From: Siphonodentalium dalli
Lineage: Eukaryota; Mollusca; Scaphopoda; Gadilida; Siphonodentaliidae
NCBI GenBank assembly: GCA_032622095.1
Contig: CP136062.1
Location: forward strand, 150,530,875-150,594,874
DNA: 64,000 nucleotides
Reading direction: 5' to 3'
Positions 1 to 64,000 of this stretch are shown in pieces. The position numbers and the translations under genes were made by a program. The first letter of the stretch is position 1. The number at the start of each line of letters is the position of its first letter. The notes under the pieces were generated by a model. The model was not told where the DNA came from. It searched no databases and saw nothing but the letters and a program-made list of their open reading frames with translations.

Positions 1-998
1 GCAATGACAAGTTGAGAAACTTGGATTGTTCACTTTTGATTACGAAACAACTTTTACTATAAAAAAAATCTGATGAAAGCAAGTTTCCGTGCATTTCACG
101 GAAACATGGAATTTCCCCACCCCCGCAATCGGTGAACGTCACAGACATGTTATAAAGGTCACGACATTGCCAACCGGACATGGATGTATAAAAGCCTCCT
201 TTGTCAAAGATTTCTTCATTTACAATGTCCTGAAAAACTATTCCACTTTGGAGCAATGACAAGTTGAGAAACTTGGATTGTTCACTTTTGATTACGAAAC
301 AACTTTTACTATAAAAAAAATCTGATGAATAAATGTTTGCGTGCATTTCACGGAAACTTGGAATTTACCCACCCCCGCAATCGATGAACGTCACAGACAA
401 GTTATAAAGGTCACGACATTGCCAACCGGACTTGGATGTATAAAAGACTCCTTTATCAAAGATTTCTTCATTTACAATGTCCTGAAAAACTATTCCACTT
501 TGGAGCAATGACAAGTTGAGAAACTTGGATTGTTCACTTTTGATTACGAAACAACTTTTACTATAAAAAAAATCTGATGAAAGCAAGTTTCCGTGCATTT
601 CACGGAAACATGGAATTTCCCCACCCCCGCAATCGGTGAACGTCACAGACATGTTATAAAGGTCACGACATTGCCAACCGGACTTGGATGCATAAAAGCC
701 TCCTCTGTCAAAGATTTCTTCATTTACAATGTCCTGAAAAACTATTCCACTTTGGAGCAATGACAAGTTGAGAAACTTGGATTGTTCACTTTTGATTACG
801 AAACAACTTTTACTATAAAAACAATCTGATGAAAGCAAGTTTCCGTGCATTTCACGGAAACTTGGAATTTCCCCGCCCCCGCAAATTTCTTCATTTAAAA
901 AACTACTTCACTTTGGAGCAATGACAAGTTGAGAAACTTGGATTGTTCACTTTTGATTACGAAATAACTTTTACTATACAAAAATCTGATTCCGTGCA
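1..998 (+). repeat. 252-bp satellite array, block 1 (about 4 monomers)
   Basis: Tandem copies of a 252-bp monomer: a hairpin with arms GTTTCCGTG and CACGGAAAC around loop CATTT begins at 83, 335 and 587, exactly 252 bp apart. Each monomer also holds the words AGGTCACGACATTG, GTATAAAAG and CAAGTTGAGAAACTTG. Two monomer classes differ just before the hairpin (CTGATGAATAAATG against CTGATGAAAGCAAG). From about 880 the last monomer is internally deleted and diverged; recognisable monomer sequence ends near 998, where the kinase module begins. No independent gene was seen here. Confidence 0.95.
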
Positions 999-1133
999 GG
1001 ACAAAACCATGAACTGCAAAAAAGGAAAAATTAACGGGGATTCCCCTTCCTTACAAACGACAGAACCAGTCCTTGTGAGTCTTGGAAATGTTTGTATATA
1101 AAATTTGGTTGAGAATTTTTTTAAAGAAAAAAT

Positions 1134-1943
1134 TTATTGTAACCACTTATGTTCGCGGATTTCTGAGAGGGTTATGCGTTTATTCACATCTGGTTCCAGA
1201 AGTCTCAATACTAAATCGACACAGTCATTCCCAACTTCGAGCGATTTTGGCAGCAGTGTTTCTCCGGGGGTTTGATTCTTCACAATTTTCTGGATATATG
1301 AGTTGCTGAATGGCATTCTTCCAAACACCAATGAGTACATAATTATGCCCAAGCTCCATATATCTGCCATAAATGGATCGTAGTTTTCGCCCCGTATTAT
1401 TTCAGGGGAAATATATGAAGAGCTCCCACAGAAAGTATTGCTCAATTCCTTCATGTTGGACATGCGCCTCGCAAAGCCAAAGTCGGTTATCTTTGCTTTG
1501 CCATTTAAGTCGAGCAGGATATTTTCCAATTTGAGATCTCGGTGCGCTATCTTCTGCTCATGCAGATTAACAACACCGTGAATAATTTGTTTGAATAATT
1601 GCTTTGCTTCGCCTTCGTTCATGGGGCCATTGTAAGTAATCTTGTCCAAGAGGTCACCTCCCCGAACCAGTTCCATGAAGATGTAAATATTTTCCTTCAG
1701 TTCGATAACATTATGCAGCTTGACAACGCTATCTGAACTAATGCTCGAGAGAACGTTTATTTCTCTCGGTAAGAACTTTTCTAGGAACTCGGGTGAAGCA
1801 TTCGTCTTATTGATTATTTTCACCGCCATTTCGACGGCTTTCTTTCCATTATTGTATACGCATTCTCGGATCTTGCCGAACGACCCTTCGCCCAGCTTTC
1901 GACCCAGAATGTATCCTTTTTTCGCAAGAAATGAATTTTCCAT
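1134..1943 (-). CDS. TSSK-like Ser/Thr protein kinase, copy 1 (269 aa, intronless)
   Basis: The product is a single protein-kinase domain that would transfer phosphate from ATP to Ser/Thr. Visible motifs are the glycine loop GEGSFGKI (18-25), the ATP-binding Lys K42, the helix-C Glu E61, the catalytic loop HRDLKLEN (134-141), DFG (154-156), T-loop TFCGS (170-174), SPE (179-181) and DIWSLG (194-199). The FLPRE, ELSNTFCGS and RLLEPD stretches and the short length without a C-terminal tail resemble testis-specific serine kinases (TSSK, CAMK group); TSSK genes are known for post-meiotic sperm expression, but expression here is inferred. The start is the first Met, just before the domain, 38 bp from a TATA-like box. 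This copy alone has D104Y and codon CGA for R26. Its stop overlaps AATAAA (1133-1138), absent from the other intact copies. It lies in a ~1.03-kb module (999-2032) inside the satellite. Confidence 0.86.
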   Translation of the reverse strand: MENSFLAKKGYILGRKLGEGSFGKIRECVYNNGKKAVEMAVKIINKTNASPEFLEKFLPREINVLSSISSDSVVKLHNVIELKENIYIFMELVRGGDLLDKITYNGPMNEGEAKQLFKQIIHGVVNLHEQKIAHRDLKLENILLDLNGKAKITDFGFARRMSNMKELSNTFCGSSSYISPEIIRGENYDPFMADIWSLGIIMYSLVFGRMPFSNSYIQKIVKNQTPGETLLPKSLEVGNDCVDLVLRLLEPDVNKRITLSEIREHKWLQ

Positions 1944-1980
1944 TTTTATTATAGAAAGTTTGAACTTTGTCCATTTCCTT

Positions 1981-1988
1981 TATTTATA
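1981..1988 (-). promoter_or_regulatory. TATA-like box upstream of kinase copy 1
   Basis: Reads TATAAATA on the minus strand, 38-45 bp before the kinase ATG. The same box sits at the same distance in the other uninterrupted copies (for example 9660-9667). With a start site about 30 bp downstream, the 5' leader would be only 10-20 nt. Functional use is inferred. Confidence 0.5.
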
Positions 1989-2032
1989 GATTTTTTTCCA
2001 AACGACCCGAGCATCGGAGCGTGACCCTTGTC

Positions 2033-5000
2033 ATAAAGGTCACGACATTGTCAACCGGACTTGGATGTATAAAAGCCTCCTTTATCAGAGATTTCTTCAT
2101 TTACAATGTCCTGAAAAACTATTCCACTTTGGAGCAATGACAAGTTGAGAAACTTGGATTGTTCATTTTTGATTACGAAACAACTTTTACTATAAAAAAA
2201 ATCTGATGAATAAATGTTTCCGTGAATTTCACGGAAACTTGGAATTTCCCCACCCCCCGCAATCGTGAACGTCACAGACATGTTATAAAGGTCACGACAT
2301 TGCCAACCGGACATGGATGTATAAAAGCCTCCTTTATCAAAGATTTCTTCATTTACAATGTCCTGAAAAACTATTCCACTTTGGAGCAATGACAAGTTGA
2401 GAAACTTGGATTGTTCACTTTTGATTACGAAACAACTTTTACTATAAAAAAAATCTGATGAATAAATGTTTCCGTGCATTTCACGGAAACTTGGAATTTA
2501 CCCACCCCCGCAATCGATGAACGTCACAGACAAGTTATAAAGGTCACGACATTGCCAACCGGACTTGGATGTATAAAAGCCTCCTTTATCAAAGATTTCT
2601 TCATTTACAATGTCCTGAAAACTATTCCACTTTGGAGCAATGACAAGTTGAGAAACTTGGATTGTTCACTTTTGATTACGAAACAACTTTTACTATAAAA
2701 AAAATCTGATGAAAGCAAGTTTCCGTGCATTTCACGGAAACATGGAATTTCCCCACCCACGCAATCGGTGAACGTCACAGACATGTTATAAAGGTCACGA
2801 CATTGCCAACCGGACATGGATGTATAAAAGCCTCCTTTATCAAAGATTTCTTCATTTACAATGTCCTGAAAAACTATTCCACTTTGGAGCAATGACAAGT
2901 TGAGAAACTTGGATTGTTCACTTTTGATCACGAAACAACTTTTACTATAAAAAAAATCTGATGAATAAATGTTTCCGTGAATTTCACGGAAACTTGGAAT
3001 TTCCCCACCCCCCGCAATCGGTGAACGTCACAGACATGTTATAAAGGTCACGACATTGCCAACCGGACATGGATGTATAAAAGCCTCCTTTATCAAAGAT
3101 TTCTTCATTTACAATGTCCTGAAAAACTATTCCACTTTGGAGCAATGACAAGTTGAGAAACTTGGATTGTTCACTTTTGATTACGAAACAACTTTTACTA
3201 TAAAAAAAATCTGATGAATAAATGTTTCCGTGCATTTCACGGAAACTTGGAATTTACCCACCCCCGCAATCGATGAACGTCACAGACAAGTTATAAAGGT
3301 CACGACATTGCCAACCGGACTTGGATGTATAAAAGCCTCCTTTATCAAAGATTTCATCATTTACAATGTCCTGCAAAACTATTCCACTTTGGAGCAATGA
3401 CAAGTTGAGAAACTTGGATTGTTCACTTTTGATTACGAAACAACTTTTACTATAAAAAAAATCTGATGAAAGCAAGTTTCCGTGCATTTCACGGAAACAT
3501 GGAATTTCCCCACCCCCGCAATCGGTGAACGTCACAGACATGTTATAAAGGTCACGACATTGCCAACCGGACATGGATGTATAAAAGCCTCCTTTGTCAA
3601 AGATTTCTTCATTTACAATGTCCTGAAAAACTATTCCACTTTGGAGCAATGACAAGTTGAGAAACTTGGATTGTTCACTTTTGATTACGAAACAACTTTT
3701 ACTATAAAAAAATCAGATGAATAAATGTTTCCGTGCATTTCACGGAAACTTGGAATTTACCCACCCCCCGCAATCGATGAACGTCACAGACAAGTTATAA
3801 AGGTCACGACATTGCCAACCGGACTTGGATGTATAAAAGACTCCTTTATCAAAGATTTCTTCATTTACAATGTCCTGAAAAACTATTCCACTTTGGAGCA
3901 ATGACAAGTTGAGAAACTTGGATTGTTCACTTTTGATTACGAAACAACTTTTACTATAAAAAAAATCTGATGAAAGCAAGTTTCCGTGCATTTCACGGAA
4001 ACATGGAATTTCCCCACCCCCGCAATCGGTGAACGTCACAGACATGTTATAAAGGTCACGACATTGCCAACCGGACTTGGATGCATAAAAGCCTCCTTTG
4101 TCAAAGATTTCTTCATTTACAATGTCCTGAAAAACTATTCCACTTTGGAGCAATGACAAGTTGAGAAACTTGGATTGTTCACTTTTGATTACGAAACAAC
4201 TTTTACTATAAAAACAATCTGATGAAAGCAAGTTTCCGTGCATTTCACGGAAACATGGAATTTCCCCACCCCCGCAATCGGTGAACGTCACAGACATGTT
4301 ATAAAGGTCACGACATTGCCAACCGGACATGGATGTATAAAAGCCTCCTTTATCAAAGATTTCTTCATTTACAATGTCCTGAAAAACTATTCCACTTTGG
4401 AGCAATGACAAGTTGAGAAACTTGGATTGTTCACTTTTGATCACGAAACAACTTTTACTATAAAAAAAATCTGATGAATAAATGTTTCCGTGAATTTCAC
4501 GGAAACTTGGAATTTCCCCACCCCCCGCAATCGGTGAACGTCACAGACATGTTATAAAGGTCACGACATTGCCAACCGGACATGGATGTATAAAAGCCTC
4601 CTTTATCAAAGATTTCTTCATTTACAATGTCCTGAAAAACTATTCCACTTTGGAGCAATGACAAGTTGAGAAACTTGGATTGTTCACTTTTGATTACGAA
4701 ACAACTTTTACTATAAAAAAAATCTGATGAATAAATGTTTCCGTGCATTTCACGGAAACTTGGAATTTACCCACCCCCGCAATCGATGAACGTCACAGAC
4801 AAGTTATAAAGGTCACGACATTGCCAACCGGACTTGGATGTATAAAAGCCTCCTTTATCAAAGATTTCATCATTTACAATGTCCTGCAAAACTATTCCAC
4901 TTTGGAGCAATGACAAGTTGAGAAACTTGGATTGTTCACTTTTGATTACGAAACAACTTTTACTATAAAAAAAATCTGATGAAAGCAAGTTTCCGTGCAT

Positions 5001-8000
5001 TTCACGGAAACATGGAATTTCCCCACCCCCGCAATCGGTGAACGTCACAGACATGTTATAAAGGTCACGACATTGCCAACCGGACATGGATGTATAAAAG
5101 CCTCCTTTGTCAAAGATTTCTTCATTTACAATGTCCTGAAAAACTATTCCACTTTGGAGCAATGACAAGTTGAGAAACTTGGATTGTTCACTTTTGATTA
5201 CGAAACAACTTTTACTATAAAAAAATCTGATGAATAAATGTTTCCGTGCATTTCACGGAAACTTGGAATTTACCCACCCCCCGCAATCGATGAACGTCAC
5301 AGACAAGTTATAAAGGTCACGACATTGCCAACCGGACTTGGATGTATAAAAGCCTCCTTTATCAAAGATTTCTTCATTTACAATGTCCTGAAAACTATTC
5401 CACTTTGGAGCAATGACAAGTTGAGAAACTTGGATTGTTCACTTTTGATTACGAAACAACTTTTACTATAAAAAAAATCTGATGAAAGCAAGTTTCCGTG
5501 CATTTCACGGAAACATGGAATTTCCCCACCCACGCAATCGGTGAACGTCACAGACATGTTATAAAGGTCACGACATTGCCAACCGGACATGGATGTATAA
5601 AAGCCTCCTTTATCAAAGATTTCTTCATTTACAATGTCCTGAAAAACTATTCCACTTTGGAGCAATGACAAGTTGAGAAACTTGGATTGTTCACTTTTGA
5701 TCACGAAACAACTTTTACTATAAAAAAAATCTGATGAATAAATGTTTCCGTGAATTTCACGGAAACTTGGAATTTCCCCACCCCCCGCAATCGGTGAACG
5801 TCACAGACATGTTATAAAGGTCACGACATTGCCAACCGGACATGGATGTATAAAAGCCTCCTTTATCAAAGATTTCTTCATTTACAATGTCCTGAAAAAC
5901 TATTCCACTTTGGAGCAATGACAAGTTGAGAAACTTGGATTGTTCACTTTTGATTACGAAACAACTTTTACTATAAAAAAAATCTGATGAATAAATGTTT
6001 CCGTGCATTTCACGGAAACTTGGAATTTACCCACCCCCGCAATCGATGAACGTCACAGACAAGTTATAAAGGTCACGACATTGCCAACCGGACTTGGATG
6101 TATAAAAGCCTCCTTTATCAAAGATTTCATCATTTACAATGTCCTGCAAAACTATTCCACTTTGGAGCAATGACAAGTTGAGAAACTTGGATTGTTCACT
6201 TTTGATTACGAAACAACTTTTACTATAAAAAAAATCTGATGAAAGCAAGTTTCCGTGCATTTCACGGAAACATGGAATTTCCCCACCCCCGCAATCGGTG
6301 AACGTCACAGACATGTTATAAAGGTCACGACATTGCCAACCGGACATGGATGTATAAAAGCCTCCTTTGTCAAAGATTTCTTCATTTACAATGTCCTGAA
6401 AAACTATTCCACTTTGGAGCAATGACAAGTTGAGAAACTTGGATTGTTCACTTTTGATTACGAAACAACTTTTACTATAAAAAAATCAGATGAATAAATG
6501 TTTCCGTGCATTTCACGGAAACTTGGAATTTACCCACCCCCCGCAATCGATGAACGTCACAGACAAGTTATAAAGGTCACGACATTGCCAACCGGACTTG
6601 GATGTATAAAAGACTCCTTTATCAAAGATTTCTTCATTTACAATGTCCTGAAAAACTATTCCACTTTGGAGCAATGACAAGTTGAGAAACTTGGATTGTT
6701 CACTTTTGATTACGAAACAACTTTTACTATAAAAAAAATCTGATGAAAGCAAGTTTCCGTGCATTTCACGGAAACATGGAATTTCCCCACCCCCGCAATC
6801 GGTGAACGTCACAGACATGTTATAAAGGTCACGACATTGCCAACCGGACTTGGATGCATAAAAGCCTCCTTTGTCAAAGATTTCTTCATTTACAATGTCC
6901 TGAAAAACTATTCCACTTTGGAGCAATGACAAGTTGAGAAACTTGGATTGTTCACTTTTGATTACGAAACAACTTTTACTATAAAAACAATCTGATGAAA
7001 GCAAGTTTCCGTGCATTTCACGGAAACATGGAATTTCCCCACCCCCGCAATCGGTGAACGTCACAGACATGTTATAAAGGTCACGACATTGCCAACCGGA
7101 CATGGATGTATAAAAGCCTCCTTTATCAAAGATTTCTTCATTTACAATGTCCTGAAAAACTATTCCACTTTGGAGCAATGACAAGTTGAGAAACTTGGAT
7201 TGTTCACTTTTGATCACGAAACAACTTTTACTATAAAAAAAATCTGATGAATAAATGTTTCCGTGAATTTCACGGAAACTTGGAATTTCCCCACCCCCCG
7301 CAATCGGTGAACGTCACAGACATGTTATAAAGGTCACGACATTGCCAACCGGACATGGATGTATAAAAGCCTCCTTTATCAAAGATTTCTTCATTTACAA
7401 TGTCCTGAAAAACTATTCCACTTTGGAGCAATGACAAGTTGAGAAACTTGGATTGTTCACTTTTGATTACGAAACAACTTTTACTATAAAAAAAATCTGA
7501 TGAATAAATGTTTCCGTGCATTTCACGGAAACTTGGAATTTACCCACCCCCGCAATCGATGAACGTCACAGACAAGTTATAAAGGTCACGACATTGCCAA
7601 CCGGACTTGGATGTATAAAAGCCTCCTTTATCAAAGATTTCATCATTTACAATGTCCTGCAAAACTATTCCACTTTGGAGCAATGACAAGTTGAGAAACT
7701 TGGATTGTTCACTTTTGATTACGAAACAACTTTTACTATAAAAAAAATCTGATGAAAGCAAGTTTCCGTGCATTTCACGGAAACATGGAATTTCCCCACC
7801 CCCGCAATCGGTGAACGTCACAGACATGTTATAAAGGTCACGACATTGCCAACCGGACATGGATGTATAAAAGCCTCCTTTGTCAAAGATTTCTTCATTT
7901 ACAATGTCCTGAAAAACTATTCCACTTTGGAGCAATGACAAGTTGAGAAACTTGGATTGTTCACTTTTGATTACGAAACAACTTTTACTATAAAAAAATC

Positions 8001-8677
8001 TGATGAATAAATGTTTCCGTGCATTTCACGGAAACTTGGAATTTACCCACCCCCCGCAATCGATGAACGTCACAGACAAGTTATAAAGGTCACGACATTG
8101 CCAACCGGACTTGGATGTATAAAAGACTCCTTTATCAAAGATTTCTTCATTTACAATGTCCTGAAAAACTATTCCACTTTGGAGCAATGACAAGTTGAGA
8201 AACTTGGATTGTTCACTTTTGATTACGAAACAACTTTTACTATAAAAAAAATCTGATGAAAGCAAGTTTCCGTGCATTTCACGGAAACATGGAATTTCCC
8301 CACCCCCGCAATCGGTGAACGTCACAGACATGTTATAAAGGTCACGACATTGCCAACCGGACTTGGATGCATAAAAGCCTCCTTTGTCAAAGATTTCTTC
8401 ATTTACAATGTCCTGAAAAACTATTCCACTTTGGAGCAATGACAAGTTGAGAAACTTGGATTGTTCACTTTTGATTACGAAACAACTTTTACTATAAAAA
8501 CAATCTGATGAAAGCAAGTTTCCGTGCATTTCACGGAAACTTGGAATTTCCCCGCCCCCGCAAATTTCTTCATTTAAAAAACTACTTCACTTTGGAGCAA
8601 TGACAAGTTGAGAAACTTGGATTGTTCACTTTTGATTACGAAATAACTTTTACTATACAAAAATCTGATTCCGTGCA
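2033..8677 (+). repeat. 252-bp satellite array, block 2 (about 26 monomers)
   Basis: Longest uninterrupted satellite stretch, equal in length to the block at 14366-21010. Within it, larger units recur at about 1,260 and 1,513 bp (5 and 6 monomers, with a 1-bp shift from C5/C6 run variation). Satellite resumes at ATAAAGGTCACGAC right after the kinase 5' flank. On the minus strand it contains open stretches of 80-234 codons that merely follow the 84-codon period. No other gene was seen. Confidence 0.95.
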
Positions 8678-8812
8678 GGACAAAACCATGAACTGCAAAA
8701 AAGGAAAAATTAACGGGGATTCCCCTTCCTTACAAACGACAGAACCAGTCCTTGTGAGTCTTGGAAATGTTTGTATATAAAATTTGGTTGAGAATTTTTT
8801 TAAAGAAAAAAA

Positions 8813-9622
8813 TTATTGTAACCACTTATGTTCGCGGATTTCTGAGAGGGTTATGCGTTTATTCACATCTGGTTCCAGAAGTCTCAATACTAAATCGACA
8901 CAGTCATTCCCAACTTCGAGCGATTTTGGCAGCAGTGTTTCTCCGGGGGTTTGATTCTTCACAATTTTCTGGATATATGAGTTGCTGAATGGCATTCTTC
9001 CAAACACCAATGAGTACATAATTATGCCCAAGCTCCATATATCTGCCATAAATGGATCGTAGTTTTCGCCCCGTATTATTTCAGGGGAAATATATGAAGA
9101 GCTCCCACAGAAAGTATTGCTCAATTCCTTCATGTTGGACATGCGCCTCGCAAAGCCAAAGTCGGTTATCTTTGCTTTGCCATTTAAGTCGAGCAGGATA
9201 TTTTCCAATTTGAGATCTCGATGCGCTATCTTCTGCTCATGCAGATTAACAACACCGTGAATAATTTGTTTGAATAATTGCTTTGCTTCGCCTTCGTTCA
9301 TGGGGCCATTGTCAGTAATCTTGTCCAAGAGGTCACCTCCCCGAACCAGTTCCATGAAGATGTAAATATTTTCCTTCAGTTCGATAACATTATGCAGCTT
9401 GACAACGCTATCTGAACTAATGCTCGAGAGAACGTTTATTTCTCTCGGTAAGAACTTTTCTAGGAACTCGGGTGAAGCATTCGTCTTATTGATTATTTTC
9501 ACCGCCATTTCGACGGCTTTCTTTCCATTATTGTATACGCATTCTCTGATCTTGCCGAACGACCCTTCGCCCAGCTTTCGACCCAGAATGTATCCTTTTT
9601 TCGCAAGAAATGAATTTTCCAT
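8813..9622 (-). CDS. TSSK-like kinase, copy 2 (269 aa)
   Basis: Consensus version of the array kinase with every catalytic motif intact (K42, E61, D136, DFG 154-156). It differs from copy 1 by D104 instead of Y, by AGA for R26 and by CAT for H134, the last two being silent. The sequence after the stop reads AATAAT rather than AATAAA, so any polyadenylation signal must lie further downstream. The TATA-like box at 9660-9667 is intact. It is one of the best candidates for a functional kinase gene in the array. Confidence 0.87.
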   Translation of the reverse strand: MENSFLAKKGYILGRKLGEGSFGKIRECVYNNGKKAVEMAVKIINKTNASPEFLEKFLPREINVLSSISSDSVVKLHNVIELKENIYIFMELVRGGDLLDKITDNGPMNEGEAKQLFKQIIHGVVNLHEQKIAHRDLKLENILLDLNGKAKITDFGFARRMSNMKELSNTFCGSSSYISPEIIRGENYDPFMADIWSLGIIMYSLVFGRMPFSNSYIQKIVKNQTPGETLLPKSLEVGNDCVDLVLRLLEPDVNKRITLSEIREHKWLQ

Positions 9623-9711
9623 TTTTATTATAGAAAGTTTGAACTTTGTCCATTTCCTTTATTTATAGATTTTTTTCCAAACGACCCGAGCATCGGAGCG
9701 TGACCCTTGTC

Positions 9712-12700
9712 ATAAAGGTCACGACATTGTCAACCGGACTTGGATGTATAAAAGCCTCCTTTATCAGAGATTTCTTCATTTACAATGTCCTGAAAAACTA
9801 TTCCACTTTGGAGCAATGACAAGTTGAGAAACTTGGATTGTTCATTTTTGATTACGAAACAACTTTTACTATAAAAAAAATCTGATGAATAAATGTTTCC
9901 GTGAATTTCACGGAAACTTGGAATTTCCCCACCCCCCGCAATCGTGAACGTCACAGACATGTTATAAAGGTCACGACATTGCCAACCGGACATGGATGTA
10001 TAAAAGCCTCCTTTATCAAAGATTTCTTCATTTACAATGTCCTGAAAAACTATTCCACTTTGGAGCAATGACAAGTTGAGAAACTTGGATTGTTCACTTT
10101 TGATTACGAAACAACTTTTACTATAAAAAAAATCTGATGAATAAATGTTTCCGTGCATTTCACGGAAACTTGGAATTTACCCACCCCCGCAATCGATGAA
10201 CGTCACAGACAAGTTATAAAGGTCACGACATTGCCAACCGGACTTGGATGTATAAAAGCCTCCTTTATCAAAGATTTCTTCATTTACAATGTCCTGAAAA
10301 CTATTCCACTTTGGAGCAATGACAAGTTGAGAAACTTGGATTGTTCACTTTTGATTACGAAACAACTTTTACTATAAAAAAAATCTGATGAAAGCAAGTT
10401 TCCGTGCATTTCACGGAAACATGGAATTTCCCCACCCACGCAATCGGTGAACGTCACAGACATGTTATAAAGGTCACGACATTGCCAACCGGACATGGAT
10501 GTATAAAAGCCTCCTTTATCAAAGATTTCTTCATTTACAATGTCCTGAAAAACTATTCCACTTTGGAGCAATGACAAGTTGAGAAACTTGGATTGTTCAC
10601 TTTTGATCACGAAACAACTTTTACTATAAAAAAAATCTGATGAATAAATGTTTCCGTGAATTTCACGGAAACTTGGAATTTCCCCACCCCCCGCAATCGG
10701 TGAACGTCACAGACATGTTATAAAGGTCACGACATTGCCAACCGGACATGGATGTATAAAAGCCTCCTTTATCAAAGATTTCTTCATTTACAATGTCCTG
10801 AAAAACTATTCCACTTTGGAGCAATGACAAGTTGAGAAACTTGGATTGTTCACTTTTGATTACGAAACAACTTTTACTATAAAAAAAATCTGATGAATAA
10901 ATGTTTCCGTGCATTTCACGGAAACTTGGAATTTACCCACCCCCGCAATCGATGAACGTCACAGACAAGTTATAAAGGTCACGACATTGCCAACCGGACT
11001 TGGATGTATAAAAGCCTCCTTTATCAAAGATTTCATCATTTACAATGTCCTGCAAAACTATTCCACTTTGGAGCAATGACAAGTTGAGAAACTTGGATTG
11101 TTCACTTTTGATTACGAAACAACTTTTACTATAAAAAAAATCTGATGAAAGCAAGTTTCCGTGCATTTCACGGAAACATGGAATTTCCCCACCCCCGCAA
11201 TCGGTGAACGTCACAGACATGTTATAAAGGTCACGACATTGCCAACCGGACATGGATGTATAAAAGCCTCCTTTGTCAAAGATTTCTTCATTTACAATGT
11301 CCTGAAAAACTATTCCACTTTGGAGCAATGACAAGTTGAGAAACTTGGATTGTTCACTTTTGATTACGAAACAACTTTTACTATAAAAAAATCAGATGAA
11401 TAAATGTTTCCGTGCATTTCACGGAAACTTGGAATTTACCCACCCCCCGCAATCGATGAACGTCACAGACAAGTTATAAAGGTCACGACATTGCCAACCG
11501 GACTTGGATGTATAAAAGACTCCTTTATCAAAGATTTCTTCATTTACAATGTCCTGAAAAACTATTCCACTTTGGAGCAATGACAAGTTGAGAAACTTGG
11601 ATTGTTCACTTTTGATTACGAAACAACTTTTACTATAAAAACAATCTGATGAAAGCAAGTTTCCGTGCATTTCACGGAAACATGGAATTTCCCCACCCCC
11701 GCAATCGGTGAACGTCACAGACATGTTATAAAGGTCACGACATTGCCAACCGGACATGGATGTATAAAAGCCTCCTTTATCAAAGATTTCTTCATTTACA
11801 ATGTCCTGAAAAACTATTCCACTTTGGAGCAATGACAAGTTGAGAAACTTGGATTGTTCACTTTTGATCACGAAACAACTTTTACTATAAAAAAAATCTG
11901 ATGAATAAATGTTTCCGTGAATTTCACGGAAACTTGGAATTTCCCCACCCCCCGCAATCGGTGAACGTCACAGACATGTTATAAAGGTCACGACATTGCC
12001 AACCGGACATGGATGTATAAAAGCCTCCTTTATCAAAGATTTCTTCATTTACAATGTCCTGAAAAACTATTCCACTTTGGAGCAATGACAAGTTGAGAAA
12101 CTTGGATTGTTCACTTTTGATTACGAAACAACTTTTACTATAAAAAAAATCTGATGAATAAATGTTTCCGTGCATTTCACGGAAACTTGGAATTTACCCA
12201 CCCCCGCAATCGATGAACGTCACAGACAAGTTATAAAGGTCACGACATTGCCAACCGGACTTGGATGTATAAAAGCCTCCTTTATCAAAGATTTCATCAT
12301 TTACAATGTCCTGCAAAACTATTCCACTTTGGAGCAATGACAAGTTGAGAAACTTGGATTGTTCACTTTTGATTACGAAACAACTTTTACTATAAAAAAA
12401 ATCTGATGAAAGCAAGTTTCCGTGCATTTCACGGAAACATGGAATTTCCCCACCCCCGCAATCGGTGAACGTCACAGACATGTTATAAAGGTCACGACAT
12501 TGCCAACCGGACATGGATGTATAAAAGCCTCCTTTGTCAAAGATTTCTTCATTTACAATGTCCTGAAAAACTATTCCACTTTGGAGCAATGACAAGTTGA
12601 GAAACTTGGATTGTTCACTTTTGATTACGAAACAACTTTTACTATAAAAAAATCTGATGAATAAATGTTTCCGTGCATTTCACGGAAACTTGGAATTTAC

Positions 12701-13331
12701 CCACCCCCCGCAATCGATGAACGTCACAGACAAGTTATAAAGGTCACGACATTGCCAACCGGACTTGGATGTATAAAAGACTCCTTTATCAAAGATTTCT
12801 TCATTTACAATGTCCTGAAAAACTATTCCACTTTGGAGCAATGACAAGTTGAGAAACTTGGATTGTTCACTTTTGATTACGAAACAACTTTTACTATAAA
12901 AAAAATCTGATGAAAGCAAGTTTCCGTGCATTTCACGGAAACATGGAATTTCCCCACCCCCGCAATCGGTGAACGTCACAGACATGTTATAAAGGTCACG
13001 ACATTGCCAACCGGACTTGGATGCATAAAAGCCTCCTTTGTCAAAGATTTCTTCATTTACAATGTCCTGAAAAACTATTCCACTTTGGAGCAATGACAAG
13101 TTGAGAAACTTGGATTGTTCACTTTTGATTACGAAACAACTTTTACTATAAAAACAATCTGATGAAAGCAAGTTTCCGTGCATTTCACGGAAACTTGGAA
13201 TTTCCCCGCCCCCGCAAATTTCTTCATTTAAAAAACTACTTCACTTTGGAGCAATGACAAGTTGAGAAACTTGGATTGTTCACTTTTGATTACGAAATAA
13301 CTTTTACTATACAAAAATCTGATTCCGTGCA
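9712..13331 (+). repeat. 252-bp satellite array, block 3 (about 14 monomers)
   Basis: Same monomer and word order as the other blocks. Its right part matches the right part of block 2 at a 4,654-bp offset (compare 7270-8529 with 11924-13183). One monomer pair found in block 2 is absent near 11640, so the block is a shorter relative produced by unequal exchange. No other gene seen. Confidence 0.95.
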
Positions 13332-13466
13332 GGACAAAACCATGAACTGCAAAAAAGGAAAAATTAACGGGGATTCCCCTTCCTTACAAACGACAGAACC
13401 AGTCCTTGTGAGTCTTGGAAATGTTTGTATATAAAATTTGGTTGAGAATTTTTTTAAAGAAAAAAA

Positions 13467-14276
13467 TTATTGTAACCACTTATGTTCGCGGATTTCTGAG
13501 AGGGTTATGCGTTTATTCACATCTGGTTCCAGAAGTCTCAATACTAAATCGACACAGTCATTCCCAACTTCGAGCGATTTTGGCAGCAGTGTTTCTCCGG
13601 GGGTTTGATTCTTCACAATTTTCTGGATATATGAGTTGCTGAATGGCATTCTTCCAAACACCAATGAGTACATAATTATGCCCAAGCTCCATATATCTGC
13701 CATAAATGGATCGTAGTTTTCGCCCCGTATTATTTCAGGGGAAATATATGAAGAGCTCCCACAGAAAGTATTGCTCAATTCCTTCATGTTGGACATGCGC
13801 CTCGCAAAGCCAAAGTCGGTTATCTTTGCTTTGCCATTTAAGTCGAGCAGGATATTTTCCAATTTGAGATCTCGATGCGCTATCTTCTGCTCATGCAGAT
13901 TAACAACACCGTGAATAATTTGTTTGAATAATTGCTTTGCTTCGCCTTCGTTCATGGGGCCATTGTCAGTAATCTTGTCCAAGAGGTCACCTCCCCGAAC
14001 CAGTTCCATGAAGATGTAAATATTTTCCTTCAGTTCGATAACATTATGCAGCTTGACAACGCTATCTGAACTAATGCTCGAGAGAACGTTTATTTCTCTC
14101 GGTAAGAACTTTTCTAGGAACTCGGGTGAAGCATTCGTCTTATTGATTATTTTCACCGCCATTTCGACGGCTTTCTTTCCATTATTGTATACGCATTCTC
14201 TGATCTTGCCGAACGACCCTTCGCCCAGCTTTCGACCCAGAATGTATCCTTTTTTCGCAAGAAATGAATTTTCCAT
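13467..14276 (-). CDS. TSSK-like kinase, copy 3 (269 aa)
   Basis: Protein is the array consensus with all catalytic residues, and it shares the silent CAT codon at H134 with copies 2 and 4. It sits 12,333 bp to the right of copy 1, in the second half of the long duplication, yet lacks copy 1's D104Y and CGA codon. Either copy 1 changed after the duplication or gene conversion restored copy 3. Confidence 0.87.
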   Translation of the reverse strand: MENSFLAKKGYILGRKLGEGSFGKIRECVYNNGKKAVEMAVKIINKTNASPEFLEKFLPREINVLSSISSDSVVKLHNVIELKENIYIFMELVRGGDLLDKITDNGPMNEGEAKQLFKQIIHGVVNLHEQKIAHRDLKLENILLDLNGKAKITDFGFARRMSNMKELSNTFCGSSSYISPEIIRGENYDPFMADIWSLGIIMYSLVFGRMPFSNSYIQKIVKNQTPGETLLPKSLEVGNDCVDLVLRLLEPDVNKRITLSEIREHKWLQ

Positions 14277-14365
14277 TTTTATTATAGAAAGTTTGAACTT
14301 TGTCCATTTCCTTTATTTATAGATTTTTTTCCAAACGACCCGAGCATCGGAGCGTGACCCTTGTC

Positions 14366-17300
14366 ATAAAGGTCACGACATTGTCAACCGGACTTGGATG
14401 TATAAAAGCCTCCTTTATCAGAGATTTCTTCATTTACAATGTCCTGAAAAACTATTCCACTTTGGAGCAATGACAAGTTGAGAAACTTGGATTGTTCATT
14501 TTTGATTACGAAACAACTTTTACTATAAAAAAAATCTGATGAATAAATGTTTCCGTGAATTTCACGGAAACTTGGAATTTCCCCACCCCCCGCAATCGTG
14601 AACGTCACAGACATGTTATAAAGGTCACGACATTGCCAACCGGACATGGATGTATAAAAGCCTCCTTTATCAAAGATTTCTTCATTTACAATGTCCTGAA
14701 AAACTATTCCACTTTGGAGCAATGACAAGTTGAGAAACTTGGATTGTTCACTTTTGATTACGAAACAACTTTTACTATAAAAAAAATCTGATGAATAAAT
14801 GTTTCCGTGCATTTCACGGAAACTTGGAATTTACCCACCCCCGCAATCGATGAACGTCACAGACAAGTTATAAAGGTCACGACATTGCCAACCGGACTTG
14901 GATGTATAAAAGCCTCCTTTATCAAAGATTTCTTCATTTACAATGTCCTGAAAACTATTCCACTTTGGAGCAATGACAAGTTGAGAAACTTGGATTGTTC
15001 ACTTTTGATTACGAAACAACTTTTACTATAAAAAAAATCTGATGAAAGCAAGTTTCCGTGCATTTCACGGAAACATGGAATTTCCCCACCCACGCAATCG
15101 GTGAACGTCACAGACATGTTATAAAGGTCACGACATTGCCAACCGGACATGGATGTATAAAAGCCTCCTTTATCAAAGATTTCTTCATTTACAATGTCCT
15201 GAAAAACTATTCCACTTTGGAGCAATGACAAGTTGAGAAACTTGGATTGTTCACTTTTGATCACGAAACAACTTTTACTATAAAAAAAATCTGATGAATA
15301 AATGTTTCCGTGAATTTCACGGAAACTTGGAATTTCCCCACCCCCCGCAATCGGTGAACGTCACAGACATGTTATAAAGGTCACGACATTGCCAACCGGA
15401 CATGGATGTATAAAAGCCTCCTTTATCAAAGATTTCTTCATTTACAATGTCCTGAAAAACTATTCCACTTTGGAGCAATGACAAGTTGAGAAACTTGGAT
15501 TGTTCACTTTTGATTACGAAACAACTTTTACTATAAAAAAAATCTGATGAATAAATGTTTCCGTGCATTTCACGGAAACTTGGAATTTACCCACCCCCGC
15601 AATCGATGAACGTCACAGACAAGTTATAAAGGTCACGACATTGCCAACCGGACTTGGATGTATAAAAGCCTCCTTTATCAAAGATTTCATCATTTACAAT
15701 GTCCTGCAAAACTATTCCACTTTGGAGCAATGACAAGTTGAGAAACTTGGATTGTTCACTTTTGATTACGAAACAACTTTTACTATAAAAAAAATCTGAT
15801 GAAAGCAAGTTTCCGTGCATTTCACGGAAACATGGAATTTCCCCACCCCCGCAATCGGTGAACGTCACAGACATGTTATAAAGGTCACGACATTGCCAAC
15901 CGGACATGGATGTATAAAAGCCTCCTTTGTCAAAGATTTCTTCATTTACAATGTCCTGAAAAACTATTCCACTTTGGAGCAATGACAAGTTGAGAAACTT
16001 GGATTGTTCACTTTTGATTACGAAACAACTTTTACTATAAAAAAATCAGATGAATAAATGTTTCCGTGCATTTCACGGAAACTTGGAATTTACCCACCCC
16101 CCGCAATCGATGAACGTCACAGACAAGTTATAAAGGTCACGACATTGCCAACCGGACTTGGATGTATAAAAGACTCCTTTATCAAAGATTTCTTCATTTA
16201 CAATGTCCTGAAAAACTATTCCACTTTGGAGCAATGACAAGTTGAGAAACTTGGATTGTTCACTTTTGATTACGAAACAACTTTTACTATAAAAAAAATC
16301 TGATGAAAGCAAGTTTCCGTGCATTTCACGGAAACATGGAATTTCCCCACCCCCGCAATCGGTGAACGTCACAGACATGTTATAAAGGTCACGACATTGC
16401 CAACCGGACTTGGATGCATAAAAGCCTCCTTTGTCAAAGATTTCTTCATTTACAATGTCCTGAAAAACTATTCCACTTTGGAGCAATGACAAGTTGAGAA
16501 ACTTGGATTGTTCACTTTTGATTACGAAACAACTTTTACTATAAAAACAATCTGATGAAAGCAAGTTTCCGTGCATTTCACGGAAACATGGAATTTCCCC
16601 ACCCCCGCAATCGGTGAACGTCACAGACATGTTATAAAGGTCACGACATTGCCAACCGGACATGGATGTATAAAAGCCTCCTTTATCAAAGATTTCTTCA
16701 TTTACAATGTCCTGAAAAACTATTCCACTTTGGAGCAATGACAAGTTGAGAAACTTGGATTGTTCACTTTTGATCACGAAACAACTTTTACTATAAAAAA
16801 AATCTGATGAATAAATGTTTCCGTGAATTTCACGGAAACTTGGAATTTCCCCACCCCCCGCAATCGGTGAACGTCACAGACATGTTATAAAGGTCACGAC
16901 ATTGCCAACCGGACATGGATGTATAAAAGCCTCCTTTATCAAAGATTTCTTCATTTACAATGTCCTGAAAAACTATTCCACTTTGGAGCAATGACAAGTT
17001 GAGAAACTTGGATTGTTCACTTTTGATTACGAAACAACTTTTACTATAAAAAAAATCTGATGAATAAATGTTTCCGTGCATTTCACGGAAACTTGGAATT
17101 TACCCACCCCCGCAATCGATGAACGTCACAGACAAGTTATAAAGGTCACGACATTGCCAACCGGACTTGGATGTATAAAAGCCTCCTTTATCAAAGATTT
17201 CATCATTTACAATGTCCTGCAAAACTATTCCACTTTGGAGCAATGACAAGTTGAGAAACTTGGATTGTTCACTTTTGATTACGAAACAACTTTTACTATA

Positions 17301-20300
17301 AAAAAAATCTGATGAAAGCAAGTTTCCGTGCATTTCACGGAAACATGGAATTTCCCCACCCCCGCAATCGGTGAACGTCACAGACATGTTATAAAGGTCA
17401 CGACATTGCCAACCGGACATGGATGTATAAAAGCCTCCTTTGTCAAAGATTTCTTCATTTACAATGTCCTGAAAAACTATTCCACTTTGGAGCAATGACA
17501 AGTTGAGAAACTTGGATTGTTCACTTTTGATTACGAAACAACTTTTACTATAAAAAAATCTGATGAATAAATGTTTCCGTGCATTTCACGGAAACTTGGA
17601 ATTTACCCACCCCCCGCAATCGATGAACGTCACAGACAAGTTATAAAGGTCACGACATTGCCAACCGGACTTGGATGTATAAAAGCCTCCTTTATCAAAG
17701 ATTTCTTCATTTACAATGTCCTGAAAACTATTCCACTTTGGAGCAATGACAAGTTGAGAAACTTGGATTGTTCACTTTTGATTACGAAACAACTTTTACT
17801 ATAAAAAAAATCTGATGAAAGCAAGTTTCCGTGCATTTCACGGAAACATGGAATTTCCCCACCCACGCAATCGGTGAACGTCACAGACATGTTATAAAGG
17901 TCACGACATTGCCAACCGGACATGGATGTATAAAAGCCTCCTTTATCAAAGATTTCTTCATTTACAATGTCCTGAAAAACTATTCCACTTTGGAGCAATG
18001 ACAAGTTGAGAAACTTGGATTGTTCACTTTTGATCACGAAACAACTTTTACTATAAAAAAAATCTGATGAATAAATGTTTCCGTGAATTTCACGGAAACT
18101 TGGAATTTCCCCACCCCCCGCAATCGGTGAACGTCACAGACATGTTATAAAGGTCACGACATTGCCAACCGGACATGGATGTATAAAAGCCTCCTTTATC
18201 AAAGATTTCTTCATTTACAATGTCCTGAAAAACTATTCCACTTTGGAGCAATGACAAGTTGAGAAACTTGGATTGTTCACTTTTGATTACGAAACAACTT
18301 TTACTATAAAAAAAATCTGATGAATAAATGTTTCCGTGCATTTCACGGAAACTTGGAATTTACCCACCCCCGCAATCGATGAACGTCACAGACAAGTTAT
18401 AAAGGTCACGACATTGCCAACCGGACTTGGATGTATAAAAGCCTCCTTTATCAAAGATTTCATCATTTACAATGTCCTGCAAAACTATTCCACTTTGGAG
18501 CAATGACAAGTTGAGAAACTTGGATTGTTCACTTTTGATTACGAAACAACTTTTACTATAAAAAAAATCTGATGAAAGCAAGTTTCCGTGCATTTCACGG
18601 AAACATGGAATTTCCCCACCCCCGCAATCGGTGAACGTCACAGACATGTTATAAAGGTCACGACATTGCCAACCGGACATGGATGTATAAAAGCCTCCTT
18701 TGTCAAAGATTTCTTCATTTACAATGTCCTGAAAAACTATTCCACTTTGGAGCAATGACAAGTTGAGAAACTTGGATTGTTCACTTTTGATTACGAAACA
18801 ACTTTTACTATAAAAAAATCAGATGAATAAATGTTTCCGTGCATTTCACGGAAACTTGGAATTTACCCACCCCCCGCAATCGATGAACGTCACAGACAAG
18901 TTATAAAGGTCACGACATTGCCAACCGGACTTGGATGTATAAAAGACTCCTTTATCAAAGATTTCTTCATTTACAATGTCCTGAAAAACTATTCCACTTT
19001 GGAGCAATGACAAGTTGAGAAACTTGGATTGTTCACTTTTGATTACGAAACAACTTTTACTATAAAAAAAATCTGATGAAAGCAAGTTTCCGTGCATTTC
19101 ACGGAAACATGGAATTTCCCCACCCCCGCAATCGGTGAACGTCACAGACATGTTATAAAGGTCACGACATTGCCAACCGGACTTGGATGCATAAAAGCCT
19201 CCTTTGTCAAAGATTTCTTCATTTACAATGTCCTGAAAAACTATTCCACTTTGGAGCAATGACAAGTTGAGAAACTTGGATTGTTCACTTTTGATTACGA
19301 AACAACTTTTACTATAAAAACAATCTGATGAAAGCAAGTTTCCGTGCATTTCACGGAAACATGGAATTTCCCCACCCCCGCAATCGGTGAACGTCACAGA
19401 CATGTTATAAAGGTCACGACATTGCCAACCGGACATGGATGTATAAAAGCCTCCTTTATCAAAGATTTCTTCATTTACAATGTCCTGAAAAACTATTCCA
19501 CTTTGGAGCAATGACAAGTTGAGAAACTTGGATTGTTCACTTTTGATCACGAAACAACTTTTACTATAAAAAAAATCTGATGAATAAATGTTTCCGTGAA
19601 TTTCACGGAAACTTGGAATTTCCCCACCCCCCGCAATCGGTGAACGTCACAGACATGTTATAAAGGTCACGACATTGCCAACCGGACATGGATGTATAAA
19701 AGCCTCCTTTATCAAAGATTTCTTCATTTACAATGTCCTGAAAAACTATTCCACTTTGGAGCAATGACAAGTTGAGAAACTTGGATTGTTCACTTTTGAT
19801 TACGAAACAACTTTTACTATAAAAAAAATCTGATGAATAAATGTTTCCGTGCATTTCACGGAAACTTGGAATTTACCCACCCCCGCAATCGATGAACGTC
19901 ACAGACAAGTTATAAAGGTCACGACATTGCCAACCGGACTTGGATGTATAAAAGCCTCCTTTATCAAAGATTTCATCATTTACAATGTCCTGCAAAACTA
20001 TTCCACTTTGGAGCAATGACAAGTTGAGAAACTTGGATTGTTCACTTTTGATTACGAAACAACTTTTACTATAAAAAAAATCTGATGAAAGCAAGTTTCC
20101 GTGCATTTCACGGAAACATGGAATTTCCCCACCCCCGCAATCGGTGAACGTCACAGACATGTTATAAAGGTCACGACATTGCCAACCGGACATGGATGTA
20201 TAAAAGCCTCCTTTGTCAAAGATTTCTTCATTTACAATGTCCTGAAAAACTATTCCACTTTGGAGCAATGACAAGTTGAGAAACTTGGATTGTTCACTTT

Positions 20301-21010
20301 TGATTACGAAACAACTTTTACTATAAAAAAATCTGATGAATAAATGTTTCCGTGCATTTCACGGAAACTTGGAATTTACCCACCCCCCGCAATCGATGAA
20401 CGTCACAGACAAGTTATAAAGGTCACGACATTGCCAACCGGACTTGGATGTATAAAAGACTCCTTTATCAAAGATTTCTTCATTTACAATGTCCTGAAAA
20501 ACTATTCCACTTTGGAGCAATGACAAGTTGAGAAACTTGGATTGTTCACTTTTGATTACGAAACAACTTTTACTATAAAAAAAATCTGATGAAAGCAAGT
20601 TTCCGTGCATTTCACGGAAACATGGAATTTCCCCACCCCCGCAATCGGTGAACGTCACAGACATGTTATAAAGGTCACGACATTGCCAACCGGACTTGGA
20701 TGCATAAAAGCCTCCTTTGTCAAAGATTTCTTCATTTACAATGTCCTGAAAAACTATTCCACTTTGGAGCAATGACAAGTTGAGAAACTTGGATTGTTCA
20801 CTTTTGATTACGAAACAACTTTTACTATAAAAACAATCTGATGAAAGCAAGTTTCCGTGCATTTCACGGAAACTTGGAATTTCCCCGCCCCCGCAAATTT
20901 CTTCATTTAAAAAACTACTTCACTTTGGAGCAATGACAAGTTGAGAAACTTGGATTGTTCACTTTTGATTACGAAATAACTTTTACTATACAAAAATCTG
21001 ATTCCGTGCA
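14366..21010 (+). repeat. 252-bp satellite array, block 4 (about 26 monomers)
   Basis: Near copy of block 2 at a constant offset of 12,333 bp: landmark monomers at 2984, 4497, 5757 and 7270 reappear at 15317, 16830, 18090 and 19603. Monomer order, C-run lengths and point variants follow block 2. No other gene seen. Confidence 0.95.
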
Positions 21011-21145
21011 GGACAAAACCATGAACTGCAAAAAAGGAAAAATTAACGGGGATTCCCCTTCCTTACAAACGACAGAACCAGTCCTTGTGAGTCTTGGAAA
21101 TGTTTGTATATAAAATTTGGTTGAGAATTTTTTTAAAGAAAAAAA

Positions 21146-21955
21146 TTATTGTAACCACTTATGTTCGCGGATTTCTGAGAGGGTTATGCGTTTATTCACA
21201 TCTGGTTCCAGAAGTCTCAATACTAAATCGACACAGTCATTCCCAACTTCGAGCGATTTTGGCAGCAGTGTTTCTCCGGGGGTTTGATTCTTCACAATTT
21301 TCTGGATATATGAGTTGCTGAATGGCATTCTTCCAAACACCAATGAGTACATAATTATGCCCAAGCTCCATATATCTGCCATAAATGGATCGTAGTTTTC
21401 GCCCCGTATTATTTCAGGGGAAATATATGAAGAGCTCCCACAGAAAGTATTGCTCAATTCCTTCATGTTGGACATGCGCCTCGCAAAGCCAAAGTCGGTT
21501 ATCTTTGCTTTGCCATTTAAGTCGAGCAGGATATTTTCCAATTTGAGATCTCGATGCGCTATCTTCTGCTCATGCAGATTAACAACACCGTGAATAATTT
21601 GTTTGAATAATTGCTTTGCTTCGCCTTCGTTCATGGGGCCATTGTCAGTAATCTTGTCCAAGAGGTCACCTCCCCGAACCAGTTCCATGAAGATGTAAAT
21701 ATTTTCCTTCAGTTCGATAACATTATGCAGCTTGACAACGCTATCTGAACTAATGCTCGAGAGAACGTTTATTTCTCTCGGTAAGAACTTTTCTAGGAAC
21801 TCGGGTGAAGCATTCGTCTTATTGATTATTTTCACCGCCATTTCGACGGCTTTCTTTCCATTATTGTATACGCATTCTCTGATCTTGCCGAACGACCCTT
21901 CGCCCAGCTTTCGACCCAGAATGTATCCTTTTTTCGCAAGAAATGAATTTTCCAT
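21146..21955 (-). CDS. TSSK-like kinase, copy 4 (269 aa)
   Basis: Consensus protein with intact catalytic motifs, 12,333 bp from copy 2 and marked by the same CAT codon at H134. The long duplication ends shortly after this copy, because the satellite to its right (from about 22240) no longer follows block 3. Confidence 0.87.
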   Translation of the reverse strand: MENSFLAKKGYILGRKLGEGSFGKIRECVYNNGKKAVEMAVKIINKTNASPEFLEKFLPREINVLSSISSDSVVKLHNVIELKENIYIFMELVRGGDLLDKITDNGPMNEGEAKQLFKQIIHGVVNLHEQKIAHRDLKLENILLDLNGKAKITDFGFARRMSNMKELSNTFCGSSSYISPEIIRGENYDPFMADIWSLGIIMYSLVFGRMPFSNSYIQKIVKNQTPGETLLPKSLEVGNDCVDLVLRLLEPDVNKRITLSEIREHKWLQ

Positions 21956-22044
21956 TTTTATTATAGAAAGTTTGAACTTTGTCCATTTCCTTTATTTATA
22001 GATTTTTTTCCAAACGACCCGAGCATCGGAGCGTGACCCTTGTC

Positions 22045-23899
22045 ATAAAGGTCACGACATTGTCAACCGGACTTGGATGTATAAAAGCCTCCTTTATCAG
22101 AGATTTCTTCATTTACAATGTCCTGAAAAACTATTCCACTTTGGAGCAATGACAAGTTGAGAAACTTGTATTGTTCACTTTTGATTACGAAACAACTTTT
22201 ACTATAAAAAAAATCTGATGAATAAATGTTTCCGTGAATTTCACGGAAACTTGGAATTTCCCCACCCCCCGCAATCGGTGAACGTCACAGACATGTTATA
22301 AAGGTCACGACATTGCCAACCGGACATGGATGTATAAAAGCCTCCTTTATCAAAGATTTCTTCATTTACAATGTCCTGAAAAACTATTCCACTTTGGAGC
22401 AATGACAAGTTGAGAAACTTGGATTGTTCACTTTTGATTACGAAACAACTTTTACTATAAAAAAAATCTGATGAATAAATGTTTCCGTGCATTTCACGGA
22501 AACTTGGAATGTACCCACCCCCGCAATCGATGAACGTCACAGACAAGTTATAAAGGTCACGACATTGCCAACCGGACTTGGATGTATAAAAGCCTCCTTT
22601 ATCAAAGATTTCTTCATTTACAATGTCCTGAAAAACTATTCCACTTTGGAGCAATGACAAGTTGAGAAACTTGGATTGTTCACTTTTGATTACGAAACAA
22701 CTTTTACTATAAAAAAAATCTGATGAATAAATGTTTCCGTGCATTTCACCGAAACTTGGAATTTACCCACCCCCGCAATCGATGAACGTCACAGACAAGT
22801 TATAAAGGTCACGACATTGCCAACCGGACTTGGATGTATAAAAGACTCCTTTATCAAAGATTTCTTCATTTACAATGTCCTGAAAAACTATTCCACTTGG
22901 AGCAATGACAAGTTGAGAAACTTGGATTGTTCACTTTTGATTACGAAACAACTTTTACTATAAAAAAAATCTGATGAAAGCAAGTTTCCGTGCATTTCAC
23001 GGAAACATGGAATTTCCCCACCCCCGCAATCGGTGAACGTCACAGACATGTTATAAAGGTCACGACATTGCCAACCGGACATTGATGTATAAAAGCCTCC
23101 TTTGTCAAAGATTTCTTCATTTACAATGTCCTGAAAAACTATTCGACTTTGGAGCAATGACAAGTTGAGAAACTTGGATTGTTCACTTTTGATTACGAAA
23201 CAACTTTTACTATAAAAAAAATCTGATGAATAAATGTTTCCGTGCATTTCACGGAAACTTGGAATTTACCCACCCCCGCAATCGATGAACGTCACAGACA
23301 AGTTATAAAGGTCACGACATTGCCAACCGGACTTGGATGTATAAAAGACTCCTTTATCAAAGATTTCTTCATTTACAATGTCCTGAAAAACTATTCCACT
23401 TTGGAGCAATGACAAGTTGAGAAACTTGGATTGTTCACTTTTGATTACGAAACAACTTTTACTATAAAAAAAATCTGATGAAAGCAAGTTTCCGTGCATT
23501 TCACGGAAACATGGAATTTCCCCACCCCCGCAATCGGTGAACGTCACAGACATGTTATAAAGGTCACGACATTGCCAACCGGACTTGGATGCATAAAAGC
23601 CTCCTTTGTCAAAGATTTCTTCATTTACAATGTCCTGAAAAACTATTCCACTTTGGAGCAATGACAAGTTGAGAAACTTGGATTGTTCACTTTTGATTAC
23701 GAAACAACTTTTACTATAAAAACAATCTGATGAAAGCAAGTTTCCGTGCATTTCACGGAAACTTGGAATTTCCCCGCCCCCGCAAATTTCTTCATTTAAA
23801 AAACTACTTCACTTTGGAGCAATGACAAGTTGAGAAACTTGGATTGTTCACTTTTGATTACGAAATAACTTTTACTATACAAAAATCTGATTCCGTGCA
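22045..23899 (+). repeat. 252-bp satellite array, block 5 (about 7 monomers)
   Basis: Satellite with its own variants: hairpin arm CACCGAAAC instead of CACGGAAAC near 22749, GGAATGTACCC near 22507, and a 1-bp loss in ATTCCACTTGG near 22895. The first two recur in blocks 6 and 7, so this block belongs to the middle sub-array. No other gene seen. Confidence 0.94.
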
Positions 23900-24040
23900 G
23901 GACAAAACTATGAACTGCAAAAAAGGAAAAATTAACGGGGATTCCCCTTCCTTACAAACGACAGAACCAGTCCTTGTGAGTCTTGGAAATGTTTGTATAT
24001 AAAATTTGGTTGAGAATTTTTTTAAAGAAAAAAATTATTG

Positions 24041-24844
24041 TCACCACTTATGTTCGCGGATTTCTGAGAGGGTTATGCGTTTATTCACATCTGGTTCCAG
24101 AAGTCTCAATACTAAATCGACACAGTCATTCCCAACTTCGAGCGATTTTGGCAGCAGTGTTTCTCCGGGGGTTTGATTCTTCACAATTTTCTGGATATAT
24201 GAGTTGCTGAATGGCATTCTTCCAAACACCAATGAGTACATAATTATGCCCAAGCTCCATATATCTGCCATAAATGGATCGTAGTTTTCGCCCCGTATTA
24301 TTTCAGGGGAAATATATGAAGAGCTCCCACAGAAAGTATTGCTCAATTCCTTCATGTTGGACATGCGCCTCGCAAAGCCAAAGTCGGTTATCTTTGCTTT
24401 GCCATTTAAGTCGAGCAGGATATTTTCCAATTTGAGATCTCGGTGCGCTATCTTCTGCTCATGCAGATTAACAACACCGTGAATAATTTGTTTGAATAAT
24501 TGCTTTGCTTCGCCTTCGTTCATGGGGCCATTGTCAGTAATCTTGTCCAAGAGGTCACCTCCCCGAACCAGTTCCATGAAGATGTAAATATTTTCCTTCA
24601 GTTCGATAACATTATGCAGCTTGACAACGCTATCTGAACTAATGCTCGAGAGAACGTTTATTTCTCTCGGTAAGAACTTTTCTAGGAACTCGGGTGAAGC
24701 ATTCGTCTTATTGATTATTTTCACCGCCATTTCGACGGCTTTCTTTCCATTATTGTATACGCATTCTCTGATCTTGCCGAACGACCCTTCGCCCAGCTTT
24801 CGACCCAGAATGTATCCTTTTTTCGCAAGAAATGAATTTTCCAT
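24041..24844 (-). CDS. TSSK-like kinase, copy 5 (267 aa, early stop)
   Basis: Catalytic motifs are intact, but a TTA to TGA change converts codon 268 to a stop, so the protein ends at HKW and loses Leu-Gln. The loss lies after the last helix of the domain and probably does little. The same change marks copies 6 and 7 and defines a middle subfamily. H134 is CAC here, unlike copies 2-4. Confidence 0.86.
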   Translation of the reverse strand: MENSFLAKKGYILGRKLGEGSFGKIRECVYNNGKKAVEMAVKIINKTNASPEFLEKFLPREINVLSSISSDSVVKLHNVIELKENIYIFMELVRGGDLLDKITDNGPMNEGEAKQLFKQIIHGVVNLHEQKIAHRDLKLENILLDLNGKAKITDFGFARRMSNMKELSNTFCGSSSYISPEIIRGENYDPFMADIWSLGIIMYSLVFGRMPFSNSYIQKIVKNQTPGETLLPKSLEVGNDCVDLVLRLLEPDVNKRITLSEIREHKW

Positions 24845-24933
24845 TTTTATTATAGAAAGTTTGAACTTTGTCCATTTCCTTTATTTATAGATTTTTTTCC
24901 AAACGACCCGAGCATCGGAGCGTGACCCTTGTC

Positions 24934-27293
24934 ATAAAGGTCACGACATTGTCAACCGGACTTGGATGTATAAAAGCCTCCTTTATCAGAGATTTCTTCA
25001 TTTACAATGTCCTGAAAAACTATTCCACTTTGGAGCAATGACAAGTTGAGAAACTTGGATTGTTCACTTTTGATTACGAAACAACTTTTACTATAAAAAA
25101 AATCTGATGAATAAATGTTTCCGTGAATTTCACGGAAACTTGGAATTTCCCCACCCCCCGCAATCGGTGAACGTCACAGACATGTTATAAAGGTCACGAC
25201 ATTGCCAACCGGACATGGATGTATAAAAGCCTCCTTTATCAAAGATTTCTTCATTTACAATGTCCTGAAAAACTATTCCACTTTGGAGCAATGACAAGTT
25301 GAGAAACTTGGATTGTTCACTTTTGATTACGAAACAACTTTTACTATAAAAAAAATCTGATGAATAAATGTTTCCGTGCATTTCACGGAAACTTGGAATT
25401 TACCCACCCCCGCAATCGATGAACGTCACAGACAAGTTATAAAGGTCACGACATTGCCAACCGGACTTGGATGTATAAAAGCCTCCTTTATCAAAGATTT
25501 CTTCATTTACAATGTCCTGAAAAACTATTCCACTTTGGAGCAATGACAAGTTGAGAAACTTGGATTGTTCACTTTTGATTACGAAACAACTTTTACTATA
25601 AAAAAAATCTGATGAAAGCAAGTTTCCGTGCATTTCACGGAAACATGGAATTTCCCCACCCCCGCAATCGGTGAACGTCACAGACATGTTATAAAGGTCA
25701 CGACATTGCCAACCGGACATGGATGTATAAAAGCCTCCTTTGTCAAAGATTTCTTCATTTACAATGTCCTGAAAAACTATTCCACTTTGGAGCAATGACA
25801 AGTTGAGAAACTTGGATTGTTCACTTTTGATTACGAAACAACTTTTACTATAAAAAAAATCTGATGAATAAATGTTTCCGTGCATTTCACGGAAACTTGG
25901 AATGTACCCACCCCCGCAATCGATGAACGTCACAGACAAGTTATAAAGGTCACGACATTGCCAACCGGACTTGGATGTATAAAAGCCTCCTTTATCAAAG
26001 ATTTCTTCATTTACAATGTCCTGAAAAACTATTCCACTTTGGAGCAATGACAAGTTGAGAAACTTGGATTGTTCACTTTTGATTACGAAACAACTTTTAC
26101 TATAAAAAAAATCTGATGAATAAATGTTTCCGTGCATTTCACCGAAACTTGGAATTTACCCACCCCCGCAATCGATGAACGTCACAGACAAGTTATAAAG
26201 GTCACGACATTGCCAACCGGACTTGGATGTATAAAAGACTCCTTTATCAAAGATTTCTTCATTTACAATGTCCTGAAAAACTATTCCACTTTGGAGCAAT
26301 GACAAGTTGAGAAACTTGGATTGTTCACTTTTGATTACGAAACAACTTTTACTATAAAACAAATCTGATGAAAGCAAGTTTCCGTGCATTTCACGGAAAC
26401 ATGGAATTTCCCCACCCCCGCAATCGGTGAACGTCACAGACATGTTATAAAGGTCACGACATTGCCAACCGGACATTGATGTATAAAAGCCTCCTTTGTC
26501 AAAGATTTCTTCATTTACAATGTCCTGAAAAACTATTCGACTTTGGAGCAATGACAAGTTGAGAAACTTGGATTGTTCACTTTTGATTACGAAACAACTT
26601 TTACTATAAAAAAAATCTGATGAATAAATGTTTCCGTGCATTTCACGGAAACTTGGAATTTACCCACCCCCGCAATCGATGAACGTCACAGACAAGTTAT
26701 AAAGGTCACGACATTGCCAACCGGACTTGGATGTATAAAAGACTCCTTTATCAAAGATTTCTTCATTTACAATGTCCTGAAAAACTATTCCACTTTGGAG
26801 CAATGACAAGTTGAGAAACTTGGATTGTTCACTTTTGATTACGAAACAACTTTTACTATAAAAAAAATCTGATGAAAGCAAGTTTCCGTGCATTTCACGG
26901 AAACATGGAATTTCCCCACCCCCGCAATCGGTGAACGTCACAGACATGTTATAAAGGTCACGACATTGCCAACCGGACTTGGATGCATAAAAGCCTCCTT
27001 TGTCAAAGATTTCTTCATTTACAATGTCCTGAAAAACTATTCCACTTTGGAGCAATGACAAGTTGAGAAACTTGGATTGTTCACTTTTGATTACGAAACA
27101 ACTTTTACTATAAAAACAATCTGATGAAAGCAAGTTTCCGTGCATTTCACGGAAACTTGGAATTTCCCCGCCCCCGCAAATTTCTTCATTTAAAAAACTA
27201 CTTCACTTTGGAGCAATGACAAGTTGAGAAACTTGGATTGTTCACTTTTGATTACGAAATAACTTTTACTATACAAAAATCTGATTCCGTGCA
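24934..27293 (+). repeat. 252-bp satellite array, block 6 (about 9 monomers)
   Basis: First of two nearly identical 2,360-bp satellite stretches; with the adjoining kinase module it makes a 3,394-bp higher-order unit. It keeps the CACCGAAAC and GGAATGTACCC variants of block 5. One point variant separates it from block 7 (ATAAAACAAATC near 26356). No other gene seen. Confidence 0.94.
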
Positions 27294-27434
27294 GGACAAA
27301 ACTATGAACTGCAAAAAAGGAAAAATTAACGGGGATTCCCCTTCCTTACAAACGACAGAACCAGTCCTTGTGAGTCTTGGAAATGTTTGTATATAAAATT
27401 TGGTTGAGAATTTTTTTAAAGAAAAAAATTATTG

Positions 27435-28238
27435 TCACCACTTATGTTCGCGGATTTCTGAGAGGGTTATGCGTTTATTCACATCTGGTTCCAGAAGTCT
27501 CAATACTAAATCGACACAGTCATTCCCAACTTCGAGCGATTTTGGCAGCAGTGTTTCTCCGGGGGTTTGATTCTTCACAATTTTCTGGATATATGAGTTG
27601 CTGAATGGCATTCTTCCAAACACCAATGAGTACATAATTATGCCCAAGCTCCATATATCTGCCATAAATGGATCGTAGTTTTCGCCCCGTATTATTTCAG
27701 GGGAAATATATGAAGAGCTCCCACAGAAAGTATTGCTCAATTCCTTCATGTTGGACATGCGCCTCGCAAAGCCAAAGTCGGTTATCTTTGCTTTGCCATT
27801 TAAGTCGAGCAGGATATTTTCCAATTTGAGATCTCGGTGCGCTATCTTCTGCTCATGCAGATTAACAACACCATGAATAATTTGTTTGAATAATTGCTTT
27901 GCTTCGCCTTCGTTCATGGGGCCATTGTCAGTAATCTTGTCCAAGAGGTCACCTCCCCGAACCAGTTCCATGAAGATGTAAATATTTTCCTTCAGTTCGA
28001 TAACATTATGCAGCTTGACAACGCTATCTGAACTAATGCTCGAGAGAACGTTTATTTCTCTCGGTAAGAACTTTTCTAGGAACTCGGGTGAAGCATTCGT
28101 CTTATTGATTATTTTCACCGCCATTTCGACGGCTTTCTTTCCATTATTGTATACGCATTCTCTGATCTTGCCGAACGACCCTTCGCCCAGCTTTCGACCC
28201 AGAATGTATCCTTTTTTCGCAAGAAATGAATTTTCCAT
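27435..28238 (-). CDS. TSSK-like kinase, copy 6 (267 aa, early stop)
   Basis: Same early TGA as copy 5, with catalytic residues intact. A silent change at H122 (CAC to CAT) is shared only with copy 7, so the 3,394-bp unit carrying both was duplicated after this change arose. Confidence 0.86.
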   Translation of the reverse strand: MENSFLAKKGYILGRKLGEGSFGKIRECVYNNGKKAVEMAVKIINKTNASPEFLEKFLPREINVLSSISSDSVVKLHNVIELKENIYIFMELVRGGDLLDKITDNGPMNEGEAKQLFKQIIHGVVNLHEQKIAHRDLKLENILLDLNGKAKITDFGFARRMSNMKELSNTFCGSSSYISPEIIRGENYDPFMADIWSLGIIMYSLVFGRMPFSNSYIQKIVKNQTPGETLLPKSLEVGNDCVDLVLRLLEPDVNKRITLSEIREHKW

Positions 28239-28327
28239 TTTTATTATAGAAAGTTTGAACTTTGTCCATTTCCTTTATTTATAGATTTTTTTCCAAACGA
28301 CCCGAGCATCGGAGCGTGACCCTTGTC

Positions 28328-30687
28328 ATAAAGGTCACGACATTGTCAACCGGACTTGGATGTATAAAAGCCTCCTTTATCAGAGATTTCTTCATTTACA
28401 ATGTCCTGAAAAACTATTCCACTTTGGAGCAATGACAAGTTGAGAAACTTGGATTGTTCACTTTTGATTACGAAACAACTTTTACTATAAAAAAAATCTG
28501 ATGAATAAATGTTTCCGTGAATTTCACGGAAACTTGGAATTTCCCCACCCCCCGCAATCGGTGAACGTCACAGACATGTTATAAAGGTCACGACATTGCC
28601 AACCGGACATGGATGTATAAAAGCCTCCTTTATCAAAGATTTCTTCATTTACAATGTCCTGAAAAACTATTCCACTTTGGAGCAATGACAAGTTGAGAAA
28701 CTTGGATTGTTCACTTTTGATTACGAAACAACTTTTACTATAAAAAAAATCTGATGAATAAATGTTTCCGTGCATTTCACGGAAACTTGGAATTTACCCA
28801 CCCCCGCAATCGATGAACGTCACAGACAAGTTATAAAGGTCACGACATTGCCAACCGGACTTGGATGTATAAAAGCCTCCTTTATCAAAGATTTCTTCAT
28901 TTACAATGTCCTGAAAAACTATTCCACTTTGGAGCAATGACAAGTTGAGAAACTTGGATTGTTCACTTTTGATTACGAAACAACTTTTACTATAAAAAAA
29001 ATCTGATGAAAGCAAGTTTCCGTGCATTTCACGGAAACATGGAATTTCCCCACCCCCGCAATCGGTGAACGTCACAGACATGTTATAAAGGTCACGACAT
29101 TGCCAACCGGACATGGATGTATAAAAGCCTCCTTTGTCAAAGATTTCTTCATTTACAATGTCCTGAAAAACTATTCCACTTTGGAGCAATGACAAGTTGA
29201 GAAACTTGGATTGTTCACTTTTGATTACGAAACAACTTTTACTATAAAAAAAATCTGATGAATAAATGTTTCCGTGCATTTCACGGAAACTTGGAATGTA
29301 CCCACCCCCGCAATCGATGAACGTCACAGACAAGTTATAAAGGTCACGACATTGCCAACCGGACTTGGATGTATAAAAGCCTCCTTTATCAAAGATTTCT
29401 TCATTTACAATGTCCTGAAAAACTATTCCACTTTGGAGCAATGACAAGTTGAGAAACTTGGATTGTTCACTTTTGATTACGAAACAACTTTTACTATAAA
29501 AAAAATCTGATGAATAAATGTTTCCGTGCATTTCACCGAAACTTGGAATTTACCCACCCCCGCAATCGATGAACGTCACAGACAAGTTATAAAGGTCACG
29601 ACATTGCCAACCGGACTTGGATGTATAAAAGACTCCTTTATCAAAGATTTCTTCATTTACAATGTCCTGAAAAACTATTCCACTTTGGAGCAATGACAAG
29701 TTGAGAAACTTGGATTGTTCACTTTTGATTACGAAACAACTTTTACTATAAAAAAAATCTGATGAAAGCAAGTTTCCGTGCATTTCACGGAAACATGGAA
29801 TTTCCCCACCCCCGCAATCGGTGAACGTCACAGACATGTTATAAAGGTCACGACATTGCCAACCGGACATTGATGTATAAAAGCCTCCTTTGTCAAAGAT
29901 TTCTTCATTTACAATGTCCTGAAAAACTATTCGACTTTGGAGCAATGACAAGTTGAGAAACTTGGATTGTTCACTTTTGATTACGAAACAACTTTTACTA
30001 TAAAAAAAATCTGATGAATAAATGTTTCCGTGCATTTCACGGAAACTTGGAATTTACCCACCCCCGCAATCGATGAACGTCACAGACAAGTTATAAAGGT
30101 CACGACATTGCCAACCGGACTTGGATGTATAAAAGACTCCTTTATCAAAGATTTCTTCATTTACAATGTCCTGAAAAACTATTCCACTTTGGAGCAATGA
30201 CAAGTTGAGAAACTTGGATTGTTCACTTTTGATTACGAAACAACTTTTACTATAAAAAAAATCTGATGAAAGCAAGTTTCCGTGCATTTCACGGAAACAT
30301 GGAATTTCCCCACCCCCGCAATCGGTGAACGTCACAGACATGTTATAAAGGTCACGACATTGCCAACCGGACTTGGATGCATAAAAGCCTCCTTTGTCAA
30401 AGATTTCTTCATTTACAATGTCCTGAAAAACTATTCCACTTTGGAGCAATGACAAGTTGAGAAACTTGGATTGTTCACTTTTGATTACGAAACAACTTTT
30501 ACTATAAAAACAATCTGATGAAAGCAAGTTTCCGTGCATTTCACGGAAACTTGGAATTTCCCCGCCCCCGCAAATTTCTTCATTTAAAAAACTACTTCAC
30601 TTTGGAGCAATGACAAGTTGAGAAACTTGGATTGTTCACTTTTGATTACGAAATAACTTTTACTATACAAAAATCTGATTCCGTGCA
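28328..30687 (+). repeat. 252-bp satellite array, block 7 (about 9 monomers)
   Basis: Second copy of the 2,360-bp stretch seen in block 6, with the same order of monomer variants. No other gene seen. Confidence 0.94.
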
Positions 30688-30828
30688 GGACAAAACTATG
30701 AACTGCAAAAAAGGAAAAATTAACGGGGATTCCCCTTCCTTACAAACGACAGAACCAGTCCTTGTGAGTCTTGGAAATGTTTGTATATAAAATTTGGTTG
30801 AGAATTTTTTTAAAGAAAAAAATTATTG

Positions 30829-31632
30829 TCACCACTTATGTTCGCGGATTTCTGAGAGGGTTATGCGTTTATTCACATCTGGTTCCAGAAGTCTCAATAC
30901 TAAATCGACACAGTCATTCCCAACTTCGAGCGATTTTGGCAGCAGTGTTTCTCCGGGGGTTTGATTCTTCACAATTTTCTGGATATATGAGTTGCTGAAT
31001 GGCATTCTTCCAAACACCAATGAGTACATAATTATGCCCAAGCTCCATATATCTGCCATAAATGGATCGTAGTTTTCGCCCCGTATTATTTCAGGGGAAA
31101 TATATGAAGAGCTCCCACAGAAAGTATTGCTCAATTCCTTCATGTTGGACATGCGCCTCGCAAAGCCAAAGTCGGTTATCTTTGCTTTGCCATTTAAGTC
31201 GAGCAGGATATTTTCCAATTTGAGATCTCGGTGCGCTATCTTCTGCTCATGCAGATTAACAACACCATGAATAATTTGTTTGAATAATTGCTTTGCTTCG
31301 CCTTCGTTCATGGGGCCATTGTCAGTAATCTTGTCCAAGAGGTCACCTCCCCGAACCAGTTCCATGAAGATGTAAATATTTTCCTTCAGTTCGATAACAT
31401 TATGCAGCTTGACAACGCTATCTGAACTAATGCTCGAGAGAACGTTTATTTCTCTCGGTAAGAACTTTTCTAGGAACTCGGGTGAAGCATTCGTCTTATT
31501 GATTATTTTCACCGCCATTTCGACGGCTTTCTTTCCATTATTGTATACGCATTCTCTGATCTTGCCGAACGACCCTTCGCCCAGCTTTCGACCCAGAATG
31601 TATCCTTTTTTCGCAAGAAATGAATTTTCCAT
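30829..31632 (-). CDS. TSSK-like kinase, copy 7 (267 aa, early stop)
   Basis: Same protein as copies 5 and 6, exactly 3,394 bp from copy 6, with the same H122 silent variant and the same TGA stop. Catalytic motifs are intact. Confidence 0.86.
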   Translation of the reverse strand: MENSFLAKKGYILGRKLGEGSFGKIRECVYNNGKKAVEMAVKIINKTNASPEFLEKFLPREINVLSSISSDSVVKLHNVIELKENIYIFMELVRGGDLLDKITDNGPMNEGEAKQLFKQIIHGVVNLHEQKIAHRDLKLENILLDLNGKAKITDFGFARRMSNMKELSNTFCGSSSYISPEIIRGENYDPFMADIWSLGIIMYSLVFGRMPFSNSYIQKIVKNQTPGETLLPKSLEVGNDCVDLVLRLLEPDVNKRITLSEIREHKW

Positions 31633-31721
31633 TTTTATTATAGAAAGTTTGAACTTTGTCCATTTCCTTTATTTATAGATTTTTTTCCAAACGACCCGAG
31701 CATCGGAGCGTGACCCTTGTC

Positions 31722-33325
31722 ATAAAGGTCACGACATTGTCAACCGGACTTGGATGTATAAAAGCCTCCTTTATCAGAGATTTCTTCATTTACAATGTCC
31801 TGAAAAACTATTCCACTTTGGAGCAATGACAAGTTGAGAAACTTGGATTGTTCACTTTTGATTACGAAACAACTTTTACTATAAAAAAAATTTGATGAAT
31901 AAATGTTTCCGTGAATTTCACGGAAACTTGGAATTTCCCCACCCCCCGCAATCGGTGAACGTCACAGACATGTTATAAAGGTCACGACATTGCCAACCGG
32001 ACATGGATGTATAAAAGCCTCCTTTATCAAAGATTTCTTCATTTACAATGTCCTGAAAAACTATTCCACTTTGGAGCAATGACAAGTTGAGAAACTTGGA
32101 TTGTTCACTTTTGATTACGAAACAACTTTTACTATAAAAAAAATCTGATGAATAAATGTTTCCGTGCATTTCACGGAAACTTGGAATTTACCCACCCCCG
32201 CAATCGATGAACGTCACAGACAAGTTATAAAGGTCACGACATTGCCAACCGGACTTGGATGTATAAAAGCCTCCTTTATCAAAGATTTCTTCATTTACAA
32301 TGTCCTGAAAAACTATTCCACTTTGGAGCAATGACAAGTTGAGAAACTTGGATTGTTCACTTTTGATTACGAAACAACTTTTACTATAAAAAAAATCTGA
32401 TGAAAGCAAGTTTCCGTGCATTTCACGGAAACATGGAATTTCCCCACCCCCGCAATCGGTGAACGTCACAGACATGTTATAAAGGTCACGACATTGCCAA
32501 CCGGACATGGATGTATAAAAGCCTCCTTTGTCAAAGATTTCTTCATTTACAATGTCCTGAAAAACTATTCCACTTTGGAGCAATGACAAGTTGAGAAACT
32601 TGGATTGTTCACTTTTGATTACGAAACAACTTTTACTATAAAAAAAATCTGATGAATAACTGTTTCCGTGCATTTCACGGAAACTTGGAATTTACCCACC
32701 CCCGCAATCGATGAACGTCACAGACAAGTTATAAAGGTCACGACATTGCCAACCGGACTTGGATGTATAAAAGACTCCTTTATCAAAGATTTCTTCATTC
32801 ACAATGTCCTGAAAAACTATTCCACTTTGGAGCAATGACAAGTTGAGAAACTTGGATTGTTCACTTTTGATTACGAAACAACTTTTACTATAAAAAAAAT
32901 CTGATGAAAGCAAGTTTCCGTGCATTTCACGGAAACATGGAATTTCCCCACCCCCGCAATCGGTGAACGTCACAGACATGTTATAAAGGTCACGACATTG
33001 CCAACCGGACTTGGATGCATAAAAGCCTCCTTTGTCAAAGATTTCTTCATTTACAATGTCCTGAAAAACTATTCCACTTTGGAGCAATGACAAGTTGAGA
33101 AACTTGGATTGTTCACTTTTGATTACGAAACAACTTTTACTATAAAAACAATCTGATGAAAGCAAGTTTCCGTGCATTTCACGGAAACTTGGAATTTCCC
33201 CGCCCCCGCAAATTTCTTCATTTAAAAAACTACTTCACTTTGGAGCAATGACAAGTTGAGAAACTTGGATTGTTCACTTTTGATTACGAAATAACTTTTA
33301 CTATACAAAAATCTGATTCCGTGCA
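31722..33325 (+). repeat. 252-bp satellite array, block 8 (about 6 monomers)
   Basis: Shortened version of block 7 that lacks about three monomers. Private variants include ATTTGATGAATAAATG near 31889 and ATAACTGTTTCC near 32656. No other gene seen. Confidence 0.94.
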
Positions 33326-33460
33326 GGACAAAACCATGAACTGCAAAAAAGGAAAAATTAACGGGGATTCCCCTTCCTTACAAACGACAGAACCAGTCCT
33401 TGTGAGTCTTGGAAATGTTTGTATATAAAATTTGGTTGAGAATTTTTTTAAAGAAAAAAA

Positions 33461-34270
33461 TTATTGTAACCACTTATGTTCGCGGATTTCTGAGAGGGTT
33501 ATGCGTTTATTCACATCTGGTTCCAGAAGTCTCAATACTAAATCGACACAGTCATTCCCAACTTCGAGCGATTTTGGCAGCAGTGTTTCTCCGGGGGTTT
33601 GATTCTTCACAATTTTCTGGATATATGAGTTGCTGAATGGCATTCTTCCAAACACCAATGAGTACATAATTATGCCCAAGCTCCATATATCTGCCATAAA
33701 TGGATCGTAGTTTTCGCCCCGTATTATTTCAGGGGAAATATATGAAGAGCTCCCACAGAAAGTATTGCTCAATTCCTTCATGTTGGACATGCGCCTCGCA
33801 AAGCCAAAGTCGGTTATCTTTGCTTTGCCATTTAAGTCGAGCAGGATATTTTCCAATTTGAGATCTCGGTGCGCTATCTTCTGCTCATGCAGATTAACAA
33901 CACCGTGAATAATTTGTTTGAATAATTGCTTTGCTTCGCCTTCGTTCATGGGGCCATTGTCAGTAATCTTGTCCAAGAGGTCACCTCCCCGAACCAGTTC
34001 CATGAAGATGTAAATATTTTCCTTCAGTTCGATAACATTATGCAGCTTGACAACGCTATCTGAACTAATGCTCGAGAGAACGTTTATTTCTCTCGGTAAG
34101 AACTTTTCTAGGAACTCGGGTGAAGCATTGGTCTTATTGATTATTTTCACCGCCATTTCGACGGCTTTCTTTCCATTATTGTATACGCATTCTCTGATCT
34201 TGCCGAACGACCCTTCGCCCAGCTTTCGACCCAGAATGTATCCTTTTTTCGCAAGAAATGAATTTTCCAT
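33461..34270 (-). CDS. TSSK-like kinase, copy 8 (269 aa)
   Basis: Full-length, catalytic motifs intact, normal TTA codon before the stop. T47 uses ACC rather than ACG, a silent variant shared with the truncated copy at 40602-41173, which links the two. From this copy rightward the 5' flank reads GATTTTATTCC instead of GATTTTTTTCC, marking the right-hand sub-array. Confidence 0.86.
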   Translation of the reverse strand: MENSFLAKKGYILGRKLGEGSFGKIRECVYNNGKKAVEMAVKIINKTNASPEFLEKFLPREINVLSSISSDSVVKLHNVIELKENIYIFMELVRGGDLLDKITDNGPMNEGEAKQLFKQIIHGVVNLHEQKIAHRDLKLENILLDLNGKAKITDFGFARRMSNMKELSNTFCGSSSYISPEIIRGENYDPFMADIWSLGIIMYSLVFGRMPFSNSYIQKIVKNQTPGETLLPKSLEVGNDCVDLVLRLLEPDVNKRITLSEIREHKWLQ

Positions 34271-34359
34271 TTTTATTATAGAAAGTTTGAACTTTGTCCA
34301 TTTCCTTTATTTATAGATTTTATTCCAAACGACCCGAGCATCGGAGCGTGACCCTTGTC

Positions 34360-35207
34360 ATAAAGGTCACGACATTGTCAACCGGACTTGGATGTATAAA
34401 AGCCTCCTTTATCAGAGATTTCTTCATTTACAATGTCCTGAAAAACTATTCCACTTTGGAGCAATGACAAGTTGAGAAACTTGGATTGTTCACTTTTGAT
34501 TACGAAACAACTTTTACTATAAAAAAAAATCTGATGAAAGCAAGTTTCCGTGCATTTCACGGAAACTTGGAATTTCCCCACCCCCGCAATCGGTGAACGT
34601 CACAGACATGTTATAAAGGTCACGACATTGCCAACCGGACATGGATGTATAAAAGCCTCCTTTATCAAAGATTTCTTCATTTACAATGTCCTGAAAAACT
34701 ATTCCACTTTGGAGCAATGACAAGTTGAGAAACTTGGATTGTTCACTTTTGATTACGAAACAACTTTTACTATAAAAAAAATCTGATGAATAAATGTTTT
34801 CGTGCATTTCACGGAAACTTGGAATTTACCCACCCCCGCAATCGATGAACGTCACAGACAAGTTATAAAGGTCACGACATTGCCAACCGGACTTGGATGT
34901 ATAAAAGCCTCCTTTATCAAAGATTTCTTCATTTACAATGTCCTGTAAAACTATTCCACTTTGGAGCAATGACAAGTTGAGAAACTTGGATTGTTCACTT
35001 TTGATTACGAAACAACTTTTACTATAAAAACAATCTGATGAAAGCAAGTTTCCGTGCATTTCACGGAAACTTGGAATTTCCCCGCCCCCGCAAATTTCTT
35101 CATTTGAAAAACTATTTAACTTTGGAGCAATGACAAGTTGAGAAACTTGGATTGTTCACTTTTGATTACGAAATAACTTTTACTATACAAAAATCTGATT
35201 CCGTGCA
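34360..35207 (+). repeat. 252-bp satellite array, block 9 (about 3 monomers)
   Basis: Short satellite spacer between kinase copies 8 and 9, giving the shortest kinase-to-kinase distance in the window (1,882 bp). It contains GTTTTCGTG, an imperfect hairpin arm, near 34796. No other gene seen. Confidence 0.93.
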
Positions 35208-35342
35208 GGACAAAACCATGAACTGCAAAAAATGAAAAATTAACGGGGATTCCCCTTCCATACAAACGACAGAACCAGTCCTTGTGAGTCTTGGAAATGT
35301 TTGTATATAAAATTTGGTTGAGAATTTTTTTAAAGAAAAAAA

Positions 35343-36152
35343 TTATTGTAACCACTTATGTTCGCGGATTTCAGAGAGGGTTATGCGTTTATTCACATCT
35401 GGTTCCAGAAGTCTCAATACTAAATCGACACAGTCATTCCCAACTTCGAGCGATTTTGGCAGCAGTGTTTCTCCGGGGGTTTGATTCTTCACAATTTTCT
35501 GGATATATGAGTTGCTGAATGGCATTCTTCCAAACACCAATGAGTACATAATTATGCCCAAGCTCCATATATCTGCCATAAATGGGTCGTAGTTTTCGCC
35601 CCGTATTATTTCAGGGGAAATATATGAAGAGCTCCCACAGAAAGTATTGCTCAATTCCTTCATGTTGGACATGCGCCTCGCAAAGCCAAAGTCGGTTATC
35701 TTTGCTTTGCCATTTAAGTCGAGCAGGATATTTTCCAATTTGAGATCTCGGTGCGCTATCTTCTGCTCATGCAGATTAACAACACCGTGAATAATTTGTT
35801 TGAATAATTGCTTTGCTTCGCCTTCGTTCATGGGGCCATTGTCAGTAATCTTGTCCAAGAGGTCACCTCCCCGAACCAGTTCCATGAAGATGTAAATATT
35901 TTCCTTCAGTTCGATAACATTATGCAGCTTGACAACGCTATCTGAACTAATGCTCGAGAGAACGTTTATTTCTCTCGGTAAGAACTTTTCTAGGAACTCG
36001 GGTGAAGCATTCGTCTTATTGATTATTTTCACCGCCATTTCGACGGCTTTCTTTCCATTATTGTATACGCATTCTCTGATCTTGCCGAACGACCCTTCGC
36101 CCAGCTTTCGACCCAGAATGTATCCTTTTTTCGCAAGAAATGAATTTTCCAT
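35343..36152 (-). CDS. TSSK-like kinase, copy 9 (269 aa)
   Basis: Consensus protein with catalytic motifs intact. Silent changes at P190 (CCA to CCC) and at the Ser of TLSEIR (TCA to TCT) are shared with copies 10, 12 and 13 and define the right-hand subfamily. It lies 6,650 bp from its duplicate at 41993-42802. Confidence 0.86.
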   Translation of the reverse strand: MENSFLAKKGYILGRKLGEGSFGKIRECVYNNGKKAVEMAVKIINKTNASPEFLEKFLPREINVLSSISSDSVVKLHNVIELKENIYIFMELVRGGDLLDKITDNGPMNEGEAKQLFKQIIHGVVNLHEQKIAHRDLKLENILLDLNGKAKITDFGFARRMSNMKELSNTFCGSSSYISPEIIRGENYDPFMADIWSLGIIMYSLVFGRMPFSNSYIQKIVKNQTPGETLLPKSLEVGNDCVDLVLRLLEPDVNKRITLSEIREHKWLQ

Positions 36153-36241
36153 TTTTATTATAGAAAGTTTGAACTTTGTCCATTTCCTTTATTTATAGAT
36201 TTTATTCCAAACGACCCGAGCATCGGAGCGTGACCCTTGTC

Positions 36242-37562
36242 ATAAAGGTCACGACATTGTCAACCGGACTTGGATGTATAAAAGCCTCCTTTATCAGAGA
36301 TTTCTTCATTTACAATGTCCTGAAAAACTATTCCACTTTGGAGCAATGACAAGTTGAGAAACTTGGATTGTTCACTTTTGATTACGAAACAACTTTTACT
36401 ATAAAAAAAAATCTGATGAAAGCAAGTTTCCGTGCATTTCACGGAAACTTGGAATTTCCCCACCCCCGCAATCGGTGAACGTCACAGACATGTTATAAAG
36501 GTCACGACATTGCCAACCGGACATGGATGTATAAAAGCCTCTTTTATCAAAGATTTCTTCATTTACAATGTCCTGAAAAACTATTCCACTTTGGAGCAAT
36601 GACAAGTTGAGAAACTTGGATTGTTCACTTTTGATTACGAAACAACTTTTACTATAAAAAAAATCTGATGAATAAATGTTTGCGTGCATTTCACGGAAAC
36701 TTGGAATTTACCCACCCCCGCAATCGATAAACGTCACAGACAAGTTATAAAGGTCACAACATTGCCAACCGGACTTGGATGTATAAAAGCCTCCTGAAAA
36801 ACTATTCCACTTTGGAGCAATGACAAGTTGAGAAACTTGGATTGTTCACTTTTGATTACGAAACAACTTTTACTATAAAAACAATCTGATGAAAGCAAGT
36901 TTCCGTGCATTTCACGGAAACTTGGAGTTTCCCCGCCCCCGCAATCGATGAACGTCACAGACAAGTTATAAAGGTCACGACATTGCCAACCGGACTTGGA
37001 TGTATAAAAGCCTCCTTTATCAAAGATTTCTTCATTTACAATGTCCTGAAAAACTATTCCACTTTGGAGCAATGACAAGTTGAGAAACTTGGATTGTTCA
37101 CTTTTGATTACGAAACAACTTTTACTATAAAAAAAATCTGATGAATAAATGTTTTCGTGCATTTCACGGAAACTTGGAATTTACCCACCCCCGCAATCGA
37201 TGAACGTCACAGACAAGTTATAAAGGTCACGACATTGCCAACCGGACTTGGATGTATAAAAGCCTCCTTTATCAAAGATTTCTTCATTTACAATGTCCTG
37301 TAAAACTATTCCACTTTGGAGCAATGACAAGTTGAGAAACTTGGATTGTTCACTTTTGATTACGAAACAACTTTTACTATAAAAACAATCTGATGAAAGC
37401 AAGTTTCCGTGCATTTCACGGAAACTTGGAATTTCCCCGCCCCCGCAAATTTCTTCATTTGAAAAACTATTTAACTTTGGAGCAATGACAAGTTGAGAAA
37501 CTTGGATTGTTCACTTTTGATTACGAAATAACTTTTACTATACAAAAATATGATTCCGTGCA
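36242..37562 (+). repeat. 252-bp satellite array, block 10 (about 5 monomers)
   Basis: Contains a monomer shortened near 36797, where GCCTCC runs directly into TGAAAAACTATTCC; the deletion ends lie in short CCT repeats. The same deletion occurs near 43447 in the 6,650-bp duplicate. No other gene seen. Confidence 0.93.
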
Positions 37563-37697
37563 GGACAAAACCATGAACTGCAAAAAATGAAAAATTAACG
37601 GGGATTCCCCTTCCATACAAACGACAGAACCAGTCCTTGTGAGTCTTGGAAATGTTTGTATATAAAATTTGGTTGAGAATTTTTTTAAAGAAAAAAA

Positions 37698-38507
37698 TTA
37701 TTGTAACCACTTATGTTCGCGGATTTCAGAGAGGGTTATGCGTTTATTCACATCTGGTTCCAGAAGTCTCAATACTAAATCGACACAGTCATTCCCAACT
37801 TCGAGCGATTTTGGCAGCAGTGTTTCTCCGGGGGTTTGATTCTTCACAATTTTCTGGATATATGAGTTGCTGAATGGCATTCTTCCAAACACCAATGAGT
37901 ACATAATTATGCCCAAGCTCCATATATCTGCCATAAATGGGTCGTAGTTTTCGCCCCGTATTATTTCAGGGGAAATATATGAAGAGCTCCCACAGAAAGT
38001 ATTGCTCAATTCCTTCATGTTGGACATGCGCCTCGCAAAGCCAAAGTCGGTTATCTTTGCTTTGCCATTTAAGTCGAGCAGGATATTTTCCAATTTGAGA
38101 TATCGGTGCGCTATCTTCTGCTCATGCAGATTAACAACACCGTGAATAATTTGTTTGAATAATTGCTTTGCTTCGCCTTCGTTCATGGGGCCATTGTCAG
38201 TAATCTTGTCCAAGAGGTCACCTCCCCGAACCAGTTCCATGAAGATGTAAATATTTTCCTTCAGTTCGATAACATTATGCAGCTTGACAACGCTATCTGA
38301 ACTAATGCTCGAGAGAACGTTTATTTCTCTCGGTAAGAACTTTTCTAGGAACTCGGGTGAAGCATTCGTCTTATTGATTATTTTCACCGCCATTTCGACG
38401 GCTTTCTTTCCATTATTGTATACGCATTCTCTGATCTTGCCGAACGACCCTTCGCCCAGCTTTCGACCCAGAATGTATCCTTTTTTCGCAAGAAATGAAT
38501 TTTCCAT
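37698..38507 (-). pseudogene. TSSK-like kinase, copy 10: catalytic Asp lost, promoter split by insertion
   Basis: The catalytic loop reads HRYLKLEN: D136, the proton acceptor of the kinase fold, is Tyr (GAT to TAT), so phosphotransfer should be abolished. In addition a 646-bp short element (38518-39163) sits between the ATG and the TATA-like box (39194-39201). The frame happens to stay open 44 codons into the inserted element, but that extension is not kinase sequence; the homologous start is at 38507. All other motifs remain. It could only act as a pseudokinase, if it is expressed at all. Confidence 0.85.
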
Positions 38508-38517
38508 TTTTATTATA

Positions 38518-39163
38518 GGTGACACTCCACAGTTTCTGCAGGGATTGGTGCAAAAATAAGGGGGCATCAATTCAATGAAAAATAACAGAAATGTGATCCC
38601 ACAACACATATACAATGTATATATACCTGGGTTGAGCATATACTAGGCTTAAAGATTTTGGTACAGAATTGTCATTTTAGTGGGGGTAGCAAGAGTTATG
38701 CCCCTTGATTGTGTGCCTGAAAAATGAAATTTTGATGCAAAAATGACCAAAATAAGCGATTTTCAGGCTCGTGGGACACAAAAACCAGAAGATCTGTGGT
38801 ATAGCCGCCTATGTTGTCTGGAAGAACACTGTTTCCTCACAAAAATATCAAAAAATTTCAAACTTCTCACCACTGTAAGTTTAAAAAAAATATTTTTCAT
38901 GCAGATGACAAATTTTAGGTGCTAAAATGTCACGCTGGTGTCTGGAGCCACTGTTTCGCAGAAATCGCTACTACTTCATACTGGTGGGGTCAAGGTCACA
39001 TGAAACAATATTTTTCAAAACTCAAAGACATCCTCTAAAAATCCACAAATTCATAACTAACCTTCTCTCAATAAACATACCACACCCATGGTGACAGAAA
39101 ACACTGGTACTCTATTCTAAGAAATTTACCCCTACTGATAATTCGAAACTGTGGAGTGTCACC
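38518..39163 (+). mobile_element. Short GGTGACAC terminal-inverted-repeat element, subtype A, copy 1
   Basis: 646 bp bounded by GGTGACACTCCACAGTTTC and its inverted form GAAACTGTGGAGTGTCACC. Comparison with uninterrupted kinase copies (TTATTATAGAAAG) gives a clean filled site: TTATTATA, then the element, then ATAGAAAG. ATA is therefore duplicated at the target, if the element begins at GG. No transposase is encoded and the inner reading frames are short. It is a nonautonomous MITE-like element. Confidence 0.85.
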
Positions 39164-39193
39164 ATAGAAAGTTTGAACTTTGTCCATTTCCTT

Positions 39194-39201
39194 TATTTAT
39201 A
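39194..39201 (-). promoter_or_regulatory. Orphaned kinase TATA-like box beyond the insertion
   Basis: The TATAAATA of the kinase 5' flank, now separated from the copy-10 ATG by the 646-bp element. An identical orphan lies at 45844-45851 in the duplicate. Confidence 0.45.
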
Positions 39202-39245
39202 GATTTTATTCCAAACGACCCGTGCATCGGAGCGTGACCCTTGTC

Positions 39246-40601
39246 ATAAAGGTCACGACATTGTCAACCGGACTTGGATGTATAAAAGCCTCCTTTATCA
39301 GAGATTTCTTCATTTACAATGTCCTGAAAAACTATTCCACTTTGGAGCAATGACAAGTTGAGAAACTTGGATTGTTCACTTTTGATTACGAAACAACTTT
39401 TACTATAAAAAAAAATCTGATGAATAAATGTTTCCGTGCATTTCACGGAAACTTGGAATTTCCCCACCCCCGCAATCGGTGAACGTCACAGACATGTTAT
39501 AACGGTCACGACATTGCCAACCGGACATGGATGTATAAAAGCCTCCTTTATCAAAGATTTCTTCATTTACAATGTCCTGAAAAACTATTCGACTTTGGAG
39601 CAATGACAAGTTGAGAAACTTGGATTGTTCACTTTTGATTACGAAACAACTTTTACTATAAAAAAAAACTGATGAATAAATGTTTCCGTGCATTTCACGG
39701 AAACTTGGAATTTCCCCCCCCCCCCCCCCCGCAATCGATGAACGTCACAGACAAGTTATAAAGGTCACGACATTGCCAACCGGACTTGGATGTATAAAAG
39801 CCTCCTTTATCAAAGATTGGTTCATTTATAATGTCCTTAAAAAACTATTCCACTTTGGAGCAATGACAAGTTGAGAAACTTGGATTGTTCACTTTTGATT
39901 ACGAAACAACTTTTACTATAAAAAAAACAATCTGATGAAAGCAAGTTTCCGTTTATTTCACGGAAACTTGGAATTTCCCCACCCCCGCAATCGGTGAACG
40001 TCACAGACAAGTTATAAAGGTCACGACATTGCCAACCGGACTTGGATGTATAAAAGCCTCCTTTATCAAAGATTTCTTCATTTACAATGTCCTGAAAAAC
40101 TATTCCACTTTGGAGCAATGACAAGTTGAGAAACTTGGATTGTTCACTTTTGATTACGAAACAACTTTTACTATAAAAAAAAATCTGATGAATAAATGTT
40201 TCCGTGCATTTCACGGAAACTTGGAATTTCCCCACCCCCGCAATCGGTGAACGTCACAGACATGTTATAACGGTCACGACATTGCCAACCGGACATGGAT
40301 GTATAAAAGCCTCCTTTATCAAAGATTTCTTCATTTACAATGTCCTGAAAAACCATTCGACTTTGGAGCAATGACAAGTTGAGAAACTTGGATTGTTCAC
40401 TTTTGATTACGAAACAACTTTTACTATAAAAAAAAACGGATGAATTTGGAAGTTTCCGTGCATTTCACGGAAACTTGGAATTTACCCACCCCCGCAATCG
40501 ATGAACGTCACAGACAAGTTATAAAGGTCACGACATTGCCAACCGGACATGGATGTATAAAAGCCTCCTTTATCAAAGATTTCTTCATTTACAATGTCCT
40601 G
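39246..40601 (+). repeat. 252-bp satellite array, block 11 (about 5 monomers)
   Basis: Diverged monomers: TTATAACGGTCACG instead of TTATAAAGGTCACG, GATTGGTTCATTTATAATG near 39815, hairpin GTTTCCGTTTATTTCACGG near 39945, and a C run of about 17 near 39714-39730. It ends at a junction with truncated kinase copy 11. No other gene seen. Confidence 0.92.
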
Positions 40602-41173
40602 AATGGGTCGTAGTTTTCGCCCCGTATTATTTCAGGGGAAATATATGAAGAGCTCCCACAGAAAGTATTGCTCAATTCCTTCATGTTGGACATGCGCCTC
40701 GCAAAGCCAAAGTCGGTTATCTTTGCTTTGCCATTTAAGTCGAGCAGGATATTTTCCAATTTGAGATCTCGGTGCGCTATCTTCTGCTCATGCAGATTAA
40801 CAACACCGTGAATAATTTGTTTGAATAATTGCTTTGCTTCGCCTTCGTTCATGGGGCCATTGTCAGTAATCTTGTCCAAGAGGTCACCTCCCCGAACCAG
40901 TTCCATGAAGATGTAAATATTTTCCTTCAGTTCGATAACATTATGCAGCTTGACAACGCTATCTGAACTAATGCTCGAGAGAACGTTTATTTCTCTCGGT
41001 AAGAACTTTTCTAGGAACTCGGGTGAAGCATTGGTCTTATTGATTATTTTCACCGCCATTTCGACGGCTTTCTTTCCATTATTGTATACGCATTCTCTGA
41101 TCTTGCCGAACGACCCTTCGCCCAGCTTTCGACCCAGAATGTATCCTTTTTTCGCAAGAAATGAATTTTCCAT
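40589..41173 (-). pseudogene. TSSK-like kinase, copy 11, truncated after residue ~191
   Basis: Kinase sequence starts abruptly at about 40602. The frame runs from Met1 through YDPF and then three satellite-encoded residues (RTL) to a stop, 194 codons in all. The C-lobe after the SPE motif (DIWSLG to the end) is missing, so a folded active kinase is unlikely. The breakpoint joins satellite TCCTGAA to kinase AATGGGTCG with a few shared bases, as in a microhomology deletion. The 5' flank and TATA-like box are intact. T47 uses ACC, as in copy 8. Confidence 0.85.
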
Positions 41174-41262
41174 TTTTATTATAGAAAGTTTGAACTTTGT
41201 CCATTTCCTTTATTTATAGATTTTATTCCAAACGACCCGAGCATCGGAGCGTGACCCTTGTC

Positions 41263-41857
41263 ATAAAGGTCACGACATTGTCAACCGGACTTGGATGTAT
41301 AAAAGCCTCCTTTATCAGAGATTTCTTCATTTACAATGTCCTGAAAAACTATTCCACTTTGGAGCAATGACAAGTTGAGAAACTTGGATTGTTCACTTTT
41401 GATTACGAAACAACTTTTACTATAAAAAAAATCTGATGAATAAATGTTTTCGTGCATTTCACGGAAACTTGGAATTTACCCACCCCCGCAATCGATGAAC
41501 GTCACAGACAAGTTATAAAGGTCACGACATTGCCAACCGGACTTGGATGTATAAAAGCCTCCTTTATCAAAGATTTCTTCATTTACAATGTCCTGTAAAA
41601 CTATTCCACTTTGGAGCAATGACAAGTTGAGAAACTTGGATTGTTCACTTTTGATTACGAAACAACTTTTACTATAAAAACAATCTGATGAAAGCAAGTT
41701 TCCGTGCATTTCACGGAAACTTGGAATTTCCCCGCCCCCGCAAATTTCTTCATTTGAAAAACTATTTAACTTTGGAGCAATGACAAGTTGAGAAACTTGG
41801 ATTGTTCACTTTTGATTACGAAATAACTTTTACTATACAAAAATCTGATTCCGTGCA
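41263..41857 (+). repeat. 252-bp satellite array, block 12 (about 2 monomers)
   Basis: Short satellite spacer between the truncated copy 11 and copy 12, ending in the diverged monomer that always precedes a kinase module. No other gene seen. Confidence 0.92.
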
Positions 41858-41992
41858 GGACAAAACCATGAACTGCAAAAATTGAAAAATTAACGGGGAT
41901 TCCCCTTCCATACAAACGACAGAACCAGTCCTTGTGAGTCTTGGAAATGTTTGTATATAAAATTTGGTTGAGAATTTTTTTAAAGAAAAAAA

Positions 41993-42802
41993 TTATTGTA
42001 ACCACTTATGTTCGCGGATTTCAGAGAGGGTTATGCGTTTATTCACATCTGGTTCCAGAAGTCTCAATACTAAATCGACACAGTCATTCCCAACTTCGAG
42101 CGATTTTGGCAGCAGTGTTTCTCCGGGGGTTTGATTCTTCACAATTTTCTGGATATATGAGTTGCTGAATGGCATTCTTCCAAACACCAATGAGTACATA
42201 ATTATGCCCAAGCTCCATATATCTGCCATAAATGGGTCGTAGTTTTCGCCCCGTATTATTTCAGGGGAAATATATGAAGAGCTCCCACAGAAAGTATTGC
42301 TCAATTCCTTCATGTTGGACATGCGCCTCGCAAAGCCAAAGTCGGTTATCTTTGCTTTGCCATTTAAGTCGAGCAGGATATTTTCCAATTTGAGATCTCG
42401 GTGCGCTATCTTCTGCTCATGCAGATTAACAACACCGTGAATAATTTGTTTGAATAATTGCTTTGCTTCGCCTTCGTTCATGGGGCCATTGTCAGTAATC
42501 TTGTCCAAGAGGTCACCTCCCCGAACCAGTTCCATGAAGATGTAAATATTTTCCTTCAGTTCGATAACATTATGCAGCTTGACAACGCTATCTGAACTAA
42601 TGCTCGAGAGAACGTTTATTTCTCTCGGTAAGAACTTTTCTAGGAACTCGGGTGAAGCATTCGTCTTATTGATTATTTTCACCGCCATTTCGACGGCTTT
42701 CTTTCCATTATTGTATACGCATTCTCTGATCTTGCCGAACGACCCTTCGCCCAGCTTTCGACCCAGAATGTATCCTTTTTTCGCAAGAAATGAATTTTCC
42801 AT
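41993..42802 (-). CDS. TSSK-like kinase, copy 12 (269 aa)
   Basis: Full-length with all catalytic motifs. It lies 6,650 bp from copy 9 and carries the same silent markers (P190 CCC and the TLSEIR Ser codon TCT). The 5' flank and TATA-like box are intact. Confidence 0.86.
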   Translation of the reverse strand: MENSFLAKKGYILGRKLGEGSFGKIRECVYNNGKKAVEMAVKIINKTNASPEFLEKFLPREINVLSSISSDSVVKLHNVIELKENIYIFMELVRGGDLLDKITDNGPMNEGEAKQLFKQIIHGVVNLHEQKIAHRDLKLENILLDLNGKAKITDFGFARRMSNMKELSNTFCGSSSYISPEIIRGENYDPFMADIWSLGIIMYSLVFGRMPFSNSYIQKIVKNQTPGETLLPKSLEVGNDCVDLVLRLLEPDVNKRITLSEIREHKWLQ

Positions 42803-42891
42803 TTTTATTATAGAAAGTTTGAACTTTGTCCATTTCCTTTATTTATAGATTTTATTCCAAACGACCCGAGCATCGGAGCGTGACCCTTGTC

Positions 42892-44212
42892 ATAAAGGTC
42901 ACGACATTGTCAACCGGACTTGGATGTATAAAAGCCTCCTTTATCAGAGATTTCTTCATTTACAATGTCCTGAAAAACTATTCCACTTTGGAGCAATGAC
43001 AAGTTGAGAAACTTGGATTGTTCACTTTTGATTACGAAACAACTTTTACTATAAAAAAAAATCTGATGAAAGCAAGTTTCCGTGCATTTCACGGAAACTT
43101 GGAATTTCCCCACCCCCGCAATCGGTGAACGTCACAGACATGTTATAAAGGTCACGACATTGCCAACCGGACATGGATGTATAAAAGCCTCCTTTATCAA
43201 AGATTTCTTCATTTACAATGTCCTGAAAAACTATTCCACTTTGGAGCAATGACAAGTTGAGAAACTTGGATTGTTCACTTTTGATTACGAAACAACTTTT
43301 ACTATAAAAAAAATCTGATGAATAAATGTTTGCGTGCATTTCACGGAAACTTGGAATTTACCCACCCCCGCAATCGATAAACGTCACAGACAAGTTATAA
43401 AGGTCACAACATTGCCAACCGGACTTGGATGTATAAAAGCCTCCTGAAAAACTATTCCACTTTGGAGCAATGACAAGTTGAGAAACTTGGATTGTTCACT
43501 TTTGATTACGAAACAACTTTTACTATAAAAACAATCTGATGAAAGCAAGTTTCCGTGCATTTCACGGAAACTTGGAGTTTCCCCGCCCCCGCAATCGATG
43601 AACGTCACAGACAAGTTATAAAGGTCACGACATTGCCAACCGGACTTGGATGTATAAAAGCCTCCTTTATCAAAGATTTCTTCATTTACAATGTCCTGAA
43701 AAACTATTCCACTTTGGAGCAATGACAAGTTGAGAAACTTGGATTGTTCACTTTTGATTACGAAACAACTTTTACTATAACAAAAATCTGATGAATAAAT
43801 GTTTTCGTGCATTTCACGGAAACTTGGAATTTACCCACCCCCGCAATCGATGAACGTCACAGACAAGTTATAAAGGTCACGACATTGCCAACCGGACTTG
43901 GATGTATAAAAGCCTCCTTTATCAAAGATTTCTTCATTTACAATGTCCTGTAAAACTATTCCACTTTGGAGCAATGACAAGTTGAGAAACTTGGATTGTT
44001 CACTTTTGATTACGAAACAACTTTTACTATAAAAACAATCTGATGAAAGCAAGTTTCCGTGCATTTCACGGAAACTTGGAATTTCCCCGCCCCCGCAAAT
44101 TTCTTCATTTGAAAAACTATTTAACTTTGGAGCAATGACAAGTTGAGAAACTTGGATTGTTCACTTTTGATTACGAAATAACTTTTACTATACAAAAATA
44201 TGATTCCGTGCA
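42892..44212 (+). repeat. 252-bp satellite array, block 13 (about 5 monomers)
   Basis: Duplicate of block 10 at a 6,650-bp offset, including the shortened monomer near 43447. One private variant is ACTATAACAAAAATC near 43775. No other gene seen. Confidence 0.93.
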
Positions 44213-44347
44213 GGACAAAACCATGAACTGCAAAAAATGAAAAATTAACGGGGATTCCCCTTCCATACAAACGACAGAACCAGTCCTTGTGAGTCTTGGA
44301 AATGTTTGTATATAAAATTTGGTTGAGAATTTTTTTAAAGAAAAAAA

Positions 44348-45157
44348 TTATTGTAACCACTTATGTTCGCGGATTTCAGAGAGGGTTATGCGTTTATTCA
44401 CATCTGGTTCCAGAAGTCTCAATACTAAATCGACACAGTCATTCCCAACTTCGAGCGATTTTGGCAGCAGTGTTTCTCCGGGGGTTTGATTCTTCACAAT
44501 TTTCTGGATATATGAGTTGCTAAATGGCATTCTTCCAAACACCAATGAGTACATAATTATGCCCAAGCTCCATATATCTGCCATAAATGGGTCGTAGTTT
44601 TCGCCCCGTATTATTTCAGGGGAAATATATGAAGAGCTCCCACAGAAAGTATTGCTCAATTCCTTCATGTTGGACATGCGCCTCGCAAAGCCAAAGTCGG
44701 TTATCTTTGCTTTGCCATTTAAGTCGAGCAGGATATTTTCCAATTTGAGATATCGGTGCGCTATCTTCTGCTCATGCAGATTAACAACACCGTGAATAAT
44801 TTGTTTGAATAATTGCTTTGCTTCGCCTTCGTTCATGGGGCCATTGTCAGTAATCTTGTCCAAGAGGTCACCTCCCCGAACCAGTTCCATGAAGATGTAA
44901 ATATTTTCCTTCAGTTCGATAACATTATGCAGCTTGACAACGCTATCTGAACTAATGCTCGAGAGAACGTTTATTTCTCTCGGTAAGAACTTTTCTAGGA
45001 ACTCGGGTGAAGCATTCGTCTTATTGATTATTTTCACCGCCATTTCGACGGCTTTCTTTCCATTATTGTATACGCATTCTCTGATCTTGCCGAACGACCC
45101 TTCGCCCAGCTTTCGACCCAGAATGTATCCTTTTTTCGCAAGAAATGAATTTTCCAT
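44348..45157 (-). pseudogene. TSSK-like kinase, copy 13: catalytic Asp lost, promoter split by insertion
   Basis: Duplicate of copy 10, 6,650 bp away, with the same D136Y (HRYLKLEN) and the same element between ATG and TATA-like box. One later silent change is present (F212 TTC to TTT near 44522). Both lesions therefore predate the duplication, and the dead version was copied along with its neighbours. Confidence 0.85.
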
Positions 45158-45167
45158 TTTTATTATA

Positions 45168-45813
45168 GGTGACACTCCACAGTTTCTGCAGGGATTGGTG
45201 CAAAAATAAGGGGGCATCAATTCAATGAAAAATAACAGAAATGTGATCCCACAACACATATACAATGTATATATACCTGGGTTGAGCATATACTAGGCTT
45301 AAAGATTTTGGTACAGAATTGTCATTTTAATGGGGGTAGCAAGAGTTATGCCCCTTGATTGTGTGCCTGAAAAATGAAATTTTGATGCAAAAATGACCAA
45401 AATAAGCGATTTTCAGGCTCGTGGGACACAAAAACCAGAAGATCTGTGGTATAGCCGCCTATGTTGTCTGGAAGAACACTGTTTCCTCACAAAAATATCA
45501 AAAAATTTCAAACTTCTCACCACTGTAAGTTTAAAAAAAATATTTTTCATGCAGATGACAAATTTTAGGTGCTAAAATGTCACGCTGGTGTCTGGAGCCA
45601 CTGTTTCGCAGAAATCGCTACTACTTCATACTGGTGGGGTCAAGGTCACATGAAACAATATTTTTCAAAACTCAAAGACATCCTCTAAAAATCCACAAAT
45701 TCATAACTAACCTTCTCTCAATAAACATACCACACCCATGGTGACAGAAAACACTGGTACTCTATTCTAAGAAATTTACCCCTACTGATAATTCGAAACT
45801 GTGGAGTGTCACC
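45168..45813 (+). mobile_element. Short GGTGACAC element, subtype A, copy 2
   Basis: 646 bp, nearly identical to 38518-39163 and in the same flanking position (TTATTATA left, ATAGAAAG right). It was multiplied by the 6,650-bp duplication rather than by a new insertion. One visible difference is TTTTAATGGGGG for TTTTAGTGGGGG near 45329. Confidence 0.85.
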
Positions 45814-45895
45814 ATAGAAAGTTTGAACTTTGTCCATTTCCTTTATTTATAGATTTTATTCCAAACGACCCGTGCATCGGAGCGTGACCCTTGTC

Positions 45896-47247
45896 ATAAA
45901 GGTCACGACATTGTCAACCGGACTTGGATGTATAAAAGCCTCCTTTATCAGAGATTTCTTCATTTACAATGTCCTGAAAAACTATTCCACTTTGGAGCAA
46001 TGACAAGTTGAGAAACTTGGATTGTTCACTTTTGATTACGAAACAACTTTTACTATAAAAAAAAATCTGATGAATAAATGTTTCCGTGCATTTCACGGAA
46101 ACTTGGAATTTCCCCACCCCCGCAATCGGTGAACGTCACAGACATGTTATAACGGTCACGACATTGCCAACCGGACATGGATGTATAAAAGCCTCCTTTA
46201 TCAAAGATTTCTTCATTTACAATGTCCTGAAAAACTATTCGACTTTGGAGCAATGACAAGTTGAGAAACTTGGATTGTTCACTTTTGATTACGAAACAAC
46301 TTTTACTATAAAAAAAAAATGATGAATAAATGTTTCCGTGCATTTCACGGAAACTTGGAATTTCCCCCCCCCCCCCCGCAATCGATGAACGTCACAGACA
46401 AGTTATAAAGGTCACGACATTGCCAACCGGACTTGGATGTATAAAAGCCTCCTTTATCAAAGATTGGTTCATTTATAATGTCCTTAAAAAACTATTCCAC
46501 TTTGGAGCAATGACAAGTTGAGAAACTTGGATTGTTCACTTTTGATTACGAAACAACTTTTACTATAAAAAAACAATCTGATGAAAGCAAGTTTCCGTTT
46601 ATTTCACGGAAACTTGGAATTTCCCCACCCCCGCAATCGGTGAACGTCACAGACAAGTTATAAAGGTCACGACATTGCCAACCGGACTTGGATGTATAAA
46701 AGCCTCCTTTATCAAAGATTTCTTCATTTACAATGTCCTGAAAAACTATTCCACTTTGGAGCAATGACAAGTTGAGAAACTTGGATTGTTCACTTTTGAT
46801 TACGAAACAACTTTTACTATAAAAAAAAATCTGATGAATAAATGTTTCCGTGCATTTCACGGAAACTTGGAATTTCCCCACCCCCGCAATCGGTGAACGT
46901 CACAGACATGTTATAACGGTCACGACATTGCCAACCGGACATGGATGTATAAAAGCCTCCTTTATCAAAGATTTCTTCATTTACAATGTCCTGAAAAACC
47001 ATTCGACTTTGGAGCAATGACAAGTTGAGAAACTTGGATTGTTCACTTTTGATTACGAAACAACTTTTACTATAAAAAAAAACGGATGAATTTGGAAGTT
47101 TCCGTGCATTTCACGGAAACTTGGAATTTACCCACCCCCGCAATCGATGAACGTCACAGACAAGTTATAAAGGTCACGACATTGCCAACCGGACATGGAT
47201 GTATAAAAGCCTCCTTTATCAAAGATTTCTTCATTTACAATGTCCTG
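45896..47247 (+). repeat. 252-bp satellite array, block 14 (about 5 monomers)
   Basis: Duplicate of block 11. The C run near 46364-46377 is shorter than its partner at 39714-39730, which accounts for most of the change in offset from 6,650 to 6,646 bp. No other gene seen. Confidence 0.92.
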
Positions 47248-47819
47248 AATGGGTCGTAGTTTTCGCCCCGTATTATTTCAGGGGAAATATATGAAGAGCT
47301 CCCACAGAAAGTATTGCTCAATTCCTTCATGTTGGACATGCGCCTCGCAAAGCCAAAGTCGGTTATCTTTGCTTTGCCATTTAAGTCGAGCAGGATATTT
47401 TCCAATTTGAGATCTCGGTGCGCTATCTTCTGCTCATGCAGATTAACAACACCGTGAATAATTTGTTTGAATAATTGCTTTGCTTCGCCTTCGTTCATGG
47501 GGCCATTGTCAGTAATCTTGTCCAAGAGGTCACATCCCCGAACCAGTTCCATGAAGATGTAAATATTTTCCTTCAGTTCGATAACATTATGCAGCTTGAC
47601 AACGCTATCTGAACTAATGCTCGAGAGAACGTTTATTTCTCTCGGTAAGAACTTTTCTAGGAACTCGGGTGAAGCATTCGTCTTATTGATTATTTTCACC
47701 GCCATTTCGACGGCTTTCTTTCCATTATTGTATACGCATTCTCTGATCTTGCCGAACGACCCTTCGCCCAGCTTTCGACCCAGAATGTATCCTTTTTTCG
47801 CAAGAAATGAATTTTCCAT
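47235..47819 (-). pseudogene. TSSK-like kinase, copy 14, truncated and G96C
   Basis: Same truncation and satellite fusion as copy 11 (kinase sequence from about 47248; 194 codons ending RTL). It also carries Gly-to-Cys at residue 96 (ELVRGCDLL) and uses ACG for T47, unlike copy 11. The C-lobe is missing. Confidence 0.85.
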
Positions 47820-47908
47820 TTTTATTATAGAAAGTTTGAACTTTGTCCATTTCCTTTATTTATAGATTTTATTCCAAACGACCCGAGCATCGGAGCGTGA
47901 CCCTTGTC

Positions 47909-48450
47909 ATAAAGGTCACGACATTGTCAACCGGACTTGGATGTATAAAAGCCTCCTTTATCAGAGATTTCTTCATTTACAATGTCCTGAAAAACTATTC
48001 CACTTTGGAGCAATGACAAGTTGAGAAACTTGGATTGTTCACTTTTGATTACGAAACAACTTTTACTATAAAAAAAAATCTGATGAAAGCAAGTTTCCGT
48101 GCATTTCACGGAAACTTGGAATTTCCCCACCCCCGCAATCGGTGAACGTCACAGACATGTTATAAAGGTCACGACATTGCCAACCGGACATGGATGTATA
48201 AAAGCCTCCTTTATCAAAGATTTCTTCATTTACAATGTCCTGAAAAACTATTCCACTTTGGAGCAATGACAAGTTGAGAAACTTGGATTGTTCACTTTTG
48301 ATTACGAAACAACTTTTACTATAAAAAAAATCTGATGAATAAATGTTTGCGTGCATTTCACGGAAACTTGGAATTTACCCACCCCCGCAATCGATAAACG
48401 TCACAGACAAGTTATAAAGGTCACAACATTGCCAACCGGACTTGGATGTA
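47909..48450 (+). repeat. 252-bp satellite array, block 15 (about 2 monomers, array edge)
   Basis: Last monomers of the left array. The final monomer is cut at GGACTTGGATGTA, just before its TATAAAAG word, where a subtype-B short element begins. Confidence 0.92.
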
Positions 48451-49097
48451 GGTGACACTCCACAGTTTCAACAGGTATGGGCCCAGAAATAGGGGGCCCA
48501 TAGATTCATTGAAATTTATCTGGAGTATGATCCCAGACCATATAGACAATATATATATGCCTGAAATTAGTACAGAATAGGCATTCAGAATTTGATACAT
48601 AATTTCCATAATATATGGGCTATCAAGAGTTATGGCCCTTGATCTTTTGATCGAAAATGTGATTTTTATTCAAAAAATGACCAAAATATTGCATTTTCAT
48701 ACCCAAGAGGCACGAATACCAGATTTTTTCAAGCATGCTCACCAATGTTGGTTTAAAGGCCTCTGGCTTCCAACATCAATGTGAAAAAATTTCAAACTTT
48801 CGCCGTTAAATTTTCCAGAAAATCAATTTTTAATGCAGATGACAAATTTTGGGTGCTAAAAAATTGACCCAGTATCTAGAGCCACTGTTTCGCAGAAAAC
48901 GCTACTGCTGTCTATGGGTGGGGTCAAGGTCACTTGCACTTAATTTTTTCATCAGTCTAGAACACCTTCTAAAATTACACAAATTCATATCCCACCTTGT
49001 CTCAATATACATACCACATGAATGGTGCCAGAAACCACTAGCACTTTATATCTATAAAATCACCCCTACTGATCATTCGAAACTGTGGAGTGTCACC
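48451..49097 (+). mobile_element. Short GGTGACAC element, subtype B, copy 1
   Basis: 647 bp with perfect GGTGACACTCCACAGTTTC / GAAACTGTGGAGTGTCACC ends. The interior (CAACAGGTATGGGCCC near the left end) is diverged from subtype A but shares the GACAAATTTT and CACTGTTTCGCAGAAA words. The left flank is satellite and the right flank is the TTAA of the 840-bp unit; no target duplication is visible. It has no transposase. Confidence 0.85.
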
Positions 49098-49935
49098 TTA
49101 AGGGGAATGCAATTTCATTAATCTTTAATAGGGACCACACCTCCATATTCTCTGCATTATACCGCTTAAAATGATATATTACACCCCATGCGTTATTGCA
49201 ATCACAGGCAGCAAGATTGGGTGGGGATTTACATGCACCCCCATGATTTCACCTCTTTTGGGTCTTTCAGAACCCAATGACGTTATGCTTGACGTAGTGA
49301 CAAAATGTATATATTCAACCATCATTTATAGCTTGAAAAAGGTCTGAAATGCTAAAATGTTGTATAAAATATATTATGAGATGCATATTTCCCTCAGATA
49401 TCAAAATAAAACATAATATTTCATGCAACTACTATCTTTAATACTCTCCCAAAACCATGGGTTAAACAATTCCAAGTCCTATTAAGCATTAAGGGAAAGC
49501 TATACAAGGTTATGACATCACATGAACAATATGTTGTCAAGTGAAATATGTCCAGAGAAACCTGAATTATTATATTTCACACTTGTGAGTAAGAAAGACT
49601 GAATATCTAATCTGTTAGTATACTGTGTAATGTCAATGTCAGCCTTTTCAGCTAAGATTCAAGGAGCATGATGTCATGAAGAAGTACCCATCATCTAAAA
49701 AATCATCAATAACAATACACATGAACCACCACCACCACCCCCCCCCCCCCACTGCTCCAAGACTCCATATCCCCACCAATTTATATGTCTAAAGGCCACC
49801 TGTATTGGAATATCCATAGAAGAATGGTGTATTTAACATAAAATGTTCCTTCTAACTGAGCAGATTTGCTAAAAATGATTTTCAATGTAAATATTTGTCA
49901 AGTTGACAGATGATAATGGTGCTATTTGCTGGTCT
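49098..49935 (+). mobile_element. TTAA-bounded ~840-bp nonautonomous element, unit 1
   Basis: Starts TTAAGGGGAATGCAATTTC and ends GCTATTTGCTGGTC followed by TTTAA. TTATACCGCTTAAAATG lies 59 bp from the TTAA, and the transposase element at 53835 has TTATACCGATTAAAATG at the same offset. A second match, ACAATATGTTG, lies at about 420 bp in both. It holds a C run near 49738-49750 and no coding sequence. I read it as an internally deleted relative of the transposase element. Confidence 0.65.
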
Positions 49936-50772
49936 TTAAGGGGAATGCAATTTCATTAATCTTTAATAGGGACCACACCTCCATACTCTCTGCATTATAC
50001 CGCTTAAAATGATATATTACACCCCATGCGTTATTGCAATCACAGGCAGCAAGATTGGGTGGGGATTTACATGCACCCCCATGATTTCACCTCTTTTGGG
50101 TCTTTCAGAACCCAATGACGTTATGCTTGACGTAGTGACAAAATGTATATATTCAACCATCATTTATAGCTTGAAAAAGGTCTGAAATGCTAAAATGTTG
50201 TATAAAATATATTATGAGATGCATATTTCCCTCAGATATCAAAATAAAACATAATATTTCATGCAACTACTATCTTTAATACTCTCCCAAAACCATGGGT
50301 TAAACAATTCCAAGTCCTATTTAGCATTAAGGGAAAGCTATACAAGGTTATGACATCACATGAACAATATGTTGTCAAGTGAAATATGTCCAGAGAAACC
50401 TGAATTATTATATTTCACACTTGTGAGTAAGAAAGACTGAATATCTAATCTGTTAGTATACTGTGTAATGTCAATGTCAGCCTTTTCAGCTAAGATTCAA
50501 GGAGCATGATGTCATGAAGAAGTACCCATCATCTAAAAAATCATCAATAACAATACACATGAACCACCACCACCACCCCCCCCCCCCCCACTGCTCCAAG
50601 ACTCCATATCCCCACCAATTTATATGTCTAAAGGCCACCTGTATTGGAATATCCATAGAAGAATGGTGTATTTAACATAAAATGTTCCTTCTAACAGCAG
50701 ATTTGCTAAAAATGATTTTCAATGTAAATATTTGTCAAGTTGACAGATGATAATGGTGCTATTTGCTGGTCT
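49936..50772 (+). mobile_element. TTAA-bounded ~840-bp nonautonomous element, unit 2
   Basis: Directly follows unit 1, sharing one TTAA at 49936-49939, and is nearly identical to it (differences include TTTAGCATTAAG for TTAAGCATTAAG and loss of a few bases in TTCTAACAGCAG). It has no coding sequence. Confidence 0.65.
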
Positions 50773-50776
50773 TTAA

Positions 50777-51423
50777 GGTGACACTCCACAGTTTCAACAG
50801 GTATGGGCCCAGAAATAGGGGGCCCATAGATTCATTGATATTTATCTGGATTATGATCCCAAACCATATAGACAATATATATATGCCTGAAATTAGTACA
50901 GAATAGGCATTCAGAATTTGATACATAATTTCCATAATATATGGGCTATCAAGAGTTATGGCCCTTGATCTTTTGATCGAAAATGTGATTTTTATTCAAA
51001 AAATGACCAAAATATTGCATTTTCATACCCAAGAGGCACGAATACCAGATTTTTTCAAGCATGGTCACCTTTGTTGGTTTAAAGGCCTCTGGCTTTCAAC
51101 ATCAATGTGAAAAAAATTCAAACTTTCGCCGTTAAATTTTCCAGAAAATCAATTTTTAATGCAGATGACAAATTTTGGGTGCTAAAAAATTGACCCAGTA
51201 TCTAGAGCCACTGTTTCGCAGAAAACGCTACTGCTGTCTATGGGTGGGGTCAAGGTCACTTTCACTTAATTTTTTCATCAGTCTAGAACACCTTCTAAAA
51301 TTACACAAATTCATATCCCACCTTGTCTCAATATACATACCACATGAATGGTGCCAGAAACCACTAGCACTTTATATCTATAAAATCACCCCTACTGATC
51401 ATTCGAAACTGTGGAGTGTCACC
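50777..51423 (+). mobile_element. Short GGTGACAC element, subtype B, copy 2
   Basis: 647 bp, nearly identical to copy 1. It is flanked by CTTTAA on the left and TTAAGTTAAGG on the right, so TTAA is present on both sides. That can be read as a 4-bp TTAA duplication, or as the borders of the two neighbouring TTAA units. Confidence 0.85.
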
Positions 51424-51428
51424 TTAAG

Positions 51429-52261
51429 TTAAGGGGAATGCAATTTCACTAATCTTTAATATGGACCACACCTCCATATTCTCTGCATTATACCGCTTAA
51501 AATGATATATTACACCCCATGCGTTATTGCAATCACAGGCAGCAAGATTGGGTGGGGATTTACATGCACCCCCATGATTTCACCTCTTTTGGGTCTTTCA
51601 GAACCCAATGACGTTATGCTTGACGTAGTGACAAAATGTATATATTCAACCATCATTTATAGCTTGAAAAAGGTCTGAAATGCTAAAATGTTGTATAAAA
51701 TATATTATGAGATGCATATCTTCCTCAGATATCAAAATAAAACAGAATATTTCATGCAACTACTATCTTTAATACTCTCCCAAAACCATTGGTTAGACAA
51801 TTCCAAGTCTTATTTAGCATTAAGGGAAAGTTATACAAGGTTATGACATCACATGAACAATATGTTGTCAAGTGAAATATGTCCAGGGAAACCTGAATTA
51901 TTATTTTTCACACTTGTGAATAAGAAATACTGAATATCTAATCTTTTAGTATACTGTGTAATGTCAAAATCAGCCTTTTCAGCTAAGATTCAAGGAGCAT
52001 GATGTCATGAAGAAGTACCCATCATCTAAAAAATCATCAATAACAAACAATACACATGAACCACCCCCCCCCCCCCACTGCTCCAAGACTCCATATCCCC
52101 ACCAATTTATATGTCTAAAGGCCACCTGTATTGGAATATCCATAGAAGAATGGTGTATTTAACATAAAATGTTCCTTCTAACTGAGCAGATTTGCTAAAA
52201 ATGATTTTCAATGTAAATATTTGTCAAGTTGACAGATGATAATGGTGCTATTTGCTGGTCT
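51429..52261 (+). mobile_element. TTAA-bounded ~840-bp nonautonomous element, unit 3
   Basis: A more diverged copy of units 1 and 2 (for example TATCTTCCTCAG, AAACCATTGG and a different C run near 52063-52076). Only TTAAG (51424-51428) separates it from the short element on its left. It has no coding sequence. Confidence 0.65.
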
Positions 52262-52265
52262 TTAA

Positions 52266-52912
52266 GGTGACACTCCACAGTTTCAACAGGTATGGGCCCA
52301 GAAATAGGGGGCCCATAGATTCATTGATATTTATCTGGATTATGATCCCAAACCATATAGACAATATATATATGCCTGAAATTAGTACAGAATAGGCATT
52401 CAGAATTTGATACATAATTTCCATAATATATGGGCTATCAAGAGTTATGGCCCTTGATCTTTTGATCGAAAATGTGATTTTTATTCAAAAAATGACCAAA
52501 ATATTGCATTTTCATACCCAAGAGGCACGAATACCAGATTTTTTCAAGCATGGTCACCTATGTTGGTTTAAAGGCCTCTGGCTTTCAACATCAATGTGAA
52601 AAAAATTCAAACTTTCGCCGTTAAATTTTCCAGAAAATCAATTTTTAATGCAGATGACAAATTTTGGGTGCTAAAAAATTGACCCAGTATCTAGAGCCAC
52701 TGTTTCGCAGAAAACGCTACTGCTGTCTATGGGTGGGGTCAAGGTCACTTTCACTTAATTTTTTCATCAGTCTAGAACACCTTCTAAAATTACACAAATT
52801 CATATCCCACCTTGTCTCAATATACATACCACATGAATGGTGCCAGAAACCACTAGCACTTTATATCTATAAAATCACCCCTACTGATCATTCGAAACTG
52901 TGGAGTGTCACC
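52266..52912 (+). mobile_element. Short GGTGACAC element, subtype B, copy 3
   Basis: 647 bp, flanked by CTTTAA and TTAATTTGCC, so TTAA again lies on both sides. Immediately right of it a kinase fragment starts. Confidence 0.85.
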
Positions 52913-52916
52913 TTAA

Positions 52917-53170
52917 TTTGCCATTTAAGTCGAGCAGGATATTTTCCAATTTGAGATCTCGGTGCGCTATCTTCTGCTCATGCAGATTAACAACACCGTG
53001 AATAATTTGTTTGAATAATTGCTTTGCTTCGCCTTCGTTCATGGGGCCATTGTCAGTAATCTTGTCCAAGAGGTCACCTCCCCGAACCAGTTCCATGAAG
53101 ATGTAAATATTTTCCTTCAGTTCGATAACATTATGCAGCTTGACAACGCTATCTGAACTAATGCTCGAGA
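52917..53170 (-). pseudogene. TSSK-like kinase, internal fragment (about residues 66-149)
   Basis: Encodes the part from SSISSDSVVKLHN through HRDLKLEN to DLNGK, without start, glycine loop, DFG or C-lobe. It is wedged between two short elements. Its upstream side joins a 16-bp satellite scrap (AACAACTTTTACTATA, 53171-53186) with GA shared at the junction. It shows that the array once extended across this block and was broken by insertions and deletions. Confidence 0.85.
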
Positions 53171-53186
53171 AACAACTTTTACTATA

Positions 53187-53834
53187 GGTGACACTCCACA
53201 GTTTCTGGGCCCGATCTCTAAAAATTGCGCCTGAGGCTATTTCAGTTGTTACTATTCTGATCATTGTTAAAAATAGTCCCAACAATATATATATGCTTAG
53301 AATGGCCACATTAAAGACTTTCAAATTTTGTATAAAAAATGAGAAATGATTGTTAGAGTGAAGAGTTATTCCCCTTGGTCTTCATTGCAAAAACACTGTT
53401 TTTCGTGCAAAAAATGACCAAAATTGGGCTAATTTTCCCCAAATTTACTGGAAAACAAGAAAATCTACAGTAAATACACCTATATATCTTGATAAAACAC
53501 TGTCTCTACGATCAAATATCAAAAATTGCCAACTTTCTCACCACTGTAACTTTTTTAAATTAATTCTGAATGCAGACGACACTTTTATAATGAAAAAAAC
53601 ACACTCTTATATTCATGGGCACTGTTTCGCGCAAAGCCCAGTTGAACTGTATAGGTGAAGCCACGCCCACTTTTTTCTATTTTTAGAAAAACTATAACAG
53701 TCACTCAAAAATTACCACATTCCATAACTCACCTATCAGTAATATATATACCACAGGCATGGTGTTCAATAGTACTGAGTCTATTTTATTAAAAATTTAC
53801 CCCTACTGATCATTCGAAACTGTGGAGTGTCACC
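53187..53834 (+). mobile_element. Short GGTGACAC element, subtype C, copy 1
   Basis: 648 bp with the standard ends but a different interior (CTGGGCCCGATCTCTAAAA near the left end, CACTGTTTCGCGCAAAGCC in the middle). The left flank is satellite ending CTATA and the right flank is the TTAA of the transposase element. It is nearly identical to 58286-58933 and in the same orientation. Confidence 0.85.
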
Positions 53835-54357
53835 TTAATAGAAAACTAATTTTATAAAATCAAGCCAACTCCCATGCCATGTTATTCTGTGGGTTATACC
53901 GATTAAAATGATATATGACACCCTATGTCACCAATGACTAGTGTTAAGGAACAACCAGCCAGTTAAAGGTGCATATTACTGAAAAAAATAAAATAAAACC
54001 CAATTTAAAGGTGTATGACGTTAAATATCAGATTCACGACGTCGCAACAAAACTCCCTTGTTGTTCTATGCAATAATCAGTTTAAATGGCACCAAAACAA
54101 TAGATACTCATTGACACAAGTTTCTTTTTCCCAAAGCTAGGTGATACCACATATGTACATGCATGCATGCCTCATATATGTGGGTTTGAATGCCTTTAAG
54201 TTGGTCTGGGGCACCTGCCACAGCCTCACAGTCATTAATGTGACATCAAATTAGGAAACAATATGTTGCCATGGCTGGCAGTGACGTTTTTCTTTGTTGG
54301 GATCAGATCATTTAAGTATATACAGACTTTGTTTAACTCAGATAGCAATTATTTAAA

Positions 54358-56265
54358 ATGAGAAAACACAAAGGAGGGCGAAAGAAGGATAATGGAGGTC
54401 GTTTTCAAAAGGGACATGTATATTATGGGACAGCATGTAATTATATTGTTTCTGCTGGGAATGAAGCTGTGTCAAACAGTACTATCAGTAGTTCAGTTGT
54501 CAGTGCTGGGATGGAACCAATCCACAGACCAGACCCAGGAATTTATTCTGAGGCCAAGTTATTAATGCAAGAGTCAGTTGTTCCTTCAAAATTGAGACCA
54601 AGAGAGAAGGAGACAACTGACAGAGATTCAACACCTTATTCTGAAGGAGAAAATATTATAGCTAATGTTCAAATACTGGATGAGCTTTATGGAACATTCT
54701 ATATTGAACATGGAAGTGCCTGTGATAATCTGTGTCCAAAGATGATAGTTATTAGGCGCCAGGGTTTATGTATTTCTGCTGCGCTCAAATGTAGATTTTG
54801 TGATTTCGTAGGATCTGTTCGCGCCCTTTCCTCGCAAGTAAGAGCCATAACTAGGAAACGTGGACCTGCCAAAGGTAGCTTGAATGACCGAATGTGTCTT
54901 GCAATGTTAAAAACAAAAACTGGTCCGTCCGATATGCACATGATATTATCATGCCTCAATATACAGCCACCATCTCAGTCTTTGCTGCACACTAGGCTCA
55001 ATGAATTGGCTGACATAGTAATAAAAGAGAACAAGGTAGCACTGACTGGGAACCAATCCTTCATTGGAGATGTACTGAAACTCGCTGATGCAGATGAGAA
55101 AGTTGATCTTGCTATTGATACAGCCTATAATAACCGGGTGCAAGCAGGGTATGAGGCAGGGACGCAGGCTGTATCAATAGCAACAGAACATATGACATCA
55201 AAGAAATTGCCACTGTCTTTGCATGTATCTAATAAGCTATGCACCAAAAGGAAATGCAGCCATGATCTAAAAGAACATCCAGACTGCAGAAAAAACTATT
55301 TATCCACAGACTCAATAGCATCAAGTGAAGCTAAATCTTTGCAATGTCACTTTAAAAATATTTCAACTCCAGCTATTCTTACAGTGCGCTCAATAACCAC
55401 TGATGCCAGTACCCAAATGGGGAAAGCCATTACCGATCATTCAAAGAAGACAGGTTACAAAATTACCCATTACCACTGTTATATACACAAGATGAGGACA
55501 TTACAGAAGAAAGTAAAGAAGATGAAATTATGTACAGAGTTGAATGGAATGGATAAAACTATATACAGTGAAAAACTATCATCATGCACAAGAAGACGCG
55601 TCCAGACAGAATTAACAAGAATTCATAAAGCCTTCCCCTCCAGCGATAAATTCATTGAAAAATCTGTTGCGGCCATAAAAAATATTGTCCCCTGCTTCTT
55701 CAACAATCACCAGAACTGTCGGCGTTCATCTCTTGTCTGTATAGCTCATTTGAAATCATATACCATGAAACACCTCCCTTATGGACAGCATCTCAAACTG
55801 AGTGGAAAAGGAAAGAAGGAGCTGACAAAAGTATTAGACGATATTGTAAAACCAGAAGTTATTTCCAAGATGTCCAAGCTCTTCTCAACTAATAAAAATG
55901 AAAATCTGCATCAGCGAGTCTTCACGTATGCACCTAAAAATACAACCTGGAGTAGAAACTTCCCAGCCATGTGTCATTCGGCACTTCATTCAGCTACCTT
56001 TGGCACAGGAAGATCTACAGTTATGCTTGCGAAACAGATAGGGCTAAACTGTAGTAATACCGATGTATTAAAAGCTGAAATGAAGAAAAGAGACCAAAGA
56101 CAGAAATATCACCGGACACAAAAATCTACATTTGAGTCAAAGCAGAAACGATATTTTGCCCGAAAACTTAAATATGACAGGAAAGTTTTGCAGGGATCTC
56201 TGTACACCGCAAATAATGAAGCGGCTACAAAATGCGGACACTCATATGCAATTGATCCACAATAA
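54358..56265 (+). CDS. Mutator-like DNA transposase (635 aa)
   Basis: Probably catalyses cut-and-paste transposition of its own element and of the related 840-bp units, acting on DNA in the nucleus. A basic N-terminus (RKHKGGRKK, then GGRFQKGH at 13-20) precedes a region like the Mutator-like transposase domain of animals: a zinc-ribbon-like cysteine pair (C145, C148); a Cys/His-rich stretch at 295-330; D254 in AIDTAYNNR and D349 in ITTDAST as likely first and second acidic residues; CYIHKMRTLQKKVKKM (374-389), resembling the family's Cys-x-x-His-Lys motif; H451/C454/C461; and NKNENLHQR with E515 followed by PK as the likely third acidic residue. The frame is uninterrupted and the length is plausible for the family. 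The start is the first Met after stops. AATAAA follows at 56363-56368. The acidic triad is assigned by motif only. Confidence 0.8.
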   Translation: MRKHKGGRKKDNGGRFQKGHVYYGTACNYIVSAGNEAVSNSTISSSVVSAGMEPIHRPDPGIYSEAKLLMQESVVPSKLRPREKETTDRDSTPYSEGENIIANVQILDELYGTFYIEHGSACDNLCPKMIVIRRQGLCISAALKCRFCDFVGSVRALSSQVRAITRKRGPAKGSLNDRMCLAMLKTKTGPSDMHMILSCLNIQPPSQSLLHTRLNELADIVIKENKVALTGNQSFIGDVLKLADADEKVDLAIDTAYNNRVQAGYEAGTQAVSIATEHMTSKKLPLSLHVSNKLCTKRKCSHDLKEHPDCRKNYLSTDSIASSEAKSLQCHFKNISTPAILTVRSITTDASTQMGKAITDHSKKTGYKITHYHCYIHKMRTLQKKVKKMKLCTELNGMDKTIYSEKLSSCTRRRVQTELTRIHKAFPSSDKFIEKSVAAIKNIVPCFFNNHQNCRRSSLVCIAHLKSYTMKHLPYGQHLKLSGKGKKELTKVLDDIVKPEVISKMSKLFSTNKNENLHQRVFTYAPKNTTWSRNFPAMCHSALHSATFGTGRSTVMLAKQIGLNCSNTDVLKAEMKKRDQRQKYHRTQKSTFESKQKRYFARKLKYDRKVLQGSLYTANNEAATKCGHSYAIDPQ

Positions 56266-56362
56266 TGTATGCAGTTGATGTTGCTTTAATTATAATTCAA
56301 CTTAATTTCAAAACAACAGAAATAGGTTGTGTGATGTATTTATTCCACACCCACTGCCATTG

Positions 56363-56368
56363 AATAAA
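56363..56368 (+). promoter_or_regulatory. Polyadenylation signal of the transposase gene
   Basis: AATAAA about 100 bp after the transposase stop, on the coding strand. This is the only such hexamer I noticed close to the gene end. Confidence 0.5.
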
Positions 56369-56633
56369 TATTAGTGTATACCTCCAGTGGAATACAAGCC
56401 GCAACTGTTCTTGTTGATGTTGTTGCCAAGAAAGATGATGTACATTATGTCAATCATCTGCTTCCGGTGACCCCCCCCCCCCATAACTTCTAGTTCGCCC
56501 CCCCCCCCCTACCCCGATAACTACTGGGTATTTGTCAGACTTAAATTACAATAAAGGTAGCTATAGTAACTAGTAACAATGAAGGTGACATTCATGGACT
56601 GATTGAACTTATCTGACTGAATGGTGTAGAATG

Positions 56634-56816
56634 AATACAGAACACAACTTGTATCATAATCTCAAATCTTTTATCAAACCGGCCGGTTGCGGATGGTGCA
56701 AAGTTATATTTTGCTCAAGCTATGCTCCCGCGAAATATAAAATATATCCTTGTGCCATCCGCAACTCAATTGATAAAGGAGTCTTGATTTAAGGTGCGTG
56801 TTGTGTTCTGTCTATA
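56634..56816. repeat. Imperfect palindrome, possible small foldback element
   Basis: Nested inverted matches: CAGAACACAA (left, 56638) against TTGTGTTCTG (right, 56801), TTATCAA against TTGATAA, and the core GTTGCGGATGG (56686) against CCATCCGCAAC (ending 56765). The arms are interrupted and the centre contains GCTCCCGCG. No target duplication was identified. Confidence 0.6.
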
Positions 56817-57265
56817 TTTATATATGCTGAACAGATGCTGAAACAGAAGCATAGATTTATTATCAAGAAAACATTCACAGATTGAATCACCATGAAGTAA
56901 ATTTTAACTTGTTACCCACCTATAACTGACTAAAGACAATCGCGCCACCCCCTGCGCTCATCATTTATCCTGGAACAGTAGAGTTGAATTTCACTTGTTT
57001 CGTTCGTACTCAGATGCACATATCTGATAGCAGAGGTACCAGCAAATTATAATGTAGAGTATCACACTGTCATCTGGTCCAATTAACATGTGAGGAAATG
57101 AACTAAAACTTTATAACTTTCATTTTTGTGTATATAACAGTGGTAATGGTCAATTTTGTCACCTGTCTTCTTTAAGTGGGTACTGGCATCAGTGGTTATT
57201 GAGCGTACTGCAAGAATAGCTGGAGTTGAAATATTGCAAGACAAATGTTTGATCTTTACATTAAA

Positions 57266-57676
57266 TCACAAAAGGCAATCAGCATACCCCCTGTGGTGCG
57301 AACATTCACCATTCCCTCTGCAAATCTGACGTTTTGAATTAACTCCTCCTGGCTCCATGCTGAGATGATCCACCCGTATACATGTCTTCTTGTGACAGAG
57401 GTGCGAAATATGATATTTTTCAAGAAGATGTTGTTGATGGAGCAAATAATATGCAAGACGATGAACTAAAACTTTTCTACTTTGCTTCATTTCATTAGAT
57501 TTATCAATGTATGTTAAATTGTATGTGCAGTACCCATCTGCATTGGGTGTACCAACATATACCCTGCACCGACCACTGTCCTTGCTACATTTGTCAAGAT
57601 GATTCCTGAATCTCTGCCTCTCATCAGTGCTCAGCTCCGTTAGAAACAGATCGCACTGTCTGGAAGAACGAGCCAT
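57266..57676 (-). CDS. His-Me finger endonuclease with I-PpoI-like zinc-binding loop (136 aa)
   Basis: Would cut double-stranded DNA. The C-terminal half carries the His-Cys box: HISHLCHKKTC (89-99), H104, N113, C119, C125, H127/H128 and C134 in HHRGYADCLL. Measured against I-PpoI, H92, C94, C99, H104, N113 and C119 keep the spacing of its catalytic His98, zinc ligands Cys100, Cys105 and His110, metal-binding Asn119 and ligand Cys125. C30 or C37 may supply the remaining first-site ligand. The N-terminus (1-40) is short and polar. The gene is convergent with the transposase, ~1 kb apart, inside the same candidate element. A good splice-acceptor-like sequence (TTTTCCATCCTCAG) ends 17 bp upstream of the ATG, so an upstream exon is possible. 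It could also be a domesticated or host-type gene fragment. Confidence 0.75.
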   Translation of the reverse strand: MARSSRQCDLFLTELSTDERQRFRNHLDKCSKDSGRCRVYVGTPNADGYCTYNLTYIDKSNEMKQSRKVLVHRLAYYLLHQQHLLEKYHISHLCHKKTCIRVDHLSMEPGGVNSKRQICRGNGECSHHRGYADCLL

Positions 57677-58285
57677 ATCGTGCTGGACTGGACCTGAGGA
57701 TGGAAAACAGATGAAAACTACACTAGTGTGGGTAGACTTAATGCTATAATGCTATGGGCTGTCACTTTATTTGAATGGAAAATGCATTAATATAAATCTG
57801 AATTTGCATGAAGTGCAAATTTCCAAATAACATGCCGCATAACTCATTTGCACTTAGGAATAGCAAAGTAGCACTTAAGTACAGCAAACATGATTGCACT
57901 TAAATGCAGAAAGATTGCACTTGGTTGCACTTAAGTTCAATTTATCTATTCCATTGCAAATTAGTTATGCTTAAGTGCAAATATTAATGCATGCCACTTC
58001 AGTTTTAGAAATGCAAATTAACTGCTGACAGCCCAACGCACTAAGCAAGAAATCTACCTAATCACACTAGTGGGCAGATGATTTATGACCTGATGACCCC
58101 CCCCCCCCAATCCCATTAAGGGCCCCAGAGGCAGAAAATGGTGAGAAAATATTACCCAAAGCTTTTCAAATGAAGGGCACTGTAGATATATCAGCTGTTT
58201 AAAACACCACAATGTATTATTGGGCTGTGTGGTCTGATTAGAAACATATTTCTGTGATAATTTATGGGTAATGCTGGGCTTTGAA
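57677..58285. other. Flank upstream of the endonuclease gene, with foldback insertion
   Basis: Non-coding. It includes the possible splice acceptor at about 57694-57708, the small foldback element at 57729-58064, a C run near 58097-58108 and the right end of the transposase element. No further gene seen. Confidence 0.6.
57729..58064. mobile_element. Small foldback element with 8-bp flanking CACTAGTG
   Basis: CACTAGTG occurs at 57721-57728 and again at 58065-58072, which fits an 8-bp target duplication (hAT-like), although the word is itself palindromic. Inside, TGGGCTGTCA (57755-57764) is perfectly inverted as TGACAGCCCA (58026-58035). The interior repeats TTGCACTTAAG-type words in both orientations. 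It has no coding sequence. Confidence 0.55.
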
Positions 58286-58933
58286 GGTGACACTCCACAG
58301 TTTCTGGGCCCGATCTCTAAAAATTGCGCCTGAGGCTATTTCAGTTGTTACTATTCTGATCATTGTTAAAAATAGTCCCAACAATATATATATGCTTAGA
58401 ATGGCCACATTAAAGACTTTCAAATTTTGTATAAAAAATGAGAAATGATTGTTAGAGTGAAGAGTTATTCCCCTTGGTCTTCATTGCAAAAACACTGTTT
58501 TTCGTGCAAAAAATGACCAAAATTGGGCTAATTTTCCCCAAATTTACTGGAAAACAAGAAAATCTACAGTAAATACACCTATATATCTTGATAAAACACT
58601 GTCTCTACGATCAAATATCAAAAATTGCCAACTTTCTCACCACTGTAACTTTTTTAAATTAATTCTGAATGCAGACGACACTTTTATAATGAAAAAAACA
58701 CACTCTTATATTCATGGGCACTGTTTCGCGCAAAGCCCAGTTGAACTGTATAGGTGAAGCCACGCCCACTTTTTTCTATTTTTAGAAAAACTATAACAGT
58801 CACTCAAAAATTACCACATTCCATAACTCACCTATCAGTAATATATATACCACAGGCATGGTGTTCAATAGTACTGAGTCTATTTTATTAAAAATTTACC
58901 CCTACTGATCATTCGAAACTGTGGAGTGTCACC
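58286..58933 (+). mobile_element. Short GGTGACAC element, subtype C, copy 2
   Basis: 648 bp and, as far as I can follow by eye, base-for-base the same interior as 53187-53834, in direct orientation. The left flank is the TGAA end of the transposase element; the right flank is ATAAATCGGGGG, leading into a reversed satellite monomer. Together the two copies bracket the transposase element like a composite. Confidence 0.85.
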
Positions 58934-58935
58934 AT

Positions 58936-59110
58936 AAATCGGGGGTGGGTAAATTCCAAGTTTCCGTGAAATGCACGGAAACATTTATTCATCAGTTTTT
59001 TTTTATAGTAAAAGTTGTTTCGTAATCTAAAGTGAACAATCCAAGTTTCTCAACTTGTCATTGCTCCAAAGTGGAATAGTTTTTCAGGACATTGTAAATG
59101 AAGAAATCTT
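58936..59110 (-). repeat. Inverted partial satellite monomer
   Basis: Reads as the reverse complement of the satellite monomer (GGGTGGGTAAATTCC, then the hairpin, then GACATTGTAAATGAAGAAATC). It is the only monomer seen in this orientation. At 59111 the sequence switches abruptly to a forward monomer (CACAAGTTATAAAGG), so an inversion junction lies at about 59108-59112. Confidence 0.9.
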
Positions 59111-60948
59111 CACAAGTTATAAAGGTCACGACATTGCCAACCGGACTTGGATGTATAAAAGCCTCCTTTATCAAAGATTTCTTCATTTACAATGTCCTGA
59201 AAAACTATTCCACTTTGGAGCAATGACAAGTTGAGAAACTTGGATTGTTCACTTTTGATTACGAAACAACTTTTACTATAAAAAAAATCTGATGAATAAA
59301 TGTTTCCGTGCATTTCACGGAAACTTGGAATTTCCCCGCCCCCGCAATCGATGAACGTCACAGACAAGTTATAAAGGTCACGACATTGCCAACCGGACTT
59401 GGATGTATAAAAGCCTCCTTTATCAAAGATTTCTTCATTTACAATGTCCTGAAAAACTATTCCACTTTGGAGCAATGGCAAGTTGAGAAACTTGGATTGT
59501 TCACTTTTGATTACGAAACAACTTTTACTATAAAAAAAATCTGATGAATAAATGTTTGCGTGCATTTCACGGAAACTTGGAATTTACCCACCCCCGCAAT
59601 CGATGAACGTCACAGACATGTTATAACGGTCACGACATTGCCAACCGGACATGGATGTATAAAAGCCTCCTTTATCAAAGATTTCTTCATTTACAATGTC
59701 CTGAAAAACTATTCCACTTTGGAGCAATGACAAGTTGAGAAACTTGGATTGTTCACTTTTGATTACGAAACAACTTTTACTATAAAAAAAAACTGATGAA
59801 TAAATGTTTCCGTGCATTTCACGGAAACTTGGAATTTACCCACCCCCGCAATCGATGAACGTCACAGACCAGTTATAAAGGTCACGACATTGCCAACCGG
59901 ACTTGGATGTATAAAAGCCTACTTTATCAAAGATTTCTTCATTTACAATGTCCTGAAAAACTATTCCACTTTGGAGCAATGACAAGTTGAGAAACTTGGA
60001 TTGTTCACTTTTGATTACGAAACAACTTTTACTATAAAAAAACAATCTGATGAAAGCAAGTTTCCGTTTATTTCACGGAAACTTGGAATTTCCCCACCCC
60101 CGCAATCGGTGAACGTCACAGACAAGTTATAAAGGTCACGACATTGCCAACCGGACTTGGATGTATAAAAGCCTCCCTTATCAAAGATTTCTTCATTTAC
60201 AATGTCCTGAAAAACTATTCCACTTTGGAGCAATGACAAGTTGAGAAACTTGGATTGTTCACTTTTGATTACGAAACAACTTTTACTATAAAAATAATCA
60301 GATGAATAAATGTTTCCGTGCATTTCACGGAAACTTGGAATTTCCCCGCCCCCGCAATCGATGAACGTCACAGACAAGTTATAAAGGTCACGACATTGCC
60401 AACCGGACTTGGATGTATAAAAGCCTCCTTTATCAAAGATTTCTTCATTTACAATGTCCTGAAAAACTATTCCACTTTGGAGCAATGGCAAGTTGAGAAA
60501 CTTGGATTGTTCACTTTTGATTACGAAACAACTTTTACTATAAAAAAAATCTGATGAATAAATGTTTGCGTGCATTTCACGGAAACTTGGAATTTACCCA
60601 CCCCCGCAATCGATGAACGTCACAGACAAGTTATAAAGGTCACGACATTGCCAACCGGACTTGGATGTATAAAAGCCTCCTTTATCAAAGATTTCTTCAT
60701 TTACAATGTCCTGAAAAACTATTCCACTTTGGATTGTTCACTTTTGATTACGAAACAACTTTTACTATAAAAACAATCTGATGAAAGCGTTTCCGTGCAT
60801 TTCACGGAAACTTGGAATTTCCCCGCCCCCGCAAATTTCTTCATTTGAAAAACTATTTAACTTTGGAGCAATGACAAGTTGAGAAACTTGGATTGTTCAC
60901 TTTTGATTACGAAATAACTTTTACTATACAAAAATCTGATTCCGTGCA
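59111..60948 (+). repeat. 252-bp satellite array, block 17 (about 7 monomers)
   Basis: Forward monomers of mixed types. TTCCCCGCCCCCGC variants and GCAATGGCAAGTTG occur twice (59476 and 60486), showing a ~1-kb internal duplication. One monomer near 60730 lacks the CAAGTTGAGAAACTTG hairpin. It ends in the usual diverged pre-kinase monomer. No other gene seen. Confidence 0.92.
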
Positions 60949-61083
60949 GGACAAAACCATGAACTGCAAAAAAGGAAAAATTAACGGGGATTCCCCTTCC
61001 ATACAAACGACAGAACCAGTCCTTGTGAGTCTTGGAAATGTTTGTATATAAAATTTGGTTGAGAATTTTTTTAAAGAAAAAAA

Positions 61084-61893
61084 TTATTGTAACCACTTAT
61101 GTTCGCGGATTTCAGAGAGGGTTATGCGTTTATTCACATCTGGTTCCAGAAGTCTCAATACTAAATCGACACAGTCATTCCCAACTTCGAGCGATTTTGG
61201 CAGCAGTGTTTCTCCGGGGGTTTGATTCTTCACAATTTTCTGGATATATGAGTTGCTGAATGGCATTCTTCCAAACACCAATGAGTACATAATTATGCCC
61301 AAGCTCCATATATCTGCCATAAATGGATCGTAGTTTTCGCCCCGTATTATTTCAGGGGAAATATATGAAGAGCTCCCACAGAAAGTATTGCTCAATTCCT
61401 CCATGTTGGACATGCGCCTCGCAAAGCCAAAGTCGGTTATCTTTGCTTTGCCATTTAAGTCGAGCAGGATATTTTCCAATTTGAGATCTCGGTGCGCTAT
61501 CTTCTGCTCATGCAGATTAACAACACCGTGAATAATTTGTTTGAATAATTGCTTTGCTTCGCCTTCGTTCATGGGGCCATTGTCAGTAATCTTGTCCAAG
61601 AGGTCACCTCCCCGAACCAGTTCCATGAAGATGTAAATATTTTCCTTCAGTTCGATAACATTATGCAGCTTGACAACGCTATCTGAACTAATGCTCGAGA
61701 GAACGTTTATTTCTCTCGGTAAGAACTTTACTAGGAACTCGGGTGAAGCATTCGTCTTATTGATTATTTTCACCGCCATTTCGACGGCTTTCTTTCCATT
61801 ATTGTATACGCATTCTCTGATCTTGCCGAACGACCCTTCGCCCAGCTTTCGACCCAGAATGTATCCTTTTTTCGCAAGAAATGAATTTTCCAT
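61084..61893 (-). CDS. TSSK-like kinase, copy 16 (269 aa), right-hand array
   Basis: Full-length with K42, E61, D136 and DFG intact. It has two private amino-acid changes, E55V (in FLVKFLPRE) and K165E (SNMEELSNTF), both outside the catalytic core. It shares the silent TLSEIR Ser codon of the right-hand subfamily but not the P190 change. The 5' flank carries GATTTTATTCC and the TATA-like box. It is the only complete kinase to the right of the transposon block. Confidence 0.86.
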   Translation of the reverse strand: MENSFLAKKGYILGRKLGEGSFGKIRECVYNNGKKAVEMAVKIINKTNASPEFLVKFLPREINVLSSISSDSVVKLHNVIELKENIYIFMELVRGGDLLDKITDNGPMNEGEAKQLFKQIIHGVVNLHEQKIAHRDLKLENILLDLNGKAKITDFGFARRMSNMEELSNTFCGSSSYISPEIIRGENYDPFMADIWSLGIIMYSLVFGRMPFSNSYIQKIVKNQTPGETLLPKSLEVGNDCVDLVLRLLEPDVNKRITLSEIREHKWLQ

Positions 61894-61982
61894 TTTTATT
61901 ATAGAAAGTTTGAACTTTGTCCATTTCCTTTATTTATAGATTTTATTCCAAACGACCCGAGCATCGGAGCGTGACCCTTGTC

Positions 61983-63169
61983 ATAAAGGTCACGACATTG
62001 TCAACCGGACTTGGATGTATAAAAGCCTCCTTTATCAGAGATTTTTTCATTTACAATGTCCTGAAAAACTATTCCACTTTGGAGCAATGACAAGTTGAGA
62101 AACTTGGATTGTTCACTTTTGATTACGAAACAACTTTTACTATAAAAAAAAATCTGATGAAAGCAAGTTTCCGTGCATTTCACGGAAACTTGGAATTTCC
62201 CCACCCCCGCAATCGGTGAACGTCACAGACAAGTTATAAAGGTCACGACATTGCCAACCGGACATGGATGTATAAAAGCCTCCTTTATCAAAGATTTCTT
62301 CATTTACAATGTCCTGAAAAACTATTCCACTTTGGAGCAATGACAAGTTGAGAAACTTGGATTGTTCACTTTTGATTACGAAACTTTTACTATAAAAAAA
62401 ATCTGATGAATAAATGTTTTCGTGCATTTCACGGAAACTTGGAATTTACCCACCCCCGCAATCGATGAACGTCACAGACAAGTTATAAAGGTCACGACAT
62501 TGCCAACCGGACTTGGATGTATAAAAGCCTCCTTTATCAAAGATTTCTTCATTTACAATGTCCTGAAAAACTATTCCACTTTGGAGCAATGACAAGTTGA
62601 GAAACTTGGATAGTTCACTTTTGATTACGAAATAACTTTTACTATAAAAACAATCTGATGAAAGCATTTTACGGAAACTTGGAATTTCCCCGCCCCCGCA
62701 ATCGATGAACGTCACAGACAAGTTATAAAGGTCACGACATTGCCAACCGGACTTGGATGTATAAAAGCCTCCTTTATCAAAGATTTCTTCATTTACAATG
62801 TCCTGAAAAACTATTCCACTTTGGAGCAATGACAAGTTGAGAAACTTGGATTGTTCACTTTTGATTACGAAACAACTTTTACTATAAAAAAAATCTGATG
62901 AATAAATGTTTCCGCGCATTTCACGGAAACTTGGAATTTACCCACCCCCGCAATCGATGAACGTCACAGACAAGTTATAAAGGTCACGACATTGCCAACC
63001 GGACTTGGATGTATAAAAGCCTCCTTTATCAAAGATTTCTTCATTTACAATGTCCTGAAAAACTATTCCACTTTGGAGCAATGACAAGTTGAGAAACTTG
63101 GATTGTTCACTTTTGATTACGAAACAACTTTTACTATAAAAAAAATCTGATGAAAGCAAGTTTCCGTTT
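61983..63169 (+). repeat. 252-bp satellite array, block 18 (about 5 monomers, array edge)
   Basis: Forward monomers with private deletions (CGAAACTTTTAC near 62382, a shortened hairpin AGCATTTTACGG near 62664). The last monomer is cut within its hairpin at GTTTCCGTTT, where an inverted subtype-B element begins. No other gene seen. Confidence 0.92.
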
Positions 63170-63815
63170 GGTGACACTCCACAGTTTCGAATGATCAGTA
63201 GGGGTGATTTTATAGATATAAAGTGCTAGTGGTTTCTGGCACCATTCATGTGGTATGTATATTGAGACAAGGTGGGATATGAATTTGTGTAATTTTAGAA
63301 GGTGTTCTAGACTGATGAAAAAATTAAGTGCAAGTGACCTTGACCCCACCCATAGACAGCAGTAGCGTTTTCTGCGAAACAGTGGCTCTAGATACTGGGT
63401 CAATTTTTTAGCACTCAAAATTTTCATCTGCGTTAAAAATTGATTTTCTGGAATATTCAACGGCGAAAGTTTGAAATTTTTTCACATTGATGTTGGAAGC
63501 CAGAGGCCTTTAAACCAACAAAGGTGACCATGCTTGAAAAAATCTGGTATTCGTGCCTCTTGGGTATGAAAATGCAATATTTTGGTCATTTTTTGAATAA
63601 AAATCACATATTCGATCAAAATATCAAGGGCCATAACTCTTGATAGCCCATATATTATGGAAATTATGTATCAAATTCTGAATGCCTATTCTGTACTAAT
63701 TTCAGGCATATATATATTGTCTATATGGTTTGGGATCATAATCCAGATAAATTTCAATGAATCTATGGGCCCCCTATTTCTGGGCCCATACCTGTTGAAA
63801 CTGTGGAGTGTCACC
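63170..63815 (-). mobile_element. Short GGTGACAC element, subtype B, copy 4 (inverted)
   Basis: 646 bp, the reverse complement of the subtype-B elements at 48451, 50777 and 52266. The right flank is TTAAAGACCAGC, the end of an inverted 840-bp unit. No clear target duplication is seen (left flank CGTTT). Confidence 0.85.
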
Positions 63816-64000
63816 TTAAAGACCAGCAAATAGCACCATTATCATCTGTCAACTTGACAAATATTTACATTGAAAATCATTTTTAGCAAATCTGCTCAGT
63901 TAGAAGGAACATTTTATGTTAAATACACCATTCTTCTATGGATATTCCAATACAGGTGGCCTTTAGACATATAAATTGGTGGGGATATGGAGTCTTGGAG
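63816..64000 (-). mobile_element. TTAA-bounded nonautonomous element, unit 4 (partial, inverted, runs off the window)
   Basis: Reverse complement of the last ~185 bp of the 840-bp units, from TTAAAGACCAGCAAATAGC to the sequence matching CTCCAAGACTCCATATCC. It continues beyond the window edge. Confidence 0.7.

Follow-up and report, generated by a model that had tools for sequence, protein, structure and literature searches.

The window, that is the whole 64-kb stretch of DNA that was analysed, contains a composite array in which runs of a 252-bp satellite are interspersed with copies of a protein kinase gene. The window's left edge falls within this array, and the array's right edge is interrupted by an inverted-repeat element at position 48451. 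The features are as follows.

1..48450, minus strand: composite array of 252-bp satellite runs and 14 kinase modules in one orientation
1134..1943, minus strand: kinase copy 1, 269 aa, D104Y
8564..8678, minus strand: shortened monomer piece on the 3' side of a kinase module, with the ATTCCGTGCAG mark
8679..9711, minus strand: representative kinase module of ~1.03 kb between monomer pieces (limits inferred by comparison with the monomer)
8813..9622, minus strand: kinase copy 2, 269 aa, coding sequence the same as in copies 3 and 4
13467..14276, minus strand: kinase copy 3, 269 aa
21146..21955, minus strand: kinase copy 4, 269 aa
24035..24844, minus strand: kinase copy 5, L268*, 267 aa
27429..28238, minus strand: kinase copy 6, L268*, 267 aa
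30823..31632, minus strand: kinase copy 7, L268*, 267 aa
33461..34270, minus strand: kinase copy 8, 269 aa
35343..36152, minus strand: kinase copy 9, 269 aa
37698..38507, minus strand: kinase copy 10, HRY for HRD, its 5' flank split off by an inverted-repeat element
38518..39163, unstranded: 646-bp element bounded by 19-bp terminal inverted repeats (GGTGACACTCCACAGTTTC), with an ATA target duplication
40602..41173, minus strand: kinase copy 11, lacking its 3' part beyond nt 572 and joined there to satellite
41993..42802, minus strand: kinase copy 12, 269 aa
44348..45157, minus strand: kinase copy 13, HRY for HRD, the same kind of element upstream, in the 6650-bp-offset duplicate of the block of copy 10
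45168..45813, unstranded: 646-bp inverted-repeat element upstream of kinase copy 13
47248..47819, minus strand: kinase copy 14, 3'-truncated, G96C, in the duplicate of the block of copy 11
52917..53170, minus strand: kinase fragment of 254 nt, joined to a short satellite piece (by eye), with inverted-repeat elements on both sides
59112..63158, minus strand: second satellite stretch, beyond 1-48450, with one full kinase copy
61084..61893, minus strand: kinase copy 15 (the 13th full-length one), 269 aa, E55V and K165E

TRF returned a satellite period of 252 bp, as the original prediction had stated. Based on 142 anchors with two mismatches allowed, 123 monomers of 225-265 bp were delimited (18 further intervals fell outside this range), of which 85 are exactly 252 bp long, and these monomers comprise 47 distinct sequences. 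As in satellite DNA, monomers of near-constant length are arranged head to tail and are homogenised, with strings of monomers repeated. Most monomers carry the motif TATAAAAG (129 plus-strand and 2 minus-strand occurrences) and a palindrome with 9-bp arms is exact in 103 places. BLASTN with one 810-nt coding sequence against the window found 13 full-length kinase copies; every match, full or partial, lies on the minus strand and aligns without gaps at 99.4-100% identity to the query. Twelve of the full copies lie in positions 1-48450 together with two copies cut at nt 572 (40602, 47248), so that the fourteen minus-strand copies predicted there were all recovered; the 13th full copy (61084) and the 254-nt fragment (52917) lie outside. 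The 13 full open reading frames span 267-269 codons, and the earlier description of the gene as intronless holds for the reading frame. Where copy 11 is truncated, the two sides of the junction share only AA, which is uninformative as to microhomology.

The kinase copies share their junctions with the satellite. The entry mark ATTCCGTGCAG occurs 13 times, once at each of the 13 full units, and a monomer starting ATAAAGGTCACGAC then follows the kinase in all 13. Flanking ATAAAGGTCACGAC marks are 1377 bp apart in 10 of the 13 full units, 1350 bp apart in one and 2026 bp apart in two, the last because of a 646-bp insertion; boundaries at fixed points of the monomer, as originally proposed, were thus recovered. 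The module 8679..9711 is made up of ~89 bp of 5' flank with CTATAAATAAAGG, the 810-nt coding sequence and ~134 bp of 3' flank. The minus strand has 15 occurrences of CTATAAATAAAGG, one per full or 3'-truncated copy, and the plus strand has none. By eye, the insert of ~1.03 kb takes the place of ~54-77 bp of a monomer and is not a clean insertion. A recent retro-insertion into the satellite as a simple event is therefore not supported: the module stands in place of part of a monomer and the junctions, inspected by eye, have neither a target duplication nor a poly(A) tail. The gene itself may have arisen by retroposition at an earlier time.

Kinase and satellite were duplicated together. Blocks holding both recur over 11,456 bp at 99.56% identity, 7,777 bp at 99.54% and 7,136 bp at 99.51%, and the string of monomers that separates kinase copies 1 and 2 recurs between copies 3 and 4. 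Kinase variants cluster by neighbourhood: three adjacent copies share L268*, three share 402T, and six copies on the right, of which two are truncated, have 567C. The recurrent junctions, the blocks of up to 11.4 kb at 99.6% and the variants shared by neighbours agree with the original view of a kinase amplified within a satellite. A misassembled repetitive locus could have multiplied a few true copies, as might be suspected from a stretch of 7,967 bp repeated without a mismatch at an offset of 12,333 and from the identical coding sequences of copies 2, 3 and 4. However, variants are scattered between the blocks (43 mismatches in 11.4 kb, 30 in 7.1 kb), and nine different coding sequences occur among the 13 full copies, with element insertion and truncations splitting them further; we thus regard an assembly artefact as unlikely.

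In two kinase copies a 646-bp element lies 10 bp upstream of the ATG, and these are the same two that carry HRY for HRD; in copy 10, the element at 38518..39163 separates the TATA-like site from the ATG. The pair is one duplicated lineage and not two independent cases. Satellite and kinase together might also have been carried by a transposon, Helentron/HINE-like or other, given that an extract of PMC7492417 describes satDNA-like repeats of oyster carried by Helentrons. The monomer palindrome and the kinase and satellite pieces outside the main array (one at 52917, the other spanning about 58937-63158) would fit such a carrier. On the other hand, a replication or helicase domain is absent from the six ORFs scanned against Pfam (out of 65 ORFs of at least 100 aa, those outside the six look satellite or kinase by eye), no outer ends or target duplication were seen around the module or the array within the window, and the visible array edges abut inverted-repeat elements, making transposon cargo an improbable account. 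A non-autonomous element could still fit. Exact matches to 29 bases of the inverted-repeat element or to 27 bases of the monomer were absent from prokaryotic and viral contig collections, and none of three pattern matches in the viral contig collection was confirmed as a kinase relative; these results say little, because the collections hold prokaryotes and viruses.

Other readings of the monomer were rejected. A hammerhead ribozyme, considered on account of a CTGATGA motif, had no Rfam match at E<=1 over the 64 kb on both strands. The 252-bp consensus has one minus-strand frame without any stop around the circle, and 66 of 5000 shuffles have an open frame; silent changes in this frame show no excess, their normalised ratio being 0.94, with 0.93-1.30 in the five other frames. 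The satellite ORF at 28794-29531 scored above the Pfam cut-off for BRICHOS (29.2 versus 25 bits, E 1.1e-06) and under the cut-off for four other families, the best being IPU_b_solenoid (28.1 versus 30.2), and no single stretch of it passed for any of the five. We read these scores as weak matches summed over near-identical repeats and reject coding.

The glycine loop, AVK lysine, alpha-C Glu, HRD, DFG and SPE, which we take to serve kinase activity, are all kept in 11 of the 13 full copies, consistent with the earlier statement that most copies retain their catalytic residues; the remaining two have HRY for HRD (37698 and 44348). Copy 8813 matches Pfam PF00069 at 4.4e-68. Among the 60 matches listed in a search of solved structures, TSSK6 ranked best at 194.3 bits, compared with 182.7 for SIK3 and 180.5 for MARK4, and it was again best among the 60 listed for the N-lobe alone (51.7 bits versus 40.4 for the next, STK33); TSSK6 is the only TSSK in either set and alone represents TSSK1-6 in the comparison. 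A quartet tree joins the window kinase with TSSK6 at 100, a split that is nearly forced because both branches are long and SIK3 and MARK4 are 68% identical to each other. The stretch KFLPRE is common to the window kinase and TSSK6, whereas the window kinase has HRDLKLEN where TSSK6 has HRDLKCEN, and its genes are satellite-borne. Single-sequence structure prediction was poor (mean pLDDT 35.1, pTM 0.21). The original label of a TSSK-like kinase, one resembling kinases of sperm development, is therefore supported but not proven: the best matches, full-length and N-lobe, argue for it, but identity is 39% to TSSK6 versus 38% to MARK4.

Silent changes make up 7 of the 13 coding variants against 3.26 expected (P=0.0147), and 6 of 10 once three variants confined to disabled copies are dropped (P=0.011), in a test that covers only 13 changes and was picked after the variants were known. 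Five missense variants and one nonsense variant remain. Variable sites number 10/810 in the coding sequence compared with 23/819 in module flanks and adjacent monomers (P=0.033), and with 9/338 in the module flanks alone, where the difference is not significant (P=0.12). This is weak evidence that selection may have acted on the kinase protein up to or during amplification. The kinase could instead be a dead passenger, a retrocopy or pseudogene riding a young satellite expansion and too recent to have decayed. Full coding sequences differ by at most 6/810 nt, therefore little time has elapsed, and two copies are truncated, two carry HRY and three L268*; the non-significant comparison with the module flanks points the same way. 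In addition, 8 of the 13 full copies have no AATAAA or ATTAAA within 1.5 kb downstream (only ~1.1 kb being searchable for copy 1), the first such canonical poly(A) signal lying at 768-1494 nt in the other five; AGTAAA, a weaker signal, lies 161 nt downstream in all 13, within the flanking monomer piece. Against a dead passenger stand the excess of silent variants, the gap-free alignment of all 13 full coding sequences and the 11 copies with every motif intact, and we consider it possible but doubtful.

From part of one locus, a single capture of a compact kinase gene followed by amplification through unequal exchange seems to us the probable origin. An intronless TSSK-like gene, bringing a short 5' flank of its own, would have lodged once in the 252-bp array, displacing part of one monomer, and would then have been carried along as unequal exchange and segmental duplication enlarged and homogenised the satellite. 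Transcription would start from the TATA-like site ~45 nt upstream of the ATG, and the product may act in the germline as a multi-copy, dose-variable kinase, a function presumably lost in copies with an element insertion, truncation or loss of HRD.

Satellites are usually taken as non-coding. In some human macrosatellites each unit contains an ORF, and the TAF11-Like and PRR20 arrays are expressed in testis among other tissues (extract of PMC3018141). As in RS447 (deubiquitinase), D4Z4 (DUX4), TAF11-Like and PRR20, an intact ORF recurs here within the tandem unit; whereas the multi-kilobase unit is the monomer in those arrays, here the gene module is interspersed irregularly in a short-monomer satellite, with 2 to 26 monomer anchors between modules, and a regular multi-kilobase unit bearing a single gene is lacking. 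In oyster, too, short tandem arrays are described in the company of mobile elements (extracts of PMC7492417 and PMC8268682), and monomers there are mostly 160-180 bp according to the latter extract; the main text of PMC8268682 has no occurrence of 'kinase', 'protein-coding' or '252'. Among the titles and abstract starts listed for open-licence papers, none describes a TSSK within a satellite; two papers that contain both 'TSSK' and 'satellite DNA' have titles on unrelated topics. An extract of PMC13041921 has no matching case. The array was originally called unusual; it is so to a lesser degree than was stated, since intronless TSSK-like genes of molluscs (extract of PMC6905558) and human ORF-bearing macrosatellites are reported.

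The Stellate protein is related to the beta subunit of casein kinase 2, whereas the window encodes a catalytic kinase with satellite monomers between its gene copies. Stellate of Drosophila melanogaster consists of tandem gene units of 1.15-1.26 kb that act in spermatocytes and vary highly in copy number (extract of PMC12400953). The likeness lies in short tandem gene units; in the window sequence no suppressor locus, small RNA, sex linkage or drive was seen. By analogy, one might imagine a germline conflict in which the dose of the minus-strand kinase affects sperm development, opposite-strand TATAAAAG gives antisense transcripts and thereby small RNAs against the kinase, and satellite length tunes driver and suppressor alike, a scenario we hold to be very improbable. 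With protein-coding macrosatellites and Stellate as precedents, the kinase array belongs to a known kind: gene-bearing repeat arrays are already known, and it is the irregular arrangement of kinase and satellite that is unusual. An intact, possibly constrained kinase ORF as a component of the array ties satellite turnover directly to gene dose, which may concern a germline pathway, and the array would be a natural test of unequal exchange, gene conversion and selection acting together on coding and non-coding parts.

The sequence is N-free throughout the window, and a BLASTN search using one 810-nt CDS as query (8813-9622, minus strand) identified 13 full kinase copies, two copies of 572 nt and one 254-nt piece, with every match, full or partial, on the minus strand. 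Twelve full and two short copies fall within 1-48450, confirming the original prediction of fourteen minus-strand copies in this interval. Outside it, BLASTN located:

61084, minus strand, thirteenth full kinase copy
52917, minus strand, 254-nt kinase piece

The predicted 252-bp satellite was likewise recovered, this being the period returned by TRF. Anchoring of monomers (two mismatches allowed) gave 142 anchors, i.e. 141 intervals, of which 123 are monomers (225-265 bp) sharing just 47 distinct sequences; the majority of the remaining 18 contain kinase modules, defined as the CDS with its 5' and 3' flanks. Flanking ATAAAGGTCACGAC marks are spaced by 1377 bp in 10 of the 13 full units, by 2026 bp in two and by 1350 bp in one. 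Compared with the monomer, a unit starts with 229 bp that correspond to normal monomer. A shortened piece of 106 bp follows (87% over 117 columns), then ~1.03 kb that lack any long similarity to the satellite, and finally a normal monomer. In this ~1.03-kb insert, read on the minus strand, the 810-nt CDS is preceded by a 5' flank of ~89 bp and followed by a 3' flank of ~134 bp.

Kinase and satellite had been proposed to amplify together, and self-comparison of the window revealed blocks, 99.51-99.56% identical, in which both are duplicated:

1-11452 with 12334-23785, duplicated block, 99.56%
22042-29817 with 25436-33211, duplicated block, 99.54%
34609-41743 with 41259-48390, duplicated block, 99.51%

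The monomer string lying between copies 1 and 2 equals that between copies 3 and 4 in order and sequence, and identity is exact over 7,967 bp at offset 12,333. With so long an exact repeat, part of the array may be misassembled, although scattered variants speak against wholesale duplication by the assembler. Nine distinct CDS sequences exist among the 13 full copies, differing by at most 6 nt, and all four combinations of sites 141 and 567 are found (one solely in truncated copy 40602), which suggests exchange between copies or recurrent change. Among the 11 copies lacking the element (a 646-bp inverted-repeat element upstream of copies 37698 and 44348), the satellite stretches closest on either side show a diversity of 0.5-1.5% and the next ones ~2.1-2.2%; the farthest measured show 5.9-9.2%, figures to which the alignment of different monomers contributes. 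Together, the block, string, variant and diversity patterns fit a scenario in which the satellite would have captured the kinase once, with unequal exchange following, and the proposed interpretation is overall partly supported.

The encoded protein matches the Pfam protein kinase domain (4.4e-68). TSSK6 is the top PDB match (194.3 and 193.8 bits), followed by SIK3 (182.7) and MARK4 (180.5), and residues 1-92 alone again rank TSSK6 first (51.7 bits) with STK33 second (40.4). KFLPRE is common to the window kinase and TSSK6, SIK3 and MARK4 being one residue shorter there in the alignment. Identity to TSSK6, which represents the TSSKs in this comparison, is 39.1%, vs 37.7% for MARK4 and 36.9% for SIK3. 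A quartet tree of the four kinases carries no information here, since SIK3 and MARK4 are closely related to each other. The predicted TSSK-like identity is the best label, though not proven.

As predicted, most copies retain their catalytic residues: the complete motif set (GEGSFG, AVK, PRE, HRD, DFG, SPE) is present in 11/13 full copies. HRY replaces HRD in 37698 and 44348, both of which carry the element 10 bp upstream of the ATG, between the TATA-like site and the ATG; it has 19-bp inverted terminal repeats, and ATA is duplicated where it inserted. These copies belong to a duplicated block (offset 6650 bp), so HRY and element together represent one lineage rather than two independent cases. 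Both truncated copies lie within the same block and continue into satellite, with AA alone shared at the one junction examined. In three adjacent copies the protein ends two residues early.

Elements of this family, eight copies of 646-648 bp with perfect 19-bp inverted ends GGTGACACTCCACAGTTTC, form sequence groups (~68-74% identical between, up to 99.9% within):

38518-39163, inverted-repeat element
45168-45813, inverted-repeat element
48451-49097, inverted-repeat element
50777-51423, inverted-repeat element
52266-52912, inverted-repeat element
53187-53834, inverted-repeat element
58286-58933, inverted-repeat element
63170-63815, inverted-repeat element

They adjoin the satellite edges at ~48450, 58934 and 63169. 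Within 53187-58933, two direct element copies (99.85% identical) flank a 4.4-kb stretch; Pfam matches here are:

54358-56265, plus strand, Mutator-like transposase ORF, 635 aa
57266-57676, minus strand, homing-endonuclease zinc-loop ORF

A ~840-bp sequence (start AAGGGGAATGCAATTTCA) occurs three times among elements at 49098-52267, two copies being head to tail at 99.4% identity, and a partial, inverted fourth copy ends the window (63816-64000). At 58934-59112 a short inverted satellite piece adjoins, by eye, the normally oriented array at ~59112.

The 13 distinct coding variants, truncated copies included, comprise 7 silent, 5 missense and 1 nonsense. Random placement of these base changes yields 3.26 silent ones on average vs the 7 observed (P=0.0147); without three variants confined to disabled copies, 6/10 are silent (P=0.011). 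Across the 11 full copies lacking the element, variable sites number 10/810 in the CDS vs 9/338 in module flanks plus shortened monomer (P=0.12), or vs 23/819 once adjacent monomers are included (P=0.033). These comparisons give weak to moderate indications of constraint on the kinase protein. One minus-strand frame of the satellite monomer (1-48450 and 59112-63158) is also free of stops around the whole repeat, over 84 codons. An open frame arises in 66/5000 shuffles of the monomer, and the excess of silent changes is absent from it, with no sign of coding selection. One satellite ORF has a summed BRICHOS match that exceeds the Pfam cut-off, yet no single stretch passes, and the match is not taken as a domain.

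In the kinase 5' flank, the TATA-like site CTATAAATAAAGG lies ~45 nt ahead of the ATG. The window has 15 instances of it, one per copy (13 full, 2 truncated), all on the minus strand and none on the plus; in two copies the element separates it from the ATG. AATAAA/ATTAAA was not found within 1.5 kb downstream (~1.1 kb in the case of copy 1) in 8/13 full copies and first appears 768-1494 nt downstream in the other five. AGTAAA is present 161 nt downstream in 13/13, inside the shortened monomer piece, and we infer that the satellite may provide the 3' end of the kinase transcript. Opposite the kinase, TATA-like GTATAAAAGCC occurs 113 times on the plus strand of satellite monomers.

Among human macrosatellites, the units of RS447 and D4Z4 contain an ORF, and testis is one of the tissues in which arrays of TAF11-Like and PRR20 are expressed (PMC3018141). 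The Stellate family is made up of units of 1.15-1.26 kb, and its euchromatic cluster ranges from 1 to ~198 copies in three strains (PMC12400953), and Helentrons carry oyster tandem repeats (PMC7492417). Unlike human macrosatellites, Stellate and the oyster repeats, the array described here has a gene module irregularly spaced within a short-monomer satellite. Molluscs have intronless TSSK-like genes alongside multi-exon ones (PMC6905558), and the oyster TSSK number is stated to be similar to that of its four MARKs (PMC4883820). A search covering part of the literature found no report of a TSSK inside a satellite. Gene-bearing arrays and intronless molluscan TSSK-like genes are already known; it is the irregular architecture that is unusual here.
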